From the NCBI GenBank assembly GCA_947561395.2, contig OX387190.1, positions 17,230,858 through 17,294,857 of the forward strand: DNA of 64,000 bases. The letters are read 5' to 3'. The notes beneath the pieces are model-generated. The model did not search any database and was not told the origin of the DNA. It saw only the letters and a program-made list of their open reading frames with translations. A program made the translations under genes and the position numbers. This DNA comes from Buxus sempervirens (Eukaryota; Streptophyta; Magnoliopsida; Buxales; Buxaceae). Below, piece after piece: positions 1 to 64,000 of the stretch (its first letter is position 1; every line of letters starts with the position of its first letter).

Positions 1-1719
1 ATGAAGATTTCGGTGGATTGCGAGGACTGGAAATCTTGGTGTAAAAATTCAATTTTGTAGTCTAAAATTTAGTTTATGATGTTTTTAGTTGAAAATGAGT
101 GATGGTAGGTGATTTGGACCTCAAATTAGGAAGTTAAAAATCACCAAAGTGAAGCCATCAGCGAGTTGGGCTTTCGTGGCTGTTTAAAACCACCTATAGT
201 AAAATAGTCGTAACTCCCTGTAGGAAACTCCGAATTATGAACCGTTTATTGCGTTGGAAACTAGACTTGTAGAGCGTTCCAACAATATATGGCTTGCATC
301 CTAATTCCTTATAGATTTGATCAGGTTTAGTATTGAATTAACTAATTAAAACTAGACCTGCAGAGTAAACCATGATTACAAATCAACCGTAGATATTTTG
401 TATTGGTTTTCTCCAAACCTGAAATTGGTTTACTTCTAACTTGTGTTCAAGAAGGGGTTGGTAGAATTAATCTTTACCTTTCTTCATTAATGACTTGATT
501 TGATAAAATGGTTGGAGTTGTGTGGTCGAAAAATCAAAGCCGAGGTTTCTTGTTAGTTGAGAAAAGCAATGGGCCTATAGCATCCTGGAAGGCAGAATGG
601 CCTAGGGATTTAATGGTAAGTGAACAGCGAGGTTCACTTGGTTTTAGTTGTATCTGGGCGGGTGATTTTTATGGGTATTGTGTTGTGTATTGTGTTGGGA
701 TGAGGTAACACAGGCCCGGTGTGGCTCCCCCATCATGTGTTGTGTTGAGATGAGGTAACACAGGCCTGGCATGGCTCCCTCATCATGTGTTGTGTTGGGA
801 TGAGGTAACACAGGCCCGGCGTAGCTCCCTCATCATGTGTTGTGTTGGGATGAGGTACATAGACCCGGTGTGGTTCCCTCATCAAGTTTGACATGAAATT
901 GGTACTGAAGTGGTTTTGTATTGAAGATATTCTTTGGATCGTGGTACGAGGCATTGGTTCGAGTTACCGATGCACAAGGTTTGTTTTACGATACAATCCT
1001 ACTAGGATACTTGAACAGTTTTTTATAGTAGATTGTTTCTTAGCATAATGGATTGGGATTTGAATGTTGATAATTGTTATGATTTTACGGATATTGTGCT
1101 TCGGATTACTCTGATTTTATCGGCTCTTTATTTATGGATTGGAATGGTTTAATTTTTATTAAGATAAAATGTTCTACTTATTATCTTTATTTTGACAGAG
1201 TTTGATCGTATGGTGTTGAGCATGCTATCTAATTATTTATAAACTGCATAAATTTTTTTATATCATGCATGTGATACTTACTAAGACATTAGTCTCACCC
1301 GTGTTTTGGATTTATCGGTTTTGTTTTAGATTCTGCTGGTGAGCCGCATACTGGGGCGGAGTATCAAGGGAGATCTGGAGTATAGGCAGAAGGATCACTA
1401 TTCCGGCTAGTGATAGAAAATACAACCTTTTTTTTTATAATTGTATATTCATTTGGGAAACTGTGTATATTGTATATAGTGAGAGAGAGAGTTGAGAGAT
1501 AGAAAATCTTTGATAGCGTACTCTTGTGGAAAGGTTACTGTGTGATATGCATGAGATTTATAAACTGTGTTTATCAGGTGATTATGTGTGATTGGGGGCT
1601 TAGCCCATTCTTGTATTTGCAGGCGTTATATAGCAGTTTTTATAAAAACATTTTAGGATTAGATTATAATTGCCTTGGTTAATTTCTTAAGTTATCGCAT
1701 CACGATTTGGGATGCTACA
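1..1719 (+). repeat. 5' LTR (right part) of the outermost element
   Basis: This is collinear with the 3' LTR and ends in TGCTACA at 1719, the same terminus as at 49257. It contains a 50-bp tandem array (691-885), a short dyad plus GTGTTTTG box (about 1284-1308) and a GA repeat near 1481. The left 1.67 kb of the LTR lies outside the window. Short ORFs here are not supported as genes. Confidence 0.9.
691..885 (+). repeat. 50-bp tandem array of hairpin units in LTR
   Basis: Four units have GATGAGG starting at about 699, 749, 799 and 849. Each unit reads GATGAGG, then a GC-rich middle (ACACAGGCCCGG), then CCCTCATC, so the ends are complementary. The array recurs in the 3' LTR at about 48237-48425. 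A related two-unit array occurs in the solo LTR at 46653-46747. Confidence 0.85.
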
Positions 1720-1721
1720 AA

Positions 1722-1733
1722 TGGTATTGGAGC
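1722..1733 (+). promoter_or_regulatory. Primer-binding site (initiator tRNA-Met-like)
   Basis: TGGTATTGGAGC starts three bases after the LTR end. It matches the canonical plant iMet site TGGTATCAGAGC at 10 of 12 positions. Its position fixes the + orientation of the element. Confidence 0.75.
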
Positions 1734-2179
1734 AAAATTTTGATCCAACCTAGGAATTAGAAGCCTTAGGGTGGTTTGGGGAATGAGTGTGCACTAGATA
1801 GACCTCCTATTTTCTCTACTTTTGGAAGTTTGTTTTGGATGTATGCATAACTGAATGTTTCCGTGTTAGTTTTGTTTCGAATGGGATGGTTAACCTCTGA
1901 AATTATAGTTGATATTATTTGCTTATGCTCAACATTATTTAATTTAAGGATTTGGGTGGATTCGTATTTGTGGAATAATTCATGAATGTTTCCTTGAACG
2001 TTGTTTATTTTCGGAACTCAGTTTTGGAAAAAAAAAGTATGTTGTTCTGTTTTCTGGAATTTTACTTGAGAAATCCTTTGAAGTCATGGAGTTTTCATAG
2101 TGTTGCATTCCATGATGGGGTAAGTTGGTCTTGAGTGACTTGTGTTACATAATGTACGCTTTTGTGTTATATGTCGTAT
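1734..2179 (+). other. Non-coding interior of outermost element, first piece
   Basis: This AT-rich sequence follows the primer-binding site and has no ORF or domain. It ends in the target site cgtat (2175-2179) of the solo LTR that follows. The interior resumes at 6334. Confidence 0.7.
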
Positions 2180-3029
2180 TGTAGCGCCCCAGATCCGGGT
2201 CTGCCCTATCACAGCACCAACCCCTACCCGAGACCTACTTATGGGCCCAATAAAACCTGATAAACACAATTTCCTAGGCAATTACAATGTAATTATCAGA
2301 GTGCATGACTAAAGAAGCATGGAATAAACATTTTCCATATAATCAAAGATCATCTGTACTATAATCTCCAAAACATGATATACATGTGAACAAAATACAA
2401 CTAAGGCAACTAACCATTCACAATGATCTTCCCAAAATATACAGATAAGTACAAAAGATTCTTCCAAGAGTAGGTCCAAAAATAATATTTACATCCCATA
2501 TACAATCCCCAAGACAAAATACATCATCATAATAAGAACCCTACTACAGGTAGAAATGGTAGCCCTCTAGCCTTTACTCAAGCTCACCCTCGATAACTGC
2601 CCCGGTACGCGGCTCACCAAGCGGATTTGAAAACAAATCCGGTAAAACAAAACACACGTGAGACTTAAAGTCCCAGTAAGCAGCAAACATGCATGTAGAG
2701 AAACAGTTTATGCAGTTTTTATAACATCATGATGATATTCACAATTATATAGTACTAAATGCAAACCAAAATAGTTCAATCGGATATAAAAGAAATTCCA
2801 ATTCAAATATCTAAATCAAGTAACTCGGGTAATCAAATCAACAAATACGATCAAATACTGTAAACATGTCTTGTTAGGACTCGTGGTTAGCATGTCTGTA
2901 AATTAGATTAATGACCAATATCCATTGCCACCTACACGACTTACAGAGAGAAGCCTAGCTAGGGACATCTCAGCAAGCGGAGTACCCACGTATGGGCTGG
3001 CAAGTAGTCAACCTAACCAAGGATCCAGA

Positions 3030-3412
3030 CAAAGTGGGATTCCCCACCCACTGCTCGATGAATCGCATGGACTCCCGCCGGTTCCCCGCGTCGGGGGGGT
3101 TACCGCAGCCCTCTGTTCCCCTAGAAGGCCTCACTGATTCCCCACAGTGGAATGCTATATGGATAAGGCAATTAAAGCTAACAAGCCAATACCAACACAC
3201 TAATTAGACTCACTGTGGATCCACACCAAGAACAACGTCCAATTAGATGACTCACAATTTAAACCAAACCAATCAAATCAAGGAGTAAAACCAATGCTTA
3301 AACCAAAGCCAAGTGGAATTCCCCATCCACAATTATATCAACCGAGACCAAGTGGAATTCCCCATCCACTACCAGTCCATACCAAGGGCAAGTGGAATTC
3401 CCCATCCATTGC
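3030..3412 (-). repeat. Dispersed hairpin units with a constant ATTCCCC loop
   Basis: Units near 3034, 3135, 3308, 3348 and 3388 share ATTCCCC flanked by complementary arms that differ between units. Examples are AGTGG with CCACT, CACTG with CAGTG, and GGCAA with TTGCC. The last three units are spaced about 40 bp apart. They lie in the transcribed part of the solo LTR. Confidence 0.7.
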
Positions 3413-3999
3413 CAATAAAACCATAGGCCAAAGCCTTGCCAAATCGTATAAGGGTTTTTCAACATTGCTTTCATAAATCCAAGCCAAATCAAAACGAAGG
3501 TCATAAAATCCTCAAAACACATTTTCGATGAGTGGGTTGATCTTAAAATTCCCAAATAAGTCACCATACCAAAATTCAATGGATTCCGAGACAAAAAGTT
3601 TTGGACCTCAAAAATATTCTAAGTCTGGTTGAAAACGTTGACTTTTCGGTGTCGAATTTTTCTAGACAAATCTACAAGGAGTTTGGGGCTCAATTTCTGG
3701 TTGTAGTCTATTTGAGGGTATACAAATCATCTAGAATTTTCTGGGCTTCTAAATCACTCATCTGGATATCAAACTCAAAAAGTGGTCTTATTTGAAAATC
3801 GGGAAAACTGGAAGTTTAGGCACAAACTGGAAAATTGACTTTTTATTGGTTGGTAATTGGGCCTTGGGAGTATTTTTATTGGTTCCAAATGGGGGGTAAA
3901 ACCTTATTTACATGTAATAACGGTGCTATGCGAGAGGCTTAGGTTGTTTGGAAGAGGGTTGAGGAGAAAAAGGGTGAAGAGTTTTCAAAAACAGGCTTC

Positions 4000-4160
4000 A
4001 ACGCGCGGACGTTAAGGTTGGACGCGCGCGCGTTGAGGTAACAGACTAGGCGACGTTCGCGCGTTGAGCTTCAAGGTTCGGGCGTTAAGGCTTAAGGTGC
4101 ACGCGCTCAGGTTTATAACGAGGTTGACGCGCGCACGCTGAAGTTGAACGTTCGCGCGCT
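4000..4160 (-). repeat. CGCG-rich word array in solo LTR
   Basis: A block of repeated words such as CGCGCGTTGAG, GACGCGCG and CGTTCGCGCG in both orientations sits in otherwise AT-rich DNA. It lies about 0.65-0.8 kb downstream of the minus-strand TATA. The GCGC arrays in the chromovirus LTR (30364-30620) occupy a comparable place. Confidence 0.65.
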
Positions 4161-4859
4161 AAGGCTCTAGATTAATCTCCCGGGTTAATCCTGATTCGCG
4201 ATTTAAGATAATAGAGGCTAGTTTTTAGGGGTTTGGCACAGGATTAATCGCCAACTTTCAGGATTAATCGCAGGGTCGGGATTTTGAAATATTTTGACTA
4301 TTTTCAACACAAAACTCGTGTAAATCCTTTACAACCTTTCCAACATCAAAATGGGTGATCATAAAACATCCCAACATACTTTAAAACACTTTCCAAAACA
4401 AAGATTCATCCCAAATCCACATGAACACAAATCTTAAACCCTAATCTGAAATATAGTCAATAAAGCTGGAAATCCATGGCAAATCAATAGAAAACTAATC
4501 AAGATTATCATACAACCAAAACCCTACGAATTTTAGCAATAAAAACCAACATGCAAGATTATTTCTTCAAATAAATCAAACCCTAGAGAGAGAATACGAA
4601 TTTTGGTAATTCATTTTGTTTGGAAGGGTTTGCTACTTACTTGTTAATAGAGAAGCAACCTCCTCTCCTAGCTCTCCTATTCTTCTCCTTCTTCTTGAAG
4701 CTTTGAAGCAAGCTCCCACAACTCTCTCTCTTGTTCTATACGATCAAGACAAGAGGAAGTGTTCTCAAACACTTAATTCGAAATTAGGGCATCCTTTTAT
4801 ATGCCCAAGTTTTGGGTCTTTCAAATGTGCCCCTAAACAAGGCTTTTATTCAACTAAAC

Positions 4860-6060
4860 CCTAGGGTGTACCTAAGGCATACCAGGGGTACCTTAGTGTT
4901 AAGTGGGGTGTTTGCCTTAGCCACTTCAAAAGGCATGCTTTAGGAATGCTTGGGAGGTGTACCTCAGTCAACACAGAAGGGTACCTTAGTTATATGAGGG
5001 GTACTTTAGTTATTTGAGGAGGTACCTTGATGTTTCAAGGGATTTACCTTAGTCATTCTAAAGAATAAACTTTAGATAAGCTTAGGGGGGTGTACCTCAT
5101 TTATATTGAGGAGGGTACTTAACTATAGAAGGGGTGTACCTTAGTTACATGAGGGGGGGCACCTTAGCTATATAAGGGGTTATACCTTAGGCAAAACAAT
5201 GGGGGGTTACCTTACTTATATAGGGGTTACTTTAGTGAGACAAATGGGGTACTTTGGCTATATAGGGGGTGTACCCTAGGTAAAACAGTGGGGGTACCTT
5301 ACTTATATGAGTGGAGTACCTCTAGGAAATTCAAGGGGTATACCCTAGGTAATATAGGGGATGTACCTTAGGTATGTTGGAGGTACTTTAGTTATATAAA
5401 GGGGGTACCTCTAGCTGTATAAGGGAATGTACCTTAGCTAAACAAGGGGTACTTCAAGTAAGATAGTAGTGTACCTTAGTTAAAATAAAGAGATACCTTA
5501 GGCAATACAAATGAGGTATCTTAGGTATAATTAGGGGGTACTTTAGGTATTCATGTGGGGTACCTTAGGCAATCACAAGTGGATACCTTAGGTAAACACA
5601 GGGGTACCTTAGGCAAACACAAGAGGATACCTTAGGTAAACACAGGGGTACCTTAGGCAATTAAAGTAGGTTACCTTAGGTGAAATAGTGGGATACCTTG
5701 GGTGTACTTTGGGTATACAATGGGAGTACCTTGGGTAATACTTAGGTGTACTTGGGGCATACAATGGGGGTACCTTAGGCATACTTGGGTGATACCTTGG
5801 GCATACACTGGGGGTACCTTAAGTATAAAAGTGAGGTACCTTGAGTACACTTAAGAGGTTATTTGGGTATTCTTGGGAGACACTTAAAGTACACTTGAGA
5901 GGTACCTTGGGTATTCTTAAGAGTTACTTTAGGTACTCTTAGGGGATAATTTGGGTACACTTGGGAGGTACCTTGGGTAATGTATAGGTGTACTTCTAGT
6001 GTTATTCGGGAGGGTACCTGGAGTATATTTTGGGGTACCATGGGTATACTTGGGAATTAC
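4860..6060 (-). repeat. GGTACC minisatellite, about 1.2 kb
   Basis: Dozens of diverged 20-30-bp units are built around GGGGTACCTTAGG and variants, with the palindrome GGTACC at the core. The regular stretch 5570-5670 alternates two unit types (TACCTTAGGTAAACACAG and TACCTTAGGCAAACACAA). It sits upstream of the minus-strand TATA of the solo LTR, where enhancer repeats would be expected. Confidence 0.9.
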
Positions 6061-6333
6061 TCTAGGTACACATAAGTCTAAATTTTCAGAATTTGATTTC
6101 CAATTCATTAAAGCTAATTGGAGAGTATCTTAAACAATTGGAATTGAGAAATAGCATTAATTAAACTTACCTTAATAACTTTCATATCGTTCAATTGATT
6201 TCTCTAAATCCTCAAGAATAATCCACATCTAACTTATCTTCATAACACAAATACTTAATTAGTCTAATAATCACACTTTAGATTATTAATCTTAATAATT
6301 AAGATATAATCCGGGTCGGGGTTTTACACGTAT

Positions 6334-6788
6334 CATCTGTTGGATGTTGCTGTTTGGAATGGGAATTAAATTATTATCGTGATACCATAATCAGACTAGG
6401 CCAGTTGTTTGTGAGTTACAGGTGCGTTCCTTGATGAGTCACCCGGTTTACTACCTTCAAGTTGTTTTAAAAGTTTTTCCTTATGCTGATTAAGTAATTA
6501 TTTTTATTACTATCTTATGCGATTGATGTGTCATAAGCCAATTGCACTTGGTTGTACTGGGGGTAGTGTGAGGCATCGGCCAATGCCAAATATTTACCTA
6601 AGTAATAACCTTTTGCAAGTGGGATTGTGTAATAAATATATTAACCAGGAATATAAGTAATTGTGAAGTAGTGTGTATGTTATGTGGGTGTATATTATTA
6701 TAAAGTTCAATTACGAAGAAGTTTGAGGGCCCCAAGCCTGAGCCAGACACCCCGGTTTTAGTAGGAAGTATCATTTTTAGATGTGGAC
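6334..6788 (+). other. Non-coding interior of outermost element, second piece
   Basis: This is unique AT-rich sequence between two nested insertions. No ORF or domain is recognised. It ends at tggac (6784-6788), the duplicated target of the chromovirus. Confidence 0.65.
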
Positions 6789-7340
6789 TGTAACACCCCG
6801 GATCCGTGTTTTTCATTAAAGATATAACACGTCTCCCAGGGGTTAGGTAAGGATCTCAAAAATAGTGATCGCTGGATAATCACGCGCAATTTATATCACA
6901 TCAGAGTCCACAATTAAAAATTCTCATCCAGGCAAAACATAGCACCTTCAAATACATCCAATGGTTCCAATTTACTATCTTACTACAATTCCCACAAATT
7001 CAATTTAACAAAGGTTAAGACTAAGCAACCTACTAGACTAAGGATGGTAGTAATAATCCTCCTCCCTATATGTGTCAGTCGGATCTACCCCCGTAGGCGC
7101 CTCACCACGAAAATCTGAAAAACAAAACACAAAGAGGGATGAGATACGAATATCTCAACGAGTGACATATGCATGCAGAAATAGTTAACACAGTTATAAG
7201 ACATGCTTCGATAAATAATCAACAATTTAAACCAACGTACTTCTAATAACAACACAAAACAAGGTCAATGTCATACATATGGTTACATTGATTAATCTAC
7301 ATGCCAAGTAGACACTCCACACCTCCATGTACACAGTTCT

Positions 7341-7455
7341 GGCCTACTCAGGGTATCGGAAACTCTAAAATGACGGCCTACTCAGGGTATCGTCATCCAA
7401 TGCCGGCCTACTCCGGGTATCGGCACTGACAACCAGGCCTACTCAGGGTATCTGG
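7341..7455 (-). repeat. Array of hairpins with constant loop and covarying stems
   Basis: Four units of 30-34 bp share GCCTACTCAGGGTAT (one has CCGGG) flanked by complementary arms. The arms are TTCTG/CGGAA, TGACG/CGTCA, TGCCG/CGGCA and CCAG/CTGG. In the other LTR (about 39191-39306) the first arm pair reads TTCCG/CGGAC. It lies about 1.4 kb downstream of the TATA, in the transcribed region. Confidence 0.85.
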
Positions 7456-7582
7456 CTGCGCTACACTGGTCGTGGCAACACACAAGGCCATGTGTAGACA
7501 CCCCAAATTGCACAAACAATCATCAAAAATCATTATCTCCTGGAAAGCCAGCACAGAATTTGAAGAAAATAAACTTTTACCT

Positions 7583-7723
7583 GTATCCGGATACTCAATC
7601 CGGATACAAGTACCCCTGCCCGTATCCGGATACTCATACCGGATACATGTGAGCCCTAGCGTATCCGGTACCATGTACCGGATACCTTAAGGTCCTTTGT
7701 TATCCGGTCTAATATACCGGATA
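7583..7723 (+). promoter_or_regulatory. Four phased dyads TATCCGG-N9-CCGGATA in the LTR promoter
   Basis: The dyads occupy 7584-7606, 7623-7645, 7662-7684 and 7701-7723. Each is 23 bp long with perfect half-sites. Centres are at 7595, 7634, 7673 and 7712, exactly 39 bp apart. The first and third have longer perfect arms (10 and 11 bp). The cluster ends 157 bp before the TATA box. The same four sites are kept in the 3' LTR at 27666-27805. Confidence 0.93.
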
Positions 7724-7880
7724 CCTTAAGTTTGCTCAAAATTAGGGTTTTCCGAGAGCTTTTCACTTTTACCATCATGTCCCTCATTAAATGAGGGGAA
7801 ATCGCGGAAATAACCTTAGGGTTTAGGTTGGAGGGGTTCTAGACATTAATTTGTGTCTACCAATGACCTTAGCCTTTGCC

Positions 7881-7888
7881 TATAAATA
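7881..7888 (+). promoter_or_regulatory. TATA box of LTR
   Basis: TATAAATA lies in a CCTATAAATAGG context, repeated at 27963-27970 in the 3' LTR. It is the likely promoter for the genomic RNA, with transcription expected to start about 30 bp further on. Confidence 0.8.
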
Positions 7889-9656
7889 GGAGCCTCCTCC
7901 TTGAGCAAATGGCACACAACTCTTGTTTTGAATTCTCGCAAAGAAGAACTCCAAGAGAAGAAGAAAACCGCTGTGGAATCGCCTCCAGTACTCAGGTAAG
8001 CCTCAACTTTTCTTTTTATTTTCTGTCTTTACATTCCTAGATCTAGATCTCTTCTTCTACCTTTCTGTAGTGTAAAGCCTTGTTTGTGTGTGGAAATCCT
8101 TCCCCGGCTCAAAGTATCTCAAGACTCCCCTAGCCGTAAAACGTGAAGGCGGATCTAGGAGAAACGAGACTGGGGATTGACCCTAGTGCTAGAACCCATG
8201 TAGCGTAAGGCTTTTGATTGATTGTAAACCGTTCCATATTCAAAGTACCCTTGATTATCTTAAAGAGAACAGAGGGAAACGATAATGGAACGGAACCCTA
8301 GGCTATGCTAGAACCTATTTTGTTGAATCTATATGCATGTTGTATTGATCTTGTTTGGGTTTTTACACTTGCACATACATTACACTATTTTGGCGGGATA
8401 GGCTCATATTTGGGGTTTATTGCATTTATTGTGATAAATCTCAAATAAATGGCCTCAATCAATTCTGGAGTGTTTTTAAATGTTTTTCAAAGGTTTTGGA
8501 TTCATCTCACACGAATCACATATTTTTTATCAATTTTCGGACTTGGATTTCTTCAAAAGTGGCTTAACTTGACAGCACCTGTACCCTTACTTCGGACGCC
8601 CATAACTTCATCATCCGGATGAATTTTGGGGTGATTCCAGAACCATGGGAAAGGTGAGGCTGTCTAGGTTATGTCCACCAAATTTCATGAATTTCTATCT
8701 AGCCGATTTTTGACACTTCTCTGTCGAAGTTAGGTGGACAGTTCAGGTCCAAGTACAGAACTTGTCACTTCGACGGACCGCCATGTGTTCGTTTAAAGTC
8801 CGATTCAAGTGATTTTTATTTCTGGGTACTCCTTTATGAGTCTATTTTCAAATCCAGTTAGTTTCATAATTTTTGGATTCCATTTGAATTATTGGTAGCC
8901 GATTTACTCAGAACTGCTCATTTGAATTTTTCTGGGTAAATCTGTGATCTTCGGGGCCTGTTCGGGAGACCACCCAAGGCACATCCGAAGGGATTTTTGT
9001 ATGAGGCTAGTTTCTGTTGAAAGATGGCCATACAGACTTCAATCACACCAAATTTCGTGGATTTCGATGTAGTGGATTTTTCTAGACAATTTTCCAAAGT
9101 TGCCCACTTACCACTTTTAAAAATCCCCAGCAGCAACTTTAAAGGAGCATAACTCCTAGGATTTTTATCGGAATGGATTGAAATTTTGCATGAAACTTTT
9201 ATTTACCTTAATCTTTCAAATAAATTTGGTTTGGTTCAATTTAATATTGGATTTGAATGATTTTAAGGCAAATGTCATACTTTTTCTAAACTTCCCGGAT
9301 TTGATTTAACTTGGTTTTGATCAACTTTTACTTTGATTTCCATCTTTTGAAATACTCCAGAAGTGATATTGACATAAGAGAAGATCTAAAATCCATTTGG
9401 ATCTTCATGTGAATATATCATACACTTGTTCCTTTTTTAAGGCTTTTTCATGATTTTTAGCAAGCTTCTTATTTTCTTTTTAGCATGAACATACACTTGG
9501 CAACCACTTCGTGTGGATGAATGGGGGTGCCTAACACCTTCCCCCGTTCATAATCTAATCCCCTTACCCATCTCTGGATTTGATTTTCAAGTAGGGTTAT
9601 TTTTATCCTAGAATTTGTCTTTTGGCTATTTTTGCCTACTTTTGAATCTTTGGTGT

Positions 9657-9693
9657 CCATTCTCACCCCAAAATCATGAATGGTGGCGACTCT
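9657..9693 (+). promoter_or_regulatory. U5 hairpin directly abutting a PBS-like TGGCGACTC
   Basis: CCATTC (9657-9662) pairs with GAATGG (9678-9683). TGGCGACTCT begins at the very next base, 9684. TGGCGACTC equals the 5' part of the complement of the tRNA-Arg 3' end, yet lies 84 bp before the true primer-binding site. Equivalent structures occur at 36535-36566, 52674-52706 and 61444-61476. Confidence 0.75.
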
Positions 9694-9767
9694 CCCAACT
9701 TTTGCGTTGAGCCCGTGTGTTGACGGAGGGACGATCACTCCGGTGATTTTTTCCCATGTCTCACAAC

Positions 9768-9785
9768 TGGCAACTCTGCTGGGGA
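9768..9785 (+). promoter_or_regulatory. Primer-binding site, tRNA-Arg type
   Basis: TGGCAACTCTGCTGGGGA starts two bases after the LTR. It is nearly the complement of the 3' end of plant tRNA-Arg(ACG), TGGCGACTCCGCTGGGGA, with two mismatches. A tRNA-Arg primer is usual in Tat/Ogre elements. Confidence 0.88.
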
Positions 9786-11188
9786 CTTGTGGATTTAAGC
9801 CTATTTGTGTATATTCATGCTTTTTCATCACTTTTGAATGCTTGCTATTTTGTTTACTTTATTGGTGTATATTGGTGTATTCTAAATCTGATTGGGATAC
9901 TTTTAAATTTTACATTGATGAAGGCATGTGTGTATGCTTGGATATGCTAAGGATCATGTTTAGGGCCTTACCTTGTTGTGCATGCCTACTTGTTTTTGTT
10001 TGCCTTGGGTTAGGAGGTTTTTAGTGGCATGATTTGAGCATGAAAACATTGAGCAAAAATCTGTAAATACAGTAGCCATTAAGATGGTTTTCAAGCATGT
10101 TTTCCCTCATGAAAACACTTTTGTATCATGTCAAGTAGTTGCTAAATTTTTAGGCATTAATTTGGGGGTATAAGGGAAGCACTTTGGAGCATGAAAATTC
10201 TGGAAATTTCAGTGTATATTTGGGGAATTTCAAGCATGTTTTACCTCATTGAAACACTTTTGAACCATGTCAAGTAGTGCTAAAATTTTAGGCTCCAATT
10301 TGGGTAGAAATGGTACACTTTGAGCATGAAAAAGAGCATGAAATCTGGGATTTTAGGGAATGCTTTTGGGTTTCAAGCATGCTTACATGATTTAATGGTT
10401 GTTTGTACAAATGACATGTTTTGTATAACACTTTTTGGGCATGTAATATTTTTTGTGCATATTTAGTTGTTTTGGTGCTTGCTTGCTTGTATTTAGCTTC
10501 ATTATCTTTGTCATTAGTACCTTGGCTTGAAATTGAAGGCATGGCTACGAAAAAGAGTGGCAAGGGGCTGGGACGTTGTGAATGTTACCACAATTTAAAA
10601 TTGCACTTGAGCACTTGAAACAATTTGCACAGCCTACCCTTTTACCTATTAGGAAGTTGAACCATGAATGTGTGTAGCTTGGCGCACCGAGGTCGTGACT
10701 TCGGAAAGCGAAAGTGAAAACATTTACCTTAGAATTTGGGTCAATGATGTGATGACAATGGGATCTGTGATTCGATTCCGGGCATCACTAGACTTGAGTT
10801 TTAAGTTGCCAATTAAGCCAAAACCCAAAAACCATACGCTTGAAGGTGAAGAAACACGTTTTCGGCTAAAAGCACACAATTGCGTTTGGGGAAATTGGGT
10901 GTAAATGTGGGAAGGCCGTTTGCATGTTTTACAGGCCAAGGTATAATGTGAATACCATGTTGAATGAAGGTAATACAAGGTGGCAAGGTAAAGCCATGTT
11001 CTTTTCCTAAATTTAGGGAATTTTGCAAGTATGATGTCCAAGCCCAATTTGGGGCAAGTTTTGAAGGTCAAATTAAGGTGAACATCAATTGGGAATGAAA
11101 AAAAATCAAATCTGGTGAAAAAATGAGTCAAAAAGGGCCATTTCGGCAATTACCGGCAACTCAGGCCGGTTAATAATAACTGTATTCA

Positions 11189-11288
11189 TATCCGGTACAT
11201 ATATCCGGATACAAAGACATATGCGCATATCCGGATAGATTGACCGGATACAATAAGGCATATCTTATCCGGTATATTATACCGGATA
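11189..11288 (+). promoter_or_regulatory. Three phased dyads TATCCGG-N9-CCGGATA in the leader
   Basis: Sites are at 11189-11211, 11228-11250 and 11266-11288, with centres 39 and 38 bp apart. All six half-sites are perfect. No clear TATA follows on either strand nearby, unlike the other clusters. Confidence 0.9.
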
Positions 11289-11584
11289 CATTCAAAAAAG
11301 TGCACAAATTGGCTGTTCAGCCCAAATTTTCAGAATAAAATGCCTAAAACACTGTGGATAATCCTTAGGCACCCCGAAAAGAACATAAGAAATTTTCCCA
11401 AAAAATACAAAATCAAAGGAAAAAAAACAAAAAAAAGAATAAAATAAAATATTCTTTCAGGATTTAACCTAAGTTTGAAAATCAAAGAGGAAACCAAGGT
11501 GTCATATTTTTCGACACCAACTCAACTCAAACATATGTCAATCCAGCTTTAGAACTTGAAAATCTTCTAAAATGCATCAGATTT

Positions 11585-12440
11585 CAAATAAAAAAAATAA
11601 TGAAAACCTTGGTTGGTTATTTTTATCAATCAAATCAAAAAAAGTGGGACACTTGGAAGCCCTAGAATATTCCATGAAAACCTTGGTTGGTTATTTTTAT
11701 CAATCAAATCAAAAAAAAATGAAAACCTTGGTTGGTTATTTTTATCAATCAAATCAAAAAAAAGTGGGACACTTGGAAGCCCTAGAATATTCCATGAAAA
11801 CCTTGGTTGGTTATTTTTATCAATCAAATCAAAAAAAAAATGAAAACCTTTGGTTGGTTATTTTTATCAATCAAATCAAAACATTTGTGGGATACTTGGA
11901 AGCCCTAGAATATTCCAAGACACCTTTGGTTGGTTATTTTTATCAATCAAATCAAAACATTTGTGGGATACTTGGATAGAATATTCCAAGACACCTTTGG
12001 TTGGTTATTTTTATCAATCAAATCAAAACATTTGTGGGATACTTGGAAGCCCTAGAATATTCCAAGACACCTTTGGTTGGTTATTTTTATCAATCAAATC
12101 AAAACATTTGTGGGATACTTGGATAGAATATTCCAAGATACCTTTGGTTGGTTATTTTTATCAATCAAATCAAAACATTTGTGGGATACTTGGAATCCCT
12201 AGAATATTCCAAGACACCTTGGTTGGTTATTTTTATCAATCAAATCAAAAAAAAATTTTGGGACCCTTGGAAGCCCTAGAATATTCCATGAAAACCTTGG
12301 TTGGTTATTTTTATCAATCAAATCAAAAAAAATTGGGACCCTTGGAAGCCCTAGAATATTCCATAAAAACCTTGGTTGGTTATTTTTATCAATCAAATCA
12401 AAAAAAATTATGGGACCCTTGGAAGCCCTAGAATATTCCA
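11585..12440 (+). repeat. Tandem repeat, about 12 copies of a 43-78-bp unit
   Basis: The core GGTTGGTTATTTTTATCAAT plus CAAATCAAAA recurs about every 43-78 bp. Linkers carry GGGAYACTTGGAAGCCCTAG and AATATTCCAWGA. Unit subtypes alternate (CATTTGTGGG or AAAAGTGGGAC linkers), which suggests local duplication of blocks. It is read through as long ORFs only because unit lengths are often multiples of three. There is no protein family here. Confidence 0.9.
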
Positions 12441-12625
12441 ACACAAAATCAAAACAAAAAAAAATCTGGATTGGTGTTCACCTAACCTACTGGTTTACAT
12501 ATATAGGGGTGTGACTCAAGTTAAATGGAAGCTAACATGTTCTATTCATTTTTTTTTCATCAGGTACATTCAACCCAGGTACACTTGCAATCATTGCTCC
12601 AGTAACTAGATCCAAAGCCAGAACA

Positions 12626-13885
12626 ATGAATACTGAAGAGAACCAAGCCCAAGCTACCGTCCCTGCTCAGGACTTTACTCAACTGCAGGAGCAAGTGGCC
12701 GGTCTGGCCAAAATGCTGGGGGACCTACTGGCGGCTCAAGCCCAACAGGCCCAAGCCCCGAACCAGGCATCTACTTCCCATCAGGCACCACCACCTCAGG
12801 CCTACATTCCGCCTCCGGTTCAGCCCATGCCTGAGCCCATTTCTGAACCAGTCCCTGAACCCATTCTGATCAGGGAAAATATGGCGGAGTCTGAGAAAGA
12901 GCTGGAGAAAGAAAAGGCCCGAGATGAGATGGAAAAGAAGATGCTGCTCAGGATAGAGAGGATCCAGGCAGAGCTGAAGGAAGTGAAGGGGGGAGGCAGC
13001 CATGCAGGCACCACCTTCGAAGACCTGTTCATGTACCCAGACGTCTGTCTACCGGCTAAGTTCAGGTGCCCAGACTTCGATAAATTTGATGGCACGGGCT
13101 GCCCATTGAGCCATCTCAAATTATACTGCGGGGCCCTGTGCCAGTTTGGCCGGGATGATGGCATACTGATCCAGCTCTTCCAGAGGAGTCTGACCGGGTC
13201 AGCCCTTCGGTGGTTCGCTACAGTGGACCATGGAAGGATTAGAAGGTGGAAGGACTTGGCCGATGCTTTCTTGGACCAGTACAAGTTCAACTCGGAGATC
13301 GTGCCAGACCGGTACGACATGATGAGGATGACCAAGGGGAAAGATGAACCGGTACGGCAGTACGCCAAGAGATGGAGAGAGGCCGCCTCCCAGGTCAGGC
13401 CACCTATGCAAGAGCCGGATATGATCTCCACATTTATGGGCACACTGGGCCAACCCTTTTACAACCATCTGGTGGGTCAGATCACCACCAACTTTGCAGC
13501 CCTGGTACAGGTAGCGGACCGGATCGAGGAAGGGGTCAGGTCAGGACGGCTGATAGACTACTCCACTCTGACTGGGCAGTCTGAGTCCTCGGCCTCCATG
13601 GCCCAGAAGAAAGGGGCCGGATTCAAAAAGACGGGGGCCCGAAAAGAAGGGGAGGTGAACCTGGTCCAGGCTCCTCCAGCCAAGAAGCCACTGCACGTCA
13701 ACATCTCGGCACCCCAACAGGCCCAGCAGGCCCAGCAGTCGTACCAGACCCCGCTGAATGTCAACTTCTCTCCTTCCGTGCCAGCTAACACAAGGAGGAG
13801 CGGGATGCCTGGTTCGCAGCAAGAAAGAACCGGGTTTTCACCCCTCTACCCATATCGCTGTCCCAACTACTGCCAACCCTGCTGA
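12626..13885 (+). CDS. gag: Gag polyprotein of Tat element (frameshifted at C-terminus)
   Basis: The 419-codon ORF has an N-terminal Q/A/P-rich segment (residues 35-85), a charged helical stretch (90-120) and then the retrotransposon gag core from about residue 135 to 320. Recognisable core motifs are FRCPDFDKFDG, SLTGSALRWF, WKDLADAFLDQYKFN and VRQYAKRWREAASQ. The protein forms the virus-like particle shell. Family resemblance breaks off near residue 390. From about 13790 the expected continuation (ERDAWFAARKNRVFTPLP) is in the next frame, so the last 30 residues are a frameshift artefact. The start at 12626 is the first in-frame ATG and follows a non-coding leader. A programmed shift cannot be excluded, but no classic slippery site was seen. 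Confidence 0.9.
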   Translation: MNTEENQAQATVPAQDFTQLQEQVAGLAKMLGDLLAAQAQQAQAPNQASTSHQAPPPQAYIPPPVQPMPEPISEPVPEPILIRENMAESEKELEKEKARDEMEKKMLLRIERIQAELKEVKGGGSHAGTTFEDLFMYPDVCLPAKFRCPDFDKFDGTGCPLSHLKLYCGALCQFGRDDGILIQLFQRSLTGSALRWFATVDHGRIRRWKDLADAFLDQYKFNSEIVPDRYDMMRMTKGKDEPVRQYAKRWREAASQVRPPMQEPDMISTFMGTLGQPFYNHLVGQITTNFAALVQVADRIEEGVRSGRLIDYSTLTGQSESSASMAQKKGAGFKKTGARKEGEVNLVQAPPAKKPLHVNISAPQQAQQAQQSYQTPLNVNFSPSVPANTRRSGMPGSQQERTGFSPLYPYRCPNYCQPC

Positions 13886-13896
13886 AAGGGGAGTAC

Positions 13897-16320
13897 TTGA
13901 CTCTAAAGGAGCCTAACCCAAATGCCCCGAAGGGGAGAAGTTTTGACACATCAGTCACCTGTGATTTCCACATGGGTGCACCGGGGCATTCTACAGATAC
14001 CTGCTGGGTATTGAAGCATGCGGTCCAGGACCTGTTGGACCAGAAGGCGTTGGTCTTTAACACTGCTGCACCCGCCCCGTCGGGAAATGATATTGGGCAG
14101 AACCCTCTGCCGTACCACAATGGGGCAGGCCCATCCAACTCCATCACTGCCATATCCACCACAAGAAGGGCCTTTGACCCATCTCAGCTCATAGCACCTG
14201 TGGGGACTACAGTCCAGGTCCGATTCTTCCCAGAAGAGGACGAAGAGGAGATCAACATGGTCTCCCAAAAAAACAATCTTGCTGCTGAGGACATAAGCTC
14301 CTCCTTAAATCGGGTCTCTTCTCTGATGGCCCAGATAAATACTGCAAGGCCCCCATTGGTCTTCAATTGCAGTCCATCCACTTGTTCCCCATCCAAGCCG
14401 TCTAAGGCTCCACTGGTCATCAATCTTGACCCCACTACTGCTTCCATCACTTCTTCTGTCCCCACCAAATCCAAACTTCAACACCTGGTTGTAAATGTGC
14501 AGCCAGCCCATACTATCCCTAAACCGGCCCATACATCCCGGTCCAAACTCCAGCCATTAGTGGTTAACATCCCTAAATTAGCCTATTCAGAGGCCGCTGT
14601 ACCATGGAACTACAGCGAGGGAACCACGGCTACGGTTCCAATGGTCAGGAACCAGAACCAGGAGGAGGTGAACCTCATGACGAGGTCGGGGAGATGTGCA
14701 GGTGGTGAAGAGAAGGAGAAAGAGACAGAAGTAGAAAAAGAAAAAACAGAAAAAGAAAATGAAGAAAAAAGAAAACAGAAAGGAAAAAATAAAGTAGGAG
14801 AAGACACCCCCCAGGGTGCAGAAAATGAGGCAGCAGACCTCATAAAAATAATAAAGAAAAGTGAATTCAATCTTGTGGACCAGCTAAACAAGGTCCCGGC
14901 CCAGATTTCAATACTGGGCCTTTTGCTGAATTCTGAAAAGCATAGGGATGCATTGTTAAGGGTGCTACAAAGTGCACACGTATCCCAGACTATTGATCCG
15001 GACCAGCTTGGTAAAATGGTTGGTCAAATCTTGTCACATAATGTGATAAGTTTCTCAGAGGGTGAGATCAGCCCAGGTGGGTGTTATCATGTGGACCCTT
15101 TGCACATCACTGTGCTTTGTAAGGGCTGCATGGTTGCACGGGTTTTAATTGACAACGGGTCGGCATTAAACGTTTGCCCGTTAATCACTTTTACCAAGCT
15201 GGGCCTGGACCAGTCAAGGATCAAACGGAATGGGCGGATAGTGAGGGCTTTCGATAGCTCCAAGACCCACTCCCTAGGGGAGATTGAACTGCCAGTCACA
15301 ATTGGGCCGAATATCTTTAACATCACATTTGAAGTGATGGATATACCCGCAGCCTTCAATCTGCTCCTAGGAAGGCCGTGGATACATTCGGCTAGGGCAA
15401 TACCATCCACGCTCCACCAAAGGGTGAAATATGTAAGAGGGCAAAGGGTGATAACAGTCCTAGCCGAAAACTTGGTGCCACCCATTGTGTCATCTGATGT
15501 ACCATTAATCAATGTGGACTTGACTGTCGACAAGATTGCATTCCACTCATTTCAATTTGAGGCGGTAAATTACATACCTGGGGGGTGTGAGAAAAAGAAA
15601 GAAAAGGGGACCACTGCAGAAAGGATGGTCAAGAAAGTGATGGAGAAATACCACTTTCACCCAGGGAAAGGCCTGGGGATCAATCTGCAGGGGATGGTGG
15701 AGCCAATCATGGCTAAGAAACTGATCCCCAAGGTAGGGTTGGGCTTCAAGCCCAGAGGTTGGAGAAGAATGAAATATGAAGAAGGGGAAAGCAGAAGCAG
15801 AGGAAAACTCCCGCATCTGAGGGTGAATTTCCCTAAACCCGCTTATATAATCCAAATTTCTCCTCCCATGGACCAGTCCAAGCCTCCATACCACAACCTT
15901 AACCCATTTCAAAAGCCTCTTGTTTCGGCCCTCCAATCCTATAACCCTTCTCCAATACTGGGAGCAGCAGATGGGCCTGGACCACAGCCCGAGCAGCAGT
16001 CAGACTATTCTGAAGATGTTGGGGCATTCTTCGCCATGACTGAGGGCGAAAAGACAGGGGCAGACATGGAACTACCATTCATTGACTGGGCCGCAGTAAA
16101 GGTTCCAGACAAGGTCATTTCTGGATTGGGCCCCGCAGCAGAAAAGGGTAGTACCCACCCGGTGATGATGGCATCGGATGCTGGGCTTGAAGAGCAGGCT
16201 TTCCCTATTTCCCCTGCTCCCAAAAATTTTGTACTAAACAATTGGGAGGAAACTCCCCTTACCTTTGAAGCAGCGTTAGTTCGGCAAACTGACGTAGCTT
16301 CCAAAAAAAAACTCCAATAG
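13897..16320 (+). CDS. pro: Gag C-terminal zinc finger, aspartic protease and G-patch region of Tat polyprotein
   Basis: The frame is open and family-like from about 13790. The listed start is only where the ORF becomes separable from gag. A Cys/His finger (C22, H25, H31, C36; CDFHMGAPGHSTDTC) belongs to gag. Residues 260-310 are a Lys/Glu-rich linker. The protease core has VLIDNGSALNVCP at about residue 416-428 (DNG in place of DSG/DTG, common in Tat), followed by FNLLLGRPWIH. A G-patch-like motif (FHPGKGLG) lies at about 585-595. The ORF closes at 16320 just after an A9 run (16303-16311). The following ORF continues the polyprotein in another frame, so a one-base slip in the A-run probably broke it. 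Confidence 0.88.
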   Translation: MTLKEPNPNAPKGRSFDTSVTCDFHMGAPGHSTDTCWVLKHAVQDLLDQKALVFNTAAPAPSGNDIGQNPLPYHNGAGPSNSITAISTTRRAFDPSQLIAPVGTTVQVRFFPEEDEEEINMVSQKNNLAAEDISSSLNRVSSLMAQINTARPPLVFNCSPSTCSPSKPSKAPLVINLDPTTASITSSVPTKSKLQHLVVNVQPAHTIPKPAHTSRSKLQPLVVNIPKLAYSEAAVPWNYSEGTTATVPMVRNQNQEEVNLMTRSGRCAGGEEKEKETEVEKEKTEKENEEKRKQKGKNKVGEDTPQGAENEAADLIKIIKKSEFNLVDQLNKVPAQISILGLLLNSEKHRDALLRVLQSAHVSQTIDPDQLGKMVGQILSHNVISFSEGEISPGGCYHVDPLHITVLCKGCMVARVLIDNGSALNVCPLITFTKLGLDQSRIKRNGRIVRAFDSSKTHSLGEIELPVTIGPNIFNITFEVMDIPAAFNLLLGRPWIHSARAIPSTLHQRVKYVRGQRVITVLAENLVPPIVSSDVPLINVDLTVDKIAFHSFQFEAVNYIPGGCEKKKEKGTTAERMVKKVMEKYHFHPGKGLGINLQGMVEPIMAKKLIPKVGLGFKPRGWRRMKYEEGESRSRGKLPHLRVNFPKPAYIIQISPPMDQSKPPYHNLNPFQKPLVSALQSYNPSPILGAADGPGPQPEQQSDYSEDVGAFFAMTEGEKTGADMELPFIDWAAVKVPDKVISGLGPAAEKGSTHPVMMASDAGLEEQAFPISPAPKNFVLNNWEETPLTFEAALVRQTDVASKKKLQ

Positions 16321-18209
16321 TGGATTGCCATTTCCCTGAAGGTTCTAATGGGCCTTCGTCTTCAGGGGAATTATGTTTAGAAGGCCCACAAAAAACCCAA
16401 AAAGATTTTTCTGTTTTTTCTAGAAAATTTAAATTTTTCAAAAAGGTCCAAACCACTTATGAACCATATAATCAGACCGAATTGGACCAGGTTGAATATG
16501 ACTTCGACCTTGAGCTCGACTTTGATCTCATGGGGGTCGAAGAAGAGACCGAGGTCGAAGAAGAAGACGTTCCAAAAGAAATTGAATACCAATTGGAACG
16601 TCATGAAAAGGGGGTCCAACCTAATATTGAGGAGACCATATCCATAAATCTTGGGACCGAAGAGGACCCAAAAATTGTGAAAATCGGGTCATGCTTGTCT
16701 AATGTGCAGAAAATTGAAATGTCACAATTCTTGGCAGATTACAAGGATGTGTTTGCTTGGTCGTATCGGGACATGCCGGGGTTGGACACTGACATGGTGG
16801 TGCATAAGTTGCCGATTTTACCAGGGGTTAAGCCAATCAAGCAGAAGCTGAGAAGATTGAAACCTGAGTGGACTCTGAAGGTCAAGGACGAAGTGGTCAA
16901 GCAGTTCCAAGCTGGATTTCTGGCAGTCTCTACGTACCCAGAGTGGCTCGCGAACATAGTGCCGGTACCGAAGAAGGACGGGAAGGTCCGAATGTGCGTG
17001 GATTATAGAGACTTGAACAGGGCAAGCCCAAAGGACGATTTTCCGCTTCCACACATCGACATTCTGGTCGATAATACTGTGGTACATAGCCTGTTTTCCT
17101 TCATGGATGGGTTCTCAGGATATAATCAGATCAAGATGGCTAAGGAAGATCAAGAGAAAATAGCATTTATCACACCGTGGGGCACATTCCACTATACAGT
17201 CATGCCGTTTGGGCTTAAAAACGCTGGGGCGACATACCAGCGGGCCATGACAGCATTATTCCATGACATGATCCATAAGGAGATGGAGGTCTATGTGGAC
17301 GATATGATTGCCAAATCCTGCAGAGAGGAGGACCACTTGATCAATCTGAAGAAAGTGTTTGATCGGCTCAGGAAGTACAGTCTACGGCTTAACTCGGCTA
17401 AATGCGTCTTTGGGGCTACATCAGGGAAGTTACTGGGGTTTATAGTGAGCCGAAGAGGAATTGAAATTGACCCGGCTAAAGCCAAGGCCATAATTGAAAT
17501 GCCAGCACCCAGAACCGAGAAGGAGGTCAGGGGGTTTCTTGGAAGAATTCAATACATAAGCCGGTTCATAGCACAGCTCACTGCTATCTGTGAACCAATT
17601 TTCAAACTTCTAAGGAAAGATAACCCTACGGTCTGGAATGAGGACTGCCAGCAGGCATTTGATACAATAAAGAGGTATTTACTGAACCCACCGGTACTAG
17701 TGCCACCAACTCCAGGAAGACCACTGATCCTGTACTTGTCAGTGTTGGAAACGTCAATGGGATGTGTCTTGGGGCAGCATGATGAGACTGGTAGAAAAGA
17801 AAGGGCCATTTACTATCTGAGTAAAAAATTCACGGAATATGAAGCCAAGTATTCACCATTGGAAAAGACTTGCTGTGCTCTAGTGTGGGCAACTCAGAGG
17901 CTAAGGCATTACTTCCTTAGTCACTCCACACTATTGATATCCCGGATGGACCCGCTGAAATATTTATTTGAGAAACCGGCACTGACTGGCAGGACGGCAA
18001 AGTGGCAACTGCTACTGTCCGAATTTGACCTCATATACATCACCCAGAAGGCGATCAAGGGTCAAGCCATAGCTGATCACCTGGCTGCACATCCTTTGCC
18101 AAAATATCAACCCTTGAAGACCAACTTCCCAGATGAGCAATTCTGTACACTGAAGAGGAGGAAAATGAGAGTTCTTGGTAGATGTTCTTTGATGGGGCCG
18201 CCAATATGA
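16320..18209 (+). CDS. pol: Reverse transcriptase and first RNase H of Tat polyprotein
   Basis: Residues about 130-165 carry the conserved DVFAWSYRDMPGLD motif. The RT fingers/palm run through residues about 180-400, with MCVDYRDLN, the first catalytic Asp in FMDGFSGYNQ (D263) and the catalytic YVDD at 325-328. The connection and first RNase H follow (VLGQHDETGRKERAIYYLSKK). In Tat elements this first RNase H is usually degenerate. The true frame is lost near 18140 and the ORF ends in 20-odd unrelated residues overlapping the next ORF. RT copies the genomic RNA into DNA inside the particle. Catalytic residues look intact, but the flanking frameshifts should prevent a full polyprotein. Confidence 0.93.
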   Translation: MDCHFPEGSNGPSSSGELCLEGPQKTQKDFSVFSRKFKFFKKVQTTYEPYNQTELDQVEYDFDLELDFDLMGVEEETEVEEEDVPKEIEYQLERHEKGVQPNIEETISINLGTEEDPKIVKIGSCLSNVQKIEMSQFLADYKDVFAWSYRDMPGLDTDMVVHKLPILPGVKPIKQKLRRLKPEWTLKVKDEVVKQFQAGFLAVSTYPEWLANIVPVPKKDGKVRMCVDYRDLNRASPKDDFPLPHIDILVDNTVVHSLFSFMDGFSGYNQIKMAKEDQEKIAFITPWGTFHYTVMPFGLKNAGATYQRAMTALFHDMIHKEMEVYVDDMIAKSCREEDHLINLKKVFDRLRKYSLRLNSAKCVFGATSGKLLGFIVSRRGIEIDPAKAKAIIEMPAPRTEKEVRGFLGRIQYISRFIAQLTAICEPIFKLLRKDNPTVWNEDCQQAFDTIKRYLLNPPVLVPPTPGRPLILYLSVLETSMGCVLGQHDETGRKERAIYYLSKKFTEYEAKYSPLEKTCCALVWATQRLRHYFLSHSTLLISRMDPLKYLFEKPALTGRTAKWQLLLSEFDLIYITQKAIKGQAIADHLAAHPLPKYQPLKTNFPDEQFCTLKRRKMRVLGRCSLMGPPI

Positions 18210-19906
18210 ATGGGAACGGAATAGGGGCAGTCTTGGTTAAACCAGATGGTTCACATATCCCAATTGTAGTAAAGCTGAGATTCCGGTGCACCAATAACAT
18301 AGCAGAATATGAGGCATGCATAATTGGATTGCAAGCAGCCATGGATCATGGAGTAGAGGAACTTGACGTATACGGGGATTCGAGTCTTATCATCTTCCAA
18401 ACAACTGGTGAGTGGAAAACCAAGGATCACAAATTGATCCCCTATCACCAGTATTTGGAAGAAATAAGCACAAATTTCACTCGAATTTCCTTCAACTATA
18501 TGCCAAGGGCCAAGAATCAGTTTGCGGATGCTCTAGCAACCTTGGCTTCAATGGTCAGCATACCAGAAGGAGTAGACATCAGACCACTGGAAATTGAGGT
18601 CCGAGATGAACCGGCTTACTATCTCGTTCTAGAGGGAGCACCAGAAGAAGAAGCACCATGGTTTCAAGATATCAAAAATTTCTTGAACAGTCGGAGTCTA
18701 CCAGAAAATGCCACTGCTACTGAGAAGAGGACAATACAGAGATTGGCTGGTCAATTTCTGCTAAGTGGTGGACATGTGTACAAGAGATCACATAACGACA
18801 TTCTGCTCAGATGTGTTGCCAAGGCTGAATCGGAAAGGCTGATTGAGACTGTACATGGAGGAGTCTGTGGGCCCCATATGAGTGGGCACATGCTGGCTAA
18901 GAAGATCCTGAGGCTGGGATACTACTGGACAACCATGGAGCATGATTGCTGTATACATGTCAGGAGGTGCCATCAATGCCAAATCTATGCAGATAATAAG
19001 CATGCACCCCCAGGTGAGCTGCACAACATGACATCACCCTGGCCCTTCTCTATGTGGGGCATAGATGTCATCGGCATGATCTCCCCCAAGGCATCGAACG
19101 GTCACAGATTCATCCTGGTGGCGATTGACTACTTCACTAAGTGGGTGGAAGCAGCATCATATGCAAATATCACAAGCAACCATGTTATCAAATTTTTGAA
19201 GCACAACATTATTTGTCGCTATGGACTGCCAAGTGCCATAGTATCAGACAATGCTTCAAATATCAAGAACAAGGACATGAAGAAAATGTGTGAGCAGTTT
19301 CAGATCACCCATCATAAGTCAGCTCCGTACAGGCCAAAGATGAATGGGGCAGTAGAAGCAGCAAACAAGAACATAAAAAAAATCATTCAGAAGATGGTAG
19401 TGAGTTACAAAGATTGGCATGAAATGCTACCACTTGCTCTACATGCCTACAGAACCTCGATCCAGACTTCAACTGGAGCAACCCCGTACTCCCTAGTCTA
19501 TGGGATGGAAGCAGTCTTGCCCGTGGAAGTAGAGATCCCCTCACTCCGAGTGCTTATGGAAGCAGAACTAGAAAAAGCCGAATGGGTCCAGTCAAGACAT
19601 GATCAACTTAACCTGATAGAAGAAAAACGGTTGAAAGTGCTTTGCCATGGACAGTTGTACCAGAAGAGAATGGCCCGGGCTTACAATAAGAAAGTGAGGC
19701 CCAGAACTTTCCAAGAAGGAAACTTAGTGCTAAAGAAAATTCTACCATTTTTGGAAGACCCTCGTGGCAAGTTCAAGCCCAATTGGGAAGGCCCATATGT
19801 CGTCAAGAAAGTCCTATCAGGGGGAGCACTCATCTTAGCAGAAATGGATGGGTCAGATTTTCCTGAGACAATTAACTCTGATGCGGTAAAAAGGTATTTT
19901 CCTTGA
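18182..19906 (+). CDS. pol: Archaeal-type RNase H and integrase of Tat polyprotein
   Basis: The 574-codon ORF starts inside the second RNase H. Acidic residues are D4 (FFDGA), E42 (AEYEA), D66 (YGDSS) and D116 (NQFADALA). This extra RNase H after the first is a hallmark of Tat. The integrase zinc-binding region has HGGVCGPHMSGH and CHQCQIY. The catalytic Asp-Asp-Glu triad is in WGIDVIG, IVSDNAS and MNGAVEAANK. The C-terminus ends with the family motif SDAVKRYFP. A TAG at 18178-18180, just before the ATG, replaces a codon where the family usually continues. Together with the frameshift near 18140 this cuts it off from RT. Confidence 0.93.
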   Translation: MFFDGAANMNGNGIGAVLVKPDGSHIPIVVKLRFRCTNNIAEYEACIIGLQAAMDHGVEELDVYGDSSLIIFQTTGEWKTKDHKLIPYHQYLEEISTNFTRISFNYMPRAKNQFADALATLASMVSIPEGVDIRPLEIEVRDEPAYYLVLEGAPEEEAPWFQDIKNFLNSRSLPENATATEKRTIQRLAGQFLLSGGHVYKRSHNDILLRCVAKAESERLIETVHGGVCGPHMSGHMLAKKILRLGYYWTTMEHDCCIHVRRCHQCQIYADNKHAPPGELHNMTSPWPFSMWGIDVIGMISPKASNGHRFILVAIDYFTKWVEAASYANITSNHVIKFLKHNIICRYGLPSAIVSDNASNIKNKDMKKMCEQFQITHHKSAPYRPKMNGAVEAANKNIKKIIQKMVVSYKDWHEMLPLALHAYRTSIQTSTGATPYSLVYGMEAVLPVEVEIPSLRVLMEAELEKAEWVQSRHDQLNLIEEKRLKVLCHGQLYQKRMARAYNKKVRPRTFQEGNLVLKKILPFLEDPRGKFKPNWEGPYVVKKVLSGGALILAEMDGSDFPETINSDAVKRYFP

Positions 19907-20832
19907 GTGAATATTTCTAGGAAATGATCCGAGGCCATTTTTCTTTATTTCCTTCAAAAATTTTAATCCCTAGTCTAGCCAAGTTGAGCCGGTTCGTTTC
20001 TTTGATAAACCCAAATCGGATTTACAGTCTTAAACTGGGGCAAAGCCAATTGGGGCAAAGTAAGGAAAGAAAAAGAAAAAGAGAGGAAAAGCAATGGAAA
20101 TGGCAAATGAAAGCCAAGTGTGAAAAGAAAAAAAATGCAAAAAATGCAATTTGGGGAAAAAGGGTTAAATTCATCATGACTGTAAGTCCGGTTGACCTAT
20201 TTCCACACTTGAAAATTTTTTGGGCCTTTAATACCCTTTCTTTCATAAACTGAGCCTAGCCTTTATTTCGTCCTATTTTTAAGCCCTCGGTGATCTTAGC
20301 TTGTTCATTTAAATATCAGAGTAAGATGGGTGATGACGGAATTCAGAAGCCGGCCCTAGTGAAAACCGTAACTGGCGCTAGGGGCAATATTGGCAAAAAA
20401 AAAATGAAAGAAAATCAGAGGTTGAGTTGATCATGGGGATCCGAGCTTCAAGCAAAGTTGGCATGAGCAGAATGGGGCAGTTTTGGCATTTGGGGATGAC
20501 TCTAAAGGTCCTAATATGGACGGTTCTGATCCCTCAGTATTTTGTGGACTACCCTTTTCATTATTTAACCTGGTTCTAATTCCTTTAATTATAGGTGATT
20601 AAGTGCATGGACCAAATTTCAAAAAAAATACAAAAAAAAATATAAAAAGGAAAAATTATACTTTGGCCAGTGATGAGAAATCAAATACTTTTCATAAAAC
20701 CTTTGTTTTTACAAGCATCTGAGCATTCTGAGGCCAATAATATAAAAACTTTATTTTGAATTAAATCCTTTGTATTTCCACTATTGGAGTTCAATTTTGT
20801 ACAAAGGTATGAAAAATGTGCAGGAAATAAAG
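19907..20832 (+). other. Non-coding spacer between integrase and antisense gene
   Basis: This is the 3' untranslated region of pol, with Lys-codon-like A-rich stretches (20055-20150) and imperfect GGGGCAAAG repeats near 20036-20061. On the opposite strand it would hold the 3' UTR of the 528-codon antisense gene. No coding signal was seen. Confidence 0.6.
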
Positions 20833-22555
20833 CTAGTGTCCCAGCCGCTCCTCAAACTCCCGAATCCGGGCTGCCTGAGCTGCAATGACTCCTGAAGCCC
20901 CCTCTGCAGCGGGATCACTCAAGAAGGAAATGACCTCATCTGAAAGGGCCTGCCTGATCCGCATACTCCTAAGGCTGGCCAAAGTATCCTGGTACTTCTG
21001 CCGGATCATACGGACCTCGAAGCGACGGGCCTGCCTCTGCTCCTCCAGCTTCTCTTCCACGGCAATACGGCGTGAGATCTGCTCTTCAAGCTGCCTCTCC
21101 AGATAAGCACCCTGTATCCTGAGCTCCTGGGCCTCCCGTACCCATATCTGCTGAAGCCGCTTATGAGAAGCTCGCTCAGACTCTAAAATGTCCTCATAAG
21201 TAGGAGCCAAGATTACAGGAGGATCTTCGGGTACTGGGGCCTGAGTCTGTATCTGTTCCTTGATCCAGAAGAGATAATCCTTCACATGGGCTTCTGAGAA
21301 GACTGGACCATGCATGAAGCGGACACAGGACCACTCCTTCATCAACCAGACATTCAGCTTCATAGAAAGGGGCCCAAGACGATCCTCATATCCACTTGGG
21401 ATGATAATCCCCTGGGTCGCTCGGAACTGACGAAGGACCCGCAGAGGAAGATAAAGCACTGCATGCCTCAGGCCAGCCAGAATCAGAAAGTTGCGGTTTC
21501 GGAAGCTAATCACTGTCTCCGCATTAGGCTGATAAGTACCAGGCCATCTCACCTGGTCATCCTGAAGCGAGCCCAAGAAAGTGAACCAGCCCTGTTTGCC
21601 CCCTGGAATATCGGGGCACCCCCTGTTGCTCATCAAGAGAGGGACTTTTAGACTCGGGAAGAAGTGTCGATTGATCTCTTCAATCTGGCTCAAATGATCA
21701 AGGAGCCAAAGCTGTAAAGGAAGAGAGATGTGTCAGCACATTGTACAAAAAAAAAAAAAAAAGCAAAAAAAAAAAAAAAAAGCAAAAAAAAGGCAAAAAG
21801 AAAGCCAAAAAAGCAAGGAAAAAAAGAAAAAAAAATTTTTTTTTTACCTGCAGGATCTGGGCACATGCTAGGAAGCGTTTCGACTTCCTATTGTAGCAGT
21901 CGGTCAAGGCCTGATACATCCCAGCCAAAATCATAGGGGCCAACCTCTCCCGCTCCCTAACCTGGCATATCACGGAAATCAAGGCCAAGTCCACCTCGTC
22001 ATCCTCCCGTGGGAAAAGCAACTGGTTGACCACTATCAGGGTCAACGCATTGAATCGGGCCTCCTTATCTTCTCCCCTCAAGAGCTTCTCAGTCAAAAAA
22101 GCCTTAGATAGGGTCAAAAGGGTGTCAGAATCCCCCAAGTCCTTCTTCCCTATGCCCAAAAAAGTAGAAGCTTCCTTCTTGTAACTGGGCCTAAGAGGTG
22201 GATTCACCACCTTCTCATCAAACCTCAGGCCCAGGATGGTTTCCACCTCCTCAATAGTTGGGGTCATCTCATGGGTCCCAAAACGGAACAGATTGAGATC
22301 AGGAACCCAATGACCAATCATGGCCTCTATAATCTCCCACCTGAAGGGAACCTTGGGAATGAGCAGGGTATGACCTAGATTAGTAGAACCCCATCTCCTC
22401 TCCTCATCTAGGGTCATAGAGTTAACCCACCTGGTGTAAAAGGAATCCACAGGGTTGTACCTGGTGAGATTTGGGGGTTTTGATCTAAAAGGCTGTTTTG
22501 CAGGGGAGGCAGTGTGGACAGACAATAACGGGGCAGAAGATGATTCGGATTCCAT
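20833..22555 (-). CDS. Antisense two-exon gene, DUF7745/plant-mobile-domain-like protein with coiled-coil tail
   Basis: Exon 1 is 22555-21848 and exon 2 is 21711-20833, with a 136-bp GT-AG intron between them in phase 0. The reading frame is fully open across both exons and gives about 528 residues. The N-terminal part resembles proteins found antisense in Tat elements: an FYTRW region, WEIIEAMIGHWVPDLNLFRF and TPTIEEVETILGL. Residues about 410-525 are rich in heptad-like Glu/Arg/Leu repeats (coiled coil). A further ATG at 22648 is in frame, but 22555 follows the TATA (22672-22666) at a normal distance and avoids a Phe/Leu-rich lead. The intron is almost pure T on the coding strand, as in plant introns. 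Function is unknown. Family assignment is by eye. Confidence 0.85.
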
Positions 22556-22665
22556 TGGATTTGACGGGAGCAAGCTAGAACTCAAGAGGAGGAAGAAAAA
22601 GGCGAAAAAGGGGGTTTCTAAACTCAAAAACTCGTAAAAAATGCTCAAATCCCGAGGCAGGTTAC

Positions 22666-22824
22666 ATTTATAGCATCTTTTAACATATCCGGTAACTCAG
22701 ACCGGATACAAAGGCTTTGGTAATATCCGGATAAGTATACCGGATACAAAGGATTCCATGAATATCCGGTATCACATACCGGATACAAAGACCAATCAAT
22801 GTATCCGGTATGTCAGACCGGATA
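22666..22824 (-). promoter_or_regulatory. Promoter of the two-exon antisense gene: TATA plus four phased dyads
   Basis: TATAAAT on the minus strand at 22672-22666 lies 110 bp before the start codon. Directly upstream (14 bp) are four dyads TATCCGG-N9-CCGGATA at 22686-22708, 22724-22746, 22763-22785 and 22802-22824. Centres are 38, 39 and 39 bp apart and all half-sites are perfect. This is the same module as in the LTR. Confidence 0.88.
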
Positions 22825-23047
22825 CCGAGAAAAAATGCAAAAAAAGAGCTAAGGATGAAAAAATCCGAATTTTTTACCTGTTTTACCTGCTTACATGTCA
22901 TAATTGCATAAAATTGAGAACAAAAGATGTGCAAGACATGATAGAATGAATAAAAAGTTTTTTTCATACATATCTGGAAGTTTTGTACAGAGATGATGAT
23001 ATAAATACATGAAAATGAAAAAAATCCTAATCTACTCCTATGCAGGA

Positions 23048-25728
23048 TCATCCCCCGCGTCCTCGGCCGCGTCCACCTCTACGGCCTCTCCCCCAAAGTG
23101 CTCGGCCTCTAGAGTATGCAAGGATCCGCTCGGCTGCATGGCGAGGATGCCGACCTACCACCTGCTGAAGATGATACTCTAAGCAATAATCCTCGAGATC
23201 TGGGGGAGGAGCAGGAGTAGAATCTGGGGAAGAAGCCTCGGGCTCAGCAGCAACCGGCCCAACTGGGCCCTCATCCAAAGCATCCTCTGCTCCCGCAGCT
23301 CCAGAAGGCCCAGCATCAGCAGCAGAGGGGCCCGGATCAGAAGTAGCTGAGTCCACAGAAAAGAGAAAAATCAGAAGACTCAGATATAAGAAAGAATAAA
23401 AGAGGAGAATTAAAAGAAGATCATACCAGGAATGTCTGCAGAAGGAGCAGGAGGATCCGGCTCGTCAGGATCAGCAGCTGGGACATCCACAGGATCAGAG
23501 GCCCGAGCAGGAGATGGGTCAGGAATCAGGAAATCATGCTCAAAGAAGGCATCCTGATCATGGACCGGGCCCTGCACAAGTCAAACAAGCATATCAGAAC
23601 AGCAGAAACAGGAAAATGAAAGAAAAGAAAATATAAGAAGGCCAGATACCTGTCTAGCCTGGAGCTCAGCAACCAGGGCCTCTAGCTCCCTAATCCGGGC
23701 ATCCCGCTGGGCCACGACCGCATCGTGCTCAGCGATCATATCATCGATCGCGGCCCGCTGACTCTCAAACCGGTCCCGGATGGTATTCAGCTCGTGTACC
23801 TGCCAGCAAGAACAGAAGCAGGATCAGAAATACATAAAGGAAGAAAAGATGAAGATATGAAAAGTACAAGACTTACGGTGTCTTCATGGATCCGGATACG
23901 GATCCCGCCGATCTCGGTCACCCTGGCACGAGTGGGTCGATCCATCAAGCATCCAATAGACACCCTCTGGAACCACTCGTCGTAATCTCCGGCTACTGTG
24001 AGCCCCTCTGCATCCAGAAAATGATCAAACTGATCCACGTCGAAGCCGGGAAGGAGTGTGTCGGGACCCACAGGAGGAGGAGGGACGGGGATGCGAAGTG
24101 CACTGGTGTGCTGGAAGTACAGGCGCTCTCCTAAGTACATCACCCTACCAAGCCTCCCGAGGAAGCACTGGTAGGGCTGACGTCGTCGATCTCTATCGAA
24201 GGCGTCCTGTACCGCCATCTCACGAGCCACTCCAACATCCAAGTCATCAAATCGGGACAGGAGGAGCTGCAAAAAAGGGAAACTGTCAGGTACAGTCAAA
24301 ATACAGGAAAGGAAATAAAAGAAAAGGAAAAGATAAAAGGCTTACATCAGATCGGCGGGCACGATCTAAGTGCACCCGGGCAGTGCGAGGCTGGCTCCTA
24401 TCGGCATCTCGGACCTGGGCCGACCACCGCAGGGCCACAGGGAAATCCGCAACCTCAGGAACCGGGGAGGGGCGGAAGAAGGTCATATAGGTGTACATGA
24501 ACACCTAAAAAAAGAAAAATCAGTCAAGAAAAGATAAAGCCTAAGGACTTAAACCAGACAGATGAATGCAATACCTGTAGAATCTGCCAGAAGAACCGGC
24601 TGCTAACTCCATCACCTCTTGGAGATGCTAAGCCTCGAACCGCTCGGCACAGCCCGGCCAAGATGGTCCCATAGATGAGCCGACCCCATGCTAGCTGGCG
24701 GGTCTGATGGAGATCTCTCAAAGCGTCCAAAAAGAGCGGACTGACACCGGTAGTATCCTCCGGGAAGAAGCAGCTCCCCAGCATCAGCAAGAATACGTGC
24801 CAAAAGATAGGAATAAATGCAGCATCATCCACAGCCACAGTCCTGTGCCTCCCCTCAAAATGTCGAGCCAGACTCTCCCGCAGCCAACTAACGGAGAGCC
24901 GGCCACTCCGCCCATCCCAAGCAGTAGGAGGCAGGGCCTGATATCCCAAAAGAAGTCCCATATCCTCCGCAGAAGGCCACTCCAAGACAATGGTCCGCCC
25001 CGTCAGAGGAATGCCCGTAATCATCACGAAATCGGAGGGGCGGATCCCCAGCTCCACGTCCGGCAGATGGAATGACTGCGTCTCGGGGAAATATCTCTCC
25101 ATCATGGCAAAAATAAGTGGACGGTCGGCTCTGAATGATGGAATACTGAGGAAGTGATCCAGGTGGCATCTCCCAAACTCCCGCCTGAGTGCCGGAGAAA
25201 GTGACTGTGCCAACTCACTGAATCTGCCCCAGCTACCGCGCAGATGAGAAGAATGGTACGGAAGCGGCACATCCGCCCTGATGCACATGGAAGGATGGCT
25301 ATCCAAGCCATGGAGAAGCTCTGTATCCTGAACAGAGGCCCTCAACTCCTCAGAGACCCCGGCCAGAGCCACAGCAACCCCCTCCGGAGCCGTATCTCTG
25401 ACTCTGACTCTGCCTCGGCCTCTACCACGGCCTCTCTCGCCCTCAGGGGCCTGATCCGGAACTCTGCCTCGGCCTCGGCCTCGACCATGAGCGGGTGCAA
25501 CCACGGGATAAATTTCAAAGGAACAGCGTGAAGATTTGTGTAGAAAGGAGAATGGAAGAAAGAAAAGAGAGAAAGGGCTTGAAAGCCTACCTCAGCAGAG
25601 CTCTCTCGAGAATCGCCTAATGGCTCGGACAGGGTGGCACTAGAACTAGTCTCAATCCGAGCTCGAGAAGAAGAAGGCCGGTCGGCCGGGTCAACCTCCT
25701 CACGCACACGAGAGCGACTCCTAGCCAT
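23048..25728 (-). CDS. Antisense seven-exon gene with plant mobile domain (aminotransferase-like)
   Basis: Exons, 5' to 3': 25728-25591, 25450-24575, 24504-24346, 24266-23877, 23799-23650, 23571-23427, 23346-23048. All introns are GT-AG, short (70-140 bp) and T-rich. Phases join without a stop to give about 718 residues. Only the exon 2 acceptor (25452-25451) is a choice among candidates. Residues 50-75 are an Arg/Gly repeat. The core in exon 2 resembles the plant mobile domain (MERYFPETQSFHLP, MITGIPLTGRTI, FIPIFWHVFLLMLG). Exon 5 is a short coiled coil, exons 6-7 are Pro/Ala/Asp-rich, and the C-terminus is an RGG-type tail (WGRGRRGGRGRGRGG). Mobile-domain proteins occur both as host silencing factors (MAIN family) and inside transposons. 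The role here is unknown. Confidence 0.85.
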
Positions 25729-26897
25729 CTACATACAGCAGGGAAGTGTCCTATGAGATCTAATCCTACTTTGCTTTGAATCTAAATTCAGTTTAAATTT
25801 ATCAGGAATTCTACTTGGTTTTGACCTAGATTCATTGCACATTTGTTAGGAATAATACTTGGCTTTTGGGTCTAGATTCAGTTCGTGTTTAATAGGACCT
25901 TGGTCTCTTCAAAGCTATTGCCAATAATTCTAACTTAATTTTGTGGTCTGTTGCAGGTCAAGTGTTTCTGGAAAAATTTGAGACAGATGCAAAAGATTAT
26001 AATAAGTGGTGCTCCAGACACAAGCTAGTCTCAAGAATCATCAAGGATTACCAAGAAAAAAAAATCAATTGCAAGAAAAGAAATACCACATGATCAAGAA
26101 GTGGCCATCAAAGCCGAAAGGAGCTAATGGCAGTACAATGTCAGTAATTCAGAGAAAATATCAAGGTGATCATGCAAAGAGAAGTCAAGAACCGGTCATG
26201 GACAGACAGAGCATCACATTATTCAGAATAGATGGAAAAAAAATCCAAGCATACACCAGCAGTCTAATTATAGCAAATGGGACCAAGTTCAGAGCATGCA
26301 ACCAGGAAATCCAACATACAGTCAAGAAAATTGGCATGCAATCAGCAGGATACCATCAGAGGAAACCATGGTGATCAAATATTGCAGCATAAAGTCCAAA
26401 AAGTCCAGAATCAACAGAGCAATTAGACCAAGGATCCAATGGCAAATGAGCATTTCAAGCATGATCACGAAGCAATCAAAAGCAATTGACAACAATTCAC
26501 GAAATGAAAAAGTGGGAATTCGGCTTGGGCTAAATAAGAACATGTCGATTGAAGCATGCCAAGCTGTGATCATTGTTTGATTAGCAATAAGAAAAAAGGA
26601 ACCTGATTGGAGGTAAAGGAATCGGATTGGTCGCCGGAGGAGGATGGTTCAGATCCAAAAATCGCCGAGCTCGTCGGAAATCAGATGCCGAACTAGGGCT
26701 CGGCCACTGTTGTGAAGGAAGAATCTCTGAAATCAGCACGTCGCCGGAGCTAAGAGACTCGCCGGAGGTCGCCGGAACTGATGAAGTTCGTCGGAGAAGG
26801 TAGGAGGATCGTCGGGCGTCGAAGCAAAGAAGAGAGTAGCCGGTCTTTGTAATCGGGGAAGAAAGAAGAGAAGGGGAAAAGTCGCGGTCGCGCGCGA
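25729..26897 (-). other. Probable 5' UTR and UTR intron of the seven-exon gene
   Basis: On the minus strand, 26880-26610 is rich in CCGGCGA words and looks like a plant 5' leader. It is followed by a possible donor (CAATCAG then GTTCC, near 26610) and AT-rich sequence up to the ATG at 25728. On the + strand, 26006-26580 has weak ORFs with no family resemblance. A long 5' UTR intron is an inference from base composition and candidate splice words only. Confidence 0.45.
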
Positions 26898-26975
26898 CTT
26901 ATAAAACATGGGGGATCCGGATACTCAGACCGGATACCCGCAGGCCTTGGATTATCCGGATATACCTACCGGATA
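26898..26975 (-). promoter_or_regulatory. Promoter of the seven-exon antisense gene: TATA-like box plus two phased dyads
   Basis: TATAAG on the minus strand at 26903-26898 is preceded 11 bp upstream by two dyads at 26914-26936 and 26953-26975. Their centres are 39 bp apart. One outer base of the first is G instead of T. Spacing to the TATA matches the other antisense promoter (14 bp). A + strand TATAAAA reading of the same spot is possible. Confidence 0.75.
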
Positions 26976-26977
26976 CC

Positions 26978-27170
26978 AAAGAAAAAAGAAAAAAAAATAG
27001 AAAAAAACAGAAAAAAAACAGAAAAAATAGAGAAAAAAACAAGGAAAAATGGAGAAAAAGAAGAGAAAGGAAAAAATAAAAAAAAAGAGAAAAGAAAAAA
27101 AAAAGAGAAAAAAAAAGAAAAAAAAAGAGAAAAGAAAAAAAAAGAGAAAAAAAAAGAAAAAAAGCAAACT
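26978..27170 (+). repeat. Purine tract (AAAAAG/GAAAA)
   Basis: About 190 bp is almost pure purine on the + strand, built of AAAAAAGAGAAAAG-type units. ORFs across it are low-complexity artefacts. It lies upstream of the seven-exon gene promoter. Confidence 0.85.
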
Positions 27171-27189
27171 TGTGCTATAATTCTTACTA

Positions 27190-27440
27190 TTTTCTCAAAA
27201 ATCCTATTTTTGTCTTGAAATCCACTTCACAGCCACGAGAGCTCTGTGGAATTTGGGACAACTCTGGGAAATGTGCCTGGTCAAAAGGATGATATCCACT
27301 CAATTTTCAACTTGGTTTGATAAAAAATCAGTTTTTCAAAAAATCCTATTTTTGGGCTTAAAATCCACTTCACAGCCACAAAGGGCTCGGTGGAATTTAA
27401 GAACTCTTGGAGAGATGCCCCCTTAAAGTGAGGGCTTTTT
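27190..27440 (+). repeat. Two diverged copies of a sequence of roughly 100 bp before the 3' LTR
   Basis: Both 27196-27290 and 27340-27430 contain AATCCTATTTTTG, ATCCACTTCACAGCCAC and a GGTGGAATTT or TGTGGAATTT stretch in the same order. They are about 145 bp apart. There is no coding content. Confidence 0.7.
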
Positions 27441-27559
27441 GGCAAATCTCCACTCAAAAATGGTTTTCTACAGAAATTGAATTGAACCGAGCAAATCATG
27501 CTCAAGGGAATGCAATTTGGGCTTGTCTACTCTTTGCAGATCACTGCTTCGCAGCTCCC

Positions 27560-27574
27560 ACAAAGAGGGGCAGT
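27560..27574 (+). promoter_or_regulatory. Polypurine tract of Tat element
   Basis: ACAAAGAGGGGCAGT immediately precedes the 3' LTR (TGTAGACACCCC at 27575). It is the expected primer for + strand DNA synthesis. Confidence 0.75.
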
Positions 27575-29852
27575 TGTAGACACCCCAAATTGCACAAACA
27601 ATCATCAAAAATCATTATCTCCTGGAAAGCCAGCACAGAATTTGAAGAAAATAAACTTTTACCTGTATCCGGATACTCAATCCGGATACAAGTACCCCTT
27701 CCCGTATCCGGATACTCATACCGGATACATGTGAGCCCTAGCGTATCCGGTACCATGTACCGGATACCTTAAGGTCCTTTGTTATCCGGTCTGATATACC
27801 GGATACCTTAAGTTTGCTCAAAATTAGGGTTTTCCGAGATCTTTTCACTTTTACCATCATGTCCCTCATTAAATGAGGGGAAATCGCGGAAATAACCTTA
27901 GGGTTTAGGTTGGAGGGGTTCTTGACATTAATTTGTGTCTACCAATGACCTTAGCCTTTGCCTATAAATAGGAGCCTCCTCCTTGAGCAAATGGCACACA
28001 ACTCTTGTTTTGAATTCTCGCAAAGAAGAACTCCAAGAGAAGAAGAAAACCGCTGTGGAATCGCCTCCAGCACTCAGGTAAGCCTCAACTTTTCTTTTTA
28101 TTTTCTGTCTTTACATTCCTAGATCTAGATCTCTTCTTCTACCTTTCTGTAGTGTAAAGCCTTGTTTGTATGTGTGGAAATCCTTCCCCGGCTCAAAGTA
28201 TCTCAAGACTCCCCTAGCCGTAAAACGTGAAGGCGGATCTAGGAGAAACGAGACTGGGGATTGACCCTAGTGCTAGAACCTATGTAGCATAAGGCCTTTT
28301 TGATTGATTGTAAACCGTTCCATATTCAAAGTACCCTTGATTATCTTAAAGAGAACAGAGGGAAACGATAATGGAACGGAACCCTAGGCTATGCTAGAAC
28401 CTATTTTGTTGAATATATATGCATGTGTATGGATCTTGCTTGGTTTTTTTCACTTTTGCACACATATCACTATTTTGGCGGGATAGGCTCATATTTGGGG
28501 TTTATTGCATTTATTGTGATAAAACTCAAATAAATGACCTCAATCAAATCCTGGAGTATTTTAAAATGCTTTTCAAAGGTTTTGGATTCATCTCACACGA
28601 ATCACACACTTTTTGTCAATTTTCGGATTTGATTTTCTTCAAAAGTGGCTTAGCTTGACAGCACCTGTACCCTTACTTCGGACGCCCATAACTTCATTAT
28701 CCGGATGAATTTTGGGGTGATTCCAGAACCATGGGAAAGGTGAGGCTGTCTAGGTTATGTCCACCAAATTTCATGAATTTCTATCTAGCCGATTTTTGAC
28801 ACTTCTCTGTCGAAGTTAGGTGGACAGTTCAGGTCCAAGTACAGAACTTGTCACTTCGACGGACCGCCATGTGTTCGTTTAAAGTCCGATTCAAGTGATT
28901 TTTATTTCTGGGTACTCCTTTATGAGTCTATTTTCAAATCCAGTTGGTTTCATAATTTTTGGATTCCATTTGAATTATTGGTAGCCGATTTACTCAGAAC
29001 TGCTCATTTGAATTTTTCTGGGTAAATCTGTGATCTTCGGGGCCTGTTCGGGAGACCACCCAAGGCACATCCGAAGGGATTTTTGTATGAGGCTAGTTTC
29101 TGTTGAAAGATGGCCATACAGACTTCAATCACACCAAATTTCGTGGATTTCTATGTAGTAGATTTTTCTAGACAATTTTCCAAAGTTGCCCACTTACCAC
29201 TTTTAAAAATCCCCAGCAGCAACTTTAAAGGAGCATAACTCCTAGGATTTTTATCGGAATGGATTGAAATTTTGCATGAAACTTTTATTTACCTTAATCT
29301 TTCAAATGAATTTGGTTTGGTTCAATTTAATATTGGATTTGAATGATTTTAAGGCAAATGTCATACTTTTTCTAAACTTCCCGGATTTGATTTAACTTGG
29401 TTTTGATCAACTTTTACTTTGATTTCCATCTTTTGAAATACTCCAGAAGTGATATTGACATAAGAGAAGATCTAAAATCCATTTGGATCTTCATGTGAAT
29501 ATATCATACACTTGTTCCTTTTTTAAGGCTTTTTCATGATTTTTAGCAAGCTTCTTATTTTCTTTTTAGCATGAACATACACTTGGCAACCACTTCGTGT
29601 GGATGAATGGGGGTGCCTAACACCTTCCCCCGTTCATAATCTAATCCCCTTACCCATCTCTGGATTTGATTTTCAAGTAGGGTTATTTTTATCCTAGAAT
29701 TTGTCTTTTGGCTATTTTTGCCTACTTTTGAATCTTTGGTGTCCATTCTCACCCCAAAATCATGAATGGTGGCGACTCTCCCAACTTTTGCGTTGAGCCC
29801 GTGTGTTGACGGAGGGACGATCACTCCGGTGATTTTTTCCCATGTCTCACAC
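27575..29852 (+). repeat. 3' LTR of Tat element
   Basis: This is a near copy of 7493-9765 with scattered substitutions and small indels, densest around 28420-28630. It retains the four dyads (27666-27805), TATA (27963-27970) and TGGCGACTC (29770-29778). It is followed by the TSD ccatg. Confidence 0.96.
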
Positions 29853-30363
29853 CATGCAATTACACCAATAAACACATACCATCACATTACTAAGCTTAAC
29901 AAGGATCCATGGGAAGCTAAACCCAAAGCCGATAAATAACCGATAAAATTCCGCATTCAGTACACACATCACAAGTTGTTCCAGCCAGAACTTCAACTCA
30001 CACAAGTGTTCCAACCAGAACAATACTTACTCACAAGAAAACAAGTAAATAATCTTTGCAACATAATTCAAAACTTTCCATCACGAAAATAGGGTTTAAT
30101 AACTCTCAATCAATTACAGTGTAATCCAAAAGAACTAAAATAAAAGCCCCGATGTTGGGTATCCCAAACATCACCTAACATGTTGCCCTACGCCTACCTT
30201 GGAAGCTCTTAGGAAAATTCCCGAATCTATCTTCAATGTTCTCATAAGTAATTTTGTCTCTAATGTCCTAAACAAGTACTTCGCTAAGTGATCGGAGACC
30301 TTCTAGCATCAAAATCCCCATTGGTTTACTCAATTTTGAACTTCAGCAAGAAAAGTGGACTAT

Positions 30364-30620
30364 GCGCTCACTTCTTGAAGTGAGCGCAAGGTGAGCGCCG
30401 AGTGAGCGGATCGTATTAATTAAAAACTAGGGTATGCGCTCACTCGATGGTAAGTGGGCGCGAGCTCGGTGCGGAGTGGGCGCGAGAAGGACGCGAGATA
30501 GGCACGAGAAAAGCGCGACGCATTTAAGTGGGCGTGAGCTGAGCGCCAAGTGGGCGCGAGCTCAGCGCCAGGTCAGTTTTACTATGCGCCTACTTCCGAA
30601 GTGGGCGCCAAGTGAGCGGA
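30364..30620 (-). repeat. GCGCTCAC-word array with near-perfect dyads in chromovirus LTR
   Basis: GCGCTCACTTC and GAAGTGAGCGC form a perfect dyad with a 2-bp spacer at 30364-30387. A second dyad, GCGCCTACTTC/GAAGTGGGCGC, lies near 30587-30609. Between them are many copies of GTGGGCGCGAG and GAGCGCCAAG. The other LTR has the same array at about 39850-40112. It lies 0.57-0.83 kb downstream of the minus-strand TATA. Confidence 0.85.
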
Positions 30621-31362
30621 TACCCACTACGTTTTTCGGTTCTCTGTTAACTCCAAATCTTCGACTTTGGCTGAAATTTTTCAATCTGTAACTACTTCTC
30701 TAGTCTCCTAATACCCCCAAAACACATTCAAGCCTATTTTGAATTTAATCTAACCTACTTTTCAATTATCCCCAATTTGTTATACAAAAACCCTTCGGAC
30801 CGTCTTCGACCAGAAACCCAGTGAAGAATTCATTCGATAAACACATGCATTCATTGAAATCAAATACTACGAATTACACAAACCAGGTTTAAAACGGTGC
30901 CACTCACTTTTTTATGCTTCCAAGCCTTGGCAATAGCAACCCAGAAATCCCCCAATCACTTCGGCCGTATGCTTGCTCTGGTCGCGCAGGGGTTTTCTGA
31001 AAGAAGGAAGCCCTTCCGAACTTCTTATCAGCAACAACTTACTGGCAGTAAGTCTTCCCCATCTCTACTCTCCCATAGAACCTCTCCTACTCCTTCTCTC
31101 GAAGAGCCCTAAATGAAAACCACAGCCGCAACCTTCTCAGTATTCTATACGCGTATTCAGGGCAAAACAAAGACCTAATTTCTTAAACTATTTATACCTT
31201 CCGCAATACGCTTGCTGCTCGACGACCCCTTTTAACTCTGATATGGTGCGAGCGCCCCCACCAAAACCCCTACATCCACAGCTTATCAGTTTAGACATTT
31301 ATTATTGATATAAATTTTAAATTTTTCCCATAAATCCTGAAAATAAACGGGGTTTTACATTC

Positions 31363-31372
31363 TCCCCCCTCT
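31363..31372 (-). promoter_or_regulatory. Polypurine tract of chromovirus
   Basis: The minus strand reads GAGAGGGGGGAGAA directly before the 3' LTR, which starts TGTAAAACCCCG at 31359. This fixes the minus orientation. Confidence 0.85.
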
Positions 31373-31383
31373 CGAAATTTACC

Positions 31384-34212
31384 TTAAGAGGAATCGAATA
31401 ACTCTGGATACTTCTTTCTCATCTCTTCCTCGCCTTCCCAAGTGCATTCTTCGATGGAATGGTTTTGCCACAATACTTTCACCAAGGGTATCACTTTGGT
31501 GCGAAGGATCTGCTCGCGTCAATCCAAAATCTGCACTGGCCTCTCTTCATACGTCAAATCCTCCCGAATCGCTAAAGGTTCGGAATCTATCACATGACTG
31601 GGATCAGAGATGTACTTATGTAGCATGGAAATGTGAAACACATCATGCACCCCTTCCAAGTGACCCGGTAAAGCCAACCGATATGCTGCTGGGTTAATCT
31701 CCTTCACTATCTCATATGGACCCATGAACCGAGGTGATAATTTCCCTTTCTTCCCAAATCTCTTGATTCCTTTGGATGGGGAAACCTTTAAAAAGACCAT
31801 ATCTCCCACTTCGAATCTCAGCTCTCGACGTCTAGTATCTGCATAACTCTTCTGACAACTCTGTGCAGTTAATATCCTCTGCTTGATGAGTTTTACTTTC
31901 TCCATACTGTCTTGAATAATTTCTGGCCCAAAATACTGTTTCTCCCCAATCTCAACCCAACATACTGGTGATCTGCACATCCTACCATACAAAGCCTCAT
32001 ACGGTGCCATCTGGATGCTAGCTTGGTAGCTATTATTGTAGGCAAACTCCACCAGATGCAAATACTTGCTCCAGCTGCCACCCCAATCCAAAACACAACA
32101 CCTTAACATATCCTCTAAAGTCTGGATAGTCCTCTCAGACTGACCATCAGTCTGCGGATGGAAACTGGTACTGAAACTCAACTTGGTACCCATGGCCTCC
32201 TAGAAACACTGCCAAAAGTGAGATGTGAACCGGGAATCCCTATCTGACACAATAGACACCGGGACCCCATGCAACCGGACTATCTCCCGTGTATATAAGT
32301 CAACCAATGATGCTAGGTTTTGAGTAGTCGAATAGGGCAAGAAGTGAGCGGATTTGGTCAGCCTATCTACAATTACCCATATACCATTGTGATTTTTGGC
32401 TGGAGGTGGTAACCCATTCACAAAATCCATTGTGATATGCTCCCATTTCCACTCAGGCACTGGTAATGGTCTCATCAATCCTGGAGGTCTACGATGTTCT
32501 GCTTTTACTTGCTGACATATGAGACACTTAGCTACAAATCCCGCAATGTCTTTCTTCATACCCGACCACCAATATACCCCCTTCAAGTTCCGATACATCT
32601 TGGTGCCACCCGGGTGAACTGCATATCTAGACCTGTGACTCTCATCAAGTATTACTCCTTTGATCTCATCATCATTCGGAACACAAATACGACCCTTAAA
32701 TTTTAGCAGTCCATCCCTGATCTCAAAGTCTCTAGCTGCTTCATCACCCTTTGATACTAACTCCCTGGTATGTGTTAACTCCGCATCAGTCAACTGCCTA
32801 TCACGAATCTGTTGTATCAACTCAGGCTCCACCTGAACTCGTGATAAAATCAGACCATGACCGTGGGTGCTAAACTCTCCTAGCCAGTCTACCACTGTAT
32901 CAACTAGAGTGCACTGGTTAACCATAAAGCTAGCTAATGTGGCCACCTCCTCCTGAGAAACACTCCTACGGCTCAGAGCATCTGCCACCACATTTGCCTT
33001 ACCAGGGTGGTAATGAAAAGTAAAATCATAGTCCTTTAGGAGGTCCATCCATCTCCTTTGTCTCATATTCAACTCCCTCTGAGAAAATATATATCTCAAG
33101 CTCTTGTGATCGGAGAATATCTCAAATGAAGCTCCCATCAAGTAGTGCCTCCATAACTTGAGTGCAAACACGATCGCTGCCAACTCCAGATCATGGGTAG
33201 GATAGTTCTTCTCATGAGGACGAAGTAACCTCAAAGCATACGCTACTGCCCGCCTCTACTGCATCAAAACATAGCCCAATCCTACTCGTGAAGCATCACA
33301 ATAAATAGAAAATCCTTCACTCACTAATGGAACAATCAGAACTGGAGCTATAGACAGTTTACTTTTCAACTCCTGAAAACTGGTCTCACACTTCTCGCTC
33401 CATTCAAACTTCACTACCTTCTTAGTGAGATTGGATAAAGGTGCTGCTACTCGTGAAAAATTCTCTATGAATCTCCGGTAATATCCAGCCATCCCCAAGA
33501 AACTCCGAATCTCTGTCACAGATGAAGGCCTAGGCCACTCTGCAACAGCCTGCACTTTAGCTGGATCCACTGCTATACCGTTCCCAGAAATCACGTGCCC
33601 CAAGAAACTCACTTCCCTCAACCAGAACTGACACTTACTGAACTTTGCGTACAGTCGGTGCTCTCTCAATGTCTGTAACACTGTCCTGAGGTGCTGCATG
33701 TGATCCTCTCTACTCTGGGAATACACCAAAATGTCATCAATAAACACGACCACGAAACTGTCCAAGTAAGGATGAAATACACGATTCATAAGATTCATGA
33801 AGACAGCCGGGGCATTAGTCAGCCCAAATGGCATAACCAGAAACTCGTAATGCCCATACCGTGTGTGGAAAGCCGTCTTCTCTATATCATCAGGCGCTAC
33901 TCTCAACTGATGGTATCCTTATCTGAGGTCGATCTTAGAAAACCAAGACGCTCCCCTCAACTGATCAAACAAATCATCAATCCGAGGCAATGGATACTTA
34001 TTCTTAATGGTGTCCTGGTTTAACTGGCGGTAATCTATACACATCCGCATCGACCCGTCCTTCTTTTGGACGAACAGGACTGGTGCACCCCATGGTGACA
34101 CACTGGGCCTAATAAAACCCTTTGCTTCCAGTTCATCTAACTGCTTCTTCATCTCTTTGTTCTCAAGTTGTGACATTCGGTATGGAGGTTTGGATACCGG
34201 TGCCGTACCAGG
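31384..34212 (-). pseudogene. pol: Chromovirus pol: RT, RNase H, integrase and chromodomain tail, with stops
   Basis: Read on the minus strand from 34212: RT with [16 protein letters not shown] and the catalytic FIDDILVYS. RNase H follows with YCDAS and DHKSLRYIF. The integrase zinc finger has the H/H/C/C residues ([19 protein letters not shown]). The catalytic core has [18 protein letters not shown] and [13 protein letters not shown]-type module follows ([23 protein letters not shown]). The C-terminal tail (CTWEGEEEMRKKYPELF) looks like a chromodomain end. In-frame stops fall near 33909, 33242, 32199 and 31517. The one at 31517 is TGA where CGA fits, and the one at 32199 is TAG where CAG fits. 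Catalytic residues survive, but the polyprotein cannot be made. The N-terminal joint with protease is interrupted by the solo LTR at 34213-36632. Confidence 0.92.
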
Positions 34213-34774
34213 TGTTAGCACCTGATTTTTGCACCCCCAAATTGAAGAAAAATGAAAAGTCAAACTAAAGTCAAACCTTGAGGGGGTCAAAAAATTGACT
34301 TTTTGATTCAAGAAAATTTGGCCATCAAACTTCATCTCATTGAAAAGAGCATTTCGACACGATTCCAAGGCAATTGAATTTGCTGGAATCGAAATCCAAA
34401 TGAGCAAGATATGAGCTGGTCAAACTTTTGGGGAGCAAAAAGTTGACTTTTTGCTCGACCCTAATTCAGCTGCCAAACTTGATCCCAATGGATAGGTGGT
34501 TCCGAGTCAGTTCCAACGACACTAAGTTTGCCGAAATCGGACACCGGATGAAGAAGTTATGAGCAGTTGAAGTTTCAGAAAAACTGCCCATGTGGCAAAA
34601 AGGCAGCAAAAAATGGAATAAACCAATAAAATAAATAAGATAAATGTGTTTAATAATATTTTAATAAAAGGAATCTCGCTTTTCAATAAAATAATCAAAG
34701 AAATCGAATGAAATCTTACCAAAAATCAAATTGAATAAAGGTTTGAAATCCAAACATTTTAAAAACGTGCTGGA

Positions 34775-34985
34775 CCGTATTTCAATTACGGGCAGGGCAT
34801 GCCCGTATTTGAAATACGGGCAAGCTTCTGGAAGAAGACACGCGTCGCTGTACGGCGGGACACGCGTCCCGTACGGCCGATTTTGCAAGATTTGGAAATG
34901 TGTGTTTTTCACCCGTATTTGAATTACAGGCAAGGCACGCCCGTACTTGAAGTACGGGAAAGGCATGCCCGTACTTCAAATACGG
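34775..34985 (+). promoter_or_regulatory. Phased dyads CCGTA-N7-TACGG upstream of LTR TATA
   Basis: Sites are at 34775-34791, 34803-34819, 34913-34929 (one half-site TACAG), 34941-34957 and 34969-34985. Centres are 28 bp apart within each group. Most extend to GCCCGTA/TACGGGC. Between the groups is a related block at about 34850-34877 with TACGG, GGGAC and CGTACGG words. The last site ends 17 bp before the TATA at 35002. Confidence 0.9.
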
Positions 34986-35797
34986 GCACGACATTTTTGC
35001 CTATAAATAGAGAGGCCAGCCCCCCCATTCGAACAAGCCTGATCCCTTGGCCGACCCCCACTCCCTCTTGATGCTTTCCACGGCCAACCTCTGCCCAAGT
35101 GCTGCCACCCCAATCCCAAACACCGAATACCCATTTTGCCCCTGAATTACTGCCTAAACTCTACCCTTTTACTCTGTAAGTATAAACAACCCCTCAAGAC
35201 CCTTTCCAAAACCCATTCGAGGAACCCGTGGAGGCGCGGAAGCGCTGTCAAAATTCCCGGAGCACCATCACACATCATCAAGAACAAGGTAATAGCAAAT
35301 GAATGTTTCCGGTAATGTATTATTCATTATACATTGAATTTAATGCTTCCTAAACATGCTTTTATCTTGCTATTTATATCTCACCTGTTTCTTTTGTTTT
35401 GCATGGTGATGAACTCTCCACAACATGGAGGGAATTCCTCTTAAGGAAAGAAAAAAATGTCTTAAGTTAAAAAGGGACACTTTAACTAATGTTTAAGATA
35501 CTTTATTAATTCTTTTTGCTTATTGACAAAGAGAGATGTGACTCCCTTTTAAAGATCCCTTACATCCCTGTAATCTCCCTCTTCTCCTCTCTTGGCAATG
35601 GTCATGTGGGACTACAAGCAAAATGAGCTTTTGGGAAGCATGGAAAGACAAAGAAAAGTGGCTTTTTAAGCCAAATGAAACAAATGGAGCATCTGGGGAG
35701 CACTACAGAAGTCAAGTAGAAGGTCACCGAACACCCCCTGAAGGCCGTCAAGTTGATCCCAATCAAATTCTATGCAAAGTTGCAAATTCAAGAGTGA

Positions 35798-35898
35798 CCG
35801 TATACTCAGAGCGGGCGGGATGTGCCCGTATTTACTATACGGGCAAGCCTGACCCGTATTGTACTTACGGGCAAGGCTAGCCCGTATAGAAAATACGG
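35798..35898 (+). promoter_or_regulatory. Second phased dyad cluster CCGTA-N7-TACGG in the same LTR
   Basis: Sites are at 35798-35814 (right half decayed to AGCGG), 35826-35842, 35854-35870 and 35882-35898. Centres are exactly 28 bp apart. The cluster lies about 0.8 kb downstream of the TATA, so it would be transcribed. Confidence 0.9.
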
Positions 35899-36534
35899 GC
35901 GATTGTGAAATAACTTAAAAATGTAATTTTCCGACCCGGTTGGATCCGTTCCGATCCAAACCAGCTTGACCCGGCTTGGAGTGTTATTTGGGCTATTTTT
36001 AGCCTATTTTTGGACTGTGGGCCTAGAAGGCCCACCAAGACCCACCTTGGGTCCACTTGAGTGGCCCACTTTTGACTGGCCTATACCAGGCCTGTTTTCA
36101 ATAAACAGGCCCAGGCCCCTTGACCTTTGGCTAATGGGCCAAATCCAAGCCCAAATAAAAAATGTAAATGAATAAAATTTAAATACCCAAAAAGGGTTAC
36201 CCAATAACCCTACTGGGCCTAAGGCCCAACCATGGCAGCCCACGGGTCTTCCAACGGGACCCGGATCCGACCCATTTCACTTAGATAAATAAAAAAGATA
36301 AAATCCAAATAAAAGGGACCCACACCTTCAGAGGGTCCCACCAGACTAAATAAAGCAGCATGCTGGTCTAGGGAGGGTGAACTTGACTCAAAAACCAGGG
36401 AGACCCGAGGGACCCGTCAAACTGATGGGGCGGGCCGGGGTGTCTTCGGACTTCCCCGAACGTAACCGAGGACTTAGCTAGAACTCCGAAAAGCCGCAGA
36501 CCAGACTTAGACCCAAATAGGGCAAACACCGTGT

Positions 36535-36566
36535 CTGCCTGCACCTTTCAGGCAGTGGCGACTCCG
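36535..36566 (+). promoter_or_regulatory. U5 hairpin abutting TGGCGACTCCG
   Basis: CTGCCTG (36535-36541) and CAGGCAG (36549-36555) enclose a 7-nt loop. TGGCGACTCCG follows at once, 66 bp before the LTR end. In the LTRs at 49557 and 58248 the stem is CCGCCTG/CAGGCGG, a paired change in both arms. Confidence 0.8.
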
Positions 36567-36637
36567 AAAGTCCCGAGGCACGCACTGAAAGTGCGCCCGG
36601 TGTGCGATCTAGGTCAGGTTTAGGTGCGCACACCAGG

Positions 36638-38484
36638 TAAGAGTCGTATACTGAACTCGACCTCTCTAGATGGTGGTAAGCCCGGCAAGTCCTCAGGGAA
36701 GATGTCCTCAAACTCTAATGCCACAGGCACACTAGAGAGACTAGGTGCCCCAGACTCTGCCTCCTCAACTTCAATGGAAGCAACCAAACTGATCCATGTA
36801 CTTAGTCCCTCACACCGGAGACAGTGCATACGCTGATCGGGTTGGCATACCATAATAGTACCCCGATGGCAATCTATACTCACATGATTCCTAAACAGCC
36901 AATCGATGCCCAAAATCACATCGAACTCTCCAAAACTCAACTCTACCAAGTCCCCTGGCAACTCTAAGGAACCTAACCGGATCATGCAGTCTCTAAATAC
37001 AGTCTGTACTCTAGTCATTTCTCCCAATGGTGTGTGTACAAGCAACTCGGACTCAAGTGTGGCAGGAATCAAACCAATACGTAATGCACAAGATGGAGCA
37101 ATAAAGATCTAGAGGCACCTGAATCAAACAAACATACAGCCGATCTACCATGTATAAAAAGAATACCTCCGACAAGATGTGGTGCACTCGGCTCCCCCTC
37201 TCGAGCCTCCTCAGTAAGTTCCCTCTCTGCCTCATCCTCTTGCGCTGCCACAGCATACACTCTCGTCTGCTGCTGCTGCGGGCGCATAGGTGGTGCATGC
37301 TGCCTCTGCGGTGCCTGCCTACCCTGATATCCACTGCTGCTCTGACCCTGTGATCTCGGCGGTGCGGGTAACACTGGTGCCGGCCTGGGATACTGGAATC
37401 GTGGTGCATTATCTGACCGGTTGTCCCCTGAAACTGTGTTGACGGTCCTAAGCAGCTGATACGAGGCCGGGTGTGGGCATCCTGCCACTCGGTGACCGTG
37501 CTGACCACATCTGAAACAAGTTCCTGGTGGTGCTACACAGGGACCCGGAATATGAAATCTGCCACAGCTGAAACAGCCTCCATAACTCCTCCTATCCCTC
37601 TCTCCATAAGACCCAAAACCTCCAGTATCAAGCCTCGGCCTTTTGTCCCTGTCTGGAATCCTCCGTGGCTCTGAGACACTAGGCTGCACCCTCCCTCTGC
37701 TTTGCTCTGCCCCTGAGTCTCGGATCTCCCTCTCGACCCGTAGTGCTCTCCCAACTAGGTAAAAATACCTAGTGCACATCAATACCGAGACCATAAGTCT
37801 GATATCGGCCCTCAACCCTCTCTCAAAATGCTGAGTGCGTCTCTGCTCGTCGTGTACGATGTGGTGCGCAAATCAGGAAAGAACTGCGAATCGGGCCTCA
37901 TACTGCGCCACGGTCAAGGAACCCTGAGAGATGTCCATGAACTCTCTCTCCTTCTGCAGCCTCACCTCAGCAGAGAAATACTGCTCATAGAAAACTTGCC
38001 TAAACTGTTCCCATGTCATCTGAATCCCCTCTGCAATCCGCCTCCTCAAAGACTGCCACCAATGTTGGGTCTCGCCCTCTAGCGTGCAAGTGGCTAATCG
38101 CACCTTCCTGTCCTCTGGGCAATCCATGGTATCGAACATACGCTCAATTCAGGCCACCCAGCTCTCTGCCTCTAAGGGTTCTGGAACTCCATGGAAAGGT
38201 GGGGCGGTCAACTTCCTAAACTGATCAATGTCCCTCAAGGACAACTCCTCTCCCCTCCGTTGCTAATCCACATCTACTCCATGACCATTTCTGTGGCCAT
38301 TCCCGTTCCCATTTCCCGTGTGACTCATCCTCTCCTCCCTATCCAAGGCAAGGAGGTTCGCAAGTGAGTCAACAGCAGCCCAAATATCCTCGACTGCAGG
38401 CGGAGCTCCTCGTGGAGGTGCAGGGGGCTGCTCCTGCGGTATATCCCCCTCCATAGCTCTCGGGCGTCGGCCTCTGCCAGCCAT
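36638..38484 (-). pseudogene. gag: Chromovirus gag and protease, with stops and a frameshift
   Basis: The start is the ATG at 38484 (MAGRGRRPRAMEGDIPQEQ). The gag core follows (HWWQSLRRRIAEG, WEQFRQVFYEQYF). A perfect CX2CX4HX4C knuckle (CFRCGQHGHRVAGC) is at about 37518-37477. The protease has LFDSGAS near 37115. Then comes an indel at about 37110, after which the family sequence continues in another frame (LIPATLESELLVHTPLGE, FDVILGIDWL). In-frame TGA codons near 38148 and 37873 each sit where CGA (Arg) fits. The segment ends at 36638, where the Tat solo LTR begins. Gag packages the RNA and the protease would cleave the polyprotein. Neither can be made whole. Confidence 0.9.
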
Positions 38485-38640
38485 GATTTCCTGTAAACAA
38501 CAAACACCACATTAGTTAGGAACTCTCTCCTAAACCTCATGGTTCTATCTAGCGTACACACATTAATTTCCCAGGGTCTCCTAAGGTCATACTACCTAGG
38601 AATCTCTAATTCCAGCTTTAAAAGTCTATGATACCATCTC

Positions 38641-40844
38641 TGTAATGCCCCAGATCCGTGTTTTTCATTAAAGATATAACACGTCTCCCAGGGGTTAGGT
38701 AAGGATCTCAAAAATAGTGATCGCTGGATAATCACGCGCAATTTATATCACATCAGAGTGCACAATTAAAAATTCTCATCCAGGCAAAACATAGCACCTT
38801 CAAATACATCCAATGGTTCCAATTTACTATCTTACTACAATTCCCGCAAATTCAATTTAACAAAGGTTCAGACTAAGCAACCTACTAGACTAAGGATGGT
38901 AGTAATAATCCTCCTCCCTATATGTGTCAGTCGGATCTACCCCCGTAGGCGCCTCACCACGAAGATCTGAAAAACGAAACACAAAGAGGGATGAGATACG
39001 AATATCTCAGCGAGTGACACATGCATGCAGAAATAGTTAACACAGTTATAAGACATGCTTCGATAAATAATCAACAATTTAAACCAACGTACTTCCGATA
39101 ACAACACAAAACAAGGTCAATGTCATGCATATGGTTACATTGATTAATCTACATGCCAAGTAGACACTCCACACCTCCATGTACACAGTTCCGGCCTACT
39201 CAGGGTATCGGACACTCTGAAATGACGGCCTACTCAGGGTATCGTCATCCAATGCCGGCCTACTCCGGGTATCGACACTGACAACCAGGCCTACTCAGGG
39301 TATCTGGCTGCTCTACACTGGTCGTGGCAACACACAAGGCCATGCAATTACACCAATAAACACATACCATCACATTACTAAGCTTAACAAGGATCCATGG
39401 GAAGCTAAACCCAAAGCCGATAAATAACCGATAAAACTCCGCATCCAGTACACACGTCACAAGTTGTTCCAGCCAGAACTTCAACTCACACAAGTGTTCC
39501 AACCAGAACAATACTTACTCACAAGAAAACAAGTAAATAATCTTTGCAACATAATTCAAAACTTTCCATCACGAAAACAGGGTTTAATAACTCTCAATCA
39601 ATTACAATGTAATCCAAAAGAACTAAAATAAAAGCCCCGGTGTTGGGTATCCCAAACATCACCGAACATGTTGCCCTACGTCTACCTTGGAAGCTCTTAG
39701 GAAAATTCCCGAATCTATCTTCAATGTTCTCATAAGTAATTTTGTCTCTAATGTCCTAAACAAGTACTTCGCTAAGTGATCGGAGACCTTCTAGCATCAA
39801 AATCCCCATTGGTTTACTCAATTTTGAACTTCAGCAAGAAAAGTGGACTATGCGCTCACTTCCTGAAGTGAGCGCCAGGTGAGCGCCGAGTGAACGGATC
39901 GTATTAATTAAAAACTAGGGTATGCGCTCACTCGATGGTAAGTGGGCGCGAGCTCGGCGCGGAGTGGGCGCGAGAAGGGCGCAAGATAGGCGCGAGAAAA
40001 GCGCGACGCATTTAAGTGGGCGCGAGCTCAGCGCCAAGTGGGCGCGAGCTCAGCGCCAGGTCAGTTTTACTATGCACCTACTTCCGAAGTGGGCGCCAAG
40101 TGAGCGGATACCTACTGCGTTTTTCGGTTCTCTGTTAACTCCAAATCTTCGACTCTGGCTGAAATTTTTCAATCTGTAACTACTTCTCTAGTCTCCTAAT
40201 ACCCCCAGAACACATTCAAGCCTATTTTGAATTTAATCTAACCTACTTTTCAGTTATCCCCAATTTGTTATACAAAAACCCTTCGGACCATCTTTGACCA
40301 GAAACCCAGTGAAGAATTCATTCGATAAACACATGCATTCATTGAAATCAAATACTACGAATTACATAAACCAGGTTTAAAACGGTGCCACTCACTTTTT
40401 TATGCTTCCAAGCCTTGGCAACAGCAACCCAGAAATCCCCCAATCACTTCGACCGTATGCTTGCTCTGGTCGCGCAGGGGTTTTCTAAAAGTAGGAAGCC
40501 CTTCCGAACTTCTTATCAGCAACAACTTACTGGCAGTAAGTCTTCCCCATCTCTACTCTCCCACAGAACCTCTCCTACTCCTCTCGAAGAGCCCTAAACG
40601 AAAACCGCAGCCGCAACCTTCTCAGTATTCTATACTCGTATTCAGGGCAAAACAAAGACCTAATTTCTTAAACTATTTATACCTTCCGCAATACGCTTGT
40701 TGCTCGATGACCCCTTTTAACTCTGATATGGTGCGAGCGCCCCCACCAAAACCCCTACATCCACAGCTTATCAGTTTAGACATTTATTATTGATATAAAT
40801 TTTAAATTTTTCCCATAAATCCTGAAAATAAACGGGGTTTTAAA
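38641..40844 (-). repeat. 5' LTR of chromovirus
   Basis: This 2204-bp LTR is collinear with the split 3' LTR. The minus-strand TATA is at 40681-40674. It contains the hairpin array (about 39191-39306), the perfect dyad at 38993-39008 and the GCGC array (39850-40112). Its outer end reads AAA instead of ACA at 40842-40844. Just inside, 38640-38622 on the minus strand reads GAGATGGTATCATAGACT, an iMet-like primer-binding site. Confidence 0.93.
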
Positions 40845-40849
40845 TGGAC

Positions 40850-41784
40850 TATCTATTAGCTACCTTTATGATTTTGGGAGCATCCTATTTTTAAATTATT
40901 CCGCATGTGTGATGTGTGTTAATTTGGTATATTCTTTATTATAGCTTATCTTGTTGGTGCATACCCCACCAGAAGGGATATCATTTTGTTGGTACGTATC
41001 CCACCAGAAGGGGTATCTATCTCTATGATTTGGAGCACACCTTCTTTTGAAATCTTTTGTTTCTGCTGTGAGTGTTGGTTTGGTACCACCTTATTGGGAT
41101 TTATTTTGTTGTTATGTATTCCAATAGGAGAGGTATCACTTATAATTGTGATCAATATATTGTTTGTGTCTTTACTTTTGAAACATTATGTTCTTTTACT
41201 ATTCCTGCATTTGTTGGGTGTATTGGTTAATGCCTTCCTTATTTGAGTATATATTATTGTTGTTATGTTTAAATTTCAGGAAATTTGAGGAAATTCTAGG
41301 GATAAGTTGACTTTCAAAATACTTTGTGACCATAAATTATTTCTATAAGCCAACCACAGTGAATATTCCAAAGTCGCCTATCCATTGTTTCAAAGGGAGG
41401 AGTAGAATACTGTGTTAGTTTGATAATTTCATTTGATGTGAAGGTAAGGGATGGCATGGAGTTTAGTGTTGGTAGACATCATGGATTCATAAAAATTTTG
41501 AGGCATTGCAGATTGAAAATTTTCTATCAATTTTAACAAAGGAAGCAATGGAATTTATGTGGTGATAGATGTGAGAATGATTTTCGGAAGTCGAGGCAAC
41601 AATTGTCTATGGCTTTAGTTTTGGTTGTGTTTCTGATAAGGAGAATTTCAATATTTAGTAAGAGGCTTTCTGCGTAAGTTTGGACTGTGTGTTGACGTAG
41701 CAACGAAGAGTAACAACTTGTGCTTCATGATTATCAAATTATGGAAAGAGGAATTACTTAATTATGATCTTGAGATAGTAATTA
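40850..41784 (+). other. Non-coding interior of outermost element, third piece
   Basis: No domain is recognised. A short imperfect repeat around TTGTTGGTRCRTACCCCACC plus AGAAGGG occurs two to three times at 40950-41150. Weak ORFs here have no support. The sequence ends at aatta, the TSD of Cassandra. Confidence 0.6.
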
Positions 41785-42517
41785 TGTAACATCTTGTCTG
41801 GTAGCTGTGAAGGTGTAGAGCTCACATGGAAAGCTACAGGCATGGATGTGCATATGGTTGGGATCCCACAACGCTCGAGGATGCTATAAGTAGTCTTAAG
41901 ACCCCCAAATTAGCAAGAGGCCTTTTAAGGAGGAACACGGGACTAAATCCCCTGGGGACCCCAAAGTTAAGCGTGCTCGGGTGAGAGCACTCTTAGGATG
42001 GGTGACCCCCTGGGAAGTTTTCTCGTGATGTTCCTTAAGAACAAATCCGTGAGGGCCCTTTGGGCCCAGAGCGGACAATATCTTGCTGGTTATGGGTCTG
42101 GGGTTTTACAAATGGTATCAGAGCCTGCCCCGACCGGAAACTGTGTGGGTCCCGCCCAACGCGGGGACGCGTTGTCCCATGGAGGGGAGTATGTAACATC
42201 TTGTCTAGTAGCTGTGAAGGTGTAGAGCTCACATGGAAAGCTACAGGCATGGATGTGCATATGGTTGGGATCCCACAAGACTCGGGGATGCTATAAGTAG
42301 TCTTAAGACCCCCAAATTAGCAAGAGGCCTTTTAAGGAGCAACACGGGACTAAATCCCCTGGGGACCCCAAAGTTAAGCGTGCTCGGGTGAGAGCACTCT
42401 TAGGATGGGTGACCCCCTGGGAAGTTTTCTCGTGATGTCCCTTAAGAACAAATCCGTGAGGGCCCTTTGGGCCCAGAGCGGACAATATCTTGCTGGTTAT
42501 GGGTCTGGGGTGTTACA
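41785..42517 (+). mobile_element. Cassandra TRIM retrotransposon, complete
   Basis: The TSD is aatta (41780-41784 and 42518-42522). The two 326-bp LTRs (41785-42110 and 42192-42517) differ at only a handful of sites. An iMet primer-binding site TGGTATCAGAGC is at 42113-42124 and a polypurine tract ATGGAGGGGAGTA at 42179-42191. The interior is only 81 bp and codes for nothing. LTRs carrying a 5S-rRNA-like stretch define Cassandra, a non-autonomous family widespread in vascular plants. Confidence 0.97.
41948..42031 (+). promoter_or_regulatory. 5S rRNA-like Pol III promoter region in Cassandra LTR
   Basis: AAGTTAAGCGTGCTCGG matches the 5S box A. GGATGGGTGACC and CCTGGGAAGT match the intermediate element and box C in the correct order. 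The 3' LTR has the same at 42355-42438. The rest of the LTR departs from 5S, so this is not a 5S gene. Confidence 0.9.
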
Positions 42518-42696
42518 AATTATAATGGATACATTTAAATTGTGGTGGCATTGTCTTATTGGGGTAAAGTTTGAGATATTCTAATTACAAGAGTTGAAGA
42601 TATATTTTAATTTTTAATGGAATCTTAGTATGATGCTGAAGTAATTAGAAATATTTATAACTCCATGATGTGAATTTCGAGGACGAAATTCTTTTG

Positions 42697-42709
42697 TAGG
42701 AGGGTAGGA
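42697..42709 (+). promoter_or_regulatory. Polypurine tract of outermost element
   Basis: TAGGAGGGTAGGA lies directly before TGTAACACTCC at 42710. Upstream, 42672-42693 (AATTTCGAGGACGAAATTC) resembles the sequence at the end of many plant gypsy elements. Confidence 0.85.
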
Positions 42710-43029
42710 TGTAACACTCCGGAATTTTGAGAAACTTTAATTAAGATTAATTAAAATTATTAAATAAGAACAATAGAGGATTAAAATTTATTTGGTTTAA
42801 ATTGGTTCAGTTGGTTATTGGTTTAATGGGTTATTGATTAGTTTAGTGGTTTATTTGGAGTTGGTTCAAGTGGTTAGGTTTAGATGAGTTGGTTCAAGTT
42901 TAAGTGAACCGGTTCAATGGACCAATGGTTCTTGTTTCAATGGTTAAAAATAAAAAAATAAAAAATAAAAAACAAAAGCCATTCACGTTTTCTGATTTGG
43001 GGGTTTTGGTATTGGGGTCGTTAAGGGTT

Positions 43030-43350
43030 AGAAAAGAAGAGAGGAGCTGTGGAGAGGAGCCGTGGAAAGGAGAAGAGAGGAGCCGTGAAGAGGGAAAAGA
43101 GGAAAGAAGAAAAGAGGAAGAGAAGAAGAGGGAAGGGCGTCCTTGGTTGCTGCTGGGGTCTAAAACAAGAAAGAAGAAAAACAAGTGGAGAAGGAGGAGA
43201 AAAGAGAAGAAGGGAAAGAAGAGGAGAAGAAGAGAGGAAGAAAGAAAGAAGGTGTTCGTTTGGTGGGGGGGGGGGGGGGGGGGTTTAGCCGCAGAAGAGA
43301 AGGAGAAGAGAAAAGAGAAGAAGAAAAGAAAGGAAGAAGAAGACAAGAGG
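43030..43350 (+). repeat. GA-rich block with a 19-G run
   Basis: Purine-rich GAAGAGAGGA-type sequence is interrupted at 43265-43283 by 19 consecutive G. Long ORFs on both strands here are low-complexity artefacts. A similar GA block occupies the same place in the related solo LTR (44945-45190). Confidence 0.85.
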
Positions 43351-45705
43351 GTTTGGACGACTGGCTCTGTCCGGATGTGGGATTCTGCGAAATTTGGTAA
43401 GTAGCACGTCTTCCTTTGTTTGATCGATCGATATGGTCTTTCTAATTATTTCTGGTTGTCAATCGATTGTTGTTGATTAATTTCTGTTGGTTTGATCTTT
43501 TACTGGTGGTTTCGATGGATTCTGTCTTGGTCTATTGCTGTTGGGGTTACGATAGATTACTGTTGGTTTTAGCTTATTTGATTTTGATTGCTATTGGTTT
43601 CTGTCTGTCGATTGATTAGCATGTTGCTGTAAATTATGGGTTGTTTGCAAAAGGTGTTGGGTCCTTTGCCTTGAGAGACCACACCAGTTGCTACGCATCT
43701 GGGGTTTCCTTGGTTAAGAAACCAGTCGATGAAATTCTGATCTGGCATGAGAGTTCAATTTAGGTTCTGATTTGGGATTTGTAAGGTTTTACACTTGAAG
43801 TTTTCAAATTTATAAAGAATATCTATTCAATTGGTTCTTTTGAGGCATATGAGCAGAATGGGACGAGTATTCAATATTCTTATGAAGGAAAAAAAAATAA
43901 AAATAAAAATCTTTTAGCATGAAAATTTGATGCTTTGTTCGGTGGAATTTATTGTTATTAGGTTCTTTAGGCATTGTTAGATTACTCCATTTAAGAGAAA
44001 AAAAAAACCTTTGGAATTTCTGGAGATATAAATCCATCATCTACATTTTATTGGTTGGTTTACATGGAACATTTCTTCTTTTAGTTGGAAATATATTTGG
44101 TGTGAATATTGAGAAGCATTTCCTTGAAGTTACTCTCAATTGGTTACCCAAGGGTGATTTTGTTTCCAACTATAAAAGGGCATTGAAGAAGAGAACAAGA
44201 AGAATTTAAAATCAAGATCAAAGTAGTGCTTTTTGAAGTTTCACCTTGGTGGCACTCTTGGAGTTATTGCTTATTTCCATATGCCAAGTATTTGTGTAGG
44301 AAAATCTTTTGAGGTTGATCCCATTGAGATTTAGTATAGAAACAATTTGAAACTAACTCATAGCAGTCCTCTATCAGGCTGTCTTAAAATTATGAAGATT
44401 TCGGTGGATTGCGAGGACTGGAAATCTTGGTGTAAAAATTCAATTTTGTAGTCTAAAATTTAGTTTATGATGTTTTTAGTTGAAAATGAGTGATGGTAGG
44501 TGATTTGGACCTCAAATTAGGAAGTTAAAAATCACCAAAGTGAAGCCATCAGCGAGTTGGGCTTTCGCGGCTGTTTAAAACCACCTGTAGTAAAACAGTC
44601 GTAACTCCCTGTAGGAAACTTCGAATTATGAACCGTTTGTTGCGTTGGAAACTAGACTCGTAGAGCGTTCCAACAATATATGGCATGCATCCTAATTGTA
44701 AAACCCCAGAAATGTTTAGAAATTGGAATTGAGATTTAAAAAAGAAAAAAAGAAAAAGAGAAATCATTTGGTTGAATTAGTTCATTTAGTTTAGTGGGTT
44801 AAAAAGGGTTTGTTTAGTTTAGTGGTTCAAGGGGAGTTGGTTCAAATTAATGAACCGGCTCATTGGTTCCATGGGTAAAAAAACGAAAAAAGGGCAATTG
44901 ACGAATTAGGCATTTGGGGTTTTTGTTGCTTGGTTCGTTAGGGTTAGGAGAAGAAACGAGAGAAGACGAAATCGTAGGGGAAGAAATCGAGCAAAGGAAG
45001 GAAGGAGACGAGTGGAGGAGAGGAAGAAAAGAGAGGAAGCAATCGTTCTCTTGGTCGTTCGTTGGAAGAGAGGAAGAAAACGAGTGGAGGAAGAGAAGAG
45101 AGGAAAAAAAATCGTGGAGAGAAGAAGAGAAAACGAGAAGGAGAAGAAGGAAAAGAGAAAAGGAAGAGGAAAATAGAGAGAGTGTGCATGGATTGAGCGA
45201 AAATTAGTAAGTAGTATAGTTTATTCGCTTAAATCAATTTTCGTGGTTTTTTTTTCCGATATCTGTTTGCTCATTCGACCACTGTTGAGTTTCGATGGAA
45301 TCCTGTTTTGATCAACTTCCATTTGATTACTGTTTAGTTATGGCTATTTTTGTTTCTGTTTCTGTCGATATCTGTTGGGATTCTATTTCTGTCGACTTCT
45401 GTTGGGATTCTATTTCTGTCGACTTTTGTTGGGTTTCTGTTTCGTTGGATTTCTGTTTTGATCTAAGCATGTATTAGATTAAAGTGGTTGTTAGACTGGA
45501 ACCTTTGCTTCCATACTTGGCAGCCTGAGGGTTCTTGGTTATTCTAATTATAAAAAGCACAAAATCAGGAATGGAAGATATTGGGTTTATCTCATGATTC
45601 ATGAGCATGTTTATGAGCTAAAGAGCCAAGAAGTATAGTTTAATTCCTCAATAACAATTATTGACCACTCATTTAATGTTTAAGAGAAAAACAGCTTAGT
45701 AGAAT

Positions 45706-46008
45706 ACTTGTAAATCTTCATTGCTTCTAGTGCAACTGCACAAGCTACCGGATGAGCAGAAAAAGTAAATCCATGGGAAAACACACCTGATAATACAAGA
45801 TTAGGAAAACACACCTGATAATACAAGATTAGTAGAAATACTCAAAAACAATAAATTTTAAGTAAAGAAACAAATAATGTTTAAGGATCTTGAGTTAATT
45901 GAGAAGTACTTTAAACATACCAAGTTTAGCAGCATAAGAGAATATCACATCTACAAATTCAGGGCTTATCAGAACTGTAGCAATTGGCATGTATGCAGAA
46001 GCAAGTTC
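45706..46008 (-). pseudogene. Captured fragment of GABA transaminase gene (two exons with intron)
   Basis: On the minus strand, exon 46008-45921 encodes AYMPIATVLISPEFVDVIFS, ending in AAKLG across the junction. After a GT-AG intron (45920-45787), exon 45786-about 45706 encodes [20 protein letters not shown] then MKIYK. These match the conserved region of class III aminotransferases of the plant gamma-aminobutyrate transaminase type (cf. [27 protein letters not shown]). The frame is open and the phase-1 junction is correct. Introns show that it was captured from genomic DNA or unspliced RNA. The 3' splice region is tandemly duplicated (two 31-bp copies at about 45777-45832). It is only a fragment, so no enzyme is made. 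Confidence 0.88.
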
Positions 46009-46311
46009 CTACAAACAGAAAAGTGAGCCTTTTAATCTTGAATCTAATATTTAGATTTTGCAGTCAAGTGAGCTAAGGCCTTGATTTAAGGAAAAATGCT
46101 TCACACCAGCACATGCTAGCCAAGTATAATCCTAGTTCCTAAACTACTACTCCATGGAATAAGATATGTATATCTAATTGTAAAATAATCGGCATGCATG
46201 TTTTGGAAATACTTGTCATTAAAGCCAACTTGGCATATTTTCTTCCTTTTTATTCGGTAGAAGAACAATGAACCGCCCATCCACCACCTTTCACTTTTCT
46301 TTTTTTCAATG

Positions 46312-46430
46312 CTATGATTTATTGTTATTAGTTTTCATTGGGAGCTTGGATTCTTGTAAACATAATACACTTTTATCATCCCTCAGACCAAAAGCCATAA
46401 AAGAAACCTTAATTGAGTCTCTTTTCCCTT
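46312..46430 (-). pseudogene. Possible LINE endonuclease N-terminal scrap
   Basis: The minus-strand reading contains KRDSIK followed by SVLCLQESKL. This resembles the first motif (VCLQETKL) of LINE-type apurinic endonucleases. Only about 30 residues fit and nothing else of a LINE was seen. It could be coincidence. Confidence 0.3.
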
Positions 46431-46652
46431 TTAAAACTGTTATTTTCCCTATTAATATTTTCCTTTCAACTAAGATTCTGGAATTATGGAATGAACAACC
46501 TTGGTGTATTTTATTATTGAATTTAAACAGAAAACAAATCAATGAGAACTCAATTTGTTGTAAACTCAGAAGTTAATGCCTTGAGGATTGAGGTCCTATG
46601 CAGTGTAAGAAATCCTATGGCTTGGGTCTTTGGAATGTGAATTTCTATTGTG

Positions 46653-46994
46653 ATGGGATGAGGTAACATAGGCCAGTGTGGCTCCCTCATCAGGTATTGT
46701 GTTGGGATGAGGTAACACAGACCCAGTGTGGCTCCCTCATCGGGTATTGCGTGTGTAATTATAATCTTGTCCAGCATGTGATACACGGTTCTGGGGGGTT
46801 GAGGACGGCAATTCACCCTAGCTCATGAAGGGCCGGGGGTTGTGAACTTGCATCCTCCTCAGAATGTGCCACAGCAACCCGTAAAGTCAACTAGATGGTC
46901 TCATTGAGATCACTAACTCGATGGTCTAATAGAGATCACTAACTCGATGGTCTAATAGAGATCACTAACTCGATGGTCTGAAGAGATCACTAAC
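46653..46994 (+). repeat. Two short tandem arrays in solo LTR
   Basis: 46653-46747 holds two units of about 49 bp with GATGAGGTAACA ... GTGTGGCTCCCTCATC. 46893-46994 holds four units of 27-28 bp (GATGGTCTAATAGAGATCAC). Confidence 0.85.
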
Positions 46995-49257
46995 TTGCTA
47001 TGGTTGGACTGGGTTGTACTTGCCAGCTCATGCATGTCTCATGCTTGAGTGCTCCGCTTTGGAAGAGCGATCCTAGCTAGATCTTTCCATTGTAAGTCGT
47101 GAGGTGGTGAATTGGACAAGTGAATTAAATCTTTGTTATTACATGAGACTTTACTGAAATCGTGGTTTGGATTAATTTGATTTTATCTGTTTTATGATTC
47201 CACAGAATTCGAAGTAATGTCATTGCATGATATTGATATAGATTTAGCATGAGTTGCCAAAGTTTGATTGTATATTACATTATCATGCTATTTTACTATT
47301 GAAACTGCATAAAATGTTCTTATCATGCATTATGCTGCTTACTAAGATGTTAGTCTCAAGCGTGTTTTGTTTTTACCAGTTTTGTTTTCAGATAAATCTG
47401 CAGAGCAACCACAAACTGAGGTAGGCAGAACTAACGAGCTGGATGACGACTACAACCCGGAGGATTATTATTATCCTAGATAGGGTTGGGCAGTGTTTTT
47501 GTATAGTCGTCTATTTTTGGATTGTGTATAAATTGTAAATGAGAAAGAGAGAAAAGAAGTGAAAACCTTAGTAAACTTTACTTTAAATTTGTAGATGTTG
47601 GATGGCTTAGTATTTTTTTGAATGATGTATATTATCTATATATTTTGTGTTTATCAGGTATTGGTTTGAGGGCTTAGCCCATTCTTATAAATACAGACGT
47701 TATATAGCCGTTTTTTTGAAAATTTTTGGATTAAAATATAACTGTTTGGTTAGTTTTTAAAACTTAGAATGAGTTCTGGGACCTCACCTGATGTCAAGGA
47801 ACCGGCATATACCTTTAATGAACATGTCTGGGTCTGGGGCGTCACACTAATTCCTTATAGATTTGATCAGGTTTAGTATTGAATTAACTAATTAAAACTA
47901 GACCTGCAGAGTAAACCGTGATTACAAATCAACGTAGATATTTTGTATTGGTTTTCTCCAAACCTGAAATTGGTTTACTTCTAACTTGTGTTCAAGAAGG
48001 GGTTGATAGAATTAATCTTTACCTTTCTTCATTAATGATTTGATTTGATAAAATGGTTGGAGTTATGTGGTCGAAAAATCAAAGCCGAGGTTTCTTGTTA
48101 GTTGAGAAAAGCAATGGGCCTATAGCATCCTGGAAGGCAGAATGGCCTAGGGATTTAATGGTAAGTGAACAGCGAGGTTCACTTGGTTTTAGTTATATCT
48201 GGGCGGGTGATTTTTATGGGTATTGTGTTGTGTATTATGTTGGGGTGAGGTAACACAGGCTCGGTGTGGCTCCCTCATCATGTGTTGGGATGAGGTAACA
48301 TAGGCCCAGCGTGGCTCCCTCATTAGGTGTTGTGTTGGGATGAGGTAACACAGGCCCGGCGTGGCTCCCTCATCATGTGTTGTGTTGGGATGAGGTACAT
48401 AGACCTGGTGTGGTTCCCTCATCAAGTTTGACATGAAATTGGTACTGAAGTGGTTTTGTATTGAAGATATTCTTTGGAATCGTGGTACGAGGCATTGGTT
48501 CAAGTTACCGATGCACAAGGTTTGTTTTACGATACAATCCTACTAGGATACTTGAACAGTTTTTTATAGTAGATTGTTTCTTAGCATGATGGATTGGGAT
48601 TTGAATGTTGATAATTGTTATGATTTTATGGATATTGTGCTTCGGATTACTCTGATTTTATCGGCTCTTTATTTATGGATTGGAATGGTTTAATTTTTAT
48701 TAAGATAAAATGTTCAACTTATTATCTTTATTTTGACAGAGTTTGACCGTTTGGTGTTGAGCATGCTATCTAATTATTTATAAACTGCATAAATTGTTTT
48801 ATATCATGCATGTGCTACTTACTGGGACATTAGTCTCACCCGTGTTTTGGATTTATCGGTTTTGTTTTAGATTCTGCTGGTGAGCCGCATACTGGGGTGG
48901 AGTATCAAGGGGGATCTGGAGTATAGGCAGAAGGATCACTATTCCGGCTAGTGATAGAAAATACAACCTTTTTTTTATAATTGTATATTCATTTTGGAAA
49001 CTGTGTATATTGTATATAGTGAGAGAGAGTTGAGAGATAGAAAATCTTTGATAGCGTACTCTTGTGGAAAGGTTAGTGTGTGATATGCATGAGATTTATA
49101 AACTGTGTTTATCAGGTGATTATGTGTGATTGGGGGCTTAGCCCATTCTTGTATTTGCAGGCATTATATAGCAGTTTTTCTAAAAAAATTTTAGGATTAG
49201 ATTATAATTGCCTTGGTTAATTTCTTAAGTTATCGCATCACGATTTGGGATGCTACA

Positions 49258-49556
49258 AATGGCCCCTTTTGTAATTTTCATTTTCCCACTTTTGTATCAT
49301 AGGATTTGAACCAAGATTCGAAGCTCTTCGGTGTGCTGGACAGCAGTGACTCTTAAACCCTTTAGAAGCCAAATAGAGTTAAGAGGTAGTGTACCTACAT
49401 GGGGGATAAAGAACTTCAAACTTAAAAAACAAAAAAAAACCAACAAAAAAAAATGAAAAAGTGAAAAGATAAAAGAAGTCAAAAGTCAATGGAAAAACAA
49501 GTGGAAAAGAACACTATTGAAACACTTTTGCATCAACGCTGAAACAAGTCGGTGAG
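49258..49556 (-). other. Flank between outermost element and Tat solo LTR
   Basis: Non-coding sequence with an A-rich stretch (49420-49450). It is contiguous with 52746 onward once the solo LTR (TSD gtgag) is removed. It is probably the 3' untranslated remnant of the minus-strand Tat element, but no terminal LTR of that element was found. Confidence 0.5.
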
Positions 49557-49683
49557 TGTAAGCACCTCATTTTTGCGCTCCAACAAAAAAACCAAAAATA
49601 CAAACCCTGGAAAGAAAGTCAAACCCTAAGGGGTGAAAAGTTGACTTTTTGATCAAGTGAAAATTGGCCACCTCGCTTTATGC

Positions 49684-50124
49684 CATTGGATAGAGAATCT
49701 CGACACGGTTCCAACGCAACTGAGTTTGCAGGAATCGGGGTCCGGATGAAGGTTCTGCGGGCGGTCAAACTTAAGCAGAGCCAAAAGTTGACTTTCTGCT
49801 AAAATCCGATCCAGAGGCCTACCCCTATGTCATTGGATAGAGAATCTCGACACGGTTCCAACGCAACTGAGTTTGCAGGAATCGGGGTCCGGATGAAGGA
49901 TCTGCGGGCGGTCAAACTTAAGCAGAGCCAAAAGTTGACTTTCTGCTAAAATCCGATCCGGAGGCCTACCCCTAGGTCAATGGATAGAGAATCTCGACAC
50001 GGTTCCAACGCAACTGAGTTTGCAGGAATCGGGGTCCGGATGAAGGTTCTGCGGGCGGTCAAACCTGAGCAGAGCCAAAAGTTGACTTTCTGCTAAAATC
50101 CGATCCAGAGGCCTACCCCTAGGT
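49684..50124 (+). repeat. Three tandem 147-bp units plus a diverged fourth
   Basis: Units start at 49684, 49831 and 49978 and a diverged one at 50125, each exactly 147 bp apart. The unit contains TGGATAGAGAATCTCGACAC, ACTGAGTTTGCAGGAATCGG and AAAAGTTGACTTTCTGC. The LTR at 58248 has about two units (58373, 58522) and the one at 62999 about three (63123, 63271, 63419). Confidence 0.92.
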
Positions 50125-50414
50125 CATGGGATGGAGGGCTCCAATACGATTCTAATGAAACTAAGTTTGCCCAGATCGGAGTCCGGATGAAGAAAATATG
50201 AGCTGATGAAGTTTCCGAGCAGCAAAACCGGTAATCTGCGCACGTGGCAAAAAGCTGCACACGTGGCGAGTTGCGCAGGAAAATATCTCGGGGATCAAAT
50301 CCGTAAATATCCGAACATTCGAAATATCCCAGGGACTAAATCTGTAAAAATCCGAGAATATCGGATTAAACCAAAAATCGCCAGGGACTAAATCCGAAAT
50401 TTTTAGATTTTTAC

Positions 50415-50514
50415 GTCCGGCGAGCGGCGGCATTAAATGATTTTCATCATTATGCCGCTCGCGCGGACGTGGCGAGCGGCATGCGCTCACCTTGAGCTGG
50501 GCGCCAAGGTGAGC
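50415..50514 (+). promoter_or_regulatory. GC-rich dyads upstream of LTR TATA
   Basis: A long imperfect inverted repeat (50415-50468) brings GTCCGGCGAGCGG against CCGCTCGCGCGGAC. CCGCTCGC/GCGAGCGG (50455-50479) and GCTCACCTT/AAGGTGAGC (50485-50514) follow. The cluster ends 21 bp before the TATA at 50535. Confidence 0.75.
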
Positions 50515-51314
50515 GGCACCCCTTTTTTCTGGCCTATATAAGGCCGCGCGAAGTTCACACAGGGATTTGGGATTTCTTGTTCTCAGGTTGGGGATTTTTT
50601 CAGGGAAGGTTTTTTATTCTGGTTGGCTCTTGGTTTTCAAAAGCTTCCCTTCCTGTGGCCTGACTTCCCTCCCTAGATCCCCAAGCACTCGACCGTGCCT
50701 TCTTACCCCGTCTTTTCTCCTTCTTCTTCATCCTTCTACCAAAAACCCGAAGGAGAACTCGCTGTGGGTGTGGAGAGTAACTGCTCCGGCAACCATTTGT
50801 GCTTCAAGGAGATGCTTCCCCCCCTCTAGGGTCTCGAAACATACAAGGTAATTTTCTCTCTTGTATTTTTTACACAGCATATCTAAGATTAGATTCATTT
50901 GGCCATGTTTAGAAAGATAAGTTTCTCCCGGACCAGATCTGGTCTTTTGCCTGCTTCGGATTCATTTTGCCTGCTTGCTTCTGTTATTGGTTTCATTTTA
51001 AAGGAGTATGTTCCTGCGAAGATCTAATGTATCCCGATAAACACACCCCCCCCCCCCCCCCCCCCGTTCCCTTCTTCCTTATTCGGGTTCTGTTAATTCA
51101 TGGTGTTGTTAGTGTCTGTTTCCGGATTTTATTATGTTCTGTTAGTGTTTTGTTCGGATTTGTAGGTTTGCAAAGAGGTTTGATCCTCACAACTTAGGTT
51201 AGATTAATTTCCAGGTATGTTAGAGGTCTGCTGGGGTTCTAAGGATCCCCAGAAACCAGTTACAGAGCTTAAAACCAGTCGGAAATGGAGTTTGGAGAGA
51301 AAAAAACAGGGAGT

Positions 51315-51545
51315 CAGGGTCTGCGCTGAGCTCACGCTCACCTCGCGCTGAGCTCGCGCTCACCTAGCTTGGGTCCGCTCACCTCGCGCTCACCTCGTGC
51401 TCACCTAAAATTGGATGCGCTCACCTCGCGCTCACCTCGTGCTCACCTAAAATTGGATGTGCTCACCTCGCGCCCACCTCGTGCTCACCTAAAATTGGAT
51501 GCGCTCACCTCGTGCTCACCTCGCGCTCACCTCGATTTTTGGGTG
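51315..51545 (+). repeat. GCTCACCTCGC tandem array
   Basis: An 11-bp word (GCGCTCACCTC) is repeated in blocks, with a higher-order unit of about 48 bp marked by AAAATTGGATG at 51410, 51458 and 51502. It lies 0.8-1.0 kb after the TATA and uses the same word as the upstream dyad. Confidence 0.88.
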
Positions 51546-52673
51546 CGCCCACTTCACCTTTACCTTAAAAAATCCCGAAAATGCCCTTTACCCTGAAAAA
51601 TCCCGAAAATACCCTTTGTCTTGAAAAATCCCGAAAATGCCCTTTGCCTTGATAAATCCCTCCCCTTGGACCCAGCACAATGAGCCAGTTTTTTCTCTGA
51701 CAGAGTGTCTATCTTGTGTTTTTTTCTGTGATTATTGCTAAATGTGAATGATATTTCCAAACCAAACCGGATAAACCAAAAGGGTTTCTGGGTCACCCGG
51801 AAACCCGACATGGGACTTGGACTCCCGGTCCAACTTGACTTCCAGTGGGCCTTCCAACGGGGCCCACCAAGCCCAATAAACACCAAAGCATGCCATTAAA
51901 ATAACTTAAGTAAAATGAACAATTTGAACCGGGCGGGCCAGACCCAATGCGGCCCACCCGAGCCTTGTTATGCGAAATTGATGCATGAATTGCGTGGTTT
52001 GGCCGAGACCAAGGGCAAGGGCCTACCGGGTCCGCCAAAGCCCACCAACCGAACCAAGGAAGGGTACAAACCCTAACTTCCGGTAACTTGGGCTTACAAG
52101 CCCAGATTTGGACTGCGGGCCCCAAGCCCAGTGTCCAAATCACTTTGGCAAAATTAAAAAGATAAATCCAATAAAAAATACTTGGATACCATGTGGGCCC
52201 ACCTTAGGGGCCCACAAACCGGTCCGACCCACTTGTGCATGAAAAACACTTAATCTTCAAATCTGAACTTAAAGTAAAATCAATTGAACTAACCAAAGCC
52301 CAAAGGACCTCTCAGGCTAGACTGAGGTCCACAAGGGTACACGGGCTTGACTAAGCCCACCAAAGATATCGTGGGCCTTCCAAACGGGGCCCACCCAACC
52401 AGACTCAGATCACCTAAGTAATCAAGATAAAAGCAACTAAAGGGACCCACACCACTCAGGTGGTCCCGCCAGACTTAACCAAATTGCATATCGGATTAGG
52501 AATCAGGTGAGACCAATGTAAGCTGACTCAAACCAGGGAACCCACGGGACCCGTCATCCGACGGGGTGGACCGGGGTGTCTACGGACTTCCCCGAACCAC
52601 AACCGAGAACAGACTTAGAATCTCAAGCCGCAGACCAAAAAGCCCTAATAGGCAAAATTAGGCACCCAGGTGT

Positions 52674-52706
52674 CCGCCTGCACCCCATCAGGCGGTGGCG
52701 ACTCCG
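52674..52706 (+). promoter_or_regulatory. U5 hairpin abutting TGGCGACTCCG
   Basis: CCGCCTG (52674-52680) and CAGGCGG (52689-52695) enclose an 8-nt loop, and TGGCGACTCCG begins at 52696. It lies 34 bp before the LTR end. The same structure is at 61444-61476 in the sister LTR. Confidence 0.8.
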
Positions 52707-52960
52707 AATTACCCCGTGCCGCGTTTCCCACGCGCGCACAGTGAGTCTAAGTCCAACCCATCTTTTTCGATTCAAACTAAAAAAAGGGAACAACTCCAAA
52801 TGCCCAATGGCAAGGAAAATCCCCTGAACTTGGAAGTGAGCCAAAGCAACACGGAGCTTGCACCGGCGCTTCCGCATCTTTGAAAAAATTAGAGGACCTG
52901 ACTTATCAGTTATGTCGACATAAATGAAAAGTGCAAAAATAGGGTTCTTTTTATTCTTTG

Positions 52961-55898
52961 TCATTCATCATCATAGTGACTCTGACACCAATATTTGTAA
53001 GTGACCACCATCTTTTCCAATATCTTCTTCAAGTTCTTATTGGCAGCCTCTACTACTCCGTTCATCTTGGGTCGGTATGTTATATAATTCAGATGCCTGA
53101 TCTTCAAATCCTTGCACATCTTTTCCATGTCCTTGTTCAAACTCTTGGCATTGTCTGTGATAATTGCCTCAGGTACCCTGTAACGGCAAACGATGTTGTT
53201 TCTAATCAACTTAAGCACATGCGACCCCTTCACGTCTATATAGGGCATGGCCTCTACCCACTTTGTAAAGTAATCGATTGCAACCAGGATGAATCGATGC
53301 CCATTTGATGCCTTAGGATGGATCTGCCCAATCATGTCAATTCCCCAGATGGCAAACGGCCAAGGTGAAGTCATGGAGTGCATAATGTTTGGCGGTGTCT
53401 GGGTATTATCAGCATAAATCTGGCACAACTGGCATTTCCTGACGTGAACATAACAATCAAACTTCATTGTTAACCAGTAATAGCCCATTCTCAAGATTTT
53501 TCTCGCTAACATATGCCCATTCATATGTGCGCCACACAAACCTCCATGGACTTCATCAATCAACTTCTTCGCTTTGTCCTCTGTTACACTTAGCAACAAC
53601 GAGTCATTATAGGACTTTTTGTATTCCTTGCCTCCACTAAGGAAGAACTGTCTTGACAACCTCTGGATTGTGCGCTTTTTAGCAACCGTGGCACTTTCTG
53701 GGATATTTCTGTCCTTCAAGTACCTTTCAATGTCTGTGTACCAAAGTTTTTCCTTCAACGGGCTTTTCTTAATGCTAGAGCAGTAGATAGGATAACGCCA
53801 AATCTCTATTTCCAGAGGTTGCACCCAGGTGTCATTGGTGATGGTTGCCATGGACGCCAGTGTTGCTAAGGCATCTGTGAACTGATTCTTGTCTCGTGGC
53901 ATATAGTCAAATGTCACGCTTTTGAACTGTTCTTCCAGCTCTTTAATCAGTTCCTGATATGGCACTAACTTTACATCTCTGGTTCTCTAGTCCCCCATTA
54001 CCTGGTAGATAATCAAACTGGAGTCACCGAACACTTTCAACTCCTGTATGTGCATTTTGATTGCTACTCGCAAGTGTAACACACATGCTTCATACTCAGC
54101 CATGTTGTTAGTGCAATCGAATAGGAGTTTTACCGCTACTAGGTGATGGGCTCCATCTGGGGAAATTAATACCGCTCCGATTCCCTTTCCATTGATGTTG
54201 ACTGCCCCGTCAAAGAACATTCGCCATCCGGTTTCTACCGTTTCCTCTGCAGACTCCATGTACATTACATCTTCATCTGAAAACCCAGTAAGAAGTGGCT
54301 GGTAGTCTGATAATGGATGTTCTGCTAAGTGATATGCTACCGCTTGTCCTTTTATTGCCTTCCTCGTTGTATAGACAATGTCATACTAAGATAAAAGAAC
54401 CTGCCACTTGGCTATTCTTCTAGTGGAAATCAGCTTCTCAAAGATGTACTTCAATGGGTCCAAACTCGAAATCAAGAAGACGGTGTGGCTAAGCAGATAG
54501 TGTCGAAGCTTTTGAGCTACCCAGACTAAGGTGCAACATGTCTTCTCGAGCACTGTGTATCTTATTTCAAAGTTGGTGAACTTTTTGCTTAAGTAATAAA
54601 TTGCTTGTTCCTTCCTCCCTGTCTCATCATGTTGCCCCAAGACACATCCTATTGCTGTTTCCAAGACAGTCAAATACATGATCAAGGGCCGCCCTGGCAC
54701 CGGGGGGGACCAAAGTCGGCGGACTCACCAGTTATGCTTTGATTTTATCGAATGCCACTTGACAGTCTTCATTCCAAACCACTGGATTGTCCTTCTTCAG
54801 TAACTTGAATATCGGTTTGCACACGGGAGACATCTGTGCTATGAACCGACTGATGTACTGCAATCTGCCGAGGAAACCCCTTACTTCCTTCTCTGTTGAC
54901 AGAGGAGGCATTTCTAGTATTGCCTTGACTTTGATGGGATCAACTTCAATTCCTCGTTTCCCAACAATGAATCTGAGCAGCTTTCCTGAAGTGACACCGA
55001 ACACGCACTTGTTTGGGTTGAGCCTGAGTTTGCACTCTCTGAGCCTGCCAAATACTTTGCCAAGATTCACCAAATGACTTTCCTCTTCTTTGGACTTTGC
55101 AATCATGTCATCCACGCACACCTCCATTTCTTTGTGCATCATATCATGGAATAGCAAATTCATCGCCCGTTGGTATGTGGCACCTGCATTCTTCAAACCA
55201 AAAGGCATCACGTGGTAGCAGTACGTGCCCCAGTGTGTGATGAAGGATGTCTTTTCCATATCTTCAGGTGCCATCCTTATCTGGTTGTAACCAGAGAATT
55301 CGTCCATGAACAATAATATGGAATGCGTCACCGTATTGTCAACTAGTACATCAATATGGGGCAAAGGAAAGTCATCCTTAGGACTAGCTTTGTTCAGGTC
55401 CCTATAATCAACGCACATCCTAACCCTCACGTCCTTCTTAGGAACCGGCACGATGTTTGCCAACCATTCTGGGTAATCTGTTACTCGCAAGAATCTAGCA
55501 TTCAACTGCTTGGTGACCTTTTCTTTGATCTTCAGGGCCCATTTTGGCTTCATGCGCCTGAGCTTTTGCTTCACTAGTGTGGCCTCAAACTTTATTGGTA
55601 ACCGATGCACAACTAAGTCCGTATCTAGCCCAGGCATATCCTCGTATGACCATGCAAACACTTCAGTATAAGATTTTAGAAAATCAAAAATCTGTGCTTT
55701 CAGTAATTGTGACAGTTTTCTACCAATTTGAAGAATCCTTGGTTGTGTTGTTTCACCTATGTTAATTGGTTCAGCTTCCTCAATGTTAGCCTGGAGACCC
55801 TTTTCATGCCTTTCCAATGCAAATTGGATTTCAGGCGGAGTCCCCCATGATTCGTCGTCGTCCTCAAGCTCAGAAGGCTCAAAGGGGACGGGTTCCAA
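52961..55898 (-). pseudogene. pol: Tat pol remnant: RT, two RNase H, truncated integrase
   Basis: RT (55898-54732) has MPGLDTDLVVHRLP, MCVDYRDLN and FMDEFSGYNQ. The catalytic motif reads CVDD in place of YVDD (EMEVCVDDMIAK). The first RNase H (54700-54386) and second RNase H (54265 onward: FFDGAVN, AEYEAC, FGDSS) are separated by stops. The integrase part of 53965-52961 has HGGLCGAHMNGH, CQLCQIY, WGIDMIG, ITDNAKS and NGVVEAANKN, so the DDE residues remain. It breaks off right after VVTYKYW. The C-terminal third of integrase is missing, probably by deletion. Non-functional. Confidence 0.9.
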
Positions 55899-56407
55899 AT
55901 CTTCCGGCTATGATGGGCAGGTCCCGCAGTCTGATTCCTGAGATTCTTGCTCAGCACTATGCACCAGCTCATGTCTTTCTTTTATTATTTCTTGAATTTC
56001 TCTTTGTTCTTTTTGTTCTTTTTGTTCTTTTTGTTCTTTTTGAGCAACCTAATTATCTACCTCGTGCCTCGAACTCTCCGTGTGTGCGTTGAGATTGATA
56101 CTAAGGTTGCGGGGTTGAGTTTGCTTATTTGTGCAATTATTATCAGAGACAATCAAGTACTCAAAAGATTTCAGGCATTGATTGAAAAGTTCAGCCATTG
56201 CTACAATAGGAATATTAGAAGTAAAGGGAACCCCTTTTGAAGATTGACCTTGCTAGTGGCAAAAGGCCTGGAGCTCCAATTCTACAACGCACGGTCTTAC
56301 TTGCTGATGGCTACCACTTTCTCTGGTTTTCCAGCTAGCACCATGTTGACACTATTATCAAACGAAACACAAATGGGATCGCTTGACACACCTGCCGCCG
56401 GCTTGTT

Positions 56408-58247
56408 CTAGCTCTGCTCTGACCTGGGATCATACTCCAATGATACCCTCACCCATGATTTGCTGAGGGGAATTGCAATCGATATCTCTATGTTAGGTGG
56501 CATATAAGCAATAGTGACTTCATTGGCCAGGTTGACCTTGGGTGGCGCCACAGCTATGGGTATTCCCGTAGGTATCTCCGACTTAGTGGAGGAGTGGACC
56601 TCTGATGCCCATCTGCCATAAGTCTCATGATACATCACCTCGGGCACTGGCCCTAACACTTGAGGCATACCACGGAACATCCGGTTCAATCCATCCCGAG
56701 TCCCGGGGTGTGGAATATGTGGAGGAGTTGGAGGAGACTTAGGCCTCCGGCTAGGCACTCCCGAACTACCTTGGCTCTCCATCATGCAAACGTACATGAC
56801 CGGATCTTCTTCTTCGTCCTCTGGTATGGTGGCCAGTGGCGGTGCTTCAACTACAGCCGGTGGGTAGATAGGTATTCCCTCAGGAATGGGCAGTTCGTCA
56901 ACCGGGGCAATAGAAACCGTAACATTGTCGGCAGACTCCAGGGCGACCAATGCCGATAGGTCATCTAGTGATCCATAAAAGGCCTAGCGGATCTACTTCC
57001 ACTACGACTCCGACCATTTCTAGGGGCAGGGGCTCCTCCCAAAGCATCTGAGCCAGTCCTTGTAGGTACCTCTTCCAGAACAAAGGAATCCAAGAACTCA
57101 TCACCCCAACCTTGGGGAACGATATTTTGCAACGACTGGGCAGCTTCATGCTCTATGTTGGTGAAGTGATAGTATAATTGACCATGCACACAAATGGGCC
57201 AATGCGGGTCCCTTCCTTCAACCCGTACTCTTTTCCTTTCTGTCTGCATGCCAGAGCTTGGCATAGTCCTCAGGCTGGGGATTATAATCTAGTCCGAACC
57301 CAGTAGCCTTCTCATAAGGCTGTATAGCTGTCTTGATGCCCTGCTTGTATCTTCCCAATCCTTCTCCGGCTCAAAGCCCCCAATCAGCGCACTCAGTGGC
57401 GCCGAACATGTTACTCCTCTTCCTTTTTCGGAATTGTCGTGCTCGCTCAGATGCGGGAGTTTGGTTGACTTGTATCATTTCCACAACCTGGAAATTTAAC
57501 GATGTGGACAACTCGTAGTCCACATAGGGTACCCCAACCTTCTCAAATTCCCTATGGTCCTCAGCATGGACAGTAATCAGCTCATTTCCAGAGATAAACC
57601 GGACCATGCGGTGGAGGGTAGACGACACTGCGCCAGCTTGGTGTAACCAGGGCCTCCCAATCAGCAAGTTGAAAGAGGCATTGATGTCCATTAGTTCGAA
57701 GGTCATAGTGAACGTCCTTTCTTCAACCACAATGTTTAGGGTGACCTCTCCCAGAGACTCTCTCCTAGCATTATCGAATTCCCAGACATTGTGAGACTGG
57801 GCTTGATCAAAATCAGGGCTTAACTATAAACTGTGAAAAGTCCTAGTTGGGCAGATATTCAGTGCTAACCCGTTATCAATCATCACCCATTTCACAACGA
57901 TGTCGAAGCACCTTACTGTTATGTACAACGGTTCAGTGTGATTGCAGCCCTCTGGTGGCAAGTCAACTGTAGAAAATGAGATAGCCTTTGGTGCCATTAT
58001 TACTGACACTACCGCTTCCAACTGCTCGGGACTGATGCTGTCCAGTACGTGAGCATCATCCAAAACTTTCATCAACACATTCCTATGCTTCTTTGAATCG
58101 AACAGAAGGCGCATGATGGATATCTGGGTAGGTACTTTGTTCAACTGTTGAGGGAGATCATACTCCAGTGCATAGATGCTGTTGTGGAGATTAATGATCT
58201 CCTCCTCAGTAGCTTTTCCCTTTTCCTTACGGGTCTGTTGCACCTGA
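56408..58247 (-). pseudogene. pro: Tat protease and linker region remnant
   Basis: On the minus strand from 58247: QLNKVPTQISI, then the protease motif MIDNGLALNICP (the family has DNGSALN, so S is replaced by L). Then come FNLLIGRPWLHQAGAVSSTL (near 57690-57630), a remnant of the region ending the G-patch part, and an acidic/proline-rich stretch (56950-56408). Frames change at least three times. Confidence 0.8.
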
Positions 58248-61200
58248 TGTAAGCACCTCATTTTTGCGCTCCCGGAAAAGCCGGAAATGCAACCCCTGGA
58301 CGGAAAGTCAAACCCTAAGGGGTGAAAAGTTGACTTTTTGATCAAGTGATAATTGGCCACCTCACTTTATCTCATTGGATAGAGAATCTCGACACGGTTC
58401 CAACGCAACTGAGTTTGCAGGAATCGGAGTCCGGATGAAGGTTCTGCGGGCCGGTCAAACTTGAGGGGGAGCCGAAAGTTGACTTTCTGTTAAACCCCGA
58501 TCCAGGTGCTTACCCCTATGTCATTGGATAGAGGGCTCTGTTACGGTTCTAATATAACTAAGTTTGCCCAGATCGGAGTCCGGGTGGAGAAGATATGAAT
58601 TGTCAAAGTTTCCTAACAGCAAAACCGGCCAACTACACATGTGGCAAAAAGCTGCACACATGGCAAGTTGCGCAGGAAAATATCTCGGGGATCAAATCCT
58701 TAAATATCCAAACATACGAAATATCCCAAGGATTAAATCAAAAATATCCAAGGACCAAATCTGTGAATATCCAAGAATATCGGATTAAATCAAAAATATA
58801 CAGGGACTAAATCCGAAAATATTTGATTTTCTGACCATTTAGCGGCCGCATTTAATGTTGGAATGATGGTGCCTCACTCGCGCGAGCAAGGCGAGCGCGA
58901 AAAGCGCTGGGCGCCAGCTCGACGCCAACCCGGCGAACCCTACTTCCTTTTTCTATAAAAGCCACACCCCACTTAGTTTCCGAGGGTTGGCTTTTTGGTG
59001 GGCTCCTTTTTTTGGTTGGCTTCGCTTCCATTTCCCTTCCCTCCCTCGTCCGAGCTCCCTGTCTAGCAGTTTCCCTAGACCCCAAGCATCCCACCTTGCA
59101 CGCTCACCTTCCCTTCTCTTCCTCTTCTTCACTTTCCTACCAACAAGAGGAAACCCTTGCTGCTGCTGGTGCAAAAGGAAGAGAGTTCCAACACTCGTGC
59201 CACCTCAAGGAGGCGTCTCCACCTTGCTCAAGAACTCAGGAACCCTCAGGTATTGCTTCTTACAGACTTGTACTTCACATACATGAATATGAGGGTCTTT
59301 TGAAGCATGATAATAGGCTGTGTTTTCCCCTTGCTGTAAGTCCATTCAAGTGTCTACGTTGCATGCGTTTTCTTCCACTTTGTTGTGACATGAAGACCCC
59401 CAAAGGTAAGGGGGGCTCCCCACATGGTCCCATAGTAAAGTAAGGAATGGCTTCGCATGTGTTATGGGGGTGACCAGCTGCTGGTATGTATGAGCAGCTC
59501 ATGGGTTTGCTTTCACCTCATAAGGGAGCATGTTCCCTAGGTAGTTCTTCCAGTGTACCCCCATGTAAGCCCCCTTCTCCTAGTGTCTTTGCTTGGAGCA
59601 TGAAGCTCATGTTCAGACTCGGTTGGAGCTCGTGAATGATGCAGGATGAACCTCTTTCACGTTCCTTCTCTGCATGTGTGTGATTTTGTGGATTTTCTTT
59701 TACATATGCCTGAGGGGCCACCAAGGGGGGTGCACGGCCTGCCTCTCCTACTGGTAAGTGATAAAAAGAAAACTCACAAGGAATCTCCATTCCGATGCAA
59801 GTCTGATGTCGGTTTATAGATGGGTTTAGGTGCAAATCTGTTTTTTTTTTCTTCTCACGCATGCAATCTCCGTTCCTTAATGCCTTTCCTTTCTCACATT
59901 TTGTTGCTGTAAGTGTCAAGCATGATTGGTTGTCCCATTTGTTTGCTGTTTTGGCATGTCAGCATGCTCCTTTACCCCCTGTAGCCCGTAGCTGTTTTTT
60001 ATATATAGTCGGGTTTGGTTTTTTAAAGAGATTTGGAGTCGTGTCTTGAAGTAGGTTAGAATAGTTTGGATGTATGTTTAAGCGTCCTCTGGGAGTCTAA
60101 GGGACTTCAAGAATGTGTTACAGAGACTGGAAATCAAGCCAGTCTCTGAGCTTTAAAAAAAACAGAGGTTCGTGTTTTCGTCAAGTGCATGCGCTGAGCT
60201 CGCGCCTAGCTCGCGCTGAGCTTGCGTGGGGTGTTTTTGTGTCCGCCAAGCTCGCGCTGACCTCGTGCCTAGTGCCTGAGGTCAGCGCACCCCGCTTAAT
60301 TACCGAATTGCTTGCGGCCGACCCATCCAGCTCCATTTTTGTTGCTTCGAGGCTTCAACCTCTTAGCTCGAGACCCGAGGGGCTCCAGGTCCCTCCCCTT
60401 GGACCCAGAATATGAGCCATCTTAAGTGAGCCGATCTCCCCTAATAAATGTCAGTTTTGTATATTCTCTATGATGTATATTCTGTGATTTTTGCTGGATG
60501 TGGGTGACATTTTCAAACCGAACCAAATGGACCAGTAGGGTTTCCGGGTCACCCGAAAACCCAACATGGGACTTGGACCCCCGGTCCAATTTGATTTCCA
60601 GTGGGCCTTCCAACGGGGCCCACCAAGCCCAATGAACACAATGGAATGTATGCATGTAACCTAAGCAAGATAAATGTATTAATTGATCAATCCGGGCGGG
60701 CCAAACCCAAAGCGGCCCACCCGAACTTGTTTTGTGCAATATGATGGGTTCAAAATGTGTGGTTTGGCCGAGACCAAGGGCAAGGGCCTATCGGGCTCGC
60801 CAAAGCCCACCAACCGAACCAAGGAAGGGTGCAAACCCTAACTTCACGTAAATTGGGCTTTCAAGCCCGAATCAGGACTACGGGTCCCAAGCCCAATGTC
60901 CAACCCATTTTCTGGCAAACTTAACAAAGATAAGCTAAAACATTTTTTGGCAACCAATGTGGGGGCCCACCCGGGGCCCGCACGCCACTGCCGACCCGCT
61001 TTTTCATGAAAGATACTTAAACCTTCAAATTGAACCATTAAATAAAATCAATTCACTTGAACCGAACCCCAAGGGCCTCTCAGGCTTAGACAAAGGCCCA
61101 CAAGGGTACATGGGCTTGACTAAGCCCACCAAGGACACCGTGGGCCTTCCAACGGGGCCCACCCAACCAGACTCAGATTACCTAATTAAATCAAGATAAA

Positions 61201-61510
61201 AGCAATTAAAGGGACCCACACCACTCAAGTAATCCCACTAGACTTAACCAGTTTGCATGCCGACTTAGGAATCGGGTGAGAAAATAAGTGAGCTGACTCA
61301 AACCAGGATAAACCTAAGGGACCCGTCACCCGACGGGGTGGATCGGGGTGTCTACGGACTTCCCCAGACCACAACCGAGACCCTACTTAGAATCTCAAAG
61401 CCACAAACCAAGCCTTAATAGACAAGATTAAGCACCCAGGTGTCCGCCTGCACCCCATCAGGCGGTGACGACTCTGAATTTTCTCGTGCGGCGTTTCTAA
61501 CGTGCGCACA
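58248..61510 (+). mobile_element. Solo LTR of Tat-type element, 3.26 kb
   Basis: The TSD is cctga (58243-58247 and 61511-61515). It starts TGTAAGCACCTC and ends AACGTGCGCACA. The TATA (TATAAAA) is at 58954-58960. GC-rich dyads with GCGCGAGC and GCGAGCGC words lie just upstream (58871-58935), and a GAGCTCGCGC array at 60190-60300. The U5 hairpin is at 61444-61465, followed by TGACGACTCTG. It interrupts the gag-protease part of the minus-strand Tat element. Confidence 0.94.
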
Positions 61511-61708
61511 CCTGAGTAGCCACTTCCTTCCCTTTTTCTTTTCTTCTCTTTTCCATTATAACTCTTCCTCTCATGCGGATAGGGGGTCAATGTTTACGTA
61601 TCGACCGGATCGGGTGATCCGGTCGATCTCAGCTTCAGCGGTAGTGATAGTGGATTGATGGTAAAGAGATGGAGGTACGGCATGATAGGATGGTGGTTCG
61701 ATGTGGAG

Positions 61709-62743
61709 CTAGGAGAGGTTAAGGATGGGTGGCTTGAATGAAAGGCCCACTAGGTCATGTGGAGGGCTGTCCATTAGGTCGAAGATGTTGATGGCAGGTG
61801 TGTCTGGGATGGACGAAGGGTAGAAAAATTCTGGTTCTTCAAATGGGTAGAAATGCACCAAAGGAAGATCTGGGAAGACCTTGTCATCGCCTTCCTCAAT
61901 GATGTTCACCAATTGCTGCACTACCCCTTCCTGGAAGTACACCCTGACAATCTGTCCAAGATTTCCAATAAGCGTAGATGAATCAAACTGCTCGTTATTG
62001 TCTTGGTCAATGCTGACTTGATTCACGGGCCCACTTGAAGAGGCCTTGGAGTGGTCTGGGAGAGGGTTTGCGGTAGTGCCAATGGCTGGAGTCGGTGCTG
62101 CTGTTGCTGGGGGATCTACTGAAATCCTCTTACTATCAATGAGGTCCTGTATGTCATGTCTCAAATCCCAACATCATTGGTACGGTGGCCTGGAGCACCA
62201 AAATGATATTCACATCTTTCAGACGCATTGTAACTCTGGGAGTTAACCATCCGGGGATTTGGGGGCTTGATCTGTAAATACCCCTTCTTCAGCAGCGTAG
62301 GTAACAATTCTGCCGGTGCGTAGGGCAAGGGGGTAAACACCCTTTTCATTCTTGCTTCCATTTCCTCTTTAGTTCTCCTTACCCCCTGGTAAGCGGTTTG
62401 CCCCTGATCTTGGGGTGCCACTGACTCAGGCTTCTGCGAAAAGTGGTACGGTCGTGCCTACTGTATATAATTGACCGCCTGAGTTTCCTTCCTCTTGGGT
62501 TCTTACCCCTGGCTTCTACTACCTTGCCTGGCTGTCAGCCTTCTCTGTCCAGAGCTCTGGCCACTGCCATCTATCTTACCAGCCCTCACGACATCCTCAA
62601 TTCCATTAGCTGTCAAAATCAAGTCATTAAAATTAGAGGTACTTTGTCCCAGAAGCAGAGAGAAGAAAGGTTGCCCTAGGGATGCAATAAACAAGGAAGT
62701 CATTTCCTGTTCCAACAATGGTGGTTGCACCAGGGTTGCCAGC
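61709..62743 (-). pseudogene. gag: Tat gag remnant
   Basis: Minus strand from 62743: MTSLFIASLGQPFF and TSNFNDLILTANGIEDVVRA correspond to the end of the gag core. After stops, RVFTPLPYAPAELLPTLLKK and the Cys/His finger CEYHFGAPGHRTNDV follow (62230-62170). Then comes 62164-61709 with DIQDLIDSK and an acidic stretch. At least three stops or frame changes are present. The upstream gag core lies beyond the LTR inserted at 62744. Confidence 0.8.
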
Positions 62744-62998
62744 TGTAAAACCTCGAATTTTTGTTCATTTATTTTATGAGAATTAATGAGTCCATGTGGT
62801 GAAATTTCAGAAATTGTGAAGCAAGGATGTATTGGAGTTCGAGACATTAGGCGTGAAGCAAGATAAACAAGGTTAGTAAGGTGCTGTTTTAATTAGAGTT
62901 AATATGCTGTTGAGCTTAGTCGTTAAATAAATGTATTTATATGTGGGTGATTATGTAGGGAATAGTTTCATTAAATCAAACGGCTGGGAAACCGCACT
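62744..62998 (+). repeat. Start of a chromovirus-type LTR, interrupted
   Basis: TGTAAAACCTCG starts inside gag. A GTTAGTAAGGTGCTG stretch near 62871 resembles the GTAAGTAG motif of the other chromovirus LTRs. It is broken at 62999 by another LTR. Its other end and TSD are outside the window. Confidence 0.6.
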
Positions 62999-64000
62999 GT
63001 AAGCACCTCATTTTTGCGCTCCCGGAAGTGCCGGAAATGCAAACCCTGGACAGAAAGTTAAAACCTAAGGGGTGGAAAGTTGACCTTTTAATCAGATAAA
63101 ATTTGGCCACCTTGCTTTATACCATTGGATAGAGAATCTCGACACGGTTCCAATGCAACTGAGTTTGCTGGAATCGGAGTCCGGAGGAGGGTTCTGCGGG
63201 CGGTCAAACTTGAGGATGAGCTGAAAGTTGACTTTTTCTCGATTTCCGTGCCAAGTACCTTGCCCTATACCATTGGATAGAGAATCTCGACACGGTTCCA
63301 ACGCAACTGAGTTTGCTGGAATCGGAGTCCGGATGAGGGTTCTGCGGGCGGTCAAACTTGAGAATGAGCCGAAAGTTGACTTTTTGCCGAACCCCGAGCC
63401 AGGTGTTTAGCCCAATCCCAATGGATAGAGGACTTCGATACGATTCCAACGCAATTGAGTTTGCTCAAATCGGAGTCCGGATGAAGAAGATATGAGAAGT
63501 CAAAGCTAGGGGCATTATTGGAATTTTAGTGATGCCACATGGGATGCCACGTGTGCACAAGGAGTGCTCGCATGGGATGCCACGTGTGCACATGGGGGCT
63601 CCACATGGGATGCCACATGGACCCAATGCATGCTTCACATGTGTCATCTCCCACCAACCCTTCATCTTCCCAACAAAAACTCTTCATCTTCCCACTAACT
63701 CTTAACTTCCCAACAAAAACCCTTCATCTTCCCATTAACTTTTGACTTCCCCAAGAAGACTCTTAACCTCCCAAGAAGACTCTTGGCTTCCCCATAAGAC
63801 CTTGGCTCTCCCCAAGACAACCATCCATCTTCCAAGGTTTAAAAGGATTTTTTCTCCAAGACTTCAAAAAAGGAGCTCCCATTTTGGAACTCTCCCATCT
63901 CTCTCCCATCTCTCCCACCTCTCTCCCATCTCTCCCACCTCTCTCCAATTCGTGCCCTCCCAAAGAAAAAAAAAACCTCTCCTCTCCTTCATCTCCTACC
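62999..64000 (+). repeat. Left part of a Tat-type LTR, runs off the window
   Basis: It starts TGTAAGCACCTC, as at 49557 and 58248. It has three units of the roughly 148-bp repeat (63123, 63271, 63419). Its own word array, GGGATGCCACGTGTGCACA and variants, is at 63535-63625, followed by CT-rich sequence. The rest is outside, so solo or full length is unknown. Confidence 0.88.

Follow-up and report, generated by a model that had tools for sequence, protein, structure and literature searches.

Dyad arrays at sense and antisense promoters of an Ogre/Tat-type retrotransposon of Buxus sempervirens: probable binding sites of a dimeric protein

Repeated regulatory boxes are present in Tnt1-type U3 regions and, to our knowledge, are not shared there with internal antisense promoters. 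Sireviruses, in the sections of the published account used here, carry palindromic RM boxes that are repeated many times in the LTR upstream of the TATA box, the core being CGG-CCG in most; these boxes recur upstream of the extra ENV gene where it is present, their clusters lie next to CpG islands, and their sequence is family-specific, being AATCCGGCTWRCCGGATT in Citrus (Bousios et al. 2010, PMC2829016). Short motif arrays are also described, in the excerpt on which we rely, in non-coding parts of VANDAL elements, with a motif that differs between related families and with binding by VANC shown (PMC5735166). In the portions cited, gene23 of Grande is reported to have its own promoter and a nuclear product, and tandem repeat arrays occur in roughly half of the Retand clusters, their commonest place being the stretch from pol to the 3' LTR (PMC7264820, PMC11963269).

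The window, that is the whole stretch of 64,000 nucleotides analysed, contains at 7493-29851 an element which, judged by its domain order and its plant mobile domain (PMD) content, is a Ty3/gypsy retrotransposon of the Ogre/Tat type. Its features are the following.

7493-9765, plus strand: 5' LTR, 2,273 bp, start TGTAGACA, end CTCACA; target site duplication CCATG at 7488-7492
7584-7723, plus strand: U3 array of the 5' LTR, four dyads (7584, 7623, 7662, 7701), 39-bp step
7881-7890, plus strand: LTR TATA box TATAAATAGG, 157 bp past the U3 array
9768-9785, plus strand: PBS-like TGGCAACTCTGCTGGGGA directly after the 5' LTR, possibly resembling the Ogre tRNA-Arg PBS
11150-11288, plus strand: leader array, one decayed dyad (11150) and three perfect ones (11189, 11228, 11266)
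12626-13885, plus strand: gag ORF (PF03732)
13897-16320, plus strand: G-patch ORF (PF01585)
16320-18209, plus strand: reverse transcriptase (RT) and RNase H ORF
18182-19906, plus strand: ORF with additional RNase H (PF13456), then integrase (rve)
20833-22555, minus strand: antisense gene A, exon 1 22555-21848 and exon 2 21711-20833 (inferred splice), 528 aa, DUF7745/PMD
22666-22672, minus strand: gene A TATA box TATAAAT, 13 bp from the array
22686-22824, plus strand: gene A promoter array, four dyads (22686, 22724, 22763, 22802)
23048-25728, minus strand: antisense gene B, several exons, partial model, PMD in ORF 24527-25591
26898-26903, minus strand: gene B TATA-like box TATAAG, 10 bp from the array
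26914-26975, plus strand: gene B promoter array, two dyads (26914, 26953)
27575-29851, plus strand: 3' LTR, 2,277 bp; target site duplication CCATG at 29852-29856
27666-27805, plus strand: U3 array of the 3' LTR, four dyads

Two traits of the Ogre lineage are present: an extra RNase H between RH and INT (18182-19906), which the source consulted in part gives as common to Ogre and Retand, and a plant mobile domain in an extra ORF, here PF10536 in both antisense genes, given there for 57% of Ogre elements (PMC6317226). The Pfam search of the scanned antisense ORFs returned PMD/DUF7745 only, and the Retand trait TRP28 (PF04195) had no match in six antisense ORFs and the spliced gene A, three small downstream exons of gene B lying outside the scan. 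The only named relative of gag with E below 1e-30 was from Linum (41%), and an RT pattern search of viral contigs gave 8 matches, none of them a relative. The two LTRs are 98.2% identical (36 substitutions over 2,272 aligned positions), and the CpG loss between them, 2 of 54, is too small to bear on the dyads.

The dyad TATCCGG-N9-CCGGATA has 19 matches in the window at up to three mismatches, as against a mean of 1.37 and a maximum of 4 in 100 shuffled windows. Seventeen are those reported in an earlier sequence-only reading, whose count of 33 perfect half-sites out of 34 was re-found, 16 dyads being perfect and one (26914) having G for T. The centre-to-centre distance of 38 or 39 bp given for every cluster also held on re-measurement, CCGG-to-CCGG steps running 13, 26, 13, 26 (25 in two places). 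A match at 20985 looks like chance. The leader cluster had been described as three dyads; these three are perfect, but a decayed dyad at 11150 (TTACCGG..CCGGTTA) lies in their 39-bp register, so this array also comprises four. The word "phased" applies in the sense of periodic and not of same-face, since 39 bp corresponds to about 3.7 helical turns. Likewise, spacer sequences do vary, as had been stated, but not at random. In the 13 distinct dyads that remain once the 3' LTR is set aside, all 26 halves carry A or T just inside the half-site, a rule that is not general, dyads of other copies having C there; G precedes the right half in all 13 and the left half in 5 of 13. Moreover, the first dyad of every cluster has an ACTCA core, and because of this the clusters probably share a remote ancestor.

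At the scale of the 676-Mb genome, exact matches to the dyad occur at 28,399 places, and at 5 for the reversed control. Gaps of N0-8 account for 39 places (control 5) and gaps of N10-30 for 396 (control 48), so that N9 is 65 times commoner than all other gaps together (28,399 vs 435). The 39-bp step is found at 17,900 places (control 0), as against 442 (control 37) for steps of 26-38 bp together and 3,966 (control 56) for steps of 40-63 bp together, the latter being mostly within-array overlaps among the matches listed. The locus-level counts of spacing, covariation, TATA boxes and decayed dyads were made without L001-L004 and L025, which duplicate other loci or the window; those of spacing take in near-identical copies and, for some elements, both LTRs. 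A double-dyad pattern gave 0 matches in viral contigs and 0 in genome contigs, in collections that may omit the window's own genome.

The half-sites are conserved where the bases between them have diverged. With one LTR copy from each of nine elements, pairwise divergence was 0.020 in the half-sites, 0.295 in N9 and 0.271 between dyads, the bases between having diverged about 14 times as much as the half-sites; the upstream flank stood at 0.247, but the downstream flank is also conserved (0.061), which tells against a reading by binding. The gene A promoter, compared in 31 of 35 sequences (four were set aside because their arrays were lost or had become shorter or longer), gave 0.016 for half-sites, 0.044 for N9, 0.123 between dyads, 0.115 upstream and 0.046 for the 5'UTR with its TATA box; at 0.016, the coding part is here no less conserved than the half-sites, a second point against it. 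At least three dyads are kept at 28 of 30 gene A loci, window included. The earlier rejection of duplication is only partly right: single units have been gained or lost in register (five dyads in L026, three in L028, a remnant in L046), and some of the spacing may go back to duplication of units. C>T or G>A accounted for 32 of the 59 changes seen in the cores of decayed dyads, which is not decisive.

Position relative to promoters was then considered. Of 72 arrays, a set with many near-identical copies and both LTRs of some elements, 42 have an outward-facing TATA motif within 40 bp; a random 40-bp stretch has one in 3.6% of cases, and each array has two flanks. The array-to-TATA distance is short and steady at gene A and L008-type promoters. 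An element in which PMD was not detected has no array from INT to the 3' LTR. On the other side, the U3 array of this family and its TATA box are separated by 157 bp, no TATA box lies near the leader and second arrays, and among the six gene B arrays two (L016, L032) are likewise without one. Core-promoter likenesses were scored over 21 pairs with mononucleotide shuffles and uncorrected p values.

The sequence-only reading had raised the possibility that the dyad occurs in a single family, which is not the case. A second Ogre-type family (RT 74% identical in amino acids, synonymous sites saturated), in which PMD was not detected, has kept the arrays in LTRs that are otherwise barely alignable. 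A third family, present in the window and with 12,309 genome copies of its box, has a similar layout built on CCCGTA-N7-TACGGG with a 28-bp step.

34774-34986, plus strand: CCCGTA-N7-TACGGG array in another LTR, boxes at 34774, 34802, 34912, 34940 and 34968 (two with one mismatch), TATA at 35002
35825-35899, plus strand: second CCCGTA-type cluster, three boxes, 28-bp step

The layout common to both box families consists of two boxes, three more that follow at a start-to-start step of 100-110 bp, and a TATA box 12-15 bp further on, and in both the CpG cores are 13 bp apart within each dyad, for the 39-bp as for the 28-bp array. Geometry, position and half-site conservation are seen in the compared copies and in two families.

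We propose that the dyad arrays are probably the sites of a sequence-specific dimeric protein tying the sense and antisense promoters into one regulon. Such a dimer would grip the two half-sites with their CpG cores 13 bp apart. Arrays of two to five dyads adjoin the promoters of the element, lying upstream of the LTR promoter and, at both antisense PMD genes, 10-13 bp ahead of the TATA boxes; the leader has a further one. With one factor at all promoters, the genomic transcript and the accessory genes would form one regulon. The dimeric protein on a repeating array advanced in the earlier reading is well supported at the sequence level, namely by the predominance of the gap N9, half-site conservation and a lack of significant pairing covariation; protein binding, dimer state and action on transcription are inferences. 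We give about an even chance to an upstream activating array whose reader is a transcription factor supplied by the host, and activation is preferred to repression only because the arrays sit upstream of TATA; a point against is that the dyad has been matched to no transcription factor. An element-encoded factor acting in trans comes next, as a possible but doubtful option.

The most serious alternative, which we also consider possible but doubtful, is that the dyads are bound by the element's own antisense PMD proteins, which would autoregulate it or block its silencing in a VANC-like manner. Both PMD genes have an array at their own promoter, the tails of both proteins look coiled-coil-like by eye, and 147 of 150 scored gene A copies, the best 150 of 5,623 first-look candidates, have an exon 1 without stops. 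The different box of the related family with its similar layout is as expected if factor and site co-evolve, and VANC targets are, in the part of the report cited, often tandem motif arrays (PMC5735166). Against this, a young array-bearing element (LTR identity 99.5%) had no PMD by tblastn at 1e-4 over all but about 2.5 kb, and no antisense frame above 147 codons between INT and the 3' LTR. In addition, the PMD model (from a Solanum relative, most of residues 1-286 confidently predicted) matched no solved fold (best PDB E 3.7), and the gene A and gene B proteins are barely alike. The DOWN motif CATGCAGTTT of the MORC1 promoter, linked to the Arabidopsis PMD proteins MAIN and MAIL1, was rejected as the site, since it bears no resemblance to the dyad in the form given in the portion cited (PMC9899485).

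A role of the palindromes as hairpins, in RNA or DNA, for instance as a small-RNA source or packaging signal, is very unlikely. A 7-bp stem with a 9-base loop is possible, Sirevirus palindromes draw small RNAs (Bousios et al. 2016, as relayed in the part cited of PMC10760457), all 13 distinct window dyads have the same plus-strand polarity, and some dyads vary symmetrically (TAACCGG..CCGGTTA). But one loop length is not needed by a hairpin, yet N9 dominates the genome count, and neither the 16-bp spacers (69 sequences) nor N9 (62 sequences; strongest pair 4-6, p 0.08) showed significant pairing covariation, in sets of related sequences where one non-symmetric control pair was also off expectation. 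Least likely of all is an ordinary minisatellite without function, grown by slippage and passively carried by the element. The gain and loss of units, the 38-39-bp repeats called by Tandem Repeats Finder and the first-dyad cores common to clusters would fit it, but half-sites are kept where equally repeated spacers are not, TATA distances are short and steady at gene A and L008-type promoters, and arrays are retained across families with LTRs hardly alignable elsewhere.

The long-standing question of the role and control of the antisense accessory genes of giant plant retrotransposons now has a concrete binding test, with 28,399 sites of identical half-sites. Going further, the arrays could define an element-wide regulon of Ogre-type elements whose dyad code evolves with a fast-evolving DNA-binding reader, for which the antisense PMD proteins, countering host silencing in trans, may be candidates; we regard this as unlikely, but if true the PMD reader would be a retrotransposon counterpart of VANC.

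Our results suggest that a second superfamily, besides that of the Sireviruses, has palindromic arrays at its promoters, and that related families of similar layout can use different box codes. The likeness to Sireviruses lies in a palindromic box with a CGG-CCG core, repeated upstream of TATA (157 bp away in U3) and of an extra gene. However, Sireviruses are Ty1/copia, whereas this element is Ty3/gypsy Tat/Ogre with the order RT-RNase H-integrase, antisense PMD extra genes, a strict N9 and a 39-bp step, no fixed period being described in the sections of the Sirevirus account used here. The antisense gene of Retand encodes TRP28 and not PMD, and its arrays are not described, in the portions cited, as shared with promoters. 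With VANDAL the element has in common short motif arrays in non-coding parts, with a motif differing between related families; VANDAL, in contrast, is a DNA transposon with its own protein family and binding shown, where the present case is read from sequence.

The dyad TATCCGG-N9-CCGGATA is a unit of fixed geometry throughout the 676.5-Mb Buxus sempervirens assembly. Exact matches occur at 28,399 places, against 5 for a control in which the pattern is read backwards. Gaps of 0 to 8 between the half-sites give 39 places (control 5) and gaps of 10 to 30 give 396 (control 48), the latter being mostly overlaps of neighbouring dyads among the matches listed. From one dyad to the next, CCGGATA-N16-TATCCGG, a 39-bp step, is found at 17,900 places and its control at none. 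The N3-15 range gives 442 (control 37), mostly N15 (a 38-bp step) among the matches listed, and N17-40 gives 3,966 (control 56), mostly overlaps within the same array among the matches listed. We also tallied perfect neighbouring dyads up to 200 bp apart in the fetched loci, both LTRs of some elements and near-identical copies included: the spacing was 39 bp in 93 cases, 38 in 24, 37 in one and 103 in one, and 77-79 bp in 13, where one unit is missing or decayed. The sequence-only reading had named random spacing in related copies as the observation that would speak against an operator; since the distances concentrate at 39 and 38 bp, this objection does not apply. Its other expectation, that the dyad be confined to one family, held only in part: the dyad is common in the genome and lies partly in another family, but its geometry there is the same, and the additional copies that we read stand within arrays of identical geometry or remnants of them.

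The array-bearing element of the window is an Ogre/Tat-type Ty3/gypsy retrotransposon with these features:

7493-9765, 5' LTR, from LTR comparison; CCATG flanks the element
27575-29851, 3' LTR, from LTR comparison; CCATG flanks the element
TATA box 22672, ATG 22555, antisense, gene A: two inferred exons, 528 aa
TATA-like box 26903, ATG 25728, antisense, gene B: plant mobile domain (PMD) exon (1.2e-13)

Its LTRs are 98.2% identical (36 substitutions over 2,272 aligned positions). The 5' LTR is followed by gag, a G-patch ORF, RT, RNase H, a second RNase H and integrase, and genes A and B sit between pol and the 3' LTR. The gene A protein matches DUF7745 (2.5e-25) and the PMD (5.5e-19), a domain carried by 57% of Ogre elements according to the available text of PMC6317226. 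The element appears to be inserted inside the LTR of another (flanks 6788-7492 and 29852-31357), whose second LTR, 38640-40842, is 97.4% identical to the split one. Its leader also holds a tandem array (11584-12445) whose units measure about 76, 120 and 147 bp. Another repeat of the window carries 50-bp tandem repeats with ATGAGG..CCTCAT dyads (686-884 and 48238-48424).

A window scan allowing up to 3 mismatches recovered all seventeen dyads reported earlier, together with a decayed eighteenth at 11150, in step with the 39-bp spacing of the leader dyads, and a probably accidental match at 20985; 100 shuffled windows gave a mean of 1.37 matches and a maximum of 4. The reported distance of 38 or 39 bp holds for neighbouring dyads, and the CCGG cores succeed one another at 13, 26, 13 and 26 bp, except that two of the longer steps are 25 bp. 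The spacers do vary, as had been claimed; however, they retain traces of common descent. The 3' LTR aside, there are 13 distinct dyads. In these, A or T stands directly inside all 26 half-sites and G directly before all 13 right halves, always in plus-strand orientation irrespective of promoter direction, and the first dyads of all clusters have an ACTCA core in common within their spacers. In the 16-bp spacers between dyads, read in either direction, C is favoured at position 1 and a purine at position 6, which gives the 39-bp unit near-symmetry about each of its two centres. The first dyad of four other leader arrays (L006, L010, L014, L024) is the symmetric variant TAACCGG..CCGGTTA, from which the window's first leader dyad (11150-11172) differs by one further change.

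Half-sites and spacers diverge at different rates. When the U3 arrays of nine elements were aligned, pairwise mismatch was 0.020 in half-sites, 0.295 in N9 and 0.271 between dyads, with flanks at 0.247 upstream and 0.061 downstream. In the gene A promoter (31 of 35 sequences, four with lost, shortened or lengthened arrays being left out), the values were 0.016, 0.044 and 0.123, compared with 0.115 for the upstream flank, 0.046 for the 5'UTR including TATA and 0.016 for coding sequence. Thirty gene A loci, counting that of the window, were compared, and 28 of them keep at least three dyads. Units have been gained or lost in register, L026 having five dyads, L028 three and L046 about one and a half. 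The array is therefore alive as a tandem repeat, while its half-sites are near-constant.

Similar arrays occur in two further families:

4010, 4049, 4152, 4191 and 4230 of L008, U3 dyads of the second family (4230 with one mismatch)
5136-5275 of L008, second LTR array of the second family
34774, 34802, 34912, 34940 and 34968 of the window, CCCGTA-N7-TACGGG boxes of the third family (two with one mismatch), in an LTR at about 34.6-36.6 kb
35825-35899, second cluster in the same LTR, three boxes starting 35825-35881
101, 129, 229, 257 and 285 of L069, third-family boxes (two with one mismatch), TATA 319

The second family is represented by an Ogre-type element in C1:5916000-5950000, whose LTRs are 99.5% identical. 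Its RT shares 74% amino acid and 66.7% nucleotide identity with that of the window element, synonymous differences being saturated (proportion 0.91). Arrays aside, the LTRs align in short stretches only. One, TTAAGTTTGCT, follows the U3 array and is common to the window element and the second-family LTR L058 (p 0.004 without correction for the 21 pairs tested); another, TGTTCwGCCsAAATTTT, follows the second array and was matched in none of 500 shuffles. The L008 U3 array stands 12 bp before TATATAAAG. In the third family, the window boxes follow 28-bp steps within clusters, with one step of 110 bp, and the array 34774-34986 ends 15 bp before a TATA at 35002. This box is found at 12,309 places in the genome (control 24, gap N7). 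L069 is 82% identical to the window LTR over 444 bp, and a gag about 5 kb downstream, presumably of the same element, is 43% identical to the window element's gag. The third family and L008 have a common layout, namely a pair of boxes and then, one step of 100-110 bp further on, a group of three and TATA, despite unlike box sequence and period; the window element's U3 has four boxes without this gap. In both dyad types the CpG cores lie 13 bp apart.

A dimeric protein that occupies the two half-sites and fills the array would fit three observations: the gap is constant, loop bases show no significant covariation (in 62 N9 sequences and 69 spacers), and arrays tend to lie at promoters. Of 72 arrays (again with both LTRs of some elements and near-identical copies), 42 have an outward TATA motif no more than 40 bp away, against 3.6% per random 40-bp stretch, with two flanks per array. 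Some arrays fit this position poorly: in the window element 157 bp separate the U3 array from its TATA, no TATA is close to leader or second arrays, and the gene B array lacks one in two of six cases. Four dyads span about 140 bp. A 39-bp step amounts to some 3.7 turns, so dimers on neighbouring dyads would face different sides of the DNA.

In the pair formed by the window and C1 elements, internal promoter arrays accompany the antisense genes and are absent without them: from integrase to 3' LTR the C1 element has no dyad and no antisense frame above 147 codons. No PMD was found in its fetched pieces, which cover the region except for about 2.5 kb (tblastn, 1e-4), and this array-bearing element transposed recently. 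We therefore consider that the reader is most likely an activator which the host supplies and the element has hijacked; a less likely reader would be the antisense-encoded PMD proteins themselves, working in trans.

In Retand (PMC11963269) and Grande (PMC7264820), as far as the accessible sections tell, the antisense accessory genes are suspected of a regulatory role, and repeat arrays, sometimes palindromic, are described as frequent in cis-regulatory regions of transposable elements in the available part of PMC10760457. In literature taking in few subscription journals, we found no published report of such dyad arrays in Ogre elements. In Sireviruses, as excerpted from PMC2829016, the LTR has palindromic boxes on the upstream side of TATA, most of them built around a CGG-CCG core, and elements with an ENV gene repeat such boxes ahead of it. 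The arrays described here follow the same plan but belong to another superfamily, accompany other partner genes and have a fixed geometry.
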